Assembly (NCBI GenBank): GCA_009829735.1
Contig: CM020618.1
Coordinates: forward strand, 769,196-833,195
Length of the DNA stretch: 64,000 bases
From: Pyropia yezoensis
Taxonomy: Eukaryota > Rhodophyta > Bangiophyceae > Bangiales > Bangiaceae
Direction: 5' to 3'
The notes beneath the pieces are model-generated. The model was not told the DNA's origin. It saw nothing but the letters and a program-made list of their open reading frames with translations, and ran no database searches. The position numbers were made by a program, and so were the translations under genes. Shown here piece after piece: positions 1-64,000 of the stretch (positions are counted from its first letter, which is position 1; each line of letters starts with the position of its first letter).

Positions 1-1097
1 GGGGGGGCAACGGGGAAAAGAAAGGACGTGTACGAACGCGGCGAGGAAAGGGGACGCTGGAAAGGATCGAATCGAAGGGGTCCGAGGGAGGCGACCTCAG
101 CAAAGAATGACTATGCGCAAGGGCGGGGGAGGACGGGGAGAAGGGGGGCGAGTGGGCGGGGTGGGAGGTGACGCGGTAGAAGGGAAGAAAAAAGAGGGAC
201 GGCTGGGAGACGGGGGGGCCGGGGGGGTGGGTGGGGGCGGCAGGGGCGTCAAAGGACTTTGGGCGGGGGGGGCTGTGGAGGGCGGCAGGGGTGTGAAGGG
301 ACTTTGTACAAACACGGGGTCGCTGGCCGTGAGCGGGGGAGTCCGCGGGAATGGGGGCAGCTGGGGTGGAGCGGGGGAATCGGGTGGACGGGACGAAGAC
401 AAAGGGCGGGGGGGTGACTTGGCGGAGGGGGGGGACAGGGCTTAGGGGGCGGGACCGGGCGGAGGAGGGGGAACGGTGTGGAGAGCGGGGAAGGCGCGGG
501 ACTGAGGCCCGGGGGGAGACCAAGGGCCGGAGAGGATACAGGGGGAAGGGGGAGGGCAGGGGAGAGAGAGAGGGCTCTGAGGGGTGGGAGGGGGGCGGGG
601 TGGGGCGGCTGGGGCGTAAAAGGACTATGTGCAAAGACGGGGTCGCTGGGGGTGAGCGGGGGAGTCCGTGGGGATAGGGGGAGATGGGGGGCGCTGGGAG
701 TTGGGGGTCGGGGGATTAACGAGGGGCGGGGGTGTGACGGGAGGGCGGGGGAGTGACGGGAGGAGGGGGGGGGCGGGGCGGGGTTGGGTTGAGACAGGGC
801 GGACGGAGGGGCACGGGGCGTGGAGGGGGGACAGGGCGGAGGAGGGGGGACCGGGGCGGAGAGGAGGGGTCTGGGCGGAGAGGAGGGGACGGGGTGAGGG
901 GGAGGCTTACAGGGCGTTATCGTACTGTTTCGGGGGAAAAAATCGAAGGGCGAATCGATGCACACAGCTCGGAATCGATGGACGCCCCGGACAGGCCATT
1001 CAGAGCACCCCCCCAGGATTGGCTTGGAATCGAGGTGTCCATCAAATTGAAACACTGGCCGGAATGGGTCAAAACGGCCGCCCGCCCATCGATTTTT
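1..1097. other. G-rich low-complexity contig end, no gene
   Basis: The first ~900 bases have strong strand asymmetry, with long G runs on the + strand. They yield long Pro/Arg/Gly ORFs in several frames at once, which is expected from composition and is not evidence of coding. From about 900 to 1097 the composition becomes ordinary, but I recognise nothing before the gap. Confidence 0.7.
287..683 (+). repeat. Two imperfect ~74 bp direct repeats
   Basis: Positions 287-360 and 610-683 share the order GACTWTGTRCAAA, ACGGGGTCGCTGG, GTGAGCGGGGGAGTCCG, in the same orientation about 323 bp apart. It is a small local duplication in G-rich DNA with no recognised function. Confidence 0.6.
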
Positions 1098-1597
1098 NNN
1101 NNNNNNNNNNNNNNNNNNNNNNNNNNNNNNNNNNNNNNNNNNNNNNNNNNNNNNNNNNNNNNNNNNNNNNNNNNNNNNNNNNNNNNNNNNNNNNNNNNNN
1201 NNNNNNNNNNNNNNNNNNNNNNNNNNNNNNNNNNNNNNNNNNNNNNNNNNNNNNNNNNNNNNNNNNNNNNNNNNNNNNNNNNNNNNNNNNNNNNNNNNNN
1301 NNNNNNNNNNNNNNNNNNNNNNNNNNNNNNNNNNNNNNNNNNNNNNNNNNNNNNNNNNNNNNNNNNNNNNNNNNNNNNNNNNNNNNNNNNNNNNNNNNNN
1401 NNNNNNNNNNNNNNNNNNNNNNNNNNNNNNNNNNNNNNNNNNNNNNNNNNNNNNNNNNNNNNNNNNNNNNNNNNNNNNNNNNNNNNNNNNNNNNNNNNNN
1501 NNNNNNNNNNNNNNNNNNNNNNNNNNNNNNNNNNNNNNNNNNNNNNNNNNNNNNNNNNNNNNNNNNNNNNNNNNNNNNNNNNNNNNNNNNNNNNNNN
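1098..1597. other. Assembly gap, 500 N
   Basis: Exactly 500 unknown bases, so a fixed-size scaffold gap rather than a measured distance. The 5' end of family A copy 1 (LTR, leader and gag start) is lost here. Confidence 0.99.
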
Positions 1598-2570
1598 CCC
1601 AGTCCTGGGAGGATGAGGAGATGTTTGGACGCCGGATCCAAGAGCTCGCCTACGAGCTGGGGAAGCTCCTCGGAGAAGGGGAGCTACGGGCCATCCTGTT
1701 CGCAGGAGTACCCAACTACGTGCGGATATCCGCACGGGGCGCCAACACGGCACGGACGAACTTCAGTCGACTGATGCATATGTGCAAGTCCCTAGGGGAC
1801 GCATACGGGTTCTACACCCGGAGTGTGCCTTGGCCCCGAAGCCCAAGGGTGAGGGAGGCAAGCCCAGTCTTACCCCGGTACCGAGGCAAGAGAAGGTGGA
1901 ACGCAAGGCCGTACCAGTACTGGTGGCGACCGAACATACCCCTATTGGTGAGGATGACCCTCTAGTCTACCAACAGGGCCACCTGTTGCTACCGGCGACG
2001 CCGGTGATTGATGAACACGGTACGTAGCGTACATCGCCCCGGCTGGAACCCAGTTCCAGGTCAACGAAGGAACGGACGGCGCGTCCCGTATGTGCGGACT
2101 ACGGGTACTCTTCGGTGACGGGGTAACCCTCACCAACCCTTGCCAACATGGGCGGTGCGCACGGAGGCACCTCCGCAGATTTCGGGCCGACCCAACCGGT
2201 TGGGGGAGTCCATGTTCCGGTTGACCCAAGGACCCAAGGCCTACCAGGGAGCAGGCACTCGGGGGCGCCCGAGGGAGGCAACCGCAGCTACGGGCTACCC
2301 CGATGCGACCTCAAGGGGGGACCGGCACGTCCGGGTGTATGTTGTGTGGGGATCCCCAGCACTCGGTGTCTTCCTGCCCACTCATCCCCGAGGAGTCTCG
2401 GCGGGCAGCGGCGGCAACGCAAGGCATCCACCGGGGGGTATCCCGCCCGAGCACCCGGACCCGCACCGGGTAGGCAGCCAGCTCCAGGTGGAGTACTGGC
2501 CGTCGAGGGGGCACCTCCTCAGCCGGATGTCCCGGCGGACAGCACCCTACCAAGGGCGGGAAACGAGTAA
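1598..2570 (+). pseudogene. gag: Family A gag, 3' part (remnant)
   Basis: Translations match the gag of the better kept copy at 60670-64000, including the block around the residues EEMFGRRIQEL and the stretch ANTARTNFSRLMHMCKSLGD. Gag would form the particle and bind element RNA. The zinc-knuckle region is present but not in a clean frame in this copy. The first part is missing in the gap. Identification rests on the sister copy, since gag is too variable to place on its own. Confidence 0.8.
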
Positions 2571-2578
2571 GAGGAAGG

Positions 2579-3784
2579 ATGACCGGGGGGCGCTGGGGTT
2601 ACCCAAGCAAGCCACCCCGGAGTACCGCGGGGAAAGCCCCACGGAGAGCGCGGTTGAGCCGACGCCGCATCAACCCCCGGGTACACCTTCCGGCCCCGAC
2701 GACACGGCGTCAGGGGATTGATGACCAACCTCCAAGGTTGGGAGGAGAGGACGGGAAGCCCCGTCACGTTGAACCAGACAAGGGCCCTGTTCAGGATGCC
2801 CGAGCTACACCGGATATCGGTGTAGGACATGTGTTGTTTACATTGGAGAACTTCAAGGTATCAGCCACACTGGGGGTTGACCCCCAGTCGACACGATCGT
2901 ACTACCCTGTACTGGACACAGGGGCTGGACCCAACCTTATCCGGAAGGATACCCTCCCGGACAAGTGGCTTCCACGAGTCAGAGTGACTCGGGGACCCAC
3001 CATCAAGGACGCGAATGGTCGACTCATTCGTACGACCGCAGCGATGTCGCTGCAGGTTACCATCGGGGATCTCACCACGGAAGTTGACTTCCTGGTATGT
3101 GAAACGCTATCGGTGCCCTGCATACTGGGGTGCACCTTCATCAACGTTCACGTTGATGCAATCCGGCCAGGCCGGAGGACCGTCGAGCTTCAAGAAGCCG
3201 ACGGGACGAAGCGAGGACACACGGCTATCGTCAGGGACCTGACGCTACAAGGAAGCCACGTTAACGTGGCTGAGGTGTACGCAAGCGTCGAGCCGAAGAC
3301 ACTTCGGTTGGCCAAGCGAACTCGCTTTGAGCCGTTGTCAGAGACAGTCCTCCCGGTTAACTGCGACCTCGCAGGCATCTGCAGAGTCCAGTCCAACCTA
3401 CGGACGTACAAGCGCCATGGGTTGACCATGGCCAACGGTCTCATAGACCTCCCAGCAGGAGGGTCGTCCCTCCTAGTGATGGCGAACTATCGCCGTAAGG
3501 CAGTCACCCTCCCGAAGGGAACTATCCTCGGGATTGCCGAACTCTACGAAGGAGATATCCTTACCCCTGACAAGGAAGGTCAAGTGGAACCACTTGAAGT
3601 ACTGGCGGTCGCCGAGACCACCGAGCGACAGCAACCCGACGACGGGAAGCCTAACCCATCGGCGGCTCCGGCGGACCTGCCGCCAAAGGACCAAGAGGCC
3701 TTGAAGGCACTGGCCGAGGCTGACCTCGACCACCTTTCCCCTTCGGTAGCCGAAGGGGTACGACGGATGCTAAGAAAAGCATGA
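2579..3784 (+). pseudogene. Family A aspartic protease region
   Basis: A 401-codon open stretch contains VLDTGAGPNLIRK, the catalytic DTGA motif of retropepsins, at about residue 113. About 70 residues later comes PCILGCTFI, the usual second hydrophobic-Gly motif of these proteases. The rest reads as the linker between protease and reverse transcriptase. The sequence here carries several near-perfect inverted repeats (for example 3255-3270 and 3738-3758), reported as a finding. Confidence 0.85.
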
Positions 3785-3788
3785 CGTT

Positions 3789-6343
3789 ATGTGGACAGGC
3801 GGGGCCTTGGGGACCATTGGGGCAACCCAACATCGTATAGACCTGGTACCAGGCGCACGACCCGCCCGCTCACAACCGCACCGAGCGGGACCTATGCAAC
3901 GAGAGATCGTTGATGGAGAAGTGAAGAGGATGAGTGAAGCTAAGGTGATCCGACCTTCGATGTCGGAATGGGGTGCCCCAGTCGTTATTGTGCCGAAGAA
4001 GGATCAAACTCCTCGGTTTTGCATCGATTATCGACGCCTCAACTTGGTTACCAAGAAGGACTCATACCCTTTACCAAGGATGGATGAATGCATCGACTCC
4101 CTGGGGGAGGCTACGGTGTTTACCACCATCGACTGCAATGCCGGATACTGGCAGATCCCGGTGGCGGACGAGGATATCCCCAAGACGGCATTCGTCTGTC
4201 ACAGTGGAGTGTACGAGTTCCTAAGGATGCCTTCGGATTGTCCAACGCCCCCGCTACATCCAGCGGGCTATCGACATCATACTGTCGGGGGTGAAGTGGC
4301 GTAACTGCCTAGTGTACCTCGATGACGTCATCGTCTTCTCGCGTAACATGGATGACCATGTACAACATGTTGACGAGGTACTTACCCTCTTGAGGAACGC
4401 CGGGGTAACCCTGCGTCTGAAGAAGTGCGCCTTCTTCCAACAGTACGGTCGAGTATCTGGGCCACCAGATAATCCCTGGTAAGCTAGGGGTACTCGAAGC
4501 CAATACCCGGGCACTCCGGGATGCCCGGTTCCCTAACACCCAGGACGCAGCTCAAGAGCTTCCTGGGAAGGTGCAATGTATACCGGACGGTTCGTCAAGG
4601 ACTTCGCTCGGATAGCTAAACCGTTAACGGTTCTTACGAGCAGTACCTTACCCAAGTACTCCAACCCCCTTCGCCCTAGCGAAGAGGAGGCATTCGAGTC
4701 GCTGAAGCGAGCCCTACTATCCCCACCCGTCCTTGCGTTACCGCATAGACGGGGTACCTTCGTCATCGATGTCGATGCGTGTGATACACAAGTGGGATGC
4801 ACCCTGTTACAGGGGAGAGACGTTGATCGGTACCGATAACGTTATCCCGGACCTACGTCCGGTAGGGTACTTCAGCCGGACACTCAACCCGGCTGAGCGG
4901 AACTATAGTGCCACCGAGCGTGAATGCCTCGGAGTTATATGGGCAGTGCAACTGCTCCGTCCATACCTGGAGGGCTCCAGGTTCATCGTGAGGTCCGACC
5001 ACGAACCCCTACGATGGCTCCTCAACCTTGGTGACAAGGATTCCGATAGCCATGGGAGGCTAGCCCGATGGAGGCTGAAGATGGCCGAGCACGACTACCG
5101 CACGGTGTATAAGGCTGGGTCAACCCACCACCTCGGAGACGCGTTGTCTCGACTCGACACCCCGAGCGGGGATACCCGCCCGGTGGACGAGGACATCCCG
5201 GTGGTACCGGTGTGCATGGTGGGTAATGCTACCCAGGGTATGGCTGACCATACCATGGCACACCTTGCGTGCCCATTGACCCTCGCGGACTTCCGCGAGG
5301 CACAGGCCAACGACGATGACTGTAGACGTCATCGTGCTAACCTCCTGGCCGGTACGGCCGGCATCTTCTCCGAGAACGAAGACGGACTCATATACCGGCG
5401 GGCACCCGCCGATGGACGACATCAAGTCGTGGTTCCCGTGTCCTTACGGCAAGCCGTCATGGAACGAGAACATGAGAACCCTACAGCCGGACACCCGGGG
5501 GGTTCACGTATGTTCGCAGCAATGCGAAGGTTCTTCTACTGGCCAGCGATGGCCGTCGACGTGGTCGACCACATAAGGGGATGCCACCCCTGTGCACGTA
5601 ACCGCATGAGCCTACATAGGCAGGCGTCTGCCATGAAACTGTTCCCACCGGATGGGCCCAACGAGCAAGTCGCTATCGACATACTCGGGCCACTTCCGAT
5701 AACGGAAGAAGGGAACAGGTACGTCCTGGTCATGTCTGACCGATTCACTAAGCTGTCAAGAGCGGCAGCCATCCCGAATGATACGGCATACACGATCATG
5801 AACGCAGTGGTTGACCACTGGATCAGTGCATACGGAGTCATGAAGCAACTCCTCTCCGATAACGGAGCAAACCTTACGTCGGCATTCTGCACTAAGGTCC
5901 TGGGCATGTTCGGTATCGAACCACGTCGGGCATCCGACTACCACCCGCAGTCCAACGGGCAGGTGGAGCGGTTCAACCGCACCATCGTCAAGATGCTACA
6001 GTGCTACGTGGCAGAGCACACGAACACTTGGGACAGGCTTCTGTCCGTACTCACCCTGGCATACAATGCCAGGCCACATCGGAGCACAAACATTGCTCCG
6101 CTGGAGTGGGTCATGCCACTAGGCGTCGGTAACCTGACGCTGCCACCCGGCAGGTGCACTCGGTATGATACACCGAAGGGCCGACCCGCCGAACGCATCC
6201 ACCTAGCTTGGTTGGCCAAGCTATCGTGGATGATTCCTAAGCTCAAGGGTGCCCTTGACAGAACACAACTTCGGTATAAGAAGAACTTCGACGCCCGACT
6301 ACGGGTGCGCAACGCAACCCTGGTAACAGGTGACTGGGTCTAA
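3789..6343 (+). pseudogene. pol: Family A reverse transcriptase, RNase H and integrase
   Basis: RT blocks are readable as [43 protein letters not shown] and the catalytic box VYLDDVIVFS near 4315-4345. RNase H shows RPVGYFSRTLNPAERNYSATE with the downstream HHLGDALSR. Integrase shows a zinc region (HENPTAGHPGG...CHPCARNR), then the DDE core with AIDILGPLP, LSDNGANL and QSNGQVERFNRT. All are standard Ty3/gypsy motifs. The region is broken, mostly in RT and at the RT-RNase H side, while the integrase part is long and open. Confidence 0.9.
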
Positions 6344-6530
6344 AACAGACACCAGAAGTTCCGAGGGAACAAGCTTATGCAACCGGTCAAGGGACCGTAC
6401 CAGATCCTCCACAGAGATGACCACTCTGTTATCTTACACTCCGATACGGAGATACAACGCATCAACATCAATGATGTGACACCTGCTCCGAAGCCGGAAC
6501 AGCCTCAGCCGGTACCGGCCGGGTTGCTAC

Positions 6531-6749
6531 ATGAAAGCTCTTACAACCCACCGGTCAGATGACCCGGTGGGACCGGATGGGATTCCATACCAAGTAGAGA
6601 GCGTGGTCGGACACACCGACCCGAACCTACCAGGACCCTGGTACGTCAAGGTTATGTGGGTCGGATACGACTCACCCACCTGGGAACAGGCGGCGAATAT
6701 ACCCCGCCAACTACTCATGCCTTACATGAGGCGACGACGCCTACTGTAA
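6531..6749 (+). pseudogene. Family A chromodomain at pol C-terminus
   Basis: The stretch reads YQVESVVGHTD, then WYVKVMWVGYDSPTWEQAANI. This is the chromodomain pattern (V-x-V-x-W-x-G-Y-x3-x-T-W-E) at the end of a gypsy integrase. In chromoviruses this domain tethers integration complexes to modified chromatin. The match is to the general pattern; the aromatic cage cannot be judged fully by eye. Confidence 0.75.
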
Positions 6750-6827
6750 CAACCCAACCGACACCGACTTCGGCTGTTGGGGGGTGAGGCTTATACCTAC
6801 TAAGTAGGGTGTGACATGGTTACGGCA

Positions 6828-6923
6828 GACTTAGGTTTCTAAGTCAAATCAGACTTAGGTTTCTAAGTCGAACCAAGCTTAGGTAACTAAGTAGAGCTAA
6901 GCTTAGGTAACTAAGTAAAACCT
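6828..6923 (+). repeat. Four 24-bp tandem repeats, each a hairpin
   Basis: Units begin at 6828, 6852, 6876 and 6900. The first two contain GACTTAGGTTTCTAAGTC and the last two AGCTTAGGTAACTAAGT, so each has the inverted arms CTTAG/CTAAG around a four-base centre. They lie between the stop of sense pol (6749) and the stop of the antisense ORF (7229), where transcripts from the two strands would meet. Confidence 0.85.
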
Positions 6924-6993
6924 GAACCTTAATAAGTTAACTTAAAGGTAAAGGCTAACTCCGATAATATCGAAGTAACTAGGGGGCTTACAC

Positions 6994-7045
6994 GGGAGGA
7001 TGACCTCCCCAAGCCAAGACACCAAGTGAGGGAGGATGACCTCCC
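6994..7045 (+). repeat. Two identical hairpins between convergent ORFs
   Basis: GGGAGGATGACCTCCC occurs at 6994-7009 and again at 7030-7045: arms GGGAGG and CCTCCC around ATGA. They sit in the same convergent intergenic stretch as the 24-bp repeats. A role in 3'-end formation on either strand is possible but not shown. Confidence 0.8.
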
Positions 7046-7228
7046 CAAGCATGAACCAACCGGAAGAAGTTGGACGGGAGGCAAGGCACCACTGAGCCAG
7101 AAGGGGTACTCCCCAGGGCAGCAAACAGAGGCAAGCAATGCCCCCAAAGGGGGATGAGTTTATACTCACTACTACCCGGCTACCATAAGGGTCACCGCGG
7201 CCCTCTCCCGCACAAACAATAGCACTCC

Positions 7229-7901
7229 TCAGTGGGTAGACCCACTGCCCGAGGGAGGCCACTCACGCGTAAGCGCGTAGACCTCCGTGCTCCACCGGTC
7301 GGCAACGTCACGACGGTCGACCACCCGAGTTACCTCGGTGCATAGCTGGACGAGGGTGCTGCGGCCAGCCTCCACGTCCTCCAGAGCTTTCTGGAGGCGG
7401 TCCACCACGCCACCGAAGCAACGCGCTGACCCAACCAGCGCAGCACCTGGGGGGATATCCCCCCAGCTAACAGAGAGACCCCCACGCATTGCGCGGGTAT
7501 CAAGGGCGTCAACGCCTTCATACCAGAGACGGGGACCCCCGTCATGTAGGACAGGGGCGGGAGGTGACACTGGCGCAGCCAGAGGAGCCACAGGAGCCGA
7601 CACGGCTACCACCGGAGCCGGTGGCACCTGATACGAGGCCCGGTAGGACCCTACCGAAGGGGCTCCACCGTAACCACGGCGGTACTCCGCCCGACGACGG
7701 GACACCTCACGCTCCCCACCCACAGAGCCCCACTCTCGGGGACGACGGCCTACCGCCGCCGGCATCGGGTTACCGAACCACGGAGCAAGGACCTGAAGAG
7801 GGTCATGGATAACAATGGGAATACCCAGGTCAGCAACAGCCTCGGTGGATGCCCACCCATGGCAACTGGGCTCACCCGGCTGAGTACGCCGGACACACAA
7901 C
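7229..7901 (-). pseudogene. Family A antisense ORF, C-terminal part
   Basis: An open frame runs on the strand opposite to family A gag-pol and ends at 7229. Its last ~110 codons resemble the C-terminal part of the antisense ORF of family C (57479-59026): both have a VVDR segment in a predicted helix, then an R/Q-W-S motif ending in basic residues (VVDRLQKALEDVEAG and RWSTEVYALTREW here). The upstream part is cut off by the family B LTR at 7902, so codons beyond that point belong to the LTR and should not be counted. No known domain is recognised. Confidence 0.55.
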
Positions 7902-8369
7902 TGTGGCAAAAACCACTCGCACACACGGTACCCAAGTTGGGGCGGTGTGCGAGGGCTGCCTCCCGTGTCGGGGGAACCGGAAGAAGTGCAAGTCGCACAC
8001 ACTCGATCCCTGTTGTGGGGCAATCCCCCCACGGACAAACAAGAAGATGGTGTGTGGTCCAACAGTTTCTTGGTCGGGACGGGGACGCAGGGCCAAGCCC
8101 CGCTGTCCCTCCCCTTATCCCCCCAGGGTCCACTCAGAATCTCGCCACTCAGAATCTCCCACCCCAGCACCTGCCCACCGGGCCACACGAAAATTCAAGA
8201 CGATAAATGCAGAAAACCCTCAAATCCAAGTTGGATTTACTACTAAGCTAACTATCCCGAACTTAGGGAATATGGACCCAAATGCAGGGGGAGGAACGGA
8301 TCAGGTTAGTGGCCTGCCGCCCCTTGCATGGCACGTGTTGCCCCCTACCTGGGGGTCAATACTGCCACA
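7902..8369 (-). repeat. Family B 3' LTR (468 bp)
   Basis: On the minus strand it starts TGTGGCAGTATT and ends TTTTTGCCACA, giving the inverted ends TGTGGCA/TGCCACA. It matches the LTR at 31020-31487 over its full 468 bp with roughly four visible base differences. It contains a 17 bp odd palindrome at 8222-8238. The outer flank is ACAAC (7897-7901). Confidence 0.92.
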
Positions 8370-8384
8370 CTCCCCTCTCCTCAG
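8370..8384 (-). promoter_or_regulatory. Polypurine tract of family B
   Basis: The minus strand reads CTGAGGAGAGGGGAG immediately before the LTR start TGTGGCA. A purine run at exactly this place is the plus-strand priming site of LTR retrotransposons. Confidence 0.8.
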
Positions 8385-8901
8385 TTCCGACCGACCCGGT
8401 CGGCCCTGTGAGGGGGTGCGTAAACGCACGTCTCGGCGGGGGGGGGGACGCGACTTGCTGTCCCCCCTTGAGTACGTAACGCGGATGTGGAGGCGGTCAC
8501 GTTGGCCGCCCCTCTTCTCAAGCTTGCCCACTTGGCAGCTTGCTCTCCTCGGTTCACACCTCACCACCACCACCACTTCTCCTTCACCTTACACGGGGCC
8601 ACCCCACGCTGGGGAGGCCACCCGTTTACCCACGATCCGAGTCCCCCTCAACTCGAGGCGGGTCTCGTGCCGCGATAGCCAGGACGTCTCTCCCCAACTT
8701 GGGGAGAGCCATGGCGACTCCGGGAGTGGAGACGGACTCTCTCGATGAGCGTATGGAGGACACCTCCTACGGTGCAGCGCCTGCCGGGACTTCCGGTGGG
8801 GGCTCCGCGATCGCTCCGGGGGGTGGGACTCCCGCGTCACCCGGCTTTGGGTTGACGGCAGGATCTCCCCGGAGGCGGGACAAGTTGTCCCGCGTGAGGC
8901 C

Positions 8902-10653
8902 TTGGGGCGGTGGTTTTACCCCGCTTGGCCTCTGTATGAGGAGGGGTTGACTGTTCTTCGCTGTGGCCGACTCGGCGCAGCGATGGGTCGGGTATGGGAC
9001 CGCCTACGGGAGAAGTATCCCCGTAGGGTCGGGTTCCCTGCCGGCTTCAGGACGGACCAGTTTGCCTTCCTGGACGACGAGGAGGTCGAGGGCGTGCAGC
9101 GGGCCAAGGCCATGGTGGACCGCGGGGGAACTATCCCGGGTCCCGGCGACTTGCCGACCTTCACTTGGGACGCGGTGGCAACTCGCCCCCCGTACCTTCA
9201 CGAGGCCGATCCGCACACTCATCACTTTGATGTGCGGATGGAGAAGGACTTCCGGCGAGGTCCCTACTTGGTGACCTCGGCTCAACTTGAGTTTCCCCAG
9301 CAGTCTGCTGCCAGTAAGGAGCAATACTACCCGAAGAAGCCCGAGTGGTGGCCTCAAGTTGAGGTCCCCTACGGGTTCCCGGCATTGTTGCCACGGTTGC
9401 TTGACCACTTCGGCTCCGTCATGTTGACGGCTGGCCCTGATCATCTGGTGTGGGCCATGTTGGCCACCCAGTGGCTCCTCGAGGTCATGTCGACCTGGGT
9501 GTCATGTGTTGAGCGGCGGGGGATGCTCTGGCATCTCCCCCTCCGGCTCATCCAGGGTTTGGAACAGCTCACCCCTCAGCTAGTTGCTGAGGGGTGCTCG
9601 TCAGGACAACTCACTCTACTTGAGGAGATGCTCCGCCTCCACAAGTTTATCGAGTGGGAGAGCATTGAGCACAAGTTGCGCCGCCCCACTCGGGGGCCCA
9701 AGGACGATGGCGCACTTCGCCAGTTCGTGTGGGTCGCTCGTGAACTTCACGACGGCCGTGTGGTCCTACGAGAGGGGTTGGGCATCGGGGACTACACGTA
9801 TGCCCCGGGGGTGGATCGTCACACTGCGCCACCCCCGGACAAGCCCATAGTTATGGCTGTGCCCTCATATGATGACCATATGACTCAACCTACTGCGGGG
9901 GCCCCAAGTCGGGGTCGCAGTTACACCCGGGTACCGCCACCTCGGCGTGCCCCTCCGCTTCCTCCTGTTCCTTTCCAGCCTCACGGGAACATCCCGATCA
10001 GCGTGGCCGTGGAGTCATCCACACCGGTGTCTCCCAACTTGGGGGCCACCCTCCTGACGGTATACCCCAAGTTGGTGTTACCGCCCACGCCTCTGACCTC
10101 AGAGATGATGATCACCACGTTGGTGCGCACCATTTCCTGGTTGGCCGCGTCGACCGCAACCCTCCAAAGTTCCGAGACTCCTCAACTTGAGGAGCGCGTT
10201 CGTACTGCAGTGGCGACCGCGAGTTGCGAGTCGGTGGCGGAGTTTATGACGGCCGAGTTGGCTCGCATTGGGGCTATTATGCCCCAGCCAACCCCACTTG
10301 GGCGTGGCAAGCGTCGTGCGAGCCGGGCATACTCGCCTCCTCGCCGTCGTCGCCGTCACTCGCGGCGCTCTCCCTCCGTGTCGGAAGACGAGTTGTCTTA
10401 CTCCGTCTCGGAGTCCTCTACCCCATCGGAGACGGAGTCTGTCCAGCGTCTGCGTCGCAAACTTGCGCGCAAGACCAGGCAGAAGAGTAGCCACGGTCGG
10501 CGCCACTTGCGCGACCGTGAGGGGCGCGACGGTTCCGACTTGGAGCCGCCGCCCCTTCCAACGAGTGGAGACCGTTATCGGCGTGGGTCTCGCCGCTCGC
10601 CTCCACGTGAGGGCGAGGGCCGTGGAGTGGGAGAGTCTAGCATGCGTGCCTAG
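8902..10653 (+). CDS. Family B antisense ORF, 583 aa, RS-rich tail
   Basis: A long open frame lies between pol and the 3' LTR but on the opposite strand. The first ~330 residues look globular and Trp/Leu-rich (LVTSAQLEFPQ at about 122-132, YYPKKPEWWPQVEVPYGF at 142-159). The middle is Pro-rich. The last ~115 residues are Arg/Ser-rich like splicing-factor RS domains (SPPRRRRRHSRRSPSVSED, then more RS and acidic Ser). The globular part resembles the antisense ORF of family C (LVSCNHQEFWK, YYPKVIPQQQEVEIPVGF). There is no signal peptide or membrane segment, so an envelope is unlikely. The ATG at 8902 may not be the true start, as the same frame is open further upstream without an ATG. I know no named domain for it; function unknown. 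Confidence 0.7.
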   Translation: MGRWFYPAWPLYEEGLTVLRCGRLGAAMGRVWDRLREKYPRRVGFPAGFRTDQFAFLDDEEVEGVQRAKAMVDRGGTIPGPGDLPTFTWDAVATRPPYLHEADPHTHHFDVRMEKDFRRGPYLVTSAQLEFPQQSAASKEQYYPKKPEWWPQVEVPYGFPALLPRLLDHFGSVMLTAGPDHLVWAMLATQWLLEVMSTWVSCVERRGMLWHLPLRLIQGLEQLTPQLVAEGCSSGQLTLLEEMLRLHKFIEWESIEHKLRRPTRGPKDDGALRQFVWVARELHDGRVVLREGLGIGDYTYAPGVDRHTAPPPDKPIVMAVPSYDDHMTQPTAGAPSRGRSYTRVPPPRRAPPLPPVPFQPHGNIPISVAVESSTPVSPNLGATLLTVYPKLVLPPTPLTSEMMITTLVRTISWLAASTATLQSSETPQLEERVRTAVATASCESVAEFMTAELARIGAIMPQPTPLGRGKRRASRAYSPPRRRRRHSRRSPSVSEDELSYSVSESSTPSETESVQRLRRKLARKTRQKSSHGRRHLRDREGRDGSDLEPPPLPTSGDRYRRGSRRSPPREGEGRGVGESSMRA

Positions 10654-10764
10654 TTGGCAGCTGCCTTTGTTGTGAGAGTGTGAGGGTTAGGGCTGTAGTT
10701 TAAAGCCACTCTGCGTACCACTTCGACTTGAAGCACTCTCTTGGCACTGTTGCTCGGCCTTCCC
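10654..10764. other. Convergent intergenic stretch of family B
   Basis: Only 111 bases separate the antisense ORF stop from the pol stop on the other strand. A hairpin with arms TCCCTCA and TGAGGGA around CGT (10761-10777) covers the pol stop codon. It is a candidate shared 3'-end element, by position only. Confidence 0.6.
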
Positions 10765-13525
10765 TCACGTTGAGGGAGGGCTGTTAGGGTCTATCTCGTT
10801 CCGGGCACAGTACGCCCGGACCTTCTCAGCAGGAAGGTCCTCCACATACTCCCACGTATCATCCTTGGCTTTGTAGCCAAACCAACGCACCCTCAACATG
10901 AGGCGGTCAGTATCCTCATCCCAGCCGTGGTCGATGAACTTGTCGAACACGTACTCCTGCGGGCCCTGTTTGGCTGCAGGCAGCGAGGGCAGGCGCCACG
11001 TTTTCAAAGCACGCGCCCAAGCTGGGTCGCCTGCAGGCGGTGGTGCAACTTTGACCACGTCCTGTCCGTTCACTGTGCGGACCCCATCGTCACTTTCGAT
11101 GGTGAAGCGCCGCCCATCAGTACGAAGGACCTGGTACGGCCCCTTCGTCTGGAACACCAACTTACCCCCAGTTGGGGTGTGTGAGTGGACCAATACCCAG
11201 TCACCCTGCTCGGGGACATGCTTGGCGTTGCGCACCTTTTTGTCAAAGGTACGCTTGTAGCGCTTTTGTGCTTTGTCCATCTCAGCCCTGACTTTAGGGA
11301 TGAGGTTTTCAAGCCTAGCAGCGAACTCCGCCTTACTCTCAGTAGGAGTGGGCGTACTGCCACCATCCTCCCTAGTTGGGAGCGGCCGCCGCACGGCAAT
11401 AGACCGCACGCGACGGGGGGTCACAAAAGCGAGGGGTACTTCCCCGGTAGATGAGTGAACCTGCGAATTGTAGGCAGTGGTCAGAATAGAAATGTATTGG
11501 TCCCACGTCTTCACGTGCTCACTCACATAATGGCGCAGCTGCCTAACAATAGTTTTGTTGAAGCGCTCCACCTGCCCATTAGTTTGTGGGTGGTAGGGGG
11601 TGGCATAGTTTGCCTTAACCCCCAACATATCCAGCACTCCTTGAAACAGTACAGACGCAAATTGCGGTCCATTGTCCGATAGTGTACTATCCGGAATGCC
11701 ATACGCGGCAACCCAGTGATCTAGGAAGGCTGACACGACCGACATGGCCGTGATCTCTGCCAGTGGGATCGCTCGCGTAAGTTTCGTGAAGCGGTCACAG
11801 ATGACCAGGAGGTACTGCTTGCCCTCCTCGGTCACTGGCAGTGGCCCAAGGATGTCCATTGCCAACGCGGCAAAGGGCTCCTTGGCCGGGAACAATAGCA
11901 TAGCCGTAGTAGGCCGCCGTTCCATCAGACGGTTCTGTGCACAACTTGTGCAGGCAGCCACCCAACTGTAGATGTCCACCACCATGGACGGCCAGTAGTA
12001 CCTGGTCCTCAGGGTCTGGTACAGTTTACTAGACCCCAGGTGTCCACCCGTGGGAGCGTTATGCTCCCTCTCAAGGATACTGTCCTTGAGGGATGCGGGG
12101 ACGACAAGTTGTTCGGTCCCCTGGAATACCCCCCTCCTCATGAGGAGGCCATCGTCTCCCAGGAAGAACCGCGTCTCCGCCACTGTATCCAGGGTATCCC
12201 TCTGCGACTTGCAGAAGGGATCCTCGGCCTGGGCCTTCACTACTTCGTCCAGGGACAGGGGCAAGTACTTCTTGTTCCCTGGCGCCTCGGGATTCAACGC
12301 CTGACCCGAGCGCGTGACTACCCCCACGATGGGGATGTCCTCATCGACTGGGGTGGTGTCCAGTCCCTCGGTAGGTACCCGAGAGAGGCCGTCGGCAAGG
12401 GCATGTTGCCTGCCAGGTCGGTACTCAATATCAAAGTTGAAGGGTGCAAGTCGCACCCTCCACCGGTTGAGACGAGTGTTCGTACAGTCCGTCTTGAAGA
12501 TGAACTGCAACGCGCGGTGGTCACAGCGGATGAGGAACTTCTCACCCTCTAGGTAGTGACGAAGTGACGTCACCGCCCATACCACTGCGAGTCCTTCCAA
12601 CTCGGTGACTCCGTAGTTCTTCTCGGCCGAGTTTAGCCCCTTGCTGAAGTATCCCACCGGCAAGTACTCCTTGTCCGGCTGTTGCTGAAGCAACACACAA
12701 CCAAGTTGGTCGTAGCTAGCGTCCACATCCAGGATGTAGTGGCCTCCCAACCTGGGAATAGCCAGGATAGGGGGCTTCAGCAGAAGGTCCCGAAGAGTCT
12801 CAAAGGATTCCTGCTCCACCCGACTTGGGGGAGGCAGGTTCTTCGGTAGCGTTGAGCTCACTAACTCATTCAACGGCTTCGCCACTTTGGCGAAGCCCTT
12901 AGTGAAACGTCGGTACACGTTACACATCCCGAGGAAGCTCCTCATCTGGGTCTGGGTCCGGGGGTACTGAGCCTTGCGGATGGCCCTCAAGTTTTTCTCG
13001 TTGACACTGAGACGCCCCGGACGGACAACATGTCCCAAGTACTCCACCTCTTGAGTGAAGAGGTGGCACTTACTCGCCTTCAGTGACACTCCGGCGTCAG
13101 CAAGTAGCTTGAACACCTGGCCAAGATGGCCAATGTGTTCCTCCGGACTTCGGGAGAACACAATGATATCGTCTAGGTACACGAGACAGATCTGCCACCG
13201 TACTCCGGCCAGAATCATGTCCATAGCGCGCTGGAAAGTTGCCGGCGCGTTACACAGGCCAAACGGTAGACGCTTGCACTGGTAGGTACCACAGTGACAG
13301 GTAAGGTAGTTTTTATGCCTGTCCTCCGGGGCAATGGGAATTTGCCAGTACCCCGCGTTAACAGTCCAGGGTAGAGAACACGTTTGCCCCCCCAGAGAGT
13401 CCAGACAGTCATCCATCCGAGGTAGGGGATAACTATCCTTCACCGTGCTCTCGTTGAGCTTACGGTAGTCGATACAGAGCCGGGGGGTCCCATCAACTTT
13501 GGGGACGATCACCACCGGACTCGCC
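10765..13525 (-). CDS. pol: Family B pol, RT to chromodomain (partial)
   Basis: About 920 codons run open from the gap edge to the stop at 10765. In order: RT ([52 protein letters not shown]), RNase H (YILDVDASYDQLGCVLL, YFSKGLNSAEKNYGVTE, ALADGLSRV), integrase zinc region (LEREHNAPTGGHLG ... CTSCAQNR), DDE core (AMDILGPLP, LSDNGPQFAS, QTNGQVERFNKT) and a chromodomain (FIDHGWDEDTDRLMLRVRWF, then KDDTWEYVEDLP). RNase H and integrase lengths look normal. All motifs are typical of Ty3/gypsy chromoviruses. The N-terminal part is lost in the gap. Confidence 0.93.
13155..13525 (-). repeat. RT stretch duplicated at 27366-27736
   Basis: These 371 bases reappear almost unchanged at 27366-27736, on the other side of the LINE contig and its two gaps. 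The few differences are mainly single-base length changes. It is either an unrecognised contig overlap or the same segment of two copies of family B. Confidence 0.9.
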
Positions 13526-14025
13526 NNNNNNNNNNNNNNNNNNNNNNNNNNNNNNNNNNNNNNNNNNNNNNNNNNNNNNNNNNNNNNNNNNNNNNNNNNN
13601 NNNNNNNNNNNNNNNNNNNNNNNNNNNNNNNNNNNNNNNNNNNNNNNNNNNNNNNNNNNNNNNNNNNNNNNNNNNNNNNNNNNNNNNNNNNNNNNNNNNN
13701 NNNNNNNNNNNNNNNNNNNNNNNNNNNNNNNNNNNNNNNNNNNNNNNNNNNNNNNNNNNNNNNNNNNNNNNNNNNNNNNNNNNNNNNNNNNNNNNNNNNN
13801 NNNNNNNNNNNNNNNNNNNNNNNNNNNNNNNNNNNNNNNNNNNNNNNNNNNNNNNNNNNNNNNNNNNNNNNNNNNNNNNNNNNNNNNNNNNNNNNNNNNN
13901 NNNNNNNNNNNNNNNNNNNNNNNNNNNNNNNNNNNNNNNNNNNNNNNNNNNNNNNNNNNNNNNNNNNNNNNNNNNNNNNNNNNNNNNNNNNNNNNNNNNN
14001 NNNNNNNNNNNNNNNNNNNNNNNNN
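13526..14025. other. Assembly gap, 500 N
   Basis: Fixed-size gap between family B copy 1 and the LINE contig. The two sides are unrelated sequence, so continuity across it is not shown. Confidence 0.99.
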
Positions 14026-14914
14026 CGCGCCCGCCCTGGCCTTGATCACCTTGAGGATGTACCGGTAGATGCCGCTGCCGCCACCGAGTCCCGCTGCCGC
14101 ACCACCTTCTCCAACCGCACCGCCCGCAACAGCCCCAGCAGCACCACCCCCACCACCACCAGCACGCACACCACGGCCAGACCCACCAGCCCCCCCCCGC
14201 CAGAAGCCGGACCCCCACCAGCAGCAACCGGGCCGCCACCACCAGCACCCCCGCGGCCGAGGACGGCCGACGCCGCGACGCCCCGCCCAGCAGCCCCAGC
14301 AGCCGCAACCGCCGCCCAGCTGCGACCCGCCCCACCCGAGGGCCGCACAGAAGAACCCCCGGCCGCAGCCGGGGCGCCAGCCACCGAGGAAGCCGCCGCG
14401 AGGGCCCCACAGGCAGAAAGGAGAGCAGAGGGGGACCGCCCACCAGCGGCATCCGCCCCCCCACCGCCGCGCCCAACCGGCCCCACCGGCGCCACCGCGC
14501 ACGAAAGGGTAGAGGGGGGCGGGGCCGAGCCAGCCCCGCCGCCCCCGGAGGATAAGCTCCTCTGGGGCGCCCCCAGGGGAGCGCCCAACACCGACGCTTC
14601 ACCCCCCCCGGAAGCGCCCACCCCCGAAAACGGCGCAGAAGCGCGCGCCAGAACCGAAAGATCAGGTGGCGACACCCGGTTTTCACCAGATGCCGCCACC
14701 TGATTGGCCCATAATTGGGCAAAAACCGCCGTCAGTAATTCGGACCGGCGCCGAAAATTCGTTTTCGACGCCGGCCCGACCGCGACGTCGACAACGGCGT
14801 CCACGCCGCGCACCACCGACACCAAAACGTCCCGATCCAGCCCCATACCGCCCCGAGCGACCAAACCAAAGCGGTGGGGGGGTGAACCTCACCCCCCCAC
14901 ACCGCTAGGTCGTC
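14026..14914 (-). mobile_element. LINE unit A, 5' end only
   Basis: Nearly identical to the 5' end of unit B (21865-22758). It starts just after the tail of unit B and runs into the gap at 14025. It includes the start of the 5' ORF (ATG at 14864, MVARGGMGLDRDVLVSVV). One short low-complexity difference is visible near 14070-14200. Confidence 0.85.
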
Positions 14915-14954
14915 AAGAAACCGTCAAAAACGACCCGCTAGGTCGTCAAGAAAC
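14902..14954 (+). repeat. Unit junction: 20-mer repeated 33 bp apart
   Basis: CCGCTAGGTCGTCAAGAAAC occurs at 14902-14921 and 14935-14954, as part of a 33-34 bp imperfect direct repeat that also carries a CAAAAACGA motif. It lies at the join between the tail of unit B and the start of unit A. The same pair is at 22746-22798. It may be the trace of a target duplication or the recognition site for insertion. Confidence 0.8.
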
Positions 14955-14971
14955 ATCCAAAAACGAACGTC

Positions 14972-15050
14972 TAACGGAGAAGGGGCTCGAACCCTTGACT
15001 TTCGTTCCTAACTACTACCGAGGATCAACTCCTCCTGACTAGGTCCCACT
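14972..15050 (-). other. tRNA-like 3' tail of LINE unit B
   Basis: On the minus strand, after the ORF2 stop, there is a tRNA T arm: stem AAGGG/CCCTT with loop TTCGAGC (14980-14996). It includes a perfect B-box match GGTTCGAGCCC. It is followed by CTCCGTTA, like an acceptor strand with discriminator A, and a T5 run (14959-14963) as in Pol III terminators. I could not find a matching 5' acceptor strand or a full cloverleaf, so it is tRNA-like, not a tRNA gene. The identical tail ends unit C. Confidence 0.6.
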
Positions 15051-15051
15051 A

Positions 15052-18000
15052 TTACTCACCAATTGAAACCCCCACGCTCTCACACCCCAAGGGACCCTCC
15101 AAACCCATCCCAGCCGGGTCCTCCACCCCAAAGCACCGAGCGTACCCATCGGCCACGGCACGGGCGTTGGACCGCCACAGCGCCACCGAGATGGCGCTGC
15201 GCAGCCGCGCCCGCGCCGTGGCCAGGCGGGGACCCCCAAAGGTGTCCCGCAGCCACGCCGCAGTGGCGGGCCCAACCCGCCCGTACACCTCCCACACCAG
15301 TGGGGTAAAGACGTGAGCGGGCGGGCCAGCGGGGAGGGCGCGGGCGTAGCGCCCCACCTTGACGCCCTCCCGCGTCTCGGCCGCCACGGGCGCCAGCGGG
15401 GTGCCAGCCACCCGCGGCGCCAGCACAGACGAAAAGGAGGACGCCACAGAGACGTCCCCCCAGGTCACCTCCCCCCCCCCCACGCGGGTGGCCCGGAAGT
15501 CAGGGCGGAGGGAGGCGCGGGAGGTGTCCAAACCCACCTCCACCACCACCTCCCCCCACCCCTCCGCCCGGCGCAGCGCCCCCGCTACAAGGTGCACCAC
15601 ATGGTGGTGCAACCGCGTGTGGCGGGGGCGCTGCTCGGGGCAGGCCGACAAAAAGTGGCGCCCCGCGGCATCCGCGGCCGCCCCACAGCGACAGCGGCCG
15701 GCCGGTGGCGACGACCGCGGCGCCACGCCGAGCCACAGCCGCACAGCCGTGCGCATCGCCACCCCCGGGATGGCCGTCCCATCCAGCCCGGGGGTGGGCA
15801 GCGCCGACAGCCAGGCGGCGGCGCCATGCCCCTGGCACGCCGCCATGCCCGCGCGCTGCCAGAGCGAAAGCTCTGCGTAGATGCGCGCTCGGGCGGCGGC
15901 GTGCGCGGGCAGCGACAGGTCCCGCTGGGACGCCCGCACGTCCCCCCCCCCAGCAGCCCCCGCCACGACAGTGGCACGTGCGGCGCCGGGCCGTGTAGGC
16001 CGTCGGCCGGTGTCCCAGGGGTGGCACCGGCGCCGCACAGGGGGGCGAGAGGGGAGGGGGGGCGGGCGGGGGGAGCCAGCGGGTCGCCGCCGCTAGGGGC
16101 GGGCGCGCGCGGCGCGGGCCGCGGCCGCACCCATAGCACGCCGCTGGTGGGGGCGGCACAGTGGGCCTGCTGGGCTGCAAGCAGCTCCAGCAGGCCCCCA
16201 CACAGCTTCGCGGACGCGGCCGTCGGCGGCGGCGGGCGGGACGAAAGTAGCGGCGGGGGGGTGGGGGGAGGAGGTGGGCTCGCCGGCACGACCCACTCAA
16301 ACTCCACCTCCTCCCCATCGGGGCCCCACCCCCACCAGCGCTCATGCGGGGCGGCCTCGGCGCTGGGGCGGACGCCCGCAGGATGCTCGGGGGCCGCCGG
16401 CGCGGCAGCGTCAGCTACCCCAGCTGGGGTGGAGGCGGTGAGCGCCGGTGGCCGCGCGGGGGGGCGCAGCGGCGCGCGGGCGGCCGGCCGCGGCGGCGGC
16501 CGGCGGGGGGGGGGGTCGAACAGGTGCCGTCCCTGAGGAACCCCCCCCCCCCGCCACCGCCCACTCGTCGTTGCGGCGCTGCGCCGCTTCGTCACCCCCC
16601 CCGACACGCCCCCAGGGCGTCGGACAGCCAGGCGGGGCGGCGCGGGGCGGGGGGGAGCTCCCCCGCCGGGCGGGCACGGGGGCACGACGCCGCCGTCCGC
16701 CGCTGCCACCGGCAACCGCAGCAGGTCGTCGCGGATGGCGGCGAGGGCGGGGGAGTAGGCGGCGCCGGCGCGCAGGGCGTCCACCCAGGACGCCAGCGCC
16801 GCCGCCGGCAGCACACGCGCCCTCCCCCCAATACCCAGCCCCCCCATGGCCGGGGGCAGCGCCGCGCGGTCCGCCACCGCCGTCCGCGTGGGGTCGCCGT
16901 CGCGCGCGTCGCACAGCAGGGCGAGCAGCACCTGCTGCGCGTCGCGGTCGACGGCGCCCGCGAGCCGCGCCCCCCACACCAGCGGCAGGGCGCGGAGCCA
17001 GTAGTTGGCCCGCGGGCCCGCGCACAGGCGCAGCAGCAGCAGCTGCGCCTGCAGCTCCGCCGGGGGGAGCGCCGCGATGGCGGCGGTCAGCCGCCCGTGC
17101 TCGGCGGCAAGGGCATCCACCCCCGCCGCCACGTGGGCGTCACAGCCGAGGGGAACAGAGAACTGCGTCAACCCCTCGGCCGCCCACGTCGCCGGCCACC
17201 CCGCCGGAGCGGGCAGCCCAGCTGGCGACCAGCCAACACACTTGGCTGGCGCCAGCTCGGCGTCGACCGCCCGGCCCAGGCGGTCGGCGTCGGCGAGCGC
17301 GGCAGGGAGGGAGGCGGGCGGGCCAACCACGACCACGTCGTCGTGGAAGGCCCGCACCAACAGGTCGGGGTGGGCGGCAGCAAGCCGGCGCAGCACCAGC
17401 CACAGCGCGGCTGCGTGAAGCAGCGGGCCTAGCGGGTCACCCTGCTGGGCGCCCCGCTCGGCCTGCAGCACCAGCCTCCGTGGCGCGGCCAGCACCGCCC
17501 GGCCCGCGTCGCGTTCCTCCCCCCCTCCCCACCCGCCGCGCCGTCAGCCGCTCCCCCCACCGCATAGCCGGCCCCCCCCGCGCCCCCGTCGCGCTCGCCG
17601 CAACCGCCCTCCGCCGTCCCGCCGTCGGCGCCTCCGGGCGCCCAGCCGTAGACAGGCGGCGCCGCCCCCCCCCCCTCCCCCCCATAGACCCACTCGAGGT
17701 AGGGGGACAGGACGGGGAGGGCCCGCGACAGCACCGCCCACGCGGCCGCACGCGACACGAGGTTGAACGCGTTCCGGAAGTCGAGCTGGAGGAGGGCGTG
17801 ATGGGGGTGGAGAGCGAGGTGGGCCTCCAGCTCGTGGAGCATCCGCTCACACGCGCTGGAGACCCCCACCCCCATCTGCAGCGGCGCAAAAAGCGCCGCC
17901 GCAGCCCCCCGCACCGACCGCGCCAGCGCCGCGGCGACGAGCTTGCGCAGCGTCTCCGGCATGCCAATCGGTCGGAGACCCGGCAGGCCGTCCGCCTGCA

Positions 18001-19675
18001 CGGCGCCCGGCTTGGTCAAGAGGACCAGGTCGGCGCCGGCCAGCGCGCGCGTGGCGACGGCCGGCACCCGCGGCAGGGCGGGGCCGCCGGCCAGCAGGAG
18101 GAGCACCTCGACGAGGGCGTCCTGGCCATCCGCGGCCAGGGCCCACAGGTGCTCCACCCGCAGGCCGGACGGCCCCGGCGACTTGCCGGGGCCGGCCGAG
18201 CGGATGGCCGCCTCCACCGCCGCCCGAGACAGCGCGGCGGGCGCGGGGGACGCCGCGGCGGCCGCCTCCGCCGCCTCCAGGTCGGCGGGGAAAGCGGCCG
18301 CCACAGAAGCGGGCGTCGCCAGCCCTGGCGCGGCGCGCGCAAACAGGGCGCACGCCTTGCGCCACACCGCCGGCGACTTGGGCGCCGGCGGCTCGGCGAG
18401 GAGGGAGCGGGCGGCGGCGCTCAGCCGGCCGCTGCGCAGCTGGCGGAGCGCCCGGCGCTGCGCAGCGGTCAGGCGCGGCGCGCTGCGAGCCCCGCTGTCG
18501 GTGGCTGGCGGCACGGCGGGCCGCTCCGCTGGGCGCTGGGCAGGGGCGCCGGGACCACCGCCCCCCCCCGCAGGCGGCCGCCAGATGCCGGCGTCGCGGT
18601 CGGCCAGCGCGCCGGCAAAGTCTCCCTCCAGGAGCGCCGCCGCGCGAGCGGCAAGCGACAGGGCCGGGGGGGGGTCGCCGCCGGCGCGCCGGTCGGCCAC
18701 CCGAACCGGCACGTGCAGGGCCAGCGAGGGGAGGGTGAGCAGCCACAGCCACGCCTGGCGCTGGGTGGGCTCATGCCACACCCAGTCCAGGGCGTCGGCA
18801 AAAAGCCGACGCCACGCGCCCGCCAGCGCCGCGGGCACGTGCGCAGCCGTGCGGGCGCCAGACGCCACCAGGACCGGCCACGCCGCGTCGGTGGGCGCGG
18901 CGGCGCGCAGAAACGCCGACCGCGCCCGCACCCACGCGGCGTGGTTTACCGCAAAAAGCGTGGCGGCGGCGCCCGTCACCGCGGCCGAAGCAGGAGCCGC
19001 AGCCGCCGCTGCCGCCGTCGCCGCCAACCCCGCCGTCGCCGCCGGTGTCGCCGCCGCCGTCGCCACCGTCGTCGCGTCCGCCGTCGTCGCCGTCGCGACC
19101 GCCGCTGCTCCCGCCGGCGCCGTCGTCGTCGCCGCCCCCGCCGCCACCGCCAATGGCGCCGTCGTCGCCGTCGCCACCGCCGCCGTCGCCGTCCTGGGCG
19201 GAGCCGCGCGGGTGCGCTGCCGCCGGGGGTTGAGTCGGCACTGGGACTCGTGGGCGGACAGGGAGGACTTCCCTGACCGCCCACGAGCCACAGAAAAAGG
19301 CCGCTCACACCACCGGCAGCCGGCCGCCCCCAGGGCAGACAGCACCCCCGCCGGCACCTCTGCGGCCACATGGGCCTGGCGGAGGTGCAGCCGCCCCGTG
19401 GGCGCGCCAACGCCCCCCGCCAGCAGCACCCCACACCCCGGCACCGGGCAGGGCGTGGGGGTGGCCTCGGGCGGCACGCCCCCCCCACCCCCTCCTGCCG
19501 CCACGCCCATGCTGGGCGCGACGGCGGCAGGTGCCCCCGACACCGTCGGGGGCACGCCAGGGCCCGATCCACCACCCCGCGTGGGGCGGGGGGTCGGGCC
19601 CGCCGCCGCAGCGGCGCGTGGAGGCACAGGCGCCTCGTCGCGCCCAGCGGCGGCCACCCGACGGGCGTCACTCAT
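15052..19675 (-). pseudogene. LINE ORF2 (unit B): zinc fingers, RT, restriction-like endonuclease
   Basis: The start ATG at 19675 overlaps the ORF1 stop. Residues 76-102 form a C2H2 finger (C-x4-C-x15-H-x4-H) and 120-146 a CCHC finger (C-x2-C-x18-H-x3-C), the pair seen in R2/NeSL-type LINEs. A long Ala/Thr stretch follows. RT shows GPGKSPGPSGLRVEHL (about residue 495), LRPIGMPETLRKLVA, LQLDFRNAFNLVSR (about 631), GAQQGDPLGP and the FHDD catalytic box. The C-terminus has a CCHC knuckle then RLHHHV, RPDF and DVSV, the restriction-like endonuclease pattern. No apurinic-type endonuclease is seen. The frame changes by -1 twice, near 17.5-17.6 kb next to a G8 run and near 16.0 kb at a G10 run. Unit C changes frame at the same places, so either the defect is inherited, or there is an intron, slippage or homopolymer error. 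Confidence 0.88.
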
Positions 19676-21758
19676 TGTGACGCCCGTCGCTAGCGTGGGG
19701 GGGCGCCGCGGGCCCAGACCGCGGGGGCGCGGCGGGCAGCACAGCAGGCGCGGAAGGCACCGTGGCCGGCAGGTCGGCGGGGGCGGCCGGCATAGCCGCC
19801 GTACACGCCGCCGCCAGCGGGGGGGGCACAAGCCCCGCGCCGGTGGCGGTGGTGGTGCATGCGGGGGCCACCGCGGCAGCAGGGGCCGGCCCGACCGGCG
19901 ACACCGCCGATGGGGCGGTGTCGTCGGCCGGGACGACGTCCATGGCCGCGGCGCCCCCGTCGGGCGCAGGCGCCGTGGGCCACGGGGTGGTGGCGGCTGC
20001 CGCCGGGTCAGCGGCGCCGCTGGGGGCGTCGGCCGGCACCGAGGGCGGCACCGGAGCCGTCTCCGCGGCGGCCGGTTGGGCAGCCGCGGGCGGGGTGGGG
20101 GTGGGCCGGAAAGCCGGCTGCACGCCCCCCGCCCCGCCAGCCGGCCGGCGCGCCGTGCCCTCCCTGCGGCGGCGGGGGCGCTGGGGCACCCCTGGCCGGG
20201 CGCCCGCCTCCGTCCGGCGGCGCTTGCGCGCCGGCGGCCGCGGGTCGGCATCGCCATCCGACCCCCCGCCGCGGGAGCCCGCGGCCGCGGCCGGGCAACC
20301 GTCCGCCGGCAGCGGCGTCAGCGCCGCCGCCATCGTGGCGGCGGCCAGCGGCAGCGGGATCGCCGCGGGCGGGGGCGGCAGGGGGGCCGGCGAGGGCACG
20401 GCCGCACTGCTCTCCGCCGCAGCAGGCGCGCTGGCGTCGGCGGGCGCAGCCGCACCGGCCGGCGGGGCCGCCACGACACCCTCCATGGCGTCACCCGACG
20501 CCATGGGGGTGGGGGTGGTGGGCCGCGCAGAAGGCGCATCGGCGGGGGGGGGGGCCACCCCACTGGGGGCTGCGCCGCTGGGCGGGGGGGCACTGGGGGC
20601 CGCACTGTCGTCAACCCCCTCCACCCCCTCCATGGGGGCCGGCGTCGCCCCGCCCTCCCCCGACGCGGGCGCGGCCGCAGGCGCGGTGGCCGCCGCGGCA
20701 CGGGCCGCCCGGCGGCGCCGAGACCGCGCACGCGTGCGGCCGTTGGCGGTGGCGGCGGCCGCCGAGCCGGCGGCCCCGCCCGTGGTGGGGGGGGGCACGT
20801 CCGCCGCGGGCGAGAGCCCAGGGGCGGCAGACGGCCCATCAGAGGGCGGGCTTGGGGCCCCCCCCCCAGCGAAATCGCCCCCCCCTGCAGCGGCGTCGCC
20901 GGCATCCGCCGGCGACGCGGGCGGCACAGCCGGCGGCAAGGGCGCCACAGCGGGCGTGGCCCCCGGGCGCACCGCCCCGGCGGGCGTGGCCGCCCCCTCG
21001 TCGTGCGCCGCGAGCGCGCCCTCAATGTGGGCGCGCAGCGACGCCCGAAGGAGGGGGGGCATGGCCGGCCGCTGGGCCAGCTGCACCAGCTTGGCGGCCA
21101 GGCGACGGCGGCAAAAATCCGCCGCCACGCCCGCCGCGTCGGCCGCCGACAGCCCCTCCCGGCGGCGCGACCCGAGGAGCTTGGCGCTCCACGGGTCGGC
21201 GCCGGGCAGCAGGCGCAGCACCGCCGTGGCGGGGCCCGCCCGCACCGCGGCCCGAAAAGCGTCGGCCGCGGTGGCCACGACGGTCACCGCGGCGGTCGAC
21301 CCAAACCGGTCGACGTCCGCCACGTGGCGGACGTCGACCCCGGTCAGGTCCGCCACCGCCGCGCGCAGGCGGTGGGCGCGGGCGTCACGTGACACCCCCG
21401 AGACATAGATGGTCTCGAGGGGCACGGCCAGCGCCCGCCGCGGGCGCCAGCGGGTGAGCTCGGCGGCGGCGGCGGCAGCGCGCGCAGTTGCGTCGGTGGC
21501 GGGGGGCAAGGCAATGCCCGCCGCCCCGGCCACCGTCGCACCCGGCGCACCACCCCCAGACCCGCCGCCGGCACCACCCAGTCCGCCACCGCCACCCCCA
21601 CCGCCCCCGTCTCCACGCACAGCCGCCCCACCAGCACGGCCACGGCCCGCACCACGCCCACCAGCAGCCCCCCCACCACGCGCACCACCGCCCACAGGAG
21701 CGCCGTCAGCACCACCCCGCCCACCAGCAACCCCCCCACCACGCGCACCACCCCCCAC
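19668..21758 (-). CDS. LINE ORF1 (unit B), RRM-like domain
   Basis: A 696-codon frame ends at TGA 19668, sharing ATGAGTGA with the ORF2 start. Residues ~112-185 look like an RNA-recognition fold: strand LETIYVSGV, helix ARAHRLRAAVADLTG, strand pair around VRHVADVDRFGSTAAVTVVA, helix ADAFRAAVRAG. A basic stretch (KLLGSRRREGL) and a helical segment follow. The rest is long Ala/Pro-rich low complexity. By analogy with other LINEs ORF1 would bind element RNA. The true start is uncertain: the first ~95 codons are Gly-rich and may not be translated. Two-ORF layout is unusual for a restriction-endonuclease LINE. Confidence 0.65.
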   Translation of the reverse strand: MGGGARGGGVAGGRGGADGAPVGGGARGGGAAGGRGAGRGRAGGAAVRGDGGGGGGGGGLGGAGGGSGGGAPGATVAGAAGIALPPATDATARAAAAAAELTRWRPRRALAVPLETIYVSGVSRDARAHRLRAAVADLTGVDVRHVADVDRFGSTAAVTVVATAADAFRAAVRAGPATAVLRLLPGADPWSAKLLGSRRREGLSAADAAGVAADFCRRRLAAKLVQLAQRPAMPPLLRASLRAHIEGALAAHDEGAATPAGAVRPGATPAVAPLPPAVPPASPADAGDAAAGGGDFAGGGAPSPPSDGPSAAPGLSPAADVPPPTTGGAAGSAAAATANGRTRARSRRRRAARAAAATAPAAAPASGEGGATPAPMEGVEGVDDSAAPSAPPPSGAAPSGVAPPPADAPSARPTTPTPMASGDAMEGVVAAPPAGAAAPADASAPAAAESSAAVPSPAPLPPPPAAIPLPLAAATMAAALTPLPADGCPAAAAGSRGGGSDGDADPRPPARKRRRTEAGARPGVPQRPRRRREGTARRPAGGAGGVQPAFRPTPTPPAAAQPAAAETAPVPPSVPADAPSGAADPAAAATTPWPTAPAPDGGAAAMDVVPADDTAPSAVSPVGPAPAAAVAPACTTTATGAGLVPPPLAAACTAAMPAAPADLPATVPSAPAVLPAAPPRSGPAAPPHASDGRHNE

Positions 21759-22708
21759 AGGAGCGCCGCCAGCACCCCCAGGAAGAAAACCTTGACCACC
21801 AGCAGCCGCTCCCTCAGGACCGCCAGCACGGGGGGGAGCAGGGGGTGATACTCCCCCCCCCCCACCCCGCGCCCGCCCTGGCCTTGATCACCTTGAGGAT
21901 GTACCGGTAGATGCCCGCTGCCGCCACCGAGTCCCGCTGCCGCACCACCTTCTCCAACCGCACCGCCCGCAACAGCCCCAGCAGCACCACCCCCACCACC
22001 ACCAGCACGCACACCACGGCCAGACCCACCAGCCCCCCCCCCCCCAGAAGCCGGACCCCCACCAGCAGCAACCGGGCCGCCACCACCAGCACCCCCGCGG
22101 CCGAGGACGGCCGACGCCGCGACGCCCCGCCCAGCAGCCCCAGCAGCCGCAACCGCCGCCCAGCTGCGACCCGCCCCACCCGAGGGCCGCACAGAAGAAC
22201 CCCCGGCCGCAGCCGGGGCGCCAGCCACCGAGGAAGCCGCCGCGAGGGCCCCACAGGCAGAAAGGAGAGCAGAGGGGGACCGCCCACCAGCGGCATCCGC
22301 CCCCCCACCGCCGCGCCCAACCGGCCCCACCGGCGCCACCGCGCACGAAAGGGTAGAGGGGGGCGGGGCCGAGCCAGCCCCGCCGCCCCCGGAGGATAAG
22401 CTCCTCTGGGGCGCCCCCAGGGGAGCGCCCAACACCGACGCTTCACCCCCCCCGGAAGCGCCCACCCCCGAAAACGGCGCAGAAGCGCGCGCCAGAACCG
22501 AAAGATCAGGTGGCGACACCCGGTTTTCACCAGATGCCGCCACCTGATTGGCCCATAATTGGGCAAAAACCGCCGTCAGTAATTCGGACCGGCGCCGAAA
22601 ATTCGTTTTCGACGCCGGCCCGACCGCGACGTCGACAACGGCGTCCACGCCGCGCACCACCGACACCAAAACGTCCCGATCCAGCCCCATACCGCCCCGA
22701 GCGACCAA
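21344..22708 (-). CDS. LINE 5' ORF with hydrophobic segments (uncertain)
   Basis: A frame starts at ATG 22708 with a plausible N-terminus (DRDVLVSVVRGVDAVVDV, then FRRRSELLTAVFAQLWANQV). It continues through Ala/Gly-rich sequence to strings of Val/Leu (LLWGVVRVVGGLLVG repeated twice near 21.65-21.75 kb). In a neighbouring frame, at 21.9-22.1 kb, GLVGLAVVCVLVVVGVVLL looks like a membrane helix, followed by GIYRYILKVIKARAG. The same DNA lies in units A and B. It could be an extra membrane-protein ORF of the element, or an artefact of G-rich DNA read in GTG/CTG frames. I cannot decide the frame. Confidence 0.35.
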   Translation of the reverse strand: MVARGGMGLDRDVLVSVVRGVDAVVDVAVGPASKTNFRRRSELLTAVFAQLWANQVAASGENRVSPPDLSVLARASAPFSGVGASGGGEASVLGAPLGAPQRSLSSGGGGAGSAPPPSTLSCAVAPVGPVGRGGGGADAAGGRSPSALLSACGALAAASSVAGAPAAAGGSSVRPSGGAGRSWAAVAAAGAAGRGVAASAVLGRGGAGGGGPVAAGGGPASGGGGAGGSGRGVRAGGGGGGAAGAVAGGAVGEGGAAAGLGGGSGHLPVHPQGDQGQGGRGVGGGEYHPLLPPVLAVLRERLLVVKVFFLGVLAALLWGVVRVVGGLLVGGVVLTALLWAVVRVVGGLLVGVVRAVAVLVGRLCVETGAVGVAVADWVVPAAGLGVVRRVRRWPGRRALPCPPPPTQLRALPPPPPSSPAGARGGRWPCPSRPSMSRGCHVTPAPTACARRWRT

Positions 22709-22745
22709 ACCAAAGCGGTGGGGGGGTGAACCTCACCCCCCCACA

Positions 22746-22798
22746 CCGCTAGGTCGTCAAGAAACCGTCAAAAACGACCCGCTAGGTCGTCAAGAAAC
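22746..22798 (+). repeat. Unit junction: 20-mer repeated, second copy
   Basis: Same pair of CCGCTAGGTCGTCAAGAAAC copies (22746-22765 and 22779-22798) as at 14902-14954, exactly 7,844 bp away. It lies between the tail of unit C and the start of unit B. Confidence 0.8.
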
Positions 22799-22815
22799 AT
22801 CCAAAAACGAACGTC

Positions 22816-22894
22816 TAACGGAGAAGGGGCTCGAACCCTTGACTTTCGTTCCTAACTACTACCGAGGATCAACTCCTCCTGACTAGGTCCCACT
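22816..22894 (-). other. tRNA-like 3' tail of LINE unit C
   Basis: Identical to the unit B tail: T arm at 22824-22840, B-box match, acceptor-like CTCCGTTA and T5 at 22803-22807. It directly precedes the 5' end of unit B on the minus strand. Confidence 0.6.
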
Positions 22895-22895
22895 A

Positions 22896-25800
22896 TTACT
22901 CACCAATTGAAACCCCCACGCTCTCACACCCCAAGGGACCCTCCAAACCCATCCCAGCCGGGTCCTCCACCCCAAAGCACCGAGCGTACCCATCGGCCAC
23001 GGCACGGGCGTTGGACCGCCACAGCGCCACCGAGATGGCGCTGCGCAGTCGCGCCCGTGCCGTGGCCAGGCGGGGACCCCCAAAGGTGTCCCGCAGCCAC
23101 GCCGCAGTGGCGGGCCCAACCCGCCCGTACACCTCCCACACCAGTGGGGTAAAGACGTGCGCGGGCGGGCCAGCGGGGAGGGCGCGGGCGTAGCGCCCCA
23201 CCTTGACGCCCTCCCGCGTCTCGGCCGCCACGGGCGCCAGCGGGGTGCCAGCCACCCGCGGCGCCAGCACAGACGAAAAGGAGGACGCCACAGAGACGTC
23301 CCCCCAGGTCACCTCCCCCCCCCCCACGCGGGTGGCCCGGAAGTCAGGGCGGAGGGAGGCGCGGGAGGTGTCCAAACCCACCTCCACCACCACCTCCCCC
23401 CACCCCTCCGCCCGGCGCAGCGCCCCCGCTACAAGGTGCACCACGTGGTGGTGCAACCGCGTGTGGCGGGGGCGCTGCTCGGGGCAGGCCGACAAAAAGT
23501 GGCGCCCCGCGGCATCCGCGGCCGCCCCACAGCGGCAGCGGGCGGCCGGCGGCGACGACCGCGGCGCCACGCCGAGCCACAGACGCACAGCCGTGCGCAT
23601 CGCCACCCCCGGGATGGCCGTCCCATCCAGCCCGGGGGTGGGCAGCGCCGACAGCCAGGCGGCGGCGCCATGCCCCTGGCACGCCGCCATGCCCGCGCGC
23701 TGCCAGAGCGAAAGCTCGGCGTAGGTGCGCGCGCGGGCGGCGGCGTGCGCAGGCAGCGACAGGTCCCGCTGGGACGCCCGGACGTCCCCCCCCCCCAGCA
23801 GCCCCCGCCACGACAGTGGCACGTGCGGCGCCGGCCGTGTAGGCCGTCGGCCGGTGTCCCAGGGGTGGCACCGGCGCCGCACAGGGGGGCGAGAGGGGAG
23901 GGGGGGCGGGCGGGGGGAGCCAGCGGGTCGCCGCCGCTACGGGCGGGCGCGCGCGGCGCGGGCCGCGGACGCACCCACAGCACGCCGCTGGTGGGGGCGG
24001 CACAGTGGGCCTGCTGGGCTGCAAGCAGCTCCAGCAGGCCCCCACACAGCTTCGAGGACGCCGCCGTCGGCGGCGGCGGGCGGGACGAGAGCAGCGGCGG
24101 GGGGGTGGGGGGAGGAGGTGGACTCGCCGGCACGACCCACTCAAACTCCACCGCCTCCCCATCGGGGCCCCACCCCCACCAGCGCTCGTGCGGGGCGACC
24201 TCGGCGCGGGGGCGGACGCCCGCCGGACGCGCGGGGGCCCCAGGCGCGGCGGCGCAAGCTCCACGAGCTGGGGTGGAGGGGGTGTGCGCCGGTGGCCGCG
24301 CGGGGGGGCGCAGCGGCGCGCGGGCGGCCGGCCGCGGCGGCGGCCGGCGGGGCGGGGGGTCGAACAGGTGGCGTCCCAGAGGAGCCCCCCCCCCCCGCCA
24401 CCGCCCACTGGTCGTTGTGGCGCTGCGTCGCTTCGTCACCCCCCCCACCACGCCCCCCGGGCGTCGGACAGCGGGGCGGGGCTGCGCAGGGCGGGGGGGA
24501 GCTCCCCCGCCGGGCTGGCACGGCGTCACGACGCCGCCGTCCGCCGCTGCCACCGGCAACCGCAGCAGGTCGTCGCGGATGGCGGCGAGGGCGGGGGAGT
24601 AGGCGGCGCCGGCGCGCAGGGCGTCCACCCAGGACGCCAGCGCCGCCGCCGGCAGCACACGCGCCCTCCCCCCAATACCCAGCCCCCCCATGGCCGGGGG
24701 CAGCGCCGCGCGATCCGCCACCGCCGTCCGCGTCGCGGCGCTGTCCCGCGCGTCGCACAGCGCGGACAGCACCACCCGCTGCGCGTCCCGGTCGACGGCC
24801 CCCGCCAGGCGGGCGCCCCACACCAGCGGCAGGGCGCGAAGCCAGTAGTTGGCTCGCGGGCCCGCACACAGGCGCAGCAGCAGCAGCTGCCCCTGCAGCT
24901 CAGCCGCAGGAAGTGCCGCGATGGCGGCGAACAGACGGCCGTGGTCGGCGGCGAGGGCATCCACCCCCGCCGCCACGTGGGCGTCGCTGCCGAGGGGGAC
25001 AGAGAACTGCGTCACCCCCTCGGCCGCCCACGTCGCCGGCCACCCCGCCGGCGCAGGCAGCCCAGCCGGCGACCAGCCAGCACACTTGGCTGGCGCCAGC
25101 TCGGCGTCGACCGCCCGGCCCAGGCGGTCGGCGTCGGCGAGCGCGGCAGGGAGGGAGGCGGGCGGGCCAACCACGACCACGTCGTCGTGGAAGGCCCGCA
25201 CCAGCAGGTCGGGGTGGGCGGCAGCGAGCCGGCGCAGCACCAGCCACAGCGCGGCGGCGTGGAGCAGCGGGCCTAGCGGGTCACCCTGCTGGGCGCCCCG
25301 CTCGGCCTGCAGCACCAGCCGCCGCGGCGCGGCCAGCACCGCCCGGCCCGCGTCGCGTTCTTCCCCCCACTCCCCACCTGCTGCGCCGTCGGCCGCTCCC
25401 ACCCCAGCACAGCCAGCCCCCCGCGCGCCACGTCGCGCTCGCCACCGCCGCCCTCCGCCGTCCCGCCGTCGGCGCCTCCGGGCGCCCAGCCGTAGACAGG
25501 CGGCGCCGCCCCCCCCCCCTCCCCCCCATAGACCCACTCGAGGTAGGGGGACAGGACGGGGAGGGCCCGCGACAGCACCGCCCACGCGGCCGCACGCGAC
25601 ACGAGGTTGAACGCGTTCCGGAAGTCGAGCTGGAGGAGGGCGTGATGGGGGTGGAGAGCGAGGTGGGCCTCCAGCTCGTGGAGCATCCGCTCACACGCGC
25701 TGGAGACCCCCACCCCCATCTGCAGCGGCGCAAAAAGGCGCCGCCGCAGCCCCCCGCACCGACCGCGCCAGCGCCGCGGCGACGAGCTTGCGCAGCGTCT

Positions 25801-26865
25801 CCGGCATGCCAATCGGTCGGAGACCCGGCAGGCCGTCCGCCTGCACGGCGCCCGGCTTGGTCAAGAGACCAGGTCGGCGCCGGCCAGCGCGCGGCGTGGC
25901 GACGGCCGGCACCCGCGGCAGGGCGGGGCCGCCGGCCAGCAGGAGGAGCACCTCGACGAGGGCGTCCTGGCCATCCGCGGCCAGGGCCCACAGGTGCTCC
26001 ACCCCGCAGGCCGGACGGCCCCGGCGACTTGCCGGGGCCGGCCGAGCGGATGGCCGCCTCCACCGCCGCCCGAGACAGCGCGGCGGGCGCGGGGGACGCC
26101 GCGGCGGCCGCCTCCGCCGCCTCCAGGTCGGCGGGGAAAGCGGCCGCCACAGAAGCGGGCGTCGCCAGCCCTGGCGCGGCGCGCGCAAACAGGGCGCACG
26201 CCTTGCGCCACACCGCCGGCGACTTGGGCGCCGGCGGCTCGGCGAGGAGGGAGCGGGCGGCGGCGCTCAGCCGGCCGCTGCGCAGCTGGCGGAGCGCCCG
26301 GCGCTGCGCAGCGGTCAGGCGCGGCGCGCTGCGAGCCCCGCTGTCGGTGGCTGGCGGCACGGCGGGCCGCTCCGCTGGGCGCTGGGCAGGGGCGCCGGGA
26401 CCACCGCCCCCCCCCGCAGGCGGCCGCCAGATGCCGGCGTCGCGGTCGGCCAGCGCGCCGGCAAAGTCTCCCTCCAGGAGCGCCGCCGCGCGAGCGGCAA
26501 GCGACAGGGCCGGGGGGGGGTCGCCGCCGGCGCGCCGGTCGGCCACCCGAACCGGCACGTGCAGGGCCAGCGAGGGGAGGGTGAGCAGCCACAGCCACGC
26601 CTGGCGCTGGGTGGGCTCATGCCACACCCAGTCCAGGGCGTCGGCAAAAAGCCGACGCCACGCGCCCGCCAGCGCCGCGGGCACGTGCGCAGCCGTGCGG
26701 GCGCCAGACGCCACCAGGACCGGCCACGCCGCGTCGGTGGGCGCGGCGGCGCGCAGAAACGCCGACCGCGCCCGCACCCACGCGGCGTGGTTTACCGCAA
26801 AAAGCGTGGCGGCGGCGCCCGTCACCGCGGCCGAAGCAGGAGCCGCAGCCGCCGCTGCCGCCGTC
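22896..26865 (-). pseudogene. LINE ORF2 (unit C), partial
   Basis: Closely matches unit B ORF2 from the alanine-rich region before the RT to the end. It has the same RT motifs (FRNAFN, GAQQGDPLGP, FHDD) and endonuclease motifs (RPDF, DVSV). The N-terminal zinc fingers are lost in the gap at 26866. It shares both -1 frame changes with unit B. It also has several extra one-base differences around 25.74-26.01 kb (for example GCAAAAAGGCG for GCAAAAAGCG at about 25737), so its frame is more disturbed. Substitutions cluster around 24.7-25.0 kb, which argues that this is a genuine second unit and not an assembly echo. Confidence 0.85.
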
Positions 26866-27365
26866 NNNNNNNNNNNNNNNNNNNNNNNNNNNNNNNNNNN
26901 NNNNNNNNNNNNNNNNNNNNNNNNNNNNNNNNNNNNNNNNNNNNNNNNNNNNNNNNNNNNNNNNNNNNNNNNNNNNNNNNNNNNNNNNNNNNNNNNNNNN
27001 NNNNNNNNNNNNNNNNNNNNNNNNNNNNNNNNNNNNNNNNNNNNNNNNNNNNNNNNNNNNNNNNNNNNNNNNNNNNNNNNNNNNNNNNNNNNNNNNNNNN
27101 NNNNNNNNNNNNNNNNNNNNNNNNNNNNNNNNNNNNNNNNNNNNNNNNNNNNNNNNNNNNNNNNNNNNNNNNNNNNNNNNNNNNNNNNNNNNNNNNNNNN
27201 NNNNNNNNNNNNNNNNNNNNNNNNNNNNNNNNNNNNNNNNNNNNNNNNNNNNNNNNNNNNNNNNNNNNNNNNNNNNNNNNNNNNNNNNNNNNNNNNNNNN
27301 NNNNNNNNNNNNNNNNNNNNNNNNNNNNNNNNNNNNNNNNNNNNNNNNNNNNNNNNNNNNNNNNN
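26866..27365. other. Assembly gap, 500 N
   Basis: Fixed-size gap between LINE unit C and family B copy 2. No sequence links the two sides. Confidence 0.99.
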
Positions 27366-27912
27366 AGAACACAATGATATCGTCTAGGTACACGAGACAG
27401 ATCTGCCACCGTACTCCGGCCAGAATCATGTCCATAGCGCGCTGGAAAGTTGCCGGCGCGTTACACAGGCCAAACGGTAGGCGCTTGCACTGGTAGGTAC
27501 CACAGTGACAGTAAAGGTAGTTTTTATGCCTGTCCTCCGGGGCAATGGGAATTTGCCAGTACCCCGCGTTACAGTCCAGGGTAGAGGAACACGTTTGCCT
27601 CCCCCAGAGAGTCCAGACAGTCATCCATCCGAGGTAGGGGATAACTATCCTTCACCGTGCTCTCGTTGAGCTTACGGTAGTCGATACAGAACCGGGGGTC
27701 CCATCAACTTTGGGGACGATCACCACCGGACTCGCCCACTCGGCGTTGCTGGCCTCGATCACATCGAGGGCCTCCATGCGAGCAACTTGCTCCTTAACGA
27801 GGGCCCTTGAACGGGGTCCCCCCCTATACGGTTGTTGGCGTATAGGGGGCGCACCGGGTTTCAACTCGATCCGGTGTTGGTAGCTCTCATGAGTCCCAAT
27901 TGACCATCCCAC
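27366..27912 (-). pseudogene. pol: Family B reverse transcriptase, N-terminal half
   Basis: Readable motifs are [69 protein letters not shown] and VYLDDIIVF. They cover the fingers and the catalytic palm of a Ty3/gypsy RT. Part of this stretch duplicates 13155-13525. Confidence 0.85.
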
Positions 27913-28386
27913 AACTTGTGATATTGGTCCAAGAGGCGTTCAACTTGAACCCTCAACCTGGGTGGAACACCCTCCATGTTTACCTGGGGCCGAGGAGAGG
28001 CGGCCGACTTGGCTTGATGCTTCTCCTTTCCGGACTGCGGGTCGCTACTTGCGCCCGCGCTGAGGGTGACCGCTACTACCGGTCCCTCGTGTTGGTCGAT
28101 ATAGCCGAACTTGGCCCCCGACTTGAAGAACTTGGGCGACGAGCTCAGGTTCATCACCTGGATCCTCCACGGGACTCCGGCTTTGGAGTCCATCGTGCCA
28201 AGGGCAACATGCACTTGGTGCTTGCGAGCAAGACGGGGGTTAGGGTGCACCAACCCGTTCCCCGCATAATCAGTTACAACATCCACGTGCGCCACCGAGT
28301 TGGGGGCAACATGACTTTACGGGCTAAACGCAGAGTAGCAGTAAACCCTTCCCTCACAGAACAAACAGGCTTCGACTGTGAAACTG

Positions 28387-28955
28387 TCACAGGAGCCACA
28401 GACTTTCCCTTACCAAGGATGGGGATAGTCTCCCATTCATCAACTTGACCCAGTACTCAGGGCCACAAATCAAAGGCACTTGTGTTACGACATAAGGGGT
28501 ACCCAGAAGCAGGGGTACCGATATATTCTCAACTACACCATAGGTCACGTCGACCTCATGGGTCCCCAACCGAGTTGGTAGGGTCACGGCACCAACGATG
28601 GGAAGTACCCCACCATTGATATCGATCAGATGGTCAGCTTTAGACTTCCAGCGTTGGAGCCTCATCCCCTTTGGTAATAGCGACTTGCGTATCAAGGAGG
28701 CTCCTGACCCGGTATCAAGTACGATACGGACACAACAGGCGCGGCCGGGGCAAGTTGCACCCGTCCAGCCACCTGGAAGTTCTCACCCGTCAGCACCGCG
28801 ATGACCCGACGTGGGTTTACGTTCTTGGGAAGTCCCACCCGAGGTGGGCGGACTCCCTTAGGTCGCCGCAGTATCCGACACGGTTGGTTCGTCCTCTTGG
28901 CCCACTTGGCCGAGGCTGCCGTTGTGAGCTTCGGACGACCAGCTCCAACGGTCAT
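28387..28955 (-). pseudogene. Family B protease region
   Basis: Sequence typical of a retropepsin and its surroundings is readable: hydrophobic VTLPTRLGTHEVDVTYGVVE, then NISVPLLLGTPYV, the second conserved segment of the fold. It lies between the gag zinc knuckle and RT as expected. It is broken in this copy. Confidence 0.65.
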
Positions 28956-30924
28956 TCGTTTCCCGCCGACTTGGCGTCCGAATCTGAGGGCGAAGGGGAC
29001 GACGACGAGTCCGAGGACGACGTGTCCGCCCCCTCCGTCGAGGGTGTGGCGACCGCCACCACTGGTCGAGACCCACCCTCGCGGCGTGAACGCACTTCGT
29101 TCGTAGCCGACTTCTTACTCGCATTCCTAACAAGCTGTTGGATGCGTTTACTCAACTTGGGGCAATCATATGCCCAGTGACCATCGGAGTTGCAGTTCCA
29201 ACACCGATGATCAGTTCCCGGAGGGGTCTTCCCAACTGGGGAAGACGACGAGGTACCTTGGGAAGTTCCCACGGCAGCTACCACCCTCTCCTTGCGGATT
29301 CGGCGTGCCTCTCGCAACTCTCTGGCCTGGCGCGCCTCTTCCCGTTCCTTGGCCAACTCGGCCTGACGCTCCTGGCGTTGTTCCTCCCGCAACTTGCGGT
29401 AGGCCTCGCCTCTGCGGTAGGCGAACCTAGCCAACTCGGCCAGGGTCGCCCGGGCAGTGTTATGCTCCCGGGTCTCCATCCGGACTGACCAGTGGAGTCC
29501 TTCCACAAACCGACTCTTTCACCACAGCTTGTGGATGAAGAAACCCACAAAGATTGTTGAGCTTACGGGACTCGCTCCGCAAAGGACAACTCGTCCTCCG
29601 CCTCTTCCTGATGGGCTTGCGTAAACTCCTCGACTTGAGAAGCCAACGCCGCTTTCATCAACCATGGGCCCTCAACAACCAGTTGACGAGCTCCAAATAG
29701 GACGTCACCTCCCAGCGCCTCCACTTGAGGAGCTGGGCATGACGGACATAAGTTCTGTCCGCAGGTCTCCCTTCGTAAACTCCTGTAGCATGTAAAAAAG
29801 CCATGCCTTCACTTATGGCATTGTCGTCACAGGCTTTTGTGAACGACGTAGGAACTCAAAGACACGGAGGGGGGGAGTTCCATCCCACTCCGCTTTGTGC
29901 CCAAAAGAGTGAAGTGCATTCTTCTTGGCACGGCCCATGGCTCGGGCCTGGTCAGGACCATACGCCACCGACTTGTTGTGGAGGGCGTAGGTCTCACAGT
30001 CAAAGATCCTCTGGTAGACCGGGTTGGCTACCTGGATCTTGGGCGGCACCTCACGTTGAGGGAACAGCCGCTGTGGCACTGGGGTAAGTCCACCCTCAGT
30101 GCCTGTAGTCTGGTACGGCGAGCTTGGTGTAGCCGCCGGCGTTTCCGAGGGGAACTCCCCCGTGAAGGGCGTACGCCCCACCGCGTATGGTGTGGCTCCC
30201 TCGTTGGGAGTCACAGGTGTCGCCCCCAGTTCGGGGCGACCCGAGATAGGCGTGGGGAGGGATTCCCCCTGCGCCTGTGGGCTCGAAAGCCCCAATCCGG
30301 TCTGGACATTCAGGCCATCTGGCAAACTCGCTACAATCTGATTCAGGAATAGTATTCGTCATCGTGACCACCAGGTCCGGCAAAGTCTGCCGCAACACAT
30401 TGGTCGCCTCCCGACGGACAGTTCCGCGAGGAGTGGATTGACGACTCCAGTTGAGTCTCGGTCCGCCTCCGGAGTCCACCTGAGGGGTAACCACGTTCCT
30501 CAGGGGTCTCAACCGGGGGCATGGGCGCGAGCCCATCGCCGACCAACGGAGGTCCGCCGTCCTCCGAAAGCCTAGTTGGCGATGGCTCCATGCCAAAGTT
30601 GGCTCCAACCCGAGTGGAACTCGCGGGGACAGTCCTCACCCCTTGGGACGTTCCCGTTGAGTATACCACGCGGTGGCCAGACTTCGGCCCACCCACGTCA
30701 GAAGTGTCACCCGAGTGAACTCCCGACTGAGTCGGGGTGGCCTGTTGCCCGCCCGCACTTCCAGTCCTGCTGGCTTGAGGGACCTCTAGTCCCTCTGCGA
30801 CCCCAGGTAAACCCACCTGTGTCTCACCAGTATTCAAAGGCACTGAAGTACGTGCGTCACCCGTGTACTCCCCGGACGACGGGGGGTCCGAGCTAGCCAT
30901 GTTGGCTAACGATCCGTATGACAC
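28952..30924 (-). pseudogene. gag: Family B gag with zinc knuckle
   Basis: The N-terminal part is Pro/Ser/Gly-rich. The middle has a helical region (VYQRIFDCETYALHNKSVAY), and the last third is highly charged (REEQRQERQAELAKEREEAR). A CCHC zinc knuckle CWNCNSDGHWAYDC (C-x2-C-x4-H-x4-C) and a Ser/Asp-rich end follow. Gag would coat element RNA, with the knuckle as RNA-binding part. Broken, with a few breaks. Confidence 0.8.
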
Positions 30925-31000
30925 GGTCCAAGTCCACCGTTCCTCTGAGACAGAGGGCCCCCTACACCCGGGTGCACCCGGAGGTAAAGTTTACCTCTGT

Positions 31001-31017
31001 CCCCTGCTGCTCCACCA
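31001..31017 (-). promoter_or_regulatory. Primer-binding site of family B
   Basis: The minus strand reads TGGTGGAGCAGCAGGGG two bases inside the 5' LTR. TGG would pair with a tRNA CCA end and the rest with an acceptor stem and T stem. The same 17-mer is found in family C, and a one-base variant in the satellite unit. The tRNA species is not identified. Confidence 0.8.
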
Positions 31018-31019
31018 AA

Positions 31020-31487
31020 TGTGGCAAAAACCACTCGCACACACAGTACCCAAGTTGGGGCGGTGTGCGAGGGCTGCCTCCCGTGTCGGGGGAACCGGAA
31101 GAAGTGCAAGTCGCACACACTCTATCCCTGTTGTGGGGCAATCCCCCCACGGACAAACAAGAAGATGGTGTGTGGTCCAACAGTTTCTTGGTCGGGACGG
31201 GGACGCAGGGCCAAGCCCCGCTGTCCCTCCCCTTATCCCCCCAGGGTCCACTCAGAATCTCGCCACTCAGAATCTCCCACCCCAGCACCTGCCCACCGGG
31301 CCACACGAAAATTCAAGACGATAAATGCAGAAAACCCTCAAATCCAAGTTGGATTTACTACTAAGCTAACTATCCCGAACTTAGGGAATATGGACCCAAA
31401 TGCAGGGGGAGGAACGGACCAGGCTAGTGGCCTGCCGCCCCTTGCATGGCACGTGTTGCCCCCTACCTGGGGGTCAATACTGCCACA
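31020..31487 (-). repeat. Family B 5' LTR (468 bp)
   Basis: Same length and ends (TGTGGCA/TGCCACA) as the LTR at 7902-8369. It ends the element; the host sequence starts at 31488. Confidence 0.92.
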
Positions 31488-33445
31488 TGCACCGCCCCCG
31501 GCGCCTGGGCCTCGAGCCGCCAGAAAAGCACCCGCGCGGCCGCGGCCACCTGCGCGTTACGGTCGGCGGTGGCGGCGGCGAGGCCGCCCACCCCCGCGGG
31601 CCTCGAGCATGTCTCCCAGCACCAGCTGGCCCAGACACAGCACCCTCGCCAGCCGCACCCGCCCGTCCACGTCGGCGGGCGCCTCGGCCAGTACCGGCGC
31701 CGCCGTGCCGGCGCCGCCGCCGCCACCAGGACCGCCACCGGCGCCGCCGCCGCTGGTACGACTGCCGCTGTCACCCCCCGACTCCGACCACAAGCACCAC
31801 CCGCGGCGGGGTAGCGGGCGGCCTGGTCCCCTGCCTCTGCGACGGCCGCCACCAACACTGCCGCGCGGGCCGCCGCAGCGGCCGCCGCGGGGGTACCCCC
31901 CCCCCCCCCGCCCCCACCGCCACCAGCCGGCCGGCGGCAGCGGCACCAGAAGGCACAAACGCTGCAGCGGCTTGGAGCAGCGGCAGCGGTAGCGGCGGCG
32001 GTGGGAGCGTGAGCGGGAGCCCCGCCTTCCCCCCCCCCCCCCGCATCCCGGCCTGCCCCCCCTCCAACGCCGCCACCGCCAATGCCAGCAGCAGCTCGCC
32101 GGCAAGGCCCGTCGAAAGCGCCCCCACACGCCCCGCCGCCGCCGTCACCGGCGCGGCCACCCCAGCCGGCGCGGCCGCCCTCGCCGCCAGCAGCTGCCGC
32201 AGGAGGGGCACATACGAGCCCGCGGCGCCGGCGGGGGCGGCCAGCTCGGCAACCGCCACCGCGAGCGCCGCGTCCGCCTCGGTGTCGGCAATACGTGAGA
32301 CCCCCCTGACCCCACTTTCCCGCCGCCGCCGCCACTGGCGATCGCGTCAAGGCTATCGTCCGAGTAGCAAGTGGGGGGGTAGGGGAAGCGGCGGCCGCCG
32401 TCGAGGGCGCGCCCGGCCGGCCCCGGTTGCGTGCCTAGCCGCCGCGGGAGTGTCCCCGCCCGAGCTGCGGCGTCGAGGGCCAGGGGTGGCGGCGGCGAGG
32501 GCTGCCACTGCCGGGGTGGTGCCGCCGCCGCACCGCTGGGGAGGCGGCGCCGCCGCTGCCGCCGCCGCCTCTTTCGTCTCTGCTGGCGGTGGCAGCGGCG
32601 TCGGCAGTGACGGCCGCGGCGGCGGCCGCCGTTACGCGGCGGCCGTCGGCGGCAGCAAGCGCTGCGAGTCGCTTCTCGAAGGTGCGCGCAGCTGGCACAC
32701 GGCCACGTGGCCAATGAGGTGGAGCAGCCATCCGAGGCGCGTCGCGTCCACCGCCATTGCCCTGTCCGACTCTGACGCCGACGCCGGCGCCGACGGCGCC
32801 CCCGCCGTTGTCGCCCTGCCGCCGCCGTCGCCGCTGTCTACGGCCGCACCAGCCGCAGTGGCCGCGTAGTTGGTTGAGGTGGTCGTGTCGAACAGCCGGC
32901 AGGGGGGGGCGCTGCGGCCTATCTCTGCGTCGGCGTCGTCGGTGGCCGCGTCAGCTCCGCCTGTGGCACCAACGTCCGCGATGGCCTCGGCGTTGGCGGC
33001 GGTGGCCACGTTGTCGCCCTTATCATCACACGGACCGTTCTGGGCGTCCGCCCCCGCCACCACGAGCCGCACGAGGCGGCGGCGGCTGCAGTCGCCGCCA
33101 CTGACTGCCGCCTGACCCGCACCACCTCTGCGGCGGCTGCGGCGGCGCTTCTCAGCACCCTCAGTGTGCAGCACATGCCCGTGCAGGCTGGCGGTGGCCA
33201 TCCACCGCTCCCGGTACCTCTCCTGCCTTTGCTCCCGGTCCGGCACGTATCTGGCCGCGATGGCGATCCTCACCACGCCGCCCGCATAGACCCTGCTGCG
33301 GTCGTGGGTGGCCATTGAGGTGACCACCCTGGCCAAGGAGGTGACCCTCGTAGACGACGCCCAACTGCCGTGCGCGGTGCTGACGCAGGCGGGTGTCAGC
33401 TTGCATGTGGTCCTGCACCAGCTGTCGGGCTTCGCGCGCACCCAC
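31488..33445 (-). pseudogene. Exportin-7-like gene, cut by an LTR (tentative)
   Basis: On the minus strand, in order: DATRLGWLLHLIGHVAV (about 32.74-32.69 kb), SRIADTEADAALAVAVAEL (about 32.29-32.24), YVPLLRQLLAARAAA, and NAQVAAAARVLFWRLEAQA ending at the LTR. These resemble, in the same order, the exportin-7/RanBP16 segment of a Trp-containing LxWLxxIIG helix, an acidic D-A-E-L helix, and a VFIGKIxTNL-type helix. Exportin-7 is a Ran-dependent nuclear export receptor built of HEAT repeats. Large Ala/Asp-rich inserts and probable introns separate the blocks, and I cannot fix exon borders. Upstream coding may reach 33441. The C-terminal half is absent beyond 31487, so in this assembly the gene is disrupted. 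The similarity is by eye only. Confidence 0.42.
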
Positions 33446-33610
33446 CCGGCGAGTTCCTGCTTTCCCTATCTTGGGGAACCAATGGGGGGCGGGGCGGGCG
33501 AGGCTGCCATGGCACCGGCAATCGCCACCACTGCGGCCGTCAGCAGGGGAGCTGCCGCGGCTGCCGCGTTAGCAGCGGCCGCTGTGGCCGCCGCTGCCGC
33601 GCCCGGCCCG

Positions 33611-34334
33611 GCAGGGGTAAGGATTATGCAGGTGGACGGGTCCCGCGCGAGGCGGCTGCTCGGCCTCGCGTCGGTGCTGGCACAGACCCGCGCGCACGGG
33701 CGGCCGCTGCACATATATGACGCTCCGCAGGGAGCAGTCGCCGCAGGATGTGCCCCTCAGCGACGGCGCCACCCCCCTCCTGTCATCGCTCTTTGACCTT
33801 CGCGACGATGGAGGCGGCGGCGGCGGCGACGGCGGCGTCTGGGCCGCCGTCGCGGGCGGGAGGGGCCTTGGCGGCGGCGCCGACGAAGGCGCGGAAGGCG
33901 AATTTGACCTGGGCACGTGGAAGTGCCACGTTGCGATGTCTGCCTGTGAGACGGACCCGGCGTTTGCGTCGATGGTGGAGGTGCACGAGCTGCCCCCGCT
34001 GCCGGGCCCCGGCGGCAGCGGCGCCAGCGTCGGCTCCGCGAGCTGCTCATGCGGCACATGCCGCGGTTCACTTCGTCGGCGGCGGCGGCTGCGGCGATGG
34101 GGCAGCCGCCGCGGTACCGCCGCCCGCCCTCGCGGCGGGGGGGCATCGGGTAGGGCGGGCGCCGCCGCCGGAGGTAGGGGCGCCGGGGGTGTCGCGGATG
34201 GTGGCGCCGAGTATTATGTGCTCCCCGCGGTGCGGGCGGCGTGAACGGTCCTGGCGCGGCACGTGCTCGATACGGGCTTCGCAGCGCAGCGGCGTGGCGG
34301 CGGCGGTGGCGTTGGCGGTGGCGGTGGTGTTGGA

Positions 34335-34369
<35 letters not shown>

Positions 34370-35200
34370 GCTGGGCGGCGGTGTCGGCGGCGGTGGGGGG
34401 GGACGTCCCATTCGCCCCCCCGAGTCTGTGATGAGCCTCGGCGGCCGCGCGTTTGGCGGTGGCGGCGGCTCTGCGGCCGTCTCGACGGGGGGCGCTGCCG
34501 CTGGGCAGCCTGCCACCGCTGCACCCGGACCACGGGCTGTCGGCGAGTGTCGGGAGCACCGGCAGCGGCGGGGGCGGCGGCGTCGGGGGGGGGGGGGCAG
34601 TGGGGGCCACGGTCGACGGCGGGGACGGCGGCGGGGGGGGGGGGTCGGGGGACTCCCACGGCGGCGACGGCGGCGGCGGTGGAGTTGACGGCGGGGACGG
34701 CTCCCCCTGGACGTGGCGTCGCTGTGGAAGACGAAGCTGGTGGTGGCGTTTGCCACCGCAGCTCTCCCCCGCCTCGTTGACGGGGCGGTGCTGGGCCGTG
34801 ACGGCGCCGACGCGGCGGCCGCGGCGGCCTCGTACGTCGACTGGCACCGGGGGCGACAACTCATTCCGGTCCGCCATGGCCGCGTGGGCCGACGCGGGCG
34901 CCGCCGCCGTCTCTGTGTCTGGCACCGGCGGCGCGGGGAGGAGTGGGGGTGGGGGTGGCGGTGGCGGGGGTGGCGTCGGCGGTGGCGGCCGCGAGCCGCC
35001 CGGCCTGGCCGCCGCCGGCGGCGGCCCGTCCATCACGCCCATGACGGGGCTCCTACGCGACGCGGACGTCGCGCGGGGGACGATTGTGGAGGCGTGCGTC
35101 GCGCCGCACCCGCTGGCCTTAGACGTCATCCTTGCCGAGGCCGACTCCCGCGGGTGGGGGGTGCCGTCGGCGGACGGGGCGGGCGGGGGGGGGGGGGCGG
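33611..35200 (+). CDS. Unidentified host coding-like stretch
   Basis: Several blocks on the + strand read like conserved protein: VRIMQVDGSRARRLLGLASV (33615), VPLSDGATPLLSSLFDLRDD (33750), FDLGTWKCHVAMSACETDPA (33903), SLWKTKLVVAFATAALPRLV (34718) and GLLRDADVARGTIVEACVAP (35048). Gly-rich triplet repeats separate them. They are not in one frame, so introns or single-base errors must intervene, for example near a G5 run at 34845. I recognise no family. A minus-strand reading of the middle (34.06-34.25 kb, GEHIILGATIRDTPG) is also plausible, so the gene model is open. Confidence 0.25.
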
Positions 35201-35599
35201 CGGCGGTGGCGTCAGTGGCACCCCCGCCGCCGCCGGGGGGGGGGCGGGCGGTGGGGACGGGGGGGGGTGGGCGCGGCGTGCTATCGCCGCTGGCGCTGCC
35301 AGGCCGCGGCCCACCGGGGGAGTGCCGGCGGCGCCTATGCCGCGGCTTCCCCGCTGGCACCACCCCAGCAGCGGCGGCAGGCGCCGGCGCCTCCCCCACC
35401 GCTGCCACCACCCTCCCCGCAACCATTGCCGACGGCGGCGGCGGCGGCGGGTGGTCGTCGGCCGACGCGGCGGCCAGCGGCGGGGAGGGCGGCGGGGCTG
35501 TCCCCCCACCCGCCCCCCCGCGCCGCCCCCCCCCCGCTGTGGGCGGCCGCCCCCTCACCGTCGTGTTCCGGTCGGCTGTCGCCCCGGCCTGGCCGCTGA

Positions 35600-37317
35600 G
35601 GCGCGGCGGCGGGGCGGTGAGCGCCGGGCGCGCCCGCCGCGGCGCGCCTGCTGTCGGCGGCTGCTGGGCCACCTGGCCGCCGCGCACGCGGTGCTCGACG
35701 CGCTGCCCGACGCGGACGGGCGGGGGGAGGCGGCGGCGGCGCGGATGCACTTTTTGTGAGCTGGTCGCGACCGTTCGAGCGGGGGTAGGGGGGGGGGGGG
35801 GGGGCAGGGGGGGGGGGCGGGGAGGAGACGCCGGCTGCTGAGCGTGGCTTCCCGTCGGGGGGGGGGGGCGCCGACGGGGGGGGGGGGGGGGGGCGGTGGG
35901 GACCACGGCGGCGCCGACGAGGGCGCCGACGACGGGGGCGTTGGCGGGGGGAGGGGGCCACCACGGGCAGCGAGGGGGGTGGGTCCTTTTCGTCGTCGCC
36001 CGCCGAATGCCACCTGTCCCTGGGCGGCGGGCGGCGGGGGGGGGGGCAGCGGTGGGGGCGGCAGCAGCGGTGGGCTTCTTTCCGGTGGTCTTCTGAATCC
36101 TGTTGGCGGCGAAAGTAGTGCCGCTGGGGACGCTGGTGGCTGCGGCCGTAGCGGGGGCGGTGGTGTCCATAGCTGTGGCTGGGGTGGTGCCGACGGTGGG
36201 TGTCGTGGTGCCGGCATGCCGTACGCCCACGCGCAGACGAGGCCCTTGGCCGGGTCGCACGAGCCGCCCGGCTGCACCTGCTCCACACACACCCCGCCCG
36301 TGCGCGCCAGCGACTGCCCGTCTGGCGCCGCGCACAGGACGCCGCCGTCGGGGTTGCACTGTGCGTTGGGCCCGACGCGGCGCTCGCACCGCTCGTTGGT
36401 GCACGTCAAGACCGCGCCGTCCGACTCGCCACACACAATGCCCGCCGACGGGAAGCACTTGCTGGCGGGGCCGACCGTCCGCTGGCAGCGGCCGTCCTTC
36501 TCGTCGGTGCACGTAAAGCCTTCCGCGCAGGGCGCGTTGGTGACCGACCACCCGCACTGGCCGCCACCGCCAATGGGCTCGGGCTTGGGTGTCGGCGTAA
36601 TGACCGAGTACCCCCCGCCCGAGCCGTCGCACGACACCTTTGCGAGCGCCGACTGCTCGTACACGTCCAGGCTGCCGGCCGTCTTGACGTACCCGCACGA
36701 GATGGCCGTCACAATGGGCACCCCCGACGCCACCCGGGGAGCGGCGACGAGCCGCCCGTCGTCCGCGCCTGCAGGATGTACTCGGTGCCGGTGGACTGCC
36801 CCGGCGACAGCGCACAGTCGGCCGACTGGGAGGGGGTCTTGATGACCAGCCGCGACCGGCCACACCCGCCATTGTACCCATAGTAGACGTCCGCGTTAAA
36901 GTAGTCGCTGTACGCGCCGCCGTCGCCGACGGTGACCTTGCCCGTCACCTTGAGCCCGTAGATGGGGCCGCCCGCCAGCGCGTCGCCGACGCTCTCGGGC
37001 GCCGCGCACTCTCACTTGGGCCGCACCGACACGGCCAGCGCCCCCGCCGTGACGTCGTCACGGGCCGCCACGCCGGGCAGGCCCACCACCGCCGGCGGGG
37101 CGGCCACGCTCATGCCGCCGCCGCCGCCGCCGCTGAGGCGGGCCAGCCAGCGGGAGCCCGCGGCCGCCCACGACGGGGACTGGGACACCACCACCGCCGC
37201 CCGCGCGCCGGCGGCCGACGCGGCCACCACCACCGCCGCGGCGGCGGCCGCCTTGACCACCGACCCCGTCTCCCGCCGACGCGGCGGCGGCGGCCGCATG
37301 CGGCCGACCCAGTCCAT
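35600..37317 (-). CDS. Secreted TIMP/NTR-like cysteine-rich protein (frame disturbed)
   Basis: ATG at 37317 is followed by a hydrophobic Ala/Val stretch (KAAAAAAVVVAASAAGARA), a likely signal peptide. Then comes an NTR/TIMP-type module: an N-terminal x-E-C where the first position is TGA, DYFNADVYYGYNGGCGRSRL, SADCALSPGQSTGTEYILQA, and VPIVTAISCGYVKTAGSLDV. About 130 residues of Cys-rich repeats follow (CAEGFTCTDEKDGRCQRTV, CTNERCERRVGPNAQC, CDPAKGLVCAW). A Thr/Pro-rich mucin-like stretch lies at about 36.07-36.23 kb in a neighbouring frame. The protein should be extracellular, perhaps wall- or matrix-associated. Two frame changes and the TGA at 37012-37014 mean it is a pseudogene, has introns, or suffers homopolymer errors. 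The C-terminal end is uncertain. Confidence 0.5.
35770..35905 (+). repeat. Long G-run cluster
   Basis: Several runs of 8-16 G on the + strand lie close together, enough to form G-quadruplexes. They fall at the Pro-rich C-terminal end of the minus-strand gene, and base counts here are probably unreliable. Confidence 0.8.
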
Positions 37318-37826
37318 GACGGGGGGGGACGGCTACACCGACAGCCACAGAGGCAACCACCAAAAGTACGAATCCGCAACCGACCTTGGAGGGAAAGGGG
37401 AGGGAAGGGGGGGGGGGGGGGAAGGAGGGAGGGCGTGGAAAAGGGGGGGGAAAGAGAGAGAGCGGGCAGGAAAAGTGGGGACGCTATGGGAGGTGGGCAG
37501 AGGAACCGGCGGCGACAAGCACCACCAAGCCCTCAACGTTGTAAGTAAACGCGATGGGTAGGAGGAGCAGGGGCAAGGCTGCGAAGAAGGAGCAAGGGGT
37601 AAAAGGGGGGGGGGGGTGAGAAAGAGGGGCGACCGGCGACCTGGCACTGGGGCAAGCACACCCACCAGACCCCGTCCACCACCGTCACCGGGAGGAGGGT
37701 GGCGGTGGCGGGGGGGGGGGGGGGGGGGCGGACCGCTAAAGAGGCACGGCTGGGGAGCGTGAGGGGAAGGGCGGGTCATGGCGCCGGTGCCGCGGCGAGG
37801 GGCGGCGCTCAAGAAGCGCCGCGCCG
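37318..37826 (+). other. G-rich contig end, no gene
   Basis: Purine-rich sequence with G runs up to 18 (37708-37730), resembling 1-900 in character. It yields only low-complexity ORFs, and I see no feature in it. Confidence 0.7.
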
Positions 37827-38326
37827 NNNNNNNNNNNNNNNNNNNNNNNNNNNNNNNNNNNNNNNNNNNNNNNNNNNNNNNNNNNNNNNNNNNNNNNNNN
37901 NNNNNNNNNNNNNNNNNNNNNNNNNNNNNNNNNNNNNNNNNNNNNNNNNNNNNNNNNNNNNNNNNNNNNNNNNNNNNNNNNNNNNNNNNNNNNNNNNNNN
38001 NNNNNNNNNNNNNNNNNNNNNNNNNNNNNNNNNNNNNNNNNNNNNNNNNNNNNNNNNNNNNNNNNNNNNNNNNNNNNNNNNNNNNNNNNNNNNNNNNNNN
38101 NNNNNNNNNNNNNNNNNNNNNNNNNNNNNNNNNNNNNNNNNNNNNNNNNNNNNNNNNNNNNNNNNNNNNNNNNNNNNNNNNNNNNNNNNNNNNNNNNNNN
38201 NNNNNNNNNNNNNNNNNNNNNNNNNNNNNNNNNNNNNNNNNNNNNNNNNNNNNNNNNNNNNNNNNNNNNNNNNNNNNNNNNNNNNNNNNNNNNNNNNNNN
38301 NNNNNNNNNNNNNNNNNNNNNNNNNN
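37827..38326. other. Assembly gap, 500 N
   Basis: Fixed-size gap between host sequence and the satellite array. The array starts in mid-unit at 38327, so its true left end is unknown. Confidence 0.99.
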
Positions 38327-39115
38327 GGGAGGCCAAGGTTGCTGTCCTTGGAGCGCAAGCCACGGGACCAAGATGGGAGCCCAAATGGGAGGGGTTTTGT
38401 TGTTCTACCTTGGCCGGCGGTGGATTCGCCGCCGGCCCCCTCGTTATAAACCCTCGGAGACACTACTAACTACCCTCCACCCCAAGATGCAAGTCCCTCT
38501 GGTCATACGTAACTTATAGATACCGTGACCAGTACGGACTCCCAAATTGAACGTTAAGGGTTAGAAGTAGCCCCCCTAATATTAGGGTCACAATACGGAC
38601 AACCATATTGCTACACGTACGCTCTTGACGGGCGTCGAGCCCGGTGAACCGGGCCTCGATGCGGGCCAGTGATGCCATCAGGGAGTCCCCTGGTGAAGGT
38701 GGCGGCGGCGTGAGGTCGGCAGAGGACAGTTGCGGCGGTCCGCCGCCCCGGCCGTCCGTGTCGTACCAAACGCCGATCCGGCACCGGAGAGCATCGGCGT
38801 CTCAATGTTGTCGATCGGGTTACCGATCCCGGTTCCCGGGTTCAGCTCCGGGGTCGGCGTCGACGCCGATCCGTCATCTTGAACGTTCCCCGTCTCTTGG
38901 GTAGACATAGTCACAATCAGTCAACCGACGTAACAATCACCACGAATAAGAGAGCGAGGGGGTAGTTGGGGGCGGGTAACAGTAGATCGAAGTCAAACGC
39001 AACCACTCAACACAATCAAACAGATCGCAGCACCACGAGTACAAGAAACGGACTGGATCCCTATCCGTGTGCCAGGGCCGAAGACGGCGTCACCACCAGG
39101 GTGACGGAAACCCGT

Positions 39116-39129
39116 CCCCTGCTGCTCCA
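39116..39129 (-). promoter_or_regulatory. Primer-binding site in the satellite unit
   Basis: The minus strand reads TGGAGCAGCAGGGG just inside the LTR (TTGA spacer). It matches the family B and C primer-binding sites except in the first three bases. It is repeated in every complete unit. Confidence 0.75.
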
Positions 39130-39133
39130 TCAA

Positions 39134-39497
39134 TGTAGCACAATAGGAATCCGCTGCACGTCCACTCTCAGGGAACACTCACCACGGGGGATCGGCACCA
39201 ACGTCACCGGGAGGCCAAGGTTGCTGTCCTTGGAGCGCAAGCCACGGGACCAAGATGGGAGCCCAAATGGGAGGGGTTTTGTTGTTCTACCTTGGCCGGC
39301 GGTGGATTCGCCGCCGGCCCCCTCGTTATAAACCCTCGGAGACACTACTAACTACCCTCCACCCCAAGATGCAAGTCCCTCTGGTCATACGTAACTTATA
39401 GATACCGTGACCAGTACGGACTCCCAAATTGAACGTTAAGGGTTAGAAGTAGCCCCCCTAATATTAGGGTCACAATACGGACAACCATATTGCTACA
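39134..39497 (-). repeat. Example LTR inside the satellite unit
   Basis: Minus strand starts TGTAGCAATATGG (at 39497) and ends GTGCTACA (at 39134); 364 bp. It contains a TATA-like TTTATAA (39326-39332 on the + strand TTATAAA) and the palindrome CCCTAATATTAGGG. The other thirteen units carry the same LTR. Confidence 0.85.
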
Positions 39498-42400
39498 CGT
39501 ACGCTCTTGACGGGCGTCGAGCCCGGTGAACCGGGCCTCGATGCGGGCCAGTGATGCCATCAGGGAGTCCCCTGGTGAAGGTGGCGGCGGCGTGAGGTCG
39601 GCAGAGGACAGTTGCGGCGGTCCCGCCCCCGGCCGTCCGTGTCGTACCAAACGCCGATCCGGCACCGGAGAGCATCGGCGTCTCAATGTTGTCGATCGGG
39701 TTACCGATCCCGGTTCCCGGGTTCAGCTCCGGGGTCGGCGTCGACGCCGATCCGTCATCTTGAACGTTCCCGTCTCTTGGGTAGACATAGTCACAATCAG
39801 TCAACCGACGTAACAATCACCACGAATAAGAGAGCGAGGGGGTAGTTGGGGGCGGGTAACAGTAGATCGAAGTCAAACGCAACCACTCAACACAATCAAA
39901 CAGATCGCAGCACCACGAGTACAAGAAACGGACTGGATCCCTATCCGTGTGCCAGGGCCGAAGACGGCGTCACCACCAGGGTGACGGAAACCCGTCCCCT
40001 GCTGCTCCATCAATGTAGCACAATAGGAATCCGCTGCACGTCCACTCTCAGGGAACACTCACCACGGGGGATCGGCACCAACGTCACCGGGAGGCCAAGG
40101 TTGCTGTCCTTGGAGCGCAAGCCACGGGACCAAGATGGGAGCCCAAATGGGAGGGGTTTTGTTGTTCTACCTTGGCCGGCGGTGGATTCGCCGCCGGCCC
40201 CTCGTTATAAACCCTCGGAGACACTACTAACTACCCTCCACCCCAAGATGCAAGTCCCTCTGGTCATACGTAACTTATAGATACCGTGACCAGTACGGAC
40301 TCCCAAATTGAACGTTAAGGGTTAGAAGTAGCCCCTAATATTAGGGTCACAATACGGACAACCATATTGCTACACGTACGCTCTTGACGGGCGTCGAGCC
40401 CGGTGAACCGGGCCTCGATGCGGGCCAGTGATGCCATCAGGGAGTCCCCTGGTGAAGGTGGCGGCGGCGTGAGGTCGGCAGAGGACAGTTGCGGCGGTCC
40501 GCCGCCCCCGGCCGTCCGTGTCGTACCAAACGCCGATCCGGCACCGGAGAGCATCGGCGTCTCAATGTTGTCGATCGGTTACCGATCCCGGTTCCCGGGT
40601 TCAGCTCCGGGGTCGGCGTCGACGCCGATCCGTCATCTTGAACGTTCCCCGTCTCTTGGGTAGACATAGTCACAATCAGTCAACCGACGTAACAATCACC
40701 ACGAATAAGAGAGCGAGGGGGTAGTTGGGGGCGGGTAACAGTAGATCGAAGTCAAACGCAACCACTCAACACAATCAAACAGATCGCAGCACCACGAGTA
40801 CAAGAAACGGACTGGATCCCTATCCGTGTGCCAGGGCCGAAGACGGCGTCACCACCAGGGTGACGGAAACCCGTCCCCTGCTGCTCCATCAATGTAGCAC
40901 AATAGGAATCCGCTGCACGTCCACTCTCAGGGAACACTCACCACGGGGGATCGGCACCAACGTCACCGGGAGGCCAAGGTTGCTGTCCTTGGAGCGCAAG
41001 CCACGGGACCAAGATGGGAGCCCAAATGGGAGGGGTTTTGTTGTTCTACCTTGGCCGGCGGTGGATTCGCCGCCGGCCCCCTCGTTATAAACCCTCGGAG
41101 ACACTACTAACTACCCTCCACCCCAAGATGCAAGTCCCTCTGGTCATACGTAACTTATAGATACCGTGACCAGTACGGACTCCCAAATTGAACGTTAAGG
41201 GTTAGAAGTAGCCCCCCTAATATTAGGGTCACAATACGGACAACCATATTGCTACACGTACGCTCTTGACGGGCGTCGAGCCCGGTGAACCGGGCCTCGA
41301 TGCGGGCCAGTGATGCCATCAGGGAGTCCCCTGGTGAAGGTGGCGGCGGCGTGAGGTCGGCAGGACAGTTGCGGCGGTCCGCCGCCCCCGGCCGTCCGTG
41401 TCGTACCAAACGCCGATCCGGCACCGGAGAGCATCGGCGTCTCAATGTTGTCGATCGGGTTACCGATCCCGGTTCCCGGTTCAGCTCCGGGGTCGGCGTC
41501 GACGCCGATCCGTCATCTTGAACGTTCCCCGTCTCTTGGGTAGACATAGTCACAATCAGTCAACCGACGTAACAATCACCACGAATAAGAGAGCGGGGGG
41601 TAGTTGGGGGCGGGTAACAGTAGATCGAAGTCAAACGCAACCACTCAACACAATCAAACAGATCGCAGCACCACGAGTACAAGAAACGGACTGGATCCCT
41701 ATCCGTGTGCCAGGGCCGAAGACGGCGTCACCACCAGGGTGACGGAAACCCGTCCCCTGCTGCTCCATCAATGTAGCACAATAGGAATCCGCTGCACGTC
41801 CACTCTCAGGGAACACTCACCACGGGGATCGGCACCAAACGTCACCGGGAGGCCAAGGTTGCTGTCCTTGGAGCGCAAGCCACGGGACCAAGATGGGAGC
41901 CCAAATGGGAGGGGTTTTGTTGTTCTACCTTGGCCGGCGGTGGATTCGCCGCCGGCCCCCTCGTTATAAACCCTCGGAGACACTACTAACTACCCTCCAC
42001 CCCAAGATGCAAGTCCCTCTGGTCATACGTAACTTATAGATACCGTGACCAGTACGGACTCCCAAATTGAACGTTAAGGTTAGAAGTAGCCCCCCTAATA
42101 TTAGGGTCACAATACGGACAACCATATGCTACACGTACGCTCTTGACGGGCGTCGAGCCCGGTGAACCGGCCTCGATGCGGGCCAGTGATGCCATCAGGG
42201 AGTCCCCTGGTGAAGGTGCGGCGGCGTGAGGTCGGCAGAGGACAGTTGCGGCGGTCCGCCGCCCCCGGCCGTCCGTGTCGTACCAAACGCCGATCCGGCA
42301 CCGGAGAGCATCGGCTCTCAATGTTGTCGATCGGGTTACCGATCCCGGTTCCCGGGTTCAGCTCCGGGGTCGGCGTCGACGCCGATCCGTCATCTTGAAC

Positions 42401-43793
42401 GTTCCCCGTCTCTTGGGTAGACATAGTCACAATCAGTCAACCGACGTAACAATCACCACGAATAAGAGAGCGAGGGGGTAGTTGGGGGCGGGTAAACAGT
42501 AGATCGAAGTCAAACGCAACCACTCAACACAATCAAACAGATCGCAGCACCACGAGTACAAGAAACGGACTGGATCCCTATCCGTGTGCCAGGGCCGAAG
42601 ACGGCGTCACCACCAGGGTGACGGAAACCCGTCCCCTGCTGCTCCATCAATGTAGCACAATAGGAATCCGCTGCACGTCCACTCTCAGGGAACACTCACC
42701 ACGGGGATCGGCACCAACGTCACCGGGAGGCCAAGGTTGCTGTCCTTGGAGCGCAAGCCACGGGACCAAGATGGGAGCCCAAATGGGAGGGGTTTTGTTG
42801 TTCTACCTTGGCCGGCGGTGGATTCGCCGCCGGCCCCCTCGTTATAAACCCTCGGAGACACTACTAACTACCCTCCACCCCAAGATGCAAGTCCCTCTGG
42901 TCATACGTAACTTATAGATACCGTGACCAGTACGGACTCCCAAATTGAACGTTAAGGGTTAGAAGTAGCCCCCCTAATATTAGGGTCACAATACGGACAA
43001 CCATATTGCTACACGTACGCTCTTGACGGGCGTCGAGCCCGGTGAACCGGCCTCGATGCGGGCCAGTGATGCCATCAGGGAGTCCCCTGGTGAAGGTGGC
43101 GGCGGCGTGAGGTCGGCAGAGGACAGTTGCGGCGGTCCGCCGCCCCCGGCCGTCCGTGTCGTACCAAACGCCGATCCGGCACCGGAGAGCATCGGCGTCT
43201 CAATGTTGTCGATCGGGTTACCGATCCCGGTTCCCGGGTTCAGCTCCGGGGTCGGCGTCGACGCCGATCCGTCATCTTGAACGTTCCCCGTCTCTTGGGT
43301 AGACATAGTCACAATCAGTCAACCGACGTAACAATCACCACGAATAAGAGAGCGAGGGGGTAGTTGGGGGCGGGTAACAGTAGATCGAAGTCAAACGCAA
43401 CCACTCAACACAATCAAACAGATCGCAGCACCACGAGTACAAGAAACGGACTGGATCCCTATCCGTGTGCCAGGGCCGAAGACGGCGTCACCACCAGGGT
43501 GACGGAAACCCGTCCCCTGCTGCTCCATCAATGTAGCACAATAGGAATCCGCTGCACGTCCACTCTCAGGGAACACTCACCACGGGGGATCGGCACCAAC
43601 GTCACCGGGAGGCCAAGGTTGCTGTCCTTGGAGCGCAAGCCACGGGACCAAGATGGGAGCCCAAATGGGAGGGGTTTTGTTGTTCTACCTTGGCCGGCGG
43701 TGGATTCGCCGCCGGCCCCCTCGTTATAAACCCTCGGAGACACTACTAACTACCCTCCACCCCAAGATGCAAGTCCCTCTGGTCATACGTAAC

Positions 43794-44195
43794 TTATAGA
43801 TACCGTGACCAGTACGGACTCCCAAATTGAACGTTAAGGGTTAGAAGTAGCCCCCCTAATATTAGGGTCACAATACGGACAACCATATTGCTACACGTAC
43901 GCTCTTGACGGGCGTCGAGCCCGGTGAACCGGGCCTCGATGCGGGCCAGTGATGCCATCAGGGAGTCCCCTGGTGAAGGTGGCGGCGGCGTGAGGTCGGC
44001 AGAGGACAGTTGCGGCGGTCCGCCGCCCCCGGCCGTCCGTGTCGTACCAAACGCCGATCCGGCACCGGAGAGCATCGGCGTCTCAATGTTGTCGATCGGG
44101 TTACCGATCCCGGTTCCCGGGTTCAGCTCCGGGGTCGGCGTCGACGCCGATCCGTCATCTTGAACGTTCCCCGTCTCTTGGGTAGACATAGTCAC
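43794..44195 (-). pseudogene. Example gag-start fragment in a satellite unit
   Basis: Reads MTMSTQETGNVQDDG, then MASLARIEARFTGLDARQER, after which it runs into the next LTR and stops. The second block matches the gag of family A copy 2 (MASLARIEARFSGLDARQDR, at 63905). The fragment is too short to act as gag. Similar fragments recur in most units. Confidence 0.8.
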
Positions 44196-47100
44196 AATCA
44201 GTCAACCGACGTAACAATCACCACGAATAAGAGAGCGAGGGGGTAGTTGGGGCGGGTAACAGTAGATCGAAGTCAAACGCAACCACTCAACACAATCAAA
44301 CAGATCGCAGCACCACGAGTACAAGAAACGGACTGGATCCCTATCCGTGTGCCAGGGCCGAAGACGGCGTCACCACCAGGGTGACGGAAACCCGTCCCCT
44401 GCTGCTCCATCAATGTAGCACAATAGGAATCCGCTGCACGTCCACTCTCAGGGAACACTCACCACGGGGATCGGCACCAACGTCACCGGGAGGCCAAGGT
44501 TGCTGTCCTTGGAGCGCAAGCCACGGGACCAAGATGGGAGCCCAAATGGGAGGGGTTTTGTTGTTCTACCTTGGCCGGCGGTGGATTCGCCGCCGGCCCC
44601 CTCGTTATAAACCCTCGGAGACACTACTAACTACCCTCCACCCCAAGATGCAAGTCCCTCTGGTCATACGTAACTTATAGATACCGTGACCAGTACGGAC
44701 TCCCAAATTGAACGTTAAGGTTAGAAGTAGCCCCCTAATATTAGGGTCACAATACGGACAACCATATTGCTACACGTACGCTCTTGACGGGCGTCGAGCC
44801 CGGTGAACCGGGCCTCGATGCGGGCCAGTGATGCCATCAGGGAGTCCCCTGGTGAAGGTGGCGGCGGCGTGAGGTCGGCAGAGGACAGTTGCGGCGGTCC
44901 GCCGCCCCCGGCCGTCCGTGTCGTACCAAACGCCGATCCGGCACCGGAGAGCATCGGCGTCTCAATGTTGTCGATCGGGTTACGATCCCGGTTCCCGGTT
45001 CAGCTCCGGGGTCGGCGTCGACGCCGATCCGTCATCTTGAACGTTCCCCGTCTCTTGGGTAGACATAGTCACAATCAGTCAACCGACGTAACAATCACCA
45101 CGAATAAGAGAGCGAGGGGGTAGTTGGGGCGGGTAACAGTAGATCGAAGTCAAACGCAACCACTCAACACAATCAAACAGATCGCAGCACCACGAGTACA
45201 AGAAACGGACTGGATCCCTATCCGTGTGCCAGGCCGAAGACGGCGTCACCACCAGGGTGACGGAAACCCGTCCCCTGCTGCTCCATCAATGTAGCACAAT
45301 AGGAATCCGCTGCACGTCCACTCTCAGGGAACACTCACCACGGGGGATCGGCACCAACGTCACCGGGAGGCCAAGGTTGCTGTCCTTGGAGCGCAAGCCA
45401 CGGGACCAAGATGGGAGCCCAAATGGGAGGGGTTTTGTTGTTCTACCTTGGCCGGCGGTGGATTCGCCGCCGGCCCCCTCGTTATAAACCCTCGGAGACA
45501 CTACTAACTACCCTCCACCCCAAGATGCAAGTCCCTCTGGTCATACGTAACTTATAGATACCGTGACCAGTACGGACTCCCAAATTGAACGTTAAGGGTT
45601 AGAAGTAGCCCCCCTAATATTAGGGTCACAATACGGACAACCATATTGCTACACGTACGCTCTTGACGGGCGTCGAGCCCGGTGAACCGGGCCTCGATGC
45701 GGGCCAGTGATGCCATCAGGGAGTCCCCTGGTGAAGGTGGCGGCGGCGTGAGGTCGGCAGAGGACAGTTGCGGCGGTCCGCCGCCCCCGGCCGTCCGTGT
45801 CGTACCAAACGCCGATCCGGCACCGGAGAGCATCGGCGTCTCAATGTTGTCGATCGGGTTACCGATCCCGGTTCCCGGGTTCAGCTCCGGGGTCGGCGTC
45901 GACGCCGATCCGTCATCTTGAACGTTCCCCGTCTCTTGGGTAGACATAGTCACAATCAGTCAACCGACGTAACAATCACCACGAATAAGAGAGCGAGGGG
46001 TAGTTGGGGGCGGGTAACAGTAGATCGAAGTCAAACGCAACCACTCAACACAATCAAACAGATCGCAGCACCACGAGTACAAGAAACGGACTGGATCCCT
46101 ATCCGTGTGCCAGGGCCGAAGACGGCGTCACCACCAGGGTGACGGAAACCCGTCCCCTGCTGCTCCATCAATGTAGCACAATAGGAATCCGCTGCACGTC
46201 CACTCTCAGGGAACACTCACCACGGGGGATCGGCACCAACGTCACCGGGAGGCCAAGGTTGCTGTCCTTGGAGCGCAAGCCACGGGACCAAGATGGGAGC
46301 CCAAATGGGAGGGGTTTTGTTGTTCTACCTTGGCCGGCGGTGGATTCGCCGCCGGCCCCCTCGTTATAAACCCTCGGAGACACTACTAACTACCCTCCAC
46401 CCCAAGATGCAAGTCCCTCTGGTCATACGTAACTTATAGATACCGTGACCAGTACGGACTCCCAAATTGAACGTTAAGGGTTAGAAGTAGCCCCCCTAAT
46501 ATTAGGGTCACAATACGGACAACCATATTGCTACACGTACGCTCTTGACGGGCGTCGAGCCCGGTGAACCGGGCCTCGATGCGGGCCAGTGATGCCATCA
46601 GGGAGTCCCCTGGTGAAGGTGGCGGCGGCGTGAGGTCGGCAGAGGACAGTTGCGGCGGTCCGCCGCCCCGGCCGTCCGTGTCGTACCAAACGCCGATCCG
46701 GCACCGGAGAGCATCGGCGTCTCAATGTTGTCGATCGGGTTACCGATCCCGGTTCCCGGGTTCAGCTCCGGGGTCGGCGTCGACGCCGATCCGTCATCTT
46801 GAACGTTCCCCGTCTCTTGGGTAGACATAGTCACAATCAGTCAACCGACGTAACAATCACCACGAATAAGAGAGCGAGGGGGTAGTTGGGGGCGGGTAAC
46901 AGTAGATCGAAGTCAAACGCAACCACTCAACACAATCAAACAGATCGCAGCACCACGAGTACAAGAAACGGACTGGATCCCTATCCGTGTGCCAGGGCCG
47001 AAGACGGCGTCACCACCAGGGTGACGGAAACCCGTCCCCTGCTGCTCCATCAATGTAGCACAATAGGAATCCGCTGCACGTCCACTCTCAGGGAACACTC

Positions 47101-50100
47101 ACCACGGGGGATCGGCACCAACGTCACCGGGAGGCCAAGGTTGCTGTCCTTGGAGCGCAAGCCACGGGACCAAGATGGGAGCCCAAATGGGAGGGGTTTT
47201 GTTGTTCTACCTTGGCCGGCGGTGGATTCGCCGCCGGCCCCCTCGTTATAAACCCTCGGAGACACTACTAACTACCCTCCACCCCAAGATGCAAGTCCCT
47301 CTGGTCATACGTAACTTATAGATACCGTGACCAGTACGGACTCCCAAATTGAACGTTAAGGGTTAGAAGTAGCCCCCCTAATATTAGGGTCACAATACGG
47401 ACAACCATATTGCTACACGTACGCTCTTGACGGGCGTCGAGCCCGGTGAACCGGGCCTCGATGCGGGCCAGTGATGCCATCAGGGAGTCCCCTGGTGAAG
47501 GTGGCGGCGGCGTGAGGTCGGCAGAGGACAGTTGCGGCGGTCCGCCGCCCCGGGCCGTCCGTGTCGTACCAAACGCCGATCCGGCACCGGAGAGCATCGG
47601 CGTCTCAATGTTGTCGATCGGGTTACCGATCCCAGTTCCCGGGTTCAGCTCCGGGGTCGGCGTCGACGCCGATCCGTCATCTTGAACGTTCCCCGTCTCT
47701 TGGGTAGACATAGTCACAATCAGTCAACCGACGTAACAATCACCACGAATAAGAGAGCGAGGGGGTAGTTGGGGGCGGATAACAGTAGATCGAAGTCAAA
47801 CGCAACCACTCAACACAATCAAACAGATCGCAGCACCACGAGTACAAGAAACGGACTGGATCCCTATCCGCGTGCCAGGGCCGAAGACGGCGTCACCACC
47901 AGGGTGACGGAAACCCGTCCCCTGCTGCTCCATCAATGTAGCACAATAGGAATCCGCTGCACGTCCACTCTCAGGGAACACTCACCACGGGGGATCGGCA
48001 CCAACGTCACCGGGAGGCCAAGGTTGCTGTCCTTGGAGCGCAAGCCACGGGACCAAGATGGGAGCCCAAATGGGAGGGGTTTTGTTGTTCTACCTTGGCC
48101 GGCGGTGGATTCGCCGCCGGCCCCCTCGTTATAAACCCTCGGAGACACTACTAACTACCCTCCACCCCAAGATGCAAGTCCCTCTGGTCATACGTAACTT
48201 ATAGATACCGTGACCAGTACGGACTCCCAAATTGAACGTTAAGGGTTAGAAGTAGCCCCCCTAATATTAGGGTCACAATACGGACAACCATATTGCTACA
48301 CGTACGCTCTTGACGGGCGTCGAGCCCGGTGAACCGGGCCTCGATGCGGGCCAGTGATGCCATCAGGGAGTCCCCTGGTGAAGGTGGCGGCGGCGTGAGG
48401 TCGGCAGAGGACAGTTGCGGCGGTCCGCCGCCCCGGGCCGTCCGTGTCGTACCAAACGCCGATCCGGCACCGGAGAGCATCGGCGTCTCAATGTTGTCGA
48501 TCGGGTTACCGATCCCAGTTCCCGGGTTCAGCTCCGGGGTCGGCGTCGACGCCGATCCGTCATCTTGAACGTTCCCCGTCTCTTGGGTAGACATAGTCAC
48601 AATCAGTCAACCGACGTAACAATCACCACGAATAAGAGAGCGAGGGGGTAGTTGGGGGCGGGTAACAGTAGATCGAAGTCAAACGCAACCACTCAACACA
48701 ATCAAACAGATCGCAGCACCACGAGTACAAGAAACGGACTGGATCCCTATCCGCGTGCCAGGGCCGAAGACGGCGTCACCACCAGGGTGACGGAAACCCG
48801 TCCCCTGCTGCTCCATCAATGTAGCACAATAGGAATCCGCTGCACGTCCACTCTCAGGGAACACTCACCACGGGGGATCGGCACCAACGTCACCGGGAGG
48901 CCAAGGTTGCTGTCCTTGGAGCGCAAGCCACGGGACCAAGATGGGAGCCCAAATGGGAGGGGTTTTGTTGTTCTACCTTGGCCGGCGGTGGATTCGCCGC
49001 CGGCCCCCTCGTTATAAACCCTCGGAGACACTACTAACTACCCTCCACCCCAAGATGCAAGTCCCTCTGGTCATACGTAACTTATAGATACCGTGACCAG
49101 TACGGACTCCCAAATTGAACGTTAAGGGTTAGAAGTAGCCCCCCTAATATTAGGGTCACAATACGGACAACCATATTGCTACACGTACGCTCTTGACGGG
49201 CGTCGAGCCCGGTGAACCGGGCCTCGATGCGGGCCAGTGATGCCATCAGGGAGTCCCCTGGTGAAGGTGGCGGCGGCGTGAGGTCGGCAGAGGACAGTTG
49301 CGGCGGTCCGCCGCCCCCGGCCGTCCGTGTCGTACCAAACGCCGATCCGGCACCGGAGAGCATCGGCGTCTCAATGTTGTCGATCGGGTTACCGATCCCG
49401 GTTCCCGGGTTCAGCTCCGGGGTCGGCGTCGACGCCGATCCGTCATCTTGAACGTTCCCCGTCTCTTGGGTAGACATAGTCACAATCAGTCAACCGACGT
49501 AACAATCACCACGAATAAGAGAGCGAGGGGGTAGTTGGGGGCGGGTAACAGTAGATCGAAGTCAAACGCAACCACTCAACACAATCAAACAGATCGCAGC
49601 ACCACGAGTACAAGAAACGGACTGGATCCCTATCCGTGTGCCAGGGCCGAAGACGGCGTCACCACCAGGGTGACGGAAACCCGTCCCCTGCTGCTCCATC
49701 AATGTAGCACAATAGGAATCCGCTGCACGTCCACTCTCAGGGAACACTCACCACGGGGGATCGGCACCAACGTCACCGGGAGGCCAAGGTTGCTGTCCTT
49801 GGAGCGCAAGCCACGGGACCAAGATGGGAGCCCAAATGGGAGGGGTTTTGTTGTTCTACCTTGGCCGGCGGTGGATTCGCCGCCGGCCCCCTCGTTATAA
49901 ACCCTCGGAGACACTACTAACTACCCTCCACCCCAAGATGCAAGTCCCTCTGGTCATACGTAACTTATAGATACCGTGACCAGTACGGACTCCCAAATTG
50001 AACGTTAAGGGTTAGAAGTAGCCCCCTAATATTAGGGTCACAATACGGACAACCATATTGCTACACGTACGCTCTTGACGGGCGTCGAGCCCGGTGAACC

Positions 50101-50698
50101 GGGCCTCGATGCGGGCCAGTGATGCCATCAGGGAGTCCCCTGGTGAAGGTGGCGGCGGCGTGAGGTCGGCAGAGGACAGTTGCGGCGGTCCGCCGCCCCC
50201 GGCCGTCCGTGTCGTACCAAACGCCGATCCGGCACCGGAGAGCATCGGCGTCTCAATGTTGTCGATCGGGTTACCGATCCCGGTTCCCGGGTTCAGCTCC
50301 GGGGTCGGCGTCGACGCCGATCCGTCATCTTGAACGTTCCCCGTCTCTTGGGTAGACATAGTCACAATCAGTCAACCGACGTAACAATCACCACGAATAA
50401 GAGAGCGAGGGGGTAGTTGGGGGCGGGTAACAGTAGATCGAAGTCAAACGCAACCACTCAACACAATCAAACAGATCGCAGCACCACGAGTACAAGAAAC
50501 GGACTGGATCCCTATCCGTGTGCCAGGGCCGAAGACGGCGTCACCACCAGGGTGACGGAAACCCGTCCCCTGCTGCTCCATCAATGTAGCACAATAGGAA
50601 TCCGCTGCACGTCCACTCTCAGGGAACACTCACCACGGGGGATCGGCACCAACGTCACCGGGAGGCCAAGGTTGCTGTCCTTGGAGCGCAAGCCACGG

Positions 50699-51270
50699 TG
50701 TAGCATCCCTGGCCCCGACTTGGCGCCGACCCGGGACTACAACCAGAGGGCACCAGGTGCCAGAACACGCCCGCCGTGTGGCGATGGTTGGCGGCCGTGG
50801 CCCGTGCCCGGCACTGGGATGCGGTGGACTACGCTATCCACACGCGAGAGAGGGATTTCTGATGTGTTTTTGCATATTTGTGAGGGACTTGATTTGAGAG
50901 AATTTGAGTGTGAGATTAGTGAGTGGGAATAGAATTAGTAGTGATAGTGGCCCCCGACCTGACGAGGTTAGACTCGGGTCGGGGCCACTCGGGGTTATGG
51001 GGGGGCTACCGGGCCAACGTGCCGGGGTTCCCCCAGATGCACGTTAAGAGGGACAGCGAGGCGCCCTCGGCCCGCGCCCTCAGGGAAAAAGACAACTGCG
51101 CGTTTGCTTTCCTCTTCCCCGTGTGCACTACCGTGCGTATCTGTTTGCCCTGCGAGCAGGCACGTGAGGCAACAGGCATACCATTCTCGTAGTTCCCCTT
51201 TCTGCGTTACCTGTCCCTTTCCCCCGAGGGATATTGACACGTGTCTGAGAGGATCGAGTTTTATACCACA
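50699..51270 (+). repeat. Family C 5' LTR (about 572 bp)
   Basis: Starts TGTAGCATCCCTGG and ends TTTTATACCACA before the primer-binding site. The start is fixed by the 3' copy at 59787. The left flank is satellite LTR sequence (GCGCAAGCCACGG). Confidence 0.88.
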
Positions 51271-51274
51271 TATT

Positions 51275-51291
51275 TGGTGGAGCAGCAGGGG
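51275..51291 (+). promoter_or_regulatory. Primer-binding site of family C
   Basis: TGGTGGAGCAGCAGGGG, four bases after the LTR end; identical to the family B site. Confidence 0.8.
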
Positions 51292-51484
51292 ATTTGATTG
51301 GAGTGTTTGAGAAGAGACATTTGGGAGCAGCGGTTGCGTTGTTCCTATTCTGTCTTTTTCTGTGGTTTGGGAATTATTTGCACCCGTTCACGGGAACCCC
51401 ATTCCTGGCTCTCCAACCCCTCTCTTGTGGTCTTGCGATCTTTGGACACGCAGGTAACTGGACTGTGGCTGTCAAGAGACCAAC

Positions 51485-53245
51485 ATGGCTACCCTCCCTG
51501 GCACGACGGTGCCCGAAGGGGTAGACCCCGCGTCCCTTGACGCATCCCTGGTCACCGCGGGGGACGGTGCCCAACCCGGCGTTCTCCCTACGGGTGAAGC
51601 AGACCTGGGCGTGACATCCGGTAGTGGACTGGAGTCTACAGGCGGCCAAGTACCGCCTGCTCCCGTTCCTCCGGCTGTTCCTCCTGTGGGAGCCACCCCG
51701 GGGTCAACGGCGTTTGAGTCAGCTCGCAGCAGACGTCTCCCTCCTGTCGGTTCTACTCTTCAACCTCCAGGGATAGCCCCTGGTGTGTTTACTCCTGGAC
51801 CCACACATGGCAGCTGGGTGTATACACCTCTTCCTGTGGGCACTAGCAGTGCCAGAGGCACCGCTATGACTGGTTCTACGGGTCTTCCTGAGACTTCGAC
51901 TCCTGGGACCGGCCAAGCTTTTCCTCCCCTTGCGTCCTATGGGGCGGGGAGCTCCAAGACCGGTGACCGGAGCAGCCGTAGGCGTCGGCGTCGTCGCCGC
52001 CGCTCTAGCACCAGCGAGACCAGTTCCTCCAGCTCTGAGGAGGGATATGACTGGGATGCATCTCCCGGTCCTACCCGGCGCAGGCTAGTCGAGTTCGACT
52101 TCCCTGCCCACCAAGTGGGAGATGCCACCCTGAACAAGGTCACGTATTGGGGTAACTACCGGCTGGAGAACCAAGACCAAGGTTACACCCGGAAAATGGC
52201 CAAGAAGATGGCATCCCTGAACCGGCGAATGCAGCCGAGCTTTGGGGGACATCCTAAGTTTTCCGGGAAGAGACCGGCGCTTATCTTTGCCTTCCTGCGC
52301 CGGTTTGTCAAGGCATGCAATGACAACGATGTGTCCGAGGGCAAGGCTCTCTATCTCCTGGTTAACTTCATGACCGGAGAAGCGGAACAGCGGTTTGCAC
52401 AGGTTCTACCAGACTCTGCCGGGCACATTGTTGGACGTACCGTCGCGAGTTATCCGGAGGCGGTCAACTGGCTCCTGTCCAACTACGCAGACGCGGACTC
52501 CCTGCGTAAGGCAGTCGGTAGGCTGAACCGGGCAACCATGGAGAGACAAGAGACTCCAGAGGCGTTCGCCCGTCGTGTCCGGGAGATGAGCGATGCTTGT
52601 GGCAACGTTTACCCTGAGGACAGGCTCAAGATGATCTTCTCGGAGGGGCTTCCTGAATATCTTCAAGTGGATGCGGAGAACTACAACCAGGAACATCAAG
52701 AACATACCTTCCAGCAGTTGATGGCCTACACCCAGGGCAAGCACCGGCAAGCCAAGGCCCTCCAGGCTCCTATGGTATCAACTCCCAAGCCGTTGTCGCG
52801 AGTTCGTCCCGGACCCGACAAGTATAAGGGAGGTGATAACCCTGTACCGGTACTCGCAGTTGGCGAGGCCTCACCCATGGAGTCAAGGGACAAGTGGGGC
52901 GGCTTCGTTTCTAAGGAGCAACCTTCCCTGGTCGCCCCCAAGCAGATCAGGAACCAGCGGTTCCGGTCTTGCTGGCTGTGCCAGAAGGAGGATCATATGT
53001 CCTACCAGTGCCCGACCATTCCCGAGGATCTCCAGGAGAAACTCAAGCGTCAAGGACTGGTGTTTGCAAAGGCGGTCAACTGGGCTGACCGGCGGGCACC
53101 CTCCAAGATGGACAAGGCACAGGTACATGCCATCCGAGTGGCAACCTTACAGAGCATCACGGAGGCTCTGGCAAGGGAAGCTCCTACGGACTTTGACCTG
53201 GAGACCGAAACCTCTAAGGACTCCTCGGAGCCGGGAAACGAGTAG
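51485..53245 (+). CDS. gag: Family C gag, 586 aa
   Basis: Starts MATLPGTTVPEG. The first ~150 residues are Pro/Gly/Thr-rich, followed by an Arg/Ser run (RSSRRRRRRRRRSSTSE) and an acidic Ser stretch. The capsid-like region follows with KFSGKRPALIFAFLRRFVKA and ETPEAFARRVREMSDACGNV, the retrotransposon gag pattern. A zinc knuckle CWLCQKEDHMSYQC (C-x2-C-x4-H-x4-C) lies at about residue 495. It ends 92 bases before the first ATG of pol, and pol is in another frame. Gypsy elements commonly make pol by frameshift or by separate initiation; which is used here is not shown. Confidence 0.92.
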   Translation: MATLPGTTVPEGVDPASLDASLVTAGDGAQPGVLPTGEADLGVTSGSGLESTGGQVPPAPVPPAVPPVGATPGSTAFESARSRRLPPVGSTLQPPGIAPGVFTPGPTHGSWVYTPLPVGTSSARGTAMTGSTGLPETSTPGTGQAFPPLASYGAGSSKTGDRSSRRRRRRRRRSSTSETSSSSSEEGYDWDASPGPTRRRLVEFDFPAHQVGDATLNKVTYWGNYRLENQDQGYTRKMAKKMASLNRRMQPSFGGHPKFSGKRPALIFAFLRRFVKACNDNDVSEGKALYLLVNFMTGEAEQRFAQVLPDSAGHIVGRTVASYPEAVNWLLSNYADADSLRKAVGRLNRATMERQETPEAFARRVREMSDACGNVYPEDRLKMIFSEGLPEYLQVDAENYNQEHQEHTFQQLMAYTQGKHRQAKALQAPMVSTPKPLSRVRPGPDKYKGGDNPVPVLAVGEASPMESRDKWGGFVSKEQPSLVAPKQIRNQRFRSCWLCQKEDHMSYQCPTIPEDLQEKLKRQGLVFAKAVNWADRRAPSKMDKAQVHAIRVATLQSITEALAREAPTDFDLETETSKDSSEPGNE

Positions 53246-53337
53246 GGCAGGCGCTCTCCCCAAGTGTCTTCCCGAATCTCCAACGGCAGGGTACTTCTAC
53301 CTGTTCTCCCCTTGCGTGCCGGGAGAAAGGACGGCAG

Positions 53338-56300
53338 TTGCCTGCTCAACCGGTAGCCGCCTGGACACCCTGTTTGTTCAAGGGGACCTTGCTCGTCCTG
53401 CGTAAGGAAAACCTCAAGATTAATGCTCGTATGCGTGTGGGGGATAGCCTCCCCCAAGCTGTTACGCCGGTGGTCGACACGGGAGCCGGACCAAGCGTCA
53501 TCACTGAGAACCTGTTACCTCCGGGCTGGCGTCGACATGCCTGGAGAGCGCCTACCAAGACCCGGGTTGTAGACGCATCAGGTCAAACCCTACGACCGCT
53601 TGGCCGTCTTCCCGTCGCCATCTATGTCAACAATGAACCAATGCTTTTTCCCTTTCTAGTAGTCAAGACCTTATCAGTCCCCCTCATCCTAGGCTGGGAC
53701 TTCCAGAAGCAGCATGTCAAGAGCATCCTACCCGGAGAAGGAAAGGTGCAGTTCAACCATGGGTTTGTGTCACCAGTGCTGGAGCACCTGGACACCAAGG
53801 TTCGTGTGGCCAAGAACCAGAAGGAACGCATCCCACCCTCTACCTTGACCCTCATCAAACCGGTGCTCCTACCTCCTCGCTCGGAGACCAAGGTTCAAGT
53901 CACGACCCGGACTGCAGGTCAATGCCTGATCTACGGACGCAAGGAATTTCTGGCGAAACACCGATTATACCTAGCCCACGGACATCACAAGAAGGTGGAG
54001 AGGCACACCCCGTTCTCGGTGCTGATCGTCAACGTGAGCCGGAAGCCAATAACCCTCGCCAAGGGCACTCGAGTTGGTACAGCAGAGCCTTACCGGGGGT
54101 CCGCCCGCGCTATGAGCAAGGAAGACCTCTTCAACCTGCAACAAGAGCTGGCATCCAACTTGACGGCCTTAGACGTATCTCCGGAACAAGAGCAGGCTGG
54201 CCGTACTACTCCGAAGCCGGAACAAGCACCGCCCGGGATGCCGAAGGTCAACCAAGAAAACGTCCCTCCCGACTTGAAGGAGGCACTGGAGAAGCTTCTC
54301 CAGGAATATCGGCACCTGTGGTCTGGAGAGCTGGGCAAGATGGACGCCACCCTACACCGGATTCAACTCAAGCCAGATGCCAAACCAGTGCACATGCACC
54401 CATACCGGGCTGGACCTCATCGCCGGGATGAGATTGAGAAGCAGGTTAACAAGATGCTCAAGATGGATGTTATCGAGCCGTCTGATGGCGAGTGGGCTTT
54501 CCCGGTGGTAGTCGTCCCGAAACCTGGCGGTCACTTCCGTTTCTGCGTTGACTACAGACGCCTGAACGAGATGACAGTCAAGGATGTATACCCGATACCC
54601 CGGATGGATGATTGCCTCGACTTTCTTGGTGATGCCACCCTCTTCTCGACGCTGGATTGTAATGCCGGTTACTGGCAGATCCCTCTGGCTGACGAGGACA
54701 AGGACAAGACTACCTTCACGTGCCACATGGGACTGTTCCGGTGCAAGCGTCTCCCTTTTGGTCTCACTAATGCTCCGGCAACCTTCCAGAGAGCCATCGA
54801 CATCATCCTGTCGGGGCTAAGGTGGAGAACATGTTTGGTCTACCTGGACGACATCATCGTTTTCTCCAAGACCCCAGCGGAACACCTGGAGCACCTTCGA
54901 GAGGTCCTGGCCCTCCTGTCCAAGGCTGGAGTTACCCTCAAGGCCGAGAAGTGCCACCTGTTTGAGACTGAGGTGGAGTACCTGGGGCACGTGCTGAGTC
55001 CGGGGGAGCTCCGAGTCAATGAGAAGAACATCAAGGCCCTCCGGCATGCACGGCAACCTAAAACCCAGACGGAACTCAAGAGCTTCCTGGGTATGTGCAA
55101 CGTCTACCGCCGGTTCGTACGGGACTACGCTCTGATTGCCCGGCCCTTGACCAAGCTTACTAGCAAGAAGCTTCCAGCACAACTCCCGGTGTTCGACGAG
55201 AAGCAGACAGCAGCCTTCGAAGAGCTCAAGAAGCGCCTGACCACCACTCCAGTACTGGCGTTACCCAAGCGGGAGGGTCAGTTTGTTCTGGAGACTGACG
55301 CCTGTGGCGTCCAGGTGGGGTGCTCACTACTCCAGCAACAACCTGATGGGCACTTCCTCCCGATAGGCTACTACAGTCGCGTCTTGACTCCAGCCGAGAA
55401 GAACTATTCCACGACCGAGCGCGAGTGCTTGGCGGTCGTCTGGGCTTGCTTCCTGTTACGTCCATATCTTGAAGGACAAGAGTTCCTCATCCGGACGGAC
55501 CACGCCAGTCTAAGGTGGCTGCTATGCATGGACAGCAGTCAAGGAAGGGTCGCCCGGTGGCGCCTACGCCTTTCGGAGTTCAAGTACAAGGTGTGCACCA
55601 GAGCAGGGAGGGAGCACCACTGCGCCGACACCATGTCCAGGCTGGAGACTCCTGCAGCCGATACCGGTCCTATCCCGGAGGAAATACCTTGCTTCATCCT
55701 CCCGAATGTCGGACGTGGCTGGCACGCTCCCCTGTACGAGACACCTGACGCTCATCAACCGGTAACCATTCACCGGATGCTGGAGGCACAATTGACGGAC
55801 CCTCAATGCTTGGAGCTTCGCCACCAAATGGACCTGAACCGGAACAGTCGCTTCTCCGAGTCTACAGACGGACTCCTGGTACGGGTGTCACCCTTCGATG
55901 GGGCAACTCAAGTCTACGTACCCCGGAGCCTACGGACTGACATCCTACGCCTGGAGCACTCGTCTCCCCAGGCCGGACATCCTGGTATCAATCGGATGTA
56001 TGCTTCCATGAGACGACATTATTACTGGGAAACCATGGCCAGTGACGTCCATAAGTGCCTGGAGGCTTGTATTTCTTGTGCAAGGAACCGGTTGTCCCAG
56101 AGGAAGAAGACTTCTAAGCTACGCCTATTCCCTGCGGCGGAGCCCTTTGCAAGCTTAAGCATGGACATCCTGGGGCCCCTACCTGAGACCTCCAGTGGCA
56201 ACATATACCTGCTCATCATTTGTGACCGGTTCTCCAAGTTCACTCGAGCAATCCCGTTGAGAACCATCACGGCTCTGGATGTCACGTCGGCCTTCTGCGA

Positions 56301-57333
56301 GTACTGGATAGCTGCCTACGGCCCTCCAGACTCCGTCTTAACCGACAACGGTCCCCAGTTTGCATCCCTGTTCTTCCAAGGAGTCTGTGACCTGATGGGC
56401 ATCAAGAACTTGTACACCACGACGTACCACCCTCAAACGAACGGTCAGGTGGAACGATTCAACCGGACCCTAGTGGACATGCTACGGCACTACGTGGAGG
56501 AGCACCAAGAAGACTGGGACGAGCTCCTGGCTGTCCTCACTCTAGCCTACAACTCCCGAGTTCACCGGACAACGGGAGTTGCTCCACTCGACTTTGTCAC
56601 CCCAAGGCGGCTGACCAACTTCTCCCTGGAAAGAATACCGGATGGTCTCCAGCCTGCACTGAAGTCAGGTCCCAAGGCAAAGGATGAGTTCCTGGAACAA
56701 CTAAAGCTCCTGCTCCCAAGAGTCAAGGAGTCAATCTCAAAGACCCAGGAGCGATACAAGCGGGACTATGACAAGGGTGTCCGGGAAAAGAACAAGGAAC
56801 TGGGTGGTGGCGACTGGGTTTTTGTGGACAACCATAGCAAGACCCGGGGGAAGCTGGACTCTAAGACGGATGGACCTTATGAGATTCTCAATACGGATGG
56901 CTGGACCTTCCTTCTAGACGTGGATGGCTCTCCGTACCGGGTGAGCAGCGACCATGTCACCCGAGCTCCACCGCCAAGCCAACGGGACTTGACCCGGCGT
57001 AAGCGGACTGCGATACCCTTGCTATCCCAAGAAGAAGGTCGGGAATTTGTCTACGTCAAGTTTGTCGACCATGCCTGGAGAGATGGACGCCTGTACCTGC
57101 GAGTACGCTGGTTCGGTTTCAACCCGGCAGATGATACCTGGGAACCCTCAAACCGGCTACCCATCGCGGACGTCTGTGCCTACACGCGACGGAACGGGAT
57201 TGAGGGCACTCCCGTGGCCAGAGCCGGCAAGATTCTGGAGTCGGACACGGAGGAGAACCAAGAGGACGGGGCCAACCAAGACCCTCGGGACGAGACGAGC
57301 TCACCCGCAACGGATGCGGAACAAGAGGATTGA
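53338..57333 (+). CDS. pol: Family C pol, 1331 aa, with chromodomain
   Basis: Protease DTGA is at residues 47-50, with the second motif PLILGWDF near 120. RT shows [37 protein letters not shown] and the catalytic VYLDDIIVFS near 502-505. RNase H shows FVLETDACGVQVGCSLL, YYSRVLTPAEKNYSTTEREC and HHCADTMSRL. Integrase has the zinc region (LEHSSPQAGHPG, then CISCARNR, about 871-920) and the DDE core: SMDILGPLP near 941, LTDNGPQFAS near 1000, QTNGQVERFNRT near 1035. The C-terminal chromodomain reads FVYVKFVDHAWRDGRLYL, RVRWFGFNPADDTWEPSNRL (about 1237-1290). All catalytic boxes are present and the frame is unbroken, so it looks whole. The actual start may lie upstream of this ATG. Confidence 0.96.
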   Translation: MPAQPVAAWTPCLFKGTLLVLRKENLKINARMRVGDSLPQAVTPVVDTGAGPSVITENLLPPGWRRHAWRAPTKTRVVDASGQTLRPLGRLPVAIYVNNEPMLFPFLVVKTLSVPLILGWDFQKQHVKSILPGEGKVQFNHGFVSPVLEHLDTKVRVAKNQKERIPPSTLTLIKPVLLPPRSETKVQVTTRTAGQCLIYGRKEFLAKHRLYLAHGHHKKVERHTPFSVLIVNVSRKPITLAKGTRVGTAEPYRGSARAMSKEDLFNLQQELASNLTALDVSPEQEQAGRTTPKPEQAPPGMPKVNQENVPPDLKEALEKLLQEYRHLWSGELGKMDATLHRIQLKPDAKPVHMHPYRAGPHRRDEIEKQVNKMLKMDVIEPSDGEWAFPVVVVPKPGGHFRFCVDYRRLNEMTVKDVYPIPRMDDCLDFLGDATLFSTLDCNAGYWQIPLADEDKDKTTFTCHMGLFRCKRLPFGLTNAPATFQRAIDIILSGLRWRTCLVYLDDIIVFSKTPAEHLEHLREVLALLSKAGVTLKAEKCHLFETEVEYLGHVLSPGELRVNEKNIKALRHARQPKTQTELKSFLGMCNVYRRFVRDYALIARPLTKLTSKKLPAQLPVFDEKQTAAFEELKKRLTTTPVLALPKREGQFVLETDACGVQVGCSLLQQQPDGHFLPIGYYSRVLTPAEKNYSTTERECLAVVWACFLLRPYLEGQEFLIRTDHASLRWLLCMDSSQGRVARWRLRLSEFKYKVCTRAGREHHCADTMSRLETPAADTGPIPEEIPCFILPNVGRGWHAPLYETPDAHQPVTIHRMLEAQLTDPQCLELRHQMDLNRNSRFSESTDGLLVRVSPFDGATQVYVPRSLRTDILRLEHSSPQAGHPGINRMYASMRRHYYWETMASDVHKCLEACISCARNRLSQRKKTSKLRLFPAAEPFASLSMDILGPLPETSSGNIYLLIICDRFSKFTRAIPLRTITALDVTSAFCEYWIAAYGPPDSVLTDNGPQFASLFFQGVCDLMGIKNLYTTTYHPQTNGQVERFNRTLVDMLRHYVEEHQEDWDELLAVLTLAYNSRVHRTTGVAPLDFVTPRRLTNFSLERIPDGLQPALKSGPKAKDEFLEQLKLLLPRVKESISKTQERYKRDYDKGVREKNKELGGGDWVFVDNHSKTRGKLDSKTDGPYEILNTDGWTFLLDVDGSPYRVSSDHVTRAPPPSQRDLTRRKRTAIPLLSQEEGREFVYVKFVDHAWRDGRLYLRVRWFGFNPADDTWEPSNRLPIADVCAYTRRNGIEGTPVARAGKILESDTEENQEDGANQDPRDETSSPATDAEQED

Positions 57334-57478
57334 GAAGAAGGGAACGGGTATATCAAGGATAACACGCAACGCAAGCATGGAACAATCAAGGAAAACAAGC
57401 ACCCGCTCGAGCAACCCTTCTCTCCGCCTCTTCCCTCCTCGCTTCTCCCAAGACCCTCACCCTCCCTGCCTCCAACTA
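57334..57478. other. Convergent intergenic stretch of family C
   Basis: 145 bases between the pol stop and the antisense ORF stop. It is C-rich with several CCTC runs. No clear hairpin like those of families A and B is seen. Confidence 0.5.
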
Positions 57479-59026
57479 CTACTCTCGGCGCGGACGCTGA
57501 GCCGCGGGAGTGTCCTCCGGCGCTATCTCCGCGGTACGACGGGAACCGGAGGAAGACGGGATGACGTAGTGCGGTGGACGCGGCGCATCCCGGTATGACG
57601 CCATCGGAGTAGTACCAGTAGTTGCCGGTGGCTCCCGCTCATCCAGATATGTCCGTCGGCGCCGCTGGAAGCCCGTGAAGGTCTCTGACCACTGCTGGGC
57701 CAGGCCATGCCGCGTCAAAGTCGCCAGAAGTTCGCCAACCACCGGGTTGTTCGACATCTGGCCGCTGTCCGCGCAAGCAAACACCCGGTCGACCACGTCG
57801 TTCAAGACACTGGCGTAAGTGCCCAGCACCAGGGAGGACCCGACGCCTTCAACCTGCACCGGAAGACGACCCAGCTGGTCTTCAATCATGCCGACGTCGT
57901 ACTGGTCGCATGTTGGACCACCTTGGTTCAGGTACCAGTCAGGCACCCGGAAGCGGGTGAGGCGCAGAGTCGGCGCCGGAATCTCGAACCGGCCCGAGGA
58001 TGACACTACCGGACGGTCCACAACGGCCCCCGAGACCGGAGTACCCAACTCCAGCGGAGGCACAGCGCCGCCGGCGTTGGAAGAAGGCGTCCGGGGTAGA
58101 GCGGCCGGAGTAATCGGCGACCGCACGGCCACTCCCAGACTCGCCGCAGACAAGCGCGGTGCCGGAGGAGCTTGAAGTACTGGCACAGCCGGAACAGGGC
58201 GCGGACGTGCCGGTGACGGTTCAGGCGAGGCGACCGGGGCGACAGGGGCAACCGGAGGAAGCGGAGCCGCCGCAGACGCCCGACCGACCGCCGCGGCCCA
58301 TCCCGACTCCTGCACCGGCGGTCCAACTGGCAGAAGATCAAGGGCGGCCGGAGCAGGAAAGCTACCTAGCTGCGGCCACGCCGGAAGCGGCGTCGCCAGC
58401 TGCACCTTAGCCGGAGAAGACTGGTAGACCACCTGCGCCCAACCGTAGCCATCCCGACGCGGGCGGTTCTGGTCGGCAATCGCGTTCAAGAAGTTCCGGT
58501 CATGCACCGGCACCAGACGCCGGAAGTCGATCATCGCCTGGAAGAGCTCCTTGTACTCCTCGTCCTGGCTGCACAGGAAGTCGACGGTCAACTTGTCGAC
58601 AATCCAGACCATCAGGAGGTCAGGGAGAAACCAAAGCCGGTTGGACACCAAGACCTCATGAAGCCAGTGGTTGGCCGCCAAGACTGTCATCTCGGACGTG
58701 TACATCATGTACGGGATTGAATGGAAGAAGCCCTTGATCGACGCCTGAGTCAAGGCGTCCAAGAAGTACCAGGTGCAAGGGATGCTGGAAGGAGCAAACC
58801 CGACCGGGATCTCGACTTCCTGCTGCTGCGGGATGACCTTGGGGTAGTATGCCGCCCGGTTAGCCTTGTCCAGCTTCCAGAACTCCTGGTGGTTGCAGCT
58901 TACAAGGAAGTCACGCTGACGCCCGCGTCGCTCACCCTGCTCCCGTGCCGGCGACAACTTGGAGTATTTCCGGGTCAAGAAAGGCGGCTCCAGAGCGACC
59001 ATGCTCGGACGGGGGTCGCAGTTCAA
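57479..59026 (-). CDS. Family C antisense ORF, 515 aa
   Basis: An open frame lies opposite to gag-pol between pol and the 3' LTR. The N-terminal half looks globular (DFLVSCNHQEFWK, YYPKVIPQQQEVEIPVGF at 60-77, HWLHEVLVSNRLWFLPDLLM). The middle is Ala/Pro-rich and the end has a helical block (SSLVLGTYASVLNDVVDRVF) and a basic tail. Related protein sequence continues upstream to ~59.7 kb in another frame (YSTVVGNAGAAQCQQDCMDL), so the antisense gene is longer than this ORF, with about one or two breaks or a splice. It resembles the family B ORF in the globular part and family A in the C-terminal block. No signal peptide, membrane helix or known domain. Confidence 0.7.
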   Translation of the reverse strand: MNCDPRPSMVALEPPFLTRKYSKLSPAREQGERRGRQRDFLVSCNHQEFWKLDKANRAAYYPKVIPQQQEVEIPVGFAPSSIPCTWYFLDALTQASIKGFFHSIPYMMYTSEMTVLAANHWLHEVLVSNRLWFLPDLLMVWIVDKLTVDFLCSQDEEYKELFQAMIDFRRLVPVHDRNFLNAIADQNRPRRDGYGWAQVVYQSSPAKVQLATPLPAWPQLGSFPAPAALDLLPVGPPVQESGWAAAVGRASAAAPLPPVAPVAPVASPEPSPARPRPVPAVPVLQAPPAPRLSAASLGVAVRSPITPAALPRTPSSNAGGAVPPLELGTPVSGAVVDRPVVSSSGRFEIPAPTLRLTRFRVPDWYLNQGGPTCDQYDVGMIEDQLGRLPVQVEGVGSSLVLGTYASVLNDVVDRVFACADSGQMSNNPVVGELLATLTRHGLAQQWSETFTGFQRRRRTYLDEREPPATTGTTPMASYRDAPRPPHYVIPSSSGSRRTAEIAPEDTPAAQRPRRE

Positions 59027-59773
59027 GCTTCCCGACCCCTTGAGCGCCTCGTCCCAGACCTTGAAGCGCCCGGTGGACGTACCCTTCCTCCTCCGGCCAC
59101 CGGAGAACGGACGCGGACACGCGACGCTCGGTCAAGGGTAGATCCAGTACCAGCGCGAAGGGGAGATCCTCCAGACGAGCAGCCCAAGAGGAACCCGAGA
59201 AGCTCTGGGAGCGGTCTTGTGCCAGGCGCATCTGGTCCGCCGTATGAAGACGTGCCTTGTCCATCTCGGTCAAGACCCCGCGCTGGAGTTCCTTGCGCCA
59301 GAGGTCCATGCAATCCTGCTGGCACTGGGCCGCGCCGGCGTTGCCAACCACCGTGGAGTAACGCCGGGCCGCCAGAGGGTCCTGCCCAAGGAGCATCTCC
59401 GGGAGACCCTCCGGGGGGGGCCTCGACCGGGTGCATCGCGGAAGCCGGGGGAACTCGATCCGTCCCCGCCGTGGCGACCGGCGCCGGCACCGACATCCGA
59501 GGAACCGGAGGCAGGAGAGGGGCACGACGACCCGAGTTCTCCTCCGCAACACTCGCCGCCGGAACCACGGGCCCAGCTTGGATCTCGGAACTGGACATAC
59601 CCGTCCAGACTCCGGGGAACGAGAGGGCCAAGGTGAAGGAGCGGAGGGGGGGGGGGGCAGAATCGGGGCAGGTGATCGTGACCGGGGTGAAGACGCTCGA
59701 CCTCGGCACCGGTGTGGACGTGCTCGAGGCTGTGCACGGTGGCACCTGGTTCGGCCCGAGGACGTGCCGGACT

Positions 59774-59783
59774 AGGGAGGGAG
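59774..59783 (+). promoter_or_regulatory. Polypurine tract of family C
   Basis: AGGGAGGGAG lies three bases before the 3' LTR start TGTAGCAT, the usual place of the plus-strand primer. Confidence 0.75.
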
Positions 59784-59786
59784 CTA

Positions 59787-60169
59787 TGTAGCATCCCTGG
59801 CCCCGACTTGGCGCCGACCCGGGACTACAACCAGAGGGCACCAGGTGCCAGAACACGCCCGCCGTGTGGCGATGGTTGGCGGCCGTGGCCCGTGCCCGGC
59901 ACTGGGATGCCGGTGGACTACGCTATCCACACGCGAGAGAGGGATTTCTGATGTGTTTTTTGCATATTTGTGAGGGACTTGATTTGAGAGAATTTGAGTG
60001 TGAGATTAGTGAGTGGGAATAGAATTAGTAGTGATAGTGGCCCCCGACCTGACGAGGTTAGACTCGGGTCGGGGCCACTCGGGGTTATGGGGGGGCTACC
60101 GGGCCAACGTGCCGGGGTTCCCCCAGATGCACGTTAAGAGGGACAGCGAGGCGCCCTCGGCCCGCGCCC
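59787..60169 (+). repeat. Family C 3' LTR, truncated by gap
   Basis: First 383 bases of the LTR. They match 50699 onward except for one extra C (GATGCCGG) and one extra T in the T run. The rest is in the gap. Confidence 0.9.
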
Positions 60170-60669
60170 NNNNNNNNNNNNNNNNNNNNNNNNNNNNNNN
60201 NNNNNNNNNNNNNNNNNNNNNNNNNNNNNNNNNNNNNNNNNNNNNNNNNNNNNNNNNNNNNNNNNNNNNNNNNNNNNNNNNNNNNNNNNNNNNNNNNNNN
60301 NNNNNNNNNNNNNNNNNNNNNNNNNNNNNNNNNNNNNNNNNNNNNNNNNNNNNNNNNNNNNNNNNNNNNNNNNNNNNNNNNNNNNNNNNNNNNNNNNNNN
60401 NNNNNNNNNNNNNNNNNNNNNNNNNNNNNNNNNNNNNNNNNNNNNNNNNNNNNNNNNNNNNNNNNNNNNNNNNNNNNNNNNNNNNNNNNNNNNNNNNNNN
60501 NNNNNNNNNNNNNNNNNNNNNNNNNNNNNNNNNNNNNNNNNNNNNNNNNNNNNNNNNNNNNNNNNNNNNNNNNNNNNNNNNNNNNNNNNNNNNNNNNNNN
60601 NNNNNNNNNNNNNNNNNNNNNNNNNNNNNNNNNNNNNNNNNNNNNNNNNNNNNNNNNNNNNNNNNNNNN
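60170..60669. other. Assembly gap, 500 N
   Basis: Fixed-size gap between family C and family A copy 2. The left side is LTR and the right side is mid-pol of another element. Confidence 0.99.
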
Positions 60670-60774
60670 GCCTGGTACCAGGTCTATACGATGTTGGGTT
60701 GCCCCAATGGTCCCCAAGGCCCCGCCTGTCCCACATAACGTCATGCTTTCTTAGCATCCGTCGTACCCCTTCGG

Positions 60775-61557
60775 CTACCGAAGGGGAAGGTGGTCGAGGT
60801 CAGCCTCGGCCAGTGCCTTCAAGGCCTCTTGGTCCTTTGGCGGCAGGTCCGCCGGAGCCGCCGATGGGTTAGGCTTCCCGTCATCGGGTTGCTGTCGCTC
60901 GGTGGTCTCGGCGACCGCCAGTACTTCAAGTGGTTCCACTTGACCTTCCTTATCAGGGGTAAGAATATCTCCTTCGTAGAGTTCGGCAATCCCGAGGATA
61001 GTTCCCTTCGGGAGGGTGACTGCCTTACGGCGGTAGTTCGCCATCACTAGGAGGGACGACCCTTCTGCTGGGAGGTCTATGAGACCGTTGGCCATGGTCA
61101 ACCCATGGCGCTTGTACGTCCGTAGGTTGGACTGGACTCTGCAGATGCCTGCGAGGTCGCAGTTAACCGGGAGGACTGTCTCTGACAACGGCTCAAAGCG
61201 AGTTCGCTTGGCCAACCGAAGTGTCTTCGGCTCGACGCTTGCGTACACCTCAGCCACGTTAACGTGGCTTCCTTGTAGCGTCAGGTCCCTGACGATAGCC
61301 GTATGTCCTCGCTTCGTCCCGTCGGCTTCTTGAAGCTCGACGGTCCTCCGGCCTGGCCGGATTGCATCAACGTGAACGTTGATGAAGGTGCACCCCAGTA
61401 TGCAGGGCACCGATAGCGTTTCACATACCAGGAAGTCAACTTCCGTGGTGAGATCCCGATGGTAACCTGCAGCGACATCGCTGCGGTCGTACGAATGAGT
61501 CGACCATTCGCGTCCTTGATGGTGGGTCCCCGAGTCACTCTGACTCGTGGAAGCCAC
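60775..61557 (-). CDS. Family A protease end and pol linker
   Basis: Contains LTTEVDFLVCETLSVPCILG (second protease motif), VKRTRF-like linker with LPVNCDLAGICRVQSNLRTY, and ALKALAEADLDHL near the RT start. Nearly identical to 3070-3750 of copy 1. It overlaps the end of the gag-protease ORF in another frame, so the copy is disturbed here or shifts frame. Confidence 0.75.
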   Translation of the reverse strand: MASTSQSDSGTHHQGREWSTHSYDRSDVAAGYHRDLTTEVDFLVCETLSVPCILGCTFINVHVDAIRPGRRTVELQEADGTKRGHTAIVRDLTLQGSHVNVAEVYASVEPKTLRLAKRTRFEPLSETVLPVNCDLAGICRVQSNLRTYKRHGLTMANGLIDLPAEGSSLLVMANYRRKAVTLPKGTILGIAELYEGDILTPDKEGQVEPLEVLAVAETTERQQPDDGKPNPSAAPADLPPKDQEALKALAEADLDHLPLR

Positions 61558-63905
61558 TTGTCCGGGAGGGTATCCTTCCGGATAAGGTTGGGTCCAGCTC
61601 CTGTGTCCAGTACAGGGTAGTACGATCGTGTCGACTGGGGGTCAACACCCAGTGTGGCTGATACCTTGAAGTTCTCCAAGGTAAACAACACATGTCCTAC
61701 ACCGATATCCCGTGTAGCTCGGGCATCCTGAACAGGGCCCTTGTCTGGTTCAACGTGACGGGGCTTCCCGTCCTCTCCTCCCAACCTTGGAGGGTGGTCA
61801 TCAATCCCCTGACGCCGTGTCGTCGGGGCCGGAAGGTGTACCCGGGGGTTGATGCGGCGTCGGCTCAACCGCGCTCTCCGTGGGGCTTTCCCCGCGGTAC
61901 TCCGGGGTGGCTTGCTTGGGTAACCCCAGCGCCCCCCGGTCATCCTTCCTCTTACTCGTTTCCCCGCCCTTGGTAGGGTGCTGTCCGCCGGGACATCCGG
62001 CTGAGGAGGTGCCCCCTCGACGGCCAGTACTCCACCTGGAGCTGGCTGCCTACCCGGTGCGGGTCCGGGTGCTCGGGGGGGATACCCCCCGGTGGATGCC
62101 TTGCGTTGCGCCGCTGCCCGCCGAGACTCCTCGGGGATGAGTGGGCAGGAAGACACCCAGTGCTGGGGATCCCCACACAACATACATCCGGACGTGCCGG
62201 TCCCCCCTTGAGGTCGCGTCGGGGTAGCCCCGTAGCTACGGTTGCCTCCCTCGGGCGCCCGAGTGCCTGCTCCCTGGTAGGCCTTGGGTCCTTGGGTCAA
62301 CCGGAACATGGACTCCCCCAACCGGTTGGGTCGGCCCGCAATCTGCGGGGGTGCCTCCGTGCGCACCGCCCATGTTGGCAAGGGTTGGTGAGGGTTACCC
62401 GTCACCGGGGAGTACCCCGTAGTCCGCACATACGGGACGCGCCGTCCCGTTCCTTCGTTGACCTGGAACTGGGTTCCAGCCGGGGCGATGTACGCTACCG
62501 TACCATGTTCATCAATCACCGGCGTCGCCGGTAGCAACAGGTGGCCCTGTTGGTCGACTAGAGGGTCACCCTCACCGATAGGGGTATGTTCGGTCGCAAC
62601 CAGTACTGGTGCGGCCTTACGTTCCACCTTCTCTTGCCTCGGTACCGGGGTAAGACTGGGCTTGCCTCCCTCACCCTTGGGCTTCGGGGCCAAGGCACAC
62701 TCCGGGTGTAGAACCCGGTAGGCGTCCCCTAGGGACTTGCACATATGCATCAGTCGACTGAAGTTCGTCCGTGCCGTGTTGGCGCCCCGTGCGGATATCC
62801 GCACGTAGTTGGGTACTCCTGCGAACAGGATGGCCCGTAGCTCCCCTTCTCCGAGGAGCTTTCCCAGCTCGTAGTCGAGCTCTTGGATCCGGCGTCCAAA
62901 CATCTCCTCATCCTCCCAGGACTGGGCGGTGGCAGTGCGAAGGGCCCGATAGTGGTCCTCGCACTTGTCCTCACTGAGGTAGCTGCTCAGCAGCTCCTTC
63001 AATATCCCACGGTAATCCATGGGGGTGGCCGCGACCCTCATTCCCGGCATCGGGGATGCCTGGCGAAGAATGCCTCGCACCCGTTCATCAACAAAGAACG
63101 GGAGGATCTCCAGGGCCAGCCCCTCGTTAACGAGCGCCTTGTCTGCGGCTGCCTTGAAGCTAATCAAGAAGCCGATGACTGCCAACGGGCGTCCGTTCGG
63201 CCCCCCGAACATAGGGACTCCCTTCATAAGGGTCTGCATAGAGCGGATCGCCCGATGCGACGTATTACGCATCGATTCCGATACGGTGGTAGAGCGGTCC
63301 TCCAAACGATAACGTTCCGGAGTAAGAACCGACCGGAAGACCTCGTTGACGATCTCCGTGTCAGCGTCCTGGATATCCAGTCGCTTAGCCAGTTGATGAG
63401 CGAACTCATCGGACTCCATCCGCTTCAGTAGGCTCGCAGTTACCTGCGCGGTCATAGCTTCCACCACTGAAGATGGTACTTCAGGCGTCGGCACCTCGGG
63501 AACCCGAGTTGCCGGGCCTCCTTCGTCGTGGGGGTACTGCGAGAGGGTACCCCCTCCTCCAATAACCGATTCTCCCCCGGCGTACGTATCCGCCGGGTCG
63601 TGTCCGCGGAGTCCGCTTCGGATGCTCCGAGCGTATCGCTCCGTGTGACTCCGTTCCAACTCTGCCGACGAGTCGGACCCATACCCCATTGTGTCCGGGG
63701 GTTGTCCAGGAGTAGCAACACCGGGGTTGACCCTGGTGGACTCCGAAAGTAGTCCGGCCGGTTCGAACCGTACCGGTGTGGGAGGAACACGACGGGGTCC
63801 CGTCGTGTGCCGTGTTGACATCAACACTGCCATTGCGTCCTCCGTCCGATCTTGACGGGCGTCGAGCCCGGAAAACCGGGCCTCGATGCGGGCCAATGAT
63901 GCCAT
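61281..63905 (-). CDS. gag: Family A gag-protease ORF, 874 aa
   Basis: Starts MASLARIEARFSGLDARQDR at 63905. The gag core includes KGVPMFGGPNGRPLAVIGFL, EEMFGRRIQELDYELGKLLG and ANTARTNFSRLMHMCKSLGD. A zinc knuckle CMLCGDPQHWVSSC (C-x2-C-x4-H-x4-C) lies near 62.15 kb, followed by an Arg/Pro-rich stretch and the protease motif VLDTGAGPNLIRK near 61.6 kb, all in one frame. Fusion of gag and protease in a single frame is known in some Ty3/gypsy elements. The upstream in-frame part beyond 63905 also reads like the satellite gag start, so the true start may be earlier. Confidence 0.85.
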   Translation of the reverse strand: MASLARIEARFSGLDARQDRTEDAMAVLMSTRHTTGPRRVPPTPVRFEPAGLLSESTRVNPGVATPGQPPDTMGYGSDSSAELERSHTERYARSIRSGLRGHDPADTYAGGESVIGGGGTLSQYPHDEGGPATRVPEVPTPEVPSSVVEAMTAQVTASLLKRMESDEFAHQLAKRLDIQDADTEIVNEVFRSVLTPERYRLEDRSTTVSESMRNTSHRAIRSMQTLMKGVPMFGGPNGRPLAVIGFLISFKAAADKALVNEGLALEILPFFVDERVRGILRQASPMPGMRVAATPMDYRGILKELLSSYLSEDKCEDHYRALRTATAQSWEDEEMFGRRIQELDYELGKLLGEGELRAILFAGVPNYVRISARGANTARTNFSRLMHMCKSLGDAYRVLHPECALAPKPKGEGGKPSLTPVPRQEKVERKAAPVLVATEHTPIGEGDPLVDQQGHLLLPATPVIDEHGTVAYIAPAGTQFQVNEGTGRRVPYVRTTGYSPVTGNPHQPLPTWAVRTEAPPQIAGRPNRLGESMFRLTQGPKAYQGAGTRAPEGGNRSYGATPTRPQGGTGTSGCMLCGDPQHWVSSCPLIPEESRRAAAQRKASTGGYPPRAPGPAPGRQPAPGGVLAVEGAPPQPDVPADSTLPRAGKRVRGRMTGGRWGYPSKPPRSTAGKAPRRARLSRRRINPRVHLPAPTTRRQGIDDHPPRLGGEDGKPRHVEPDKGPVQDARATRDIGVGHVLFTLENFKVSATLGVDPQSTRSYYPVLDTGAGPNLIRKDTLPDKWLPRVRVTRGPTIKDANGRLIRTTAAMSLQVTIGISPRKLTSWYVKRYRCPAYWGAPSSTFTLMQSGQAGGPSSFKKPTGRSEDIRLSSGT

Positions 63906-64000
63906 CAGGGAATCCCCTGGTGAAGGAGGCGGCGGAGTGAGGTCGGTCGACGACAGTTGAGGCGGGCCCCCGCCTCCTGCCGTCCGAGCCGTGCCAAACG

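Follow-up and report, generated by a model that had tools for sequence, protein, structure and literature searches.

A putative antisense protein-coding gene between pol and the 3′ LTR in three diverged families of chromovirus-type Ty3/gypsy elements of the red alga Pyropia yezoensis

The window analysed here is a stretch of 64,000 nucleotides of the Pyropia yezoensis genome (assembly GCA_009829735.1, contig CM020618.1, positions 769,196 to 833,195 of the forward strand) and it carries parts of elements of three families, called A, B and C (Table 1). The Ty3/gypsy order of RT, RNase H and integrase is present in their pol genes (RT was seen for B and C, the part of A in the window starting at RNase H), and a chromodomain (PF00385) is matched at the expected C-terminus of pol with bit scores under the cut-off of 25.1 (B 21.1, C 23.1, copy L071 19.7 and A 13.4). 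The pol proteins of the three families are 44–51% identical to each other. Element B cuts A at 7901, as the A copies L042 and L057 match up to 7901 only and the B copy L010 matches from 7902; only 7229–7901 of the ORF at 7229–8188(−) belongs to family A. A B-type LTR at 31020–31487 was considered as the partner of the B element at 7902 and rejected because the target-site flanks differ. The window also holds five N runs of 500 bases, one of them within the B pol gene.

Table 1. Features of the three elements in the window
Feature	Position	Strand	Remarks
Family A pol part	4733..6343	+	RNase H, integrase; begins in RNase H; frame stops earlier than in other A copies
Family A antisense ORF	7229..7901	−	C-terminal 224 residues only; remaining gene not found in the window
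Element B 3′ LTR	7902..8369	−	468 bp, TGTGGCA...TGCCACA on + strand; sits at the breakpoint of the A antisense ORF
Family B antisense gene	8711..10653	+	Natural start codon at 8711; frame shifted before 8902, open thereafter to 10653
B pol ORF	10765..14502	−	RT, RNase H, integrase, chromodomain-like tail; includes N run 13526–14025
C 5′ LTR	50699..51270	+	About 572 bp, length judged from copy L001
C gag	51485..53245	+	Zinc knuckle, below cut-off
C pol	53338..57333	+	Protease (below cut-off), RT, RNase H, integrase, chromodomain-like tail
Family C antisense gene	57479..59598	−	Window copy has a frame shift; ATG at 59598, with 188 bases between it and the 3′ LTR
C 3′ LTR	59787..60169	+	Curtailed by N run 60170–60669

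As an earlier note on this DNA had claimed, each family carries an ORF opposite to pol and convergent with it, at 7229–7901(−) in A, 8902–10653(+) in B and 57479–59026(−) in C, although it should be noted that all three window copies are damaged. B and C are shifted near the N-terminus: in B 79 codons are open from the natural ATG before the frame shift, and in C 191 codons are open from the ATG before the frame is lost. The spacings to the pol stop claimed for B (111 bases) and C (145 bases) are correct in the window, and that claimed for A (480 bases) holds for the family: the window pol ORF ends early (6343), yet in other A copies (e.g. L041 and L042) some 480 bases separate the end of the pol frame from the antisense ORF. 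For each family, further copies across the genome were scored (the best 125 of 4676 candidates for A, 75 of 3553 for B and 40 of 580 for C), and in genomic copies one long antisense frame, of about 650–815 codons from the first ATG, lies in the interval between pol and the 3′ LTR. The open frames in these other copies reach 909 codons (A), 724 codons (B) and about 780 codons (C); 73 of the 125 scored A copies have a frame of at least 900 codons and 72 of the 75 scored B copies one of exactly 724. Copy L010 of B has an open frame of 724 codons, in which an ATG at a distance of 345 bases from the LTR starts a protein of 647 aa, and the frame of the C copy L001 is uninterrupted (705 aa from the ATG). 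The position of the gene is similar in A, B and C (the LTR border of A being placed by one shared match): 188–345 bases separate its ATG from the inner edge of the 3′ LTR, and about 111–480 bases lie between its end and the pol stop.

The likeness that had been proposed for the B and C window ORFs was borne out by BLASTP (E 2e-8, 23% over 166 aa), but the motif match proposed for A and C (a VVDR helix and a WS-basic block) is not significant alone (E 0.045). No similarity was detected between the A and B window ORFs, because the window A ORF is without the conserved core. With genomic copies from outside the window the BLASTP values were E 1.3e-9 for A–B and E 5.2e-8 for B–C, either score being reached by none of 500 shuffles, while the direct A–C score was reached by 122 of 500 and is not significant. 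C is recovered by a profile of A and B at 24.2 bits and A by one of B and C at 16.7 bits, scores that none of 1000 shuffles reached; a profile of C only did not find A, and in a control the B profile matched neither gag nor pol of C. The antisense protein is less conserved between families than pol (23–24% versus 44–51% identity). Six-frame ungapped tblastx between families placed the best B–C stretch in the antisense frame (2e-6), missed the antisense-frame match for A–B and gave its best A–C stretch on the other strand (5e-5, 34 codons); it was set aside as uninformative, not being a clean control of frame. Further relatives were P0005, which is 57% identical to C and at most 68% identical to any listed stretch of the P. 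yezoensis genome, and P0008 and P0009, which are 66% and 72% identical to B over about one third of B; no relative was confirmed in prokaryote genome contigs or viral contigs. The similarity therefore exceeds what composition gives in the shuffles (A–B, B–C and the profiles) and homologues are found in many other insertions, so that neither of these two grounds on which the earlier note would have abandoned the gene applies.

A third such ground was neutral substitution, and the dN/dS comparison that the note had proposed among genomic copies gave purifying values instead. For B against L070 (601 codons) dN/dS in the antisense frame was 0.214 and for C against L071 (700 codons) it was 0.225; pol in the latter pair gave 0.172, so conservation of the two genes is comparable. 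Four of the other five frames gave 1.25–1.97, and the mirror frame, which shares third positions with the antisense frame, gave 0.36 and 0.29 and holds 29 and 15 stops. Natural C copies collected with a DNA query (8 copies, 5 distinct) carry 26 synonymous and 4 nonsynonymous variants (P 1e-10); the B copies were gathered by protein similarity, which biases the within-family ratio downward. In A, codons 181–500 of the 724-codon piece seen showed 39 synonymous and 52 nonsynonymous variants in 27 copies (dN/dS 0.51, P 0.0015) and codons 1–180 look neutral (0.99), so that constraint on the A core is moderate only. The antisense frame is under purifying selection, more weakly in A. Together with the similarity between families this backs the main claim of the note, that related genes on the antisense strand, lying after pol and before the 3′ LTR, have long been kept in three diverged chromovirus-type families.

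The predicted proteins consist of a Pro-rich N-terminal part, the core that is conserved between families and a variable tail, which is Ser/Arg-rich and basic in B and not markedly basic in A and C. Searches with hmmscan against Pfam gave no match above the cut-off (DUF6214 and Fer4_19 were weak only) and a PDB search gave none. AlphaFold models of the core from 4 and 11 sequences were of low confidence (mean pLDDT 38 and 49), and Foldseek with these models found no match at E 0.001; its lists were left unused because of that low confidence.

Running against gag-pol within the element, in the interval from pol to the 3′ LTR, the gene has the placement of the aORF-3R kind. In the plant Ty3/gypsy Tat lineage (Grande gene23, RIRE2, Retand) an antisense gene likewise lies in this interval, is described in most copies of a family and is conserved like other element proteins (PMC7264820, PMC11963269). 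The algal elements differ from these in their red algal host, in a pol that ends in a chromodomain-like tail, in a protein without a match to PF04195 (TRP28) and in what appears to be a protein family of their own. Outside plants, Boty of the fungus Botrytis cinerea has a listed antisense ORF in the same interval; its host is of another kingdom and the likeness is one of gene location. Deltaretrovirus antisense genes differ from the algal ones in protein type and in gene overlap. The likeness to HTLV-1 HBZ and HTLV-2 APH-2 is one of arrangement, with a protein gene that runs against gag-pol from the side of the 3′ LTR (PMC11963269, PMC7264820). PF04195 was not hit in hmmscan of the antisense proteins, and a search of the complete genome gave 0 matches at E≤10; of its control genomes only E. 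coli answered, below the cut-off, so that this search had no positive control. When the six conserved TRP28 positions (PMC11963269) were compared with B, counting by eye, only the L34–P46 spacing (12) was found, after a G-F turn; P25, N47 and F55 have no counterpart and the G21–L34 spacing is 9 where TRP28 has 13. In A one residue is lacking, and C is without a clear counterpart. It is unlikely that the algal core and Retand TRP28 are one family diverged beyond detection by sequence profiles, with an antisense accessory gene ancestral to the Ty3/gypsy elements of red algae and land plants. That no such gene has been described in algal chromoviruses, as the note has it, is in line with the titles and opening lines of abstracts that searches of open-access papers listed, a set that most subscription papers lie outside.

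From the sequence evidence we think it likely that these Ty3/gypsy elements of chromovirus type carry a real antisense protein-coding accessory gene, whose product is possibly nuclear. Selection on it in three diverged families suggests that the elements use a helper protein. Its core may be helical, judging from the low-confidence models, and transcription, as reported for maize Grande gene23, would start from an antisense promoter located within the 3′ LTR or the short leader. The protein would be trans-acting and probably nuclear, with the nucleic acid or chromatin of the element itself as its target, and might serve in expression, in export or in delivery or targeting of the integration complex, roles that have been put forward for other aORF-3R genes; the suggestion of nuclear or nucleic-acid action comes from the basic B tail, which has no marked equivalent in A and C, and from analogy. 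The earlier note had suggested that the role might be regulatory or tied to RNA or particles. Ty1 encodes an inhibitor of itself, and the product here could likewise be a trans-acting inhibitor that limits copy number or transposition, which the convergent antisense placement would suit as feedback control and which would agree with families that are abundant yet persist, to judge from the numbers of candidates above; constraint close to that on pol in the C pair fits helping and limiting alike, and we regard limitation as rather unlikely.

If the product were instead a structural or particle protein of Gag or envelope type, antisense by happenstance, this would agree with its size and predicted helices and with a site where env genes lie. 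A relation to the gag of the elements was nevertheless rejected (hhalign probability 0.1%, no significant profile match), and, as the earlier note had said, envelope features are missing: there is no transmembrane segment, maximal 19-residue hydropathy being 1.2–1.5 with no stretch above 1.55 (for A in the 724-residue piece only). Env-like ORFs are moreover in sense orientation (PMC7264820), and we consider a structural protein decidedly improbable. A review names silencing through dsRNA as something that antisense transcription could bring about in such elements (PMC7264820). In that case the RNA would matter, acting through dsRNA or siRNA, with the open frame incidental; this is very unlikely, as changes concentrate in third positions of one frame (dN/dS about 0.2) and protein similarity persists between families whose blastn matches are all of 31 bases or less. 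Chance ORFs, of which a GC-rich window with 109 ORFs of 150 aa or more must hold many, or a recently captured host gene are hardly credible in the face of homology and selection across families, and the best genome matches listed are mostly of the high-copy A, B and C series.

Selection, and not the length of the ORF, indicates that an antisense gene of an LTR retrotransposon encodes a needed protein, and it does so in a red alga, a host far from the flowering plants and fungi in which such genes were noted without known function. The divergence of the families, as seen in pol, is enough for functional residues to be located. As far as can be judged from sequence, the position of the gene matches the known aORF-3R kind and its protein family appears to be its own. 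The results suggest that copies of this uncharacterised protein family number at least several hundred in the nori genome (candidates scored: at least 150 A, 150 B-type and 124 C-type) and that antisense accessory genes may have a broader place in the biology of Ty3/gypsy elements.

The antisense proteins of element families A, B and C were compared using copies from elsewhere in the genome. A and B matched at E 1.3e-9 and B and C at E 5.2e-8, scores reached by none of 500 shuffles in either case, so that the resemblance proposed in the earlier note does extend beyond composition. Direct similarity between A and C was not detected (score reached by 122 of 500 shuffles); a profile of A and B detected C (24.2 bits vs 10.8 for the best of 1000 shuffles) and one of B and C detected A (16.7 bits vs 7.3 for the best shuffle). 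The profile of B alone was weaker and still scored C (9.0 bits) and A (11.8 bits) above every shuffle, that of A alone was marginal for C (6.0 vs 5.3), and that of C alone did not detect A. When the B profile was run as a control against C gag and C pol neither was detected. The pol proteins of the families are 44–51% identical, and matching stretches between families in blastn were of 31 bases at most. In ungapped six-frame tblastx the top B–C stretch lay in the antisense frame (2e-6) and the top A–C stretch on the opposite strand (5e-5), while for A–B no antisense-frame stretch was found.

Selection was assessed with two older, partly decayed relatives that carry the antisense gene, L070, whose DNA is 77.8% identical to B, and L071, 79.8% identical to C. 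Antisense-frame dN/dS was 0.214 for B against L070 (601 codons) and 0.225 for C against L071 (700 codons), with 0.18 and 0.15 in the core and 0.23 and 0.24 in the tail, respectively. The C–L071 value for pol was 0.172 (385 codons); pol of the B–L070 pair overlaps by 201 bases, too little for dN/dS. With codons that read as stops skipped, four of the five other frames gave 1.25–1.97 across the full gene, and 0.36 (B–L070) and 0.29 (C–L071) were obtained for the mirror frame, with which third positions are in common; the mirror frame contains 29 stops in B and 15 in C on the reference copy used. Young copies were each compared with one natural copy of their own family, leaving out the window B copy (L009) and A copies without most of the test region (L039 in the window, L040 and L048). 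This dN/dS among natural genomic copies, which the earlier note had suggested measuring, was non-neutral in C, with 26 synonymous to 4 nonsynonymous changes (eight DNA-chosen copies, five distinct; P 1e-10). For 29 young B copies the count was 38 to 5, a ratio biased because the copies were chosen by protein. In A the test region, codons 1–500 of a 724-codon piece, lies outside the search query and gave 57 to 93 in 27 copies (dN/dS 0.63, P 0.0046); the Pro-rich part (codons 1–180) looks neutral (0.99) and the core (codons 181–500) is constrained (39 to 52, dN/dS 0.51, P 0.0015). The antisense interval is almost certainly a protein-coding gene, one demonstrably under selection and fixed in its antisense place.

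The window (C1:769196-833195 within the 107.48 Mb assembly) contains all three claimed ORFs, convergent with pol as described. The claimed B–C resemblance of these ORFs was recovered by BLASTP (2e-8); that of A and C was not, the A fragment giving a non-significant E of 0.045 against C (and 2.9 against B), since the A gene is interrupted where element B begins: A copies L042 and L057 align to the window no further than 7901 and the alignment of B copy L010 starts at 7902. From their natural ATGs the B and C genes are open for 79 and 191 codons, and all three window copies are therefore broken. ORFs spanning N runs are unreliable, as one run lies inside B pol and another truncates the C 3′ LTR.

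Features of the window
Feature	Position	Strand	Remark
A antisense ORF, part	7229-7901	-
B antisense ORF	8902-10653	+
C antisense ORF	57479-59026	-
N runs	1098-1597, 13526-14025, 26866-27365, 37827-38326, 60170-60669		each exactly 500
A gag-protease region	1598-3854, 60670-62926		twice, inverted; listed pieces 97-100% identical
GC blocks	14001-26000, 32001-36000		71-81% GC, sharply unlike surrounding elements
B-type LTR, additional	31020-31487		99.4% identity to L010 LTR
Tandem array	38327-50709		~880-base unit, at least 14 copies, immediately before element C
G run	59646-59657		~130 bases from C 3′ LTR, between LTR and antisense ATG

Both strands of the GC-rich blocks carry very long ORFs that overlap one another, the longest that spans no gap reaching 1149 aa. 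Target-site flanks of the additional B-type LTR do not match those of the B element at 7902, and it is perhaps a solo LTR or a piece of a rearranged copy. The tandem satellite, possibly centromeric or heterochromatic, also flanks copies at other genomic sites (L001 of family C and L069 of family A), so A and C elements may insert into it.

Homologues in other insertions, on which the earlier note had made its case depend, were found elsewhere in the genome for all three families, in samples that are unfair to the whole because only the best candidates were scored. When the A fragment was searched as protein, 73 of the best 125 of 4676 candidates lay in an open frame of at least 900 codons; among the best 75 of 3553 B candidates the frame was exactly 724 codons in 72 and the query region stop-free in every one; the best 40 of 580 candidates from a DNA search with C all covered the full 1548 bases at 99–100%. 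Stop-to-stop frames range from 761 to 846 codons in the other seven C copies fetched, a spread that may come from length changes at the G run. Protein searches returned near copies of C (P0004, 98%) and B (P0006, 96%) and a EukProt protein (P0007) matching the genome at 100% over residues 2–195. P0005 (at most 68% identity to the genome among the matches listed) and P0009 (at most 88%) may be from other species or copies missing from the assembly. No relatives were confirmed when GTDB and viral contigs were scanned.

The P. yezoensis genome comprises three scaffolds (43.6, 34.3 and 29.4 Mb) and its repeats are predominantly LTR retrotransposons (PMC7423979); the word 'antisense' is absent from the main text of that paper. 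Among the titles and abstract openings listed in searches of the open-access literature, none describes a red-algal LTR element with an ORF on the antisense strand, and word counts were zero for 'antisense' in PMC3350952, PMC2864245 and PMC8752119 and for 'additional ORF' in the first two. PMC3350952 reports no retrotransposon chromodomain in P. yezoensis among sequences available at that time. In our elements a chromodomain in the expected position scores under the Pfam cut-off, so that they are likely, rather than proven, chromoviruses.

Counted from the first ATG, the A, B and C proteins are about 815 (909 codons less 94), 647 and 705 residues long. In each, a Pro-rich N-terminal region is followed by a core of ~180–210 residues, for which two AlphaFold runs predicted helices at low confidence, and by a variable tail. 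The last 150 residues of B are Ser/Arg-rich (35 K+R and 23 S), and those of A and C have 15 K+R. No 19-residue stretch exceeded a hydropathy of 1.55 in B, C or the 724-residue piece of A. By place and behaviour the gene is an antisense accessory ORF of the pol–3′ LTR interval (aORF-3R). In Retand TRP28 (PF04195) occurs in antisense ORFs of 97% of clusters, according to PMC11963269. PF04195 matched none of our antisense proteins, nor the P. yezoensis genome at E 10 in a search without a positive control (among the control genomes E. coli alone yielded a match, below cut-off), and the red-algal protein forms a family of its own unless profile–profile comparison proves otherwise. Grande gene23 is served by a separate promoter and encodes a protein that is nuclear. 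The distance from the antisense ATG to the inner edge of the 3′ LTR is about 228 bases in A (where that edge was taken from a single shared match), 345 in B and 188 in C; an antisense promoter would be close to this LTR, and the protein may act as a nuclear accessory factor in expression or integration of the element.
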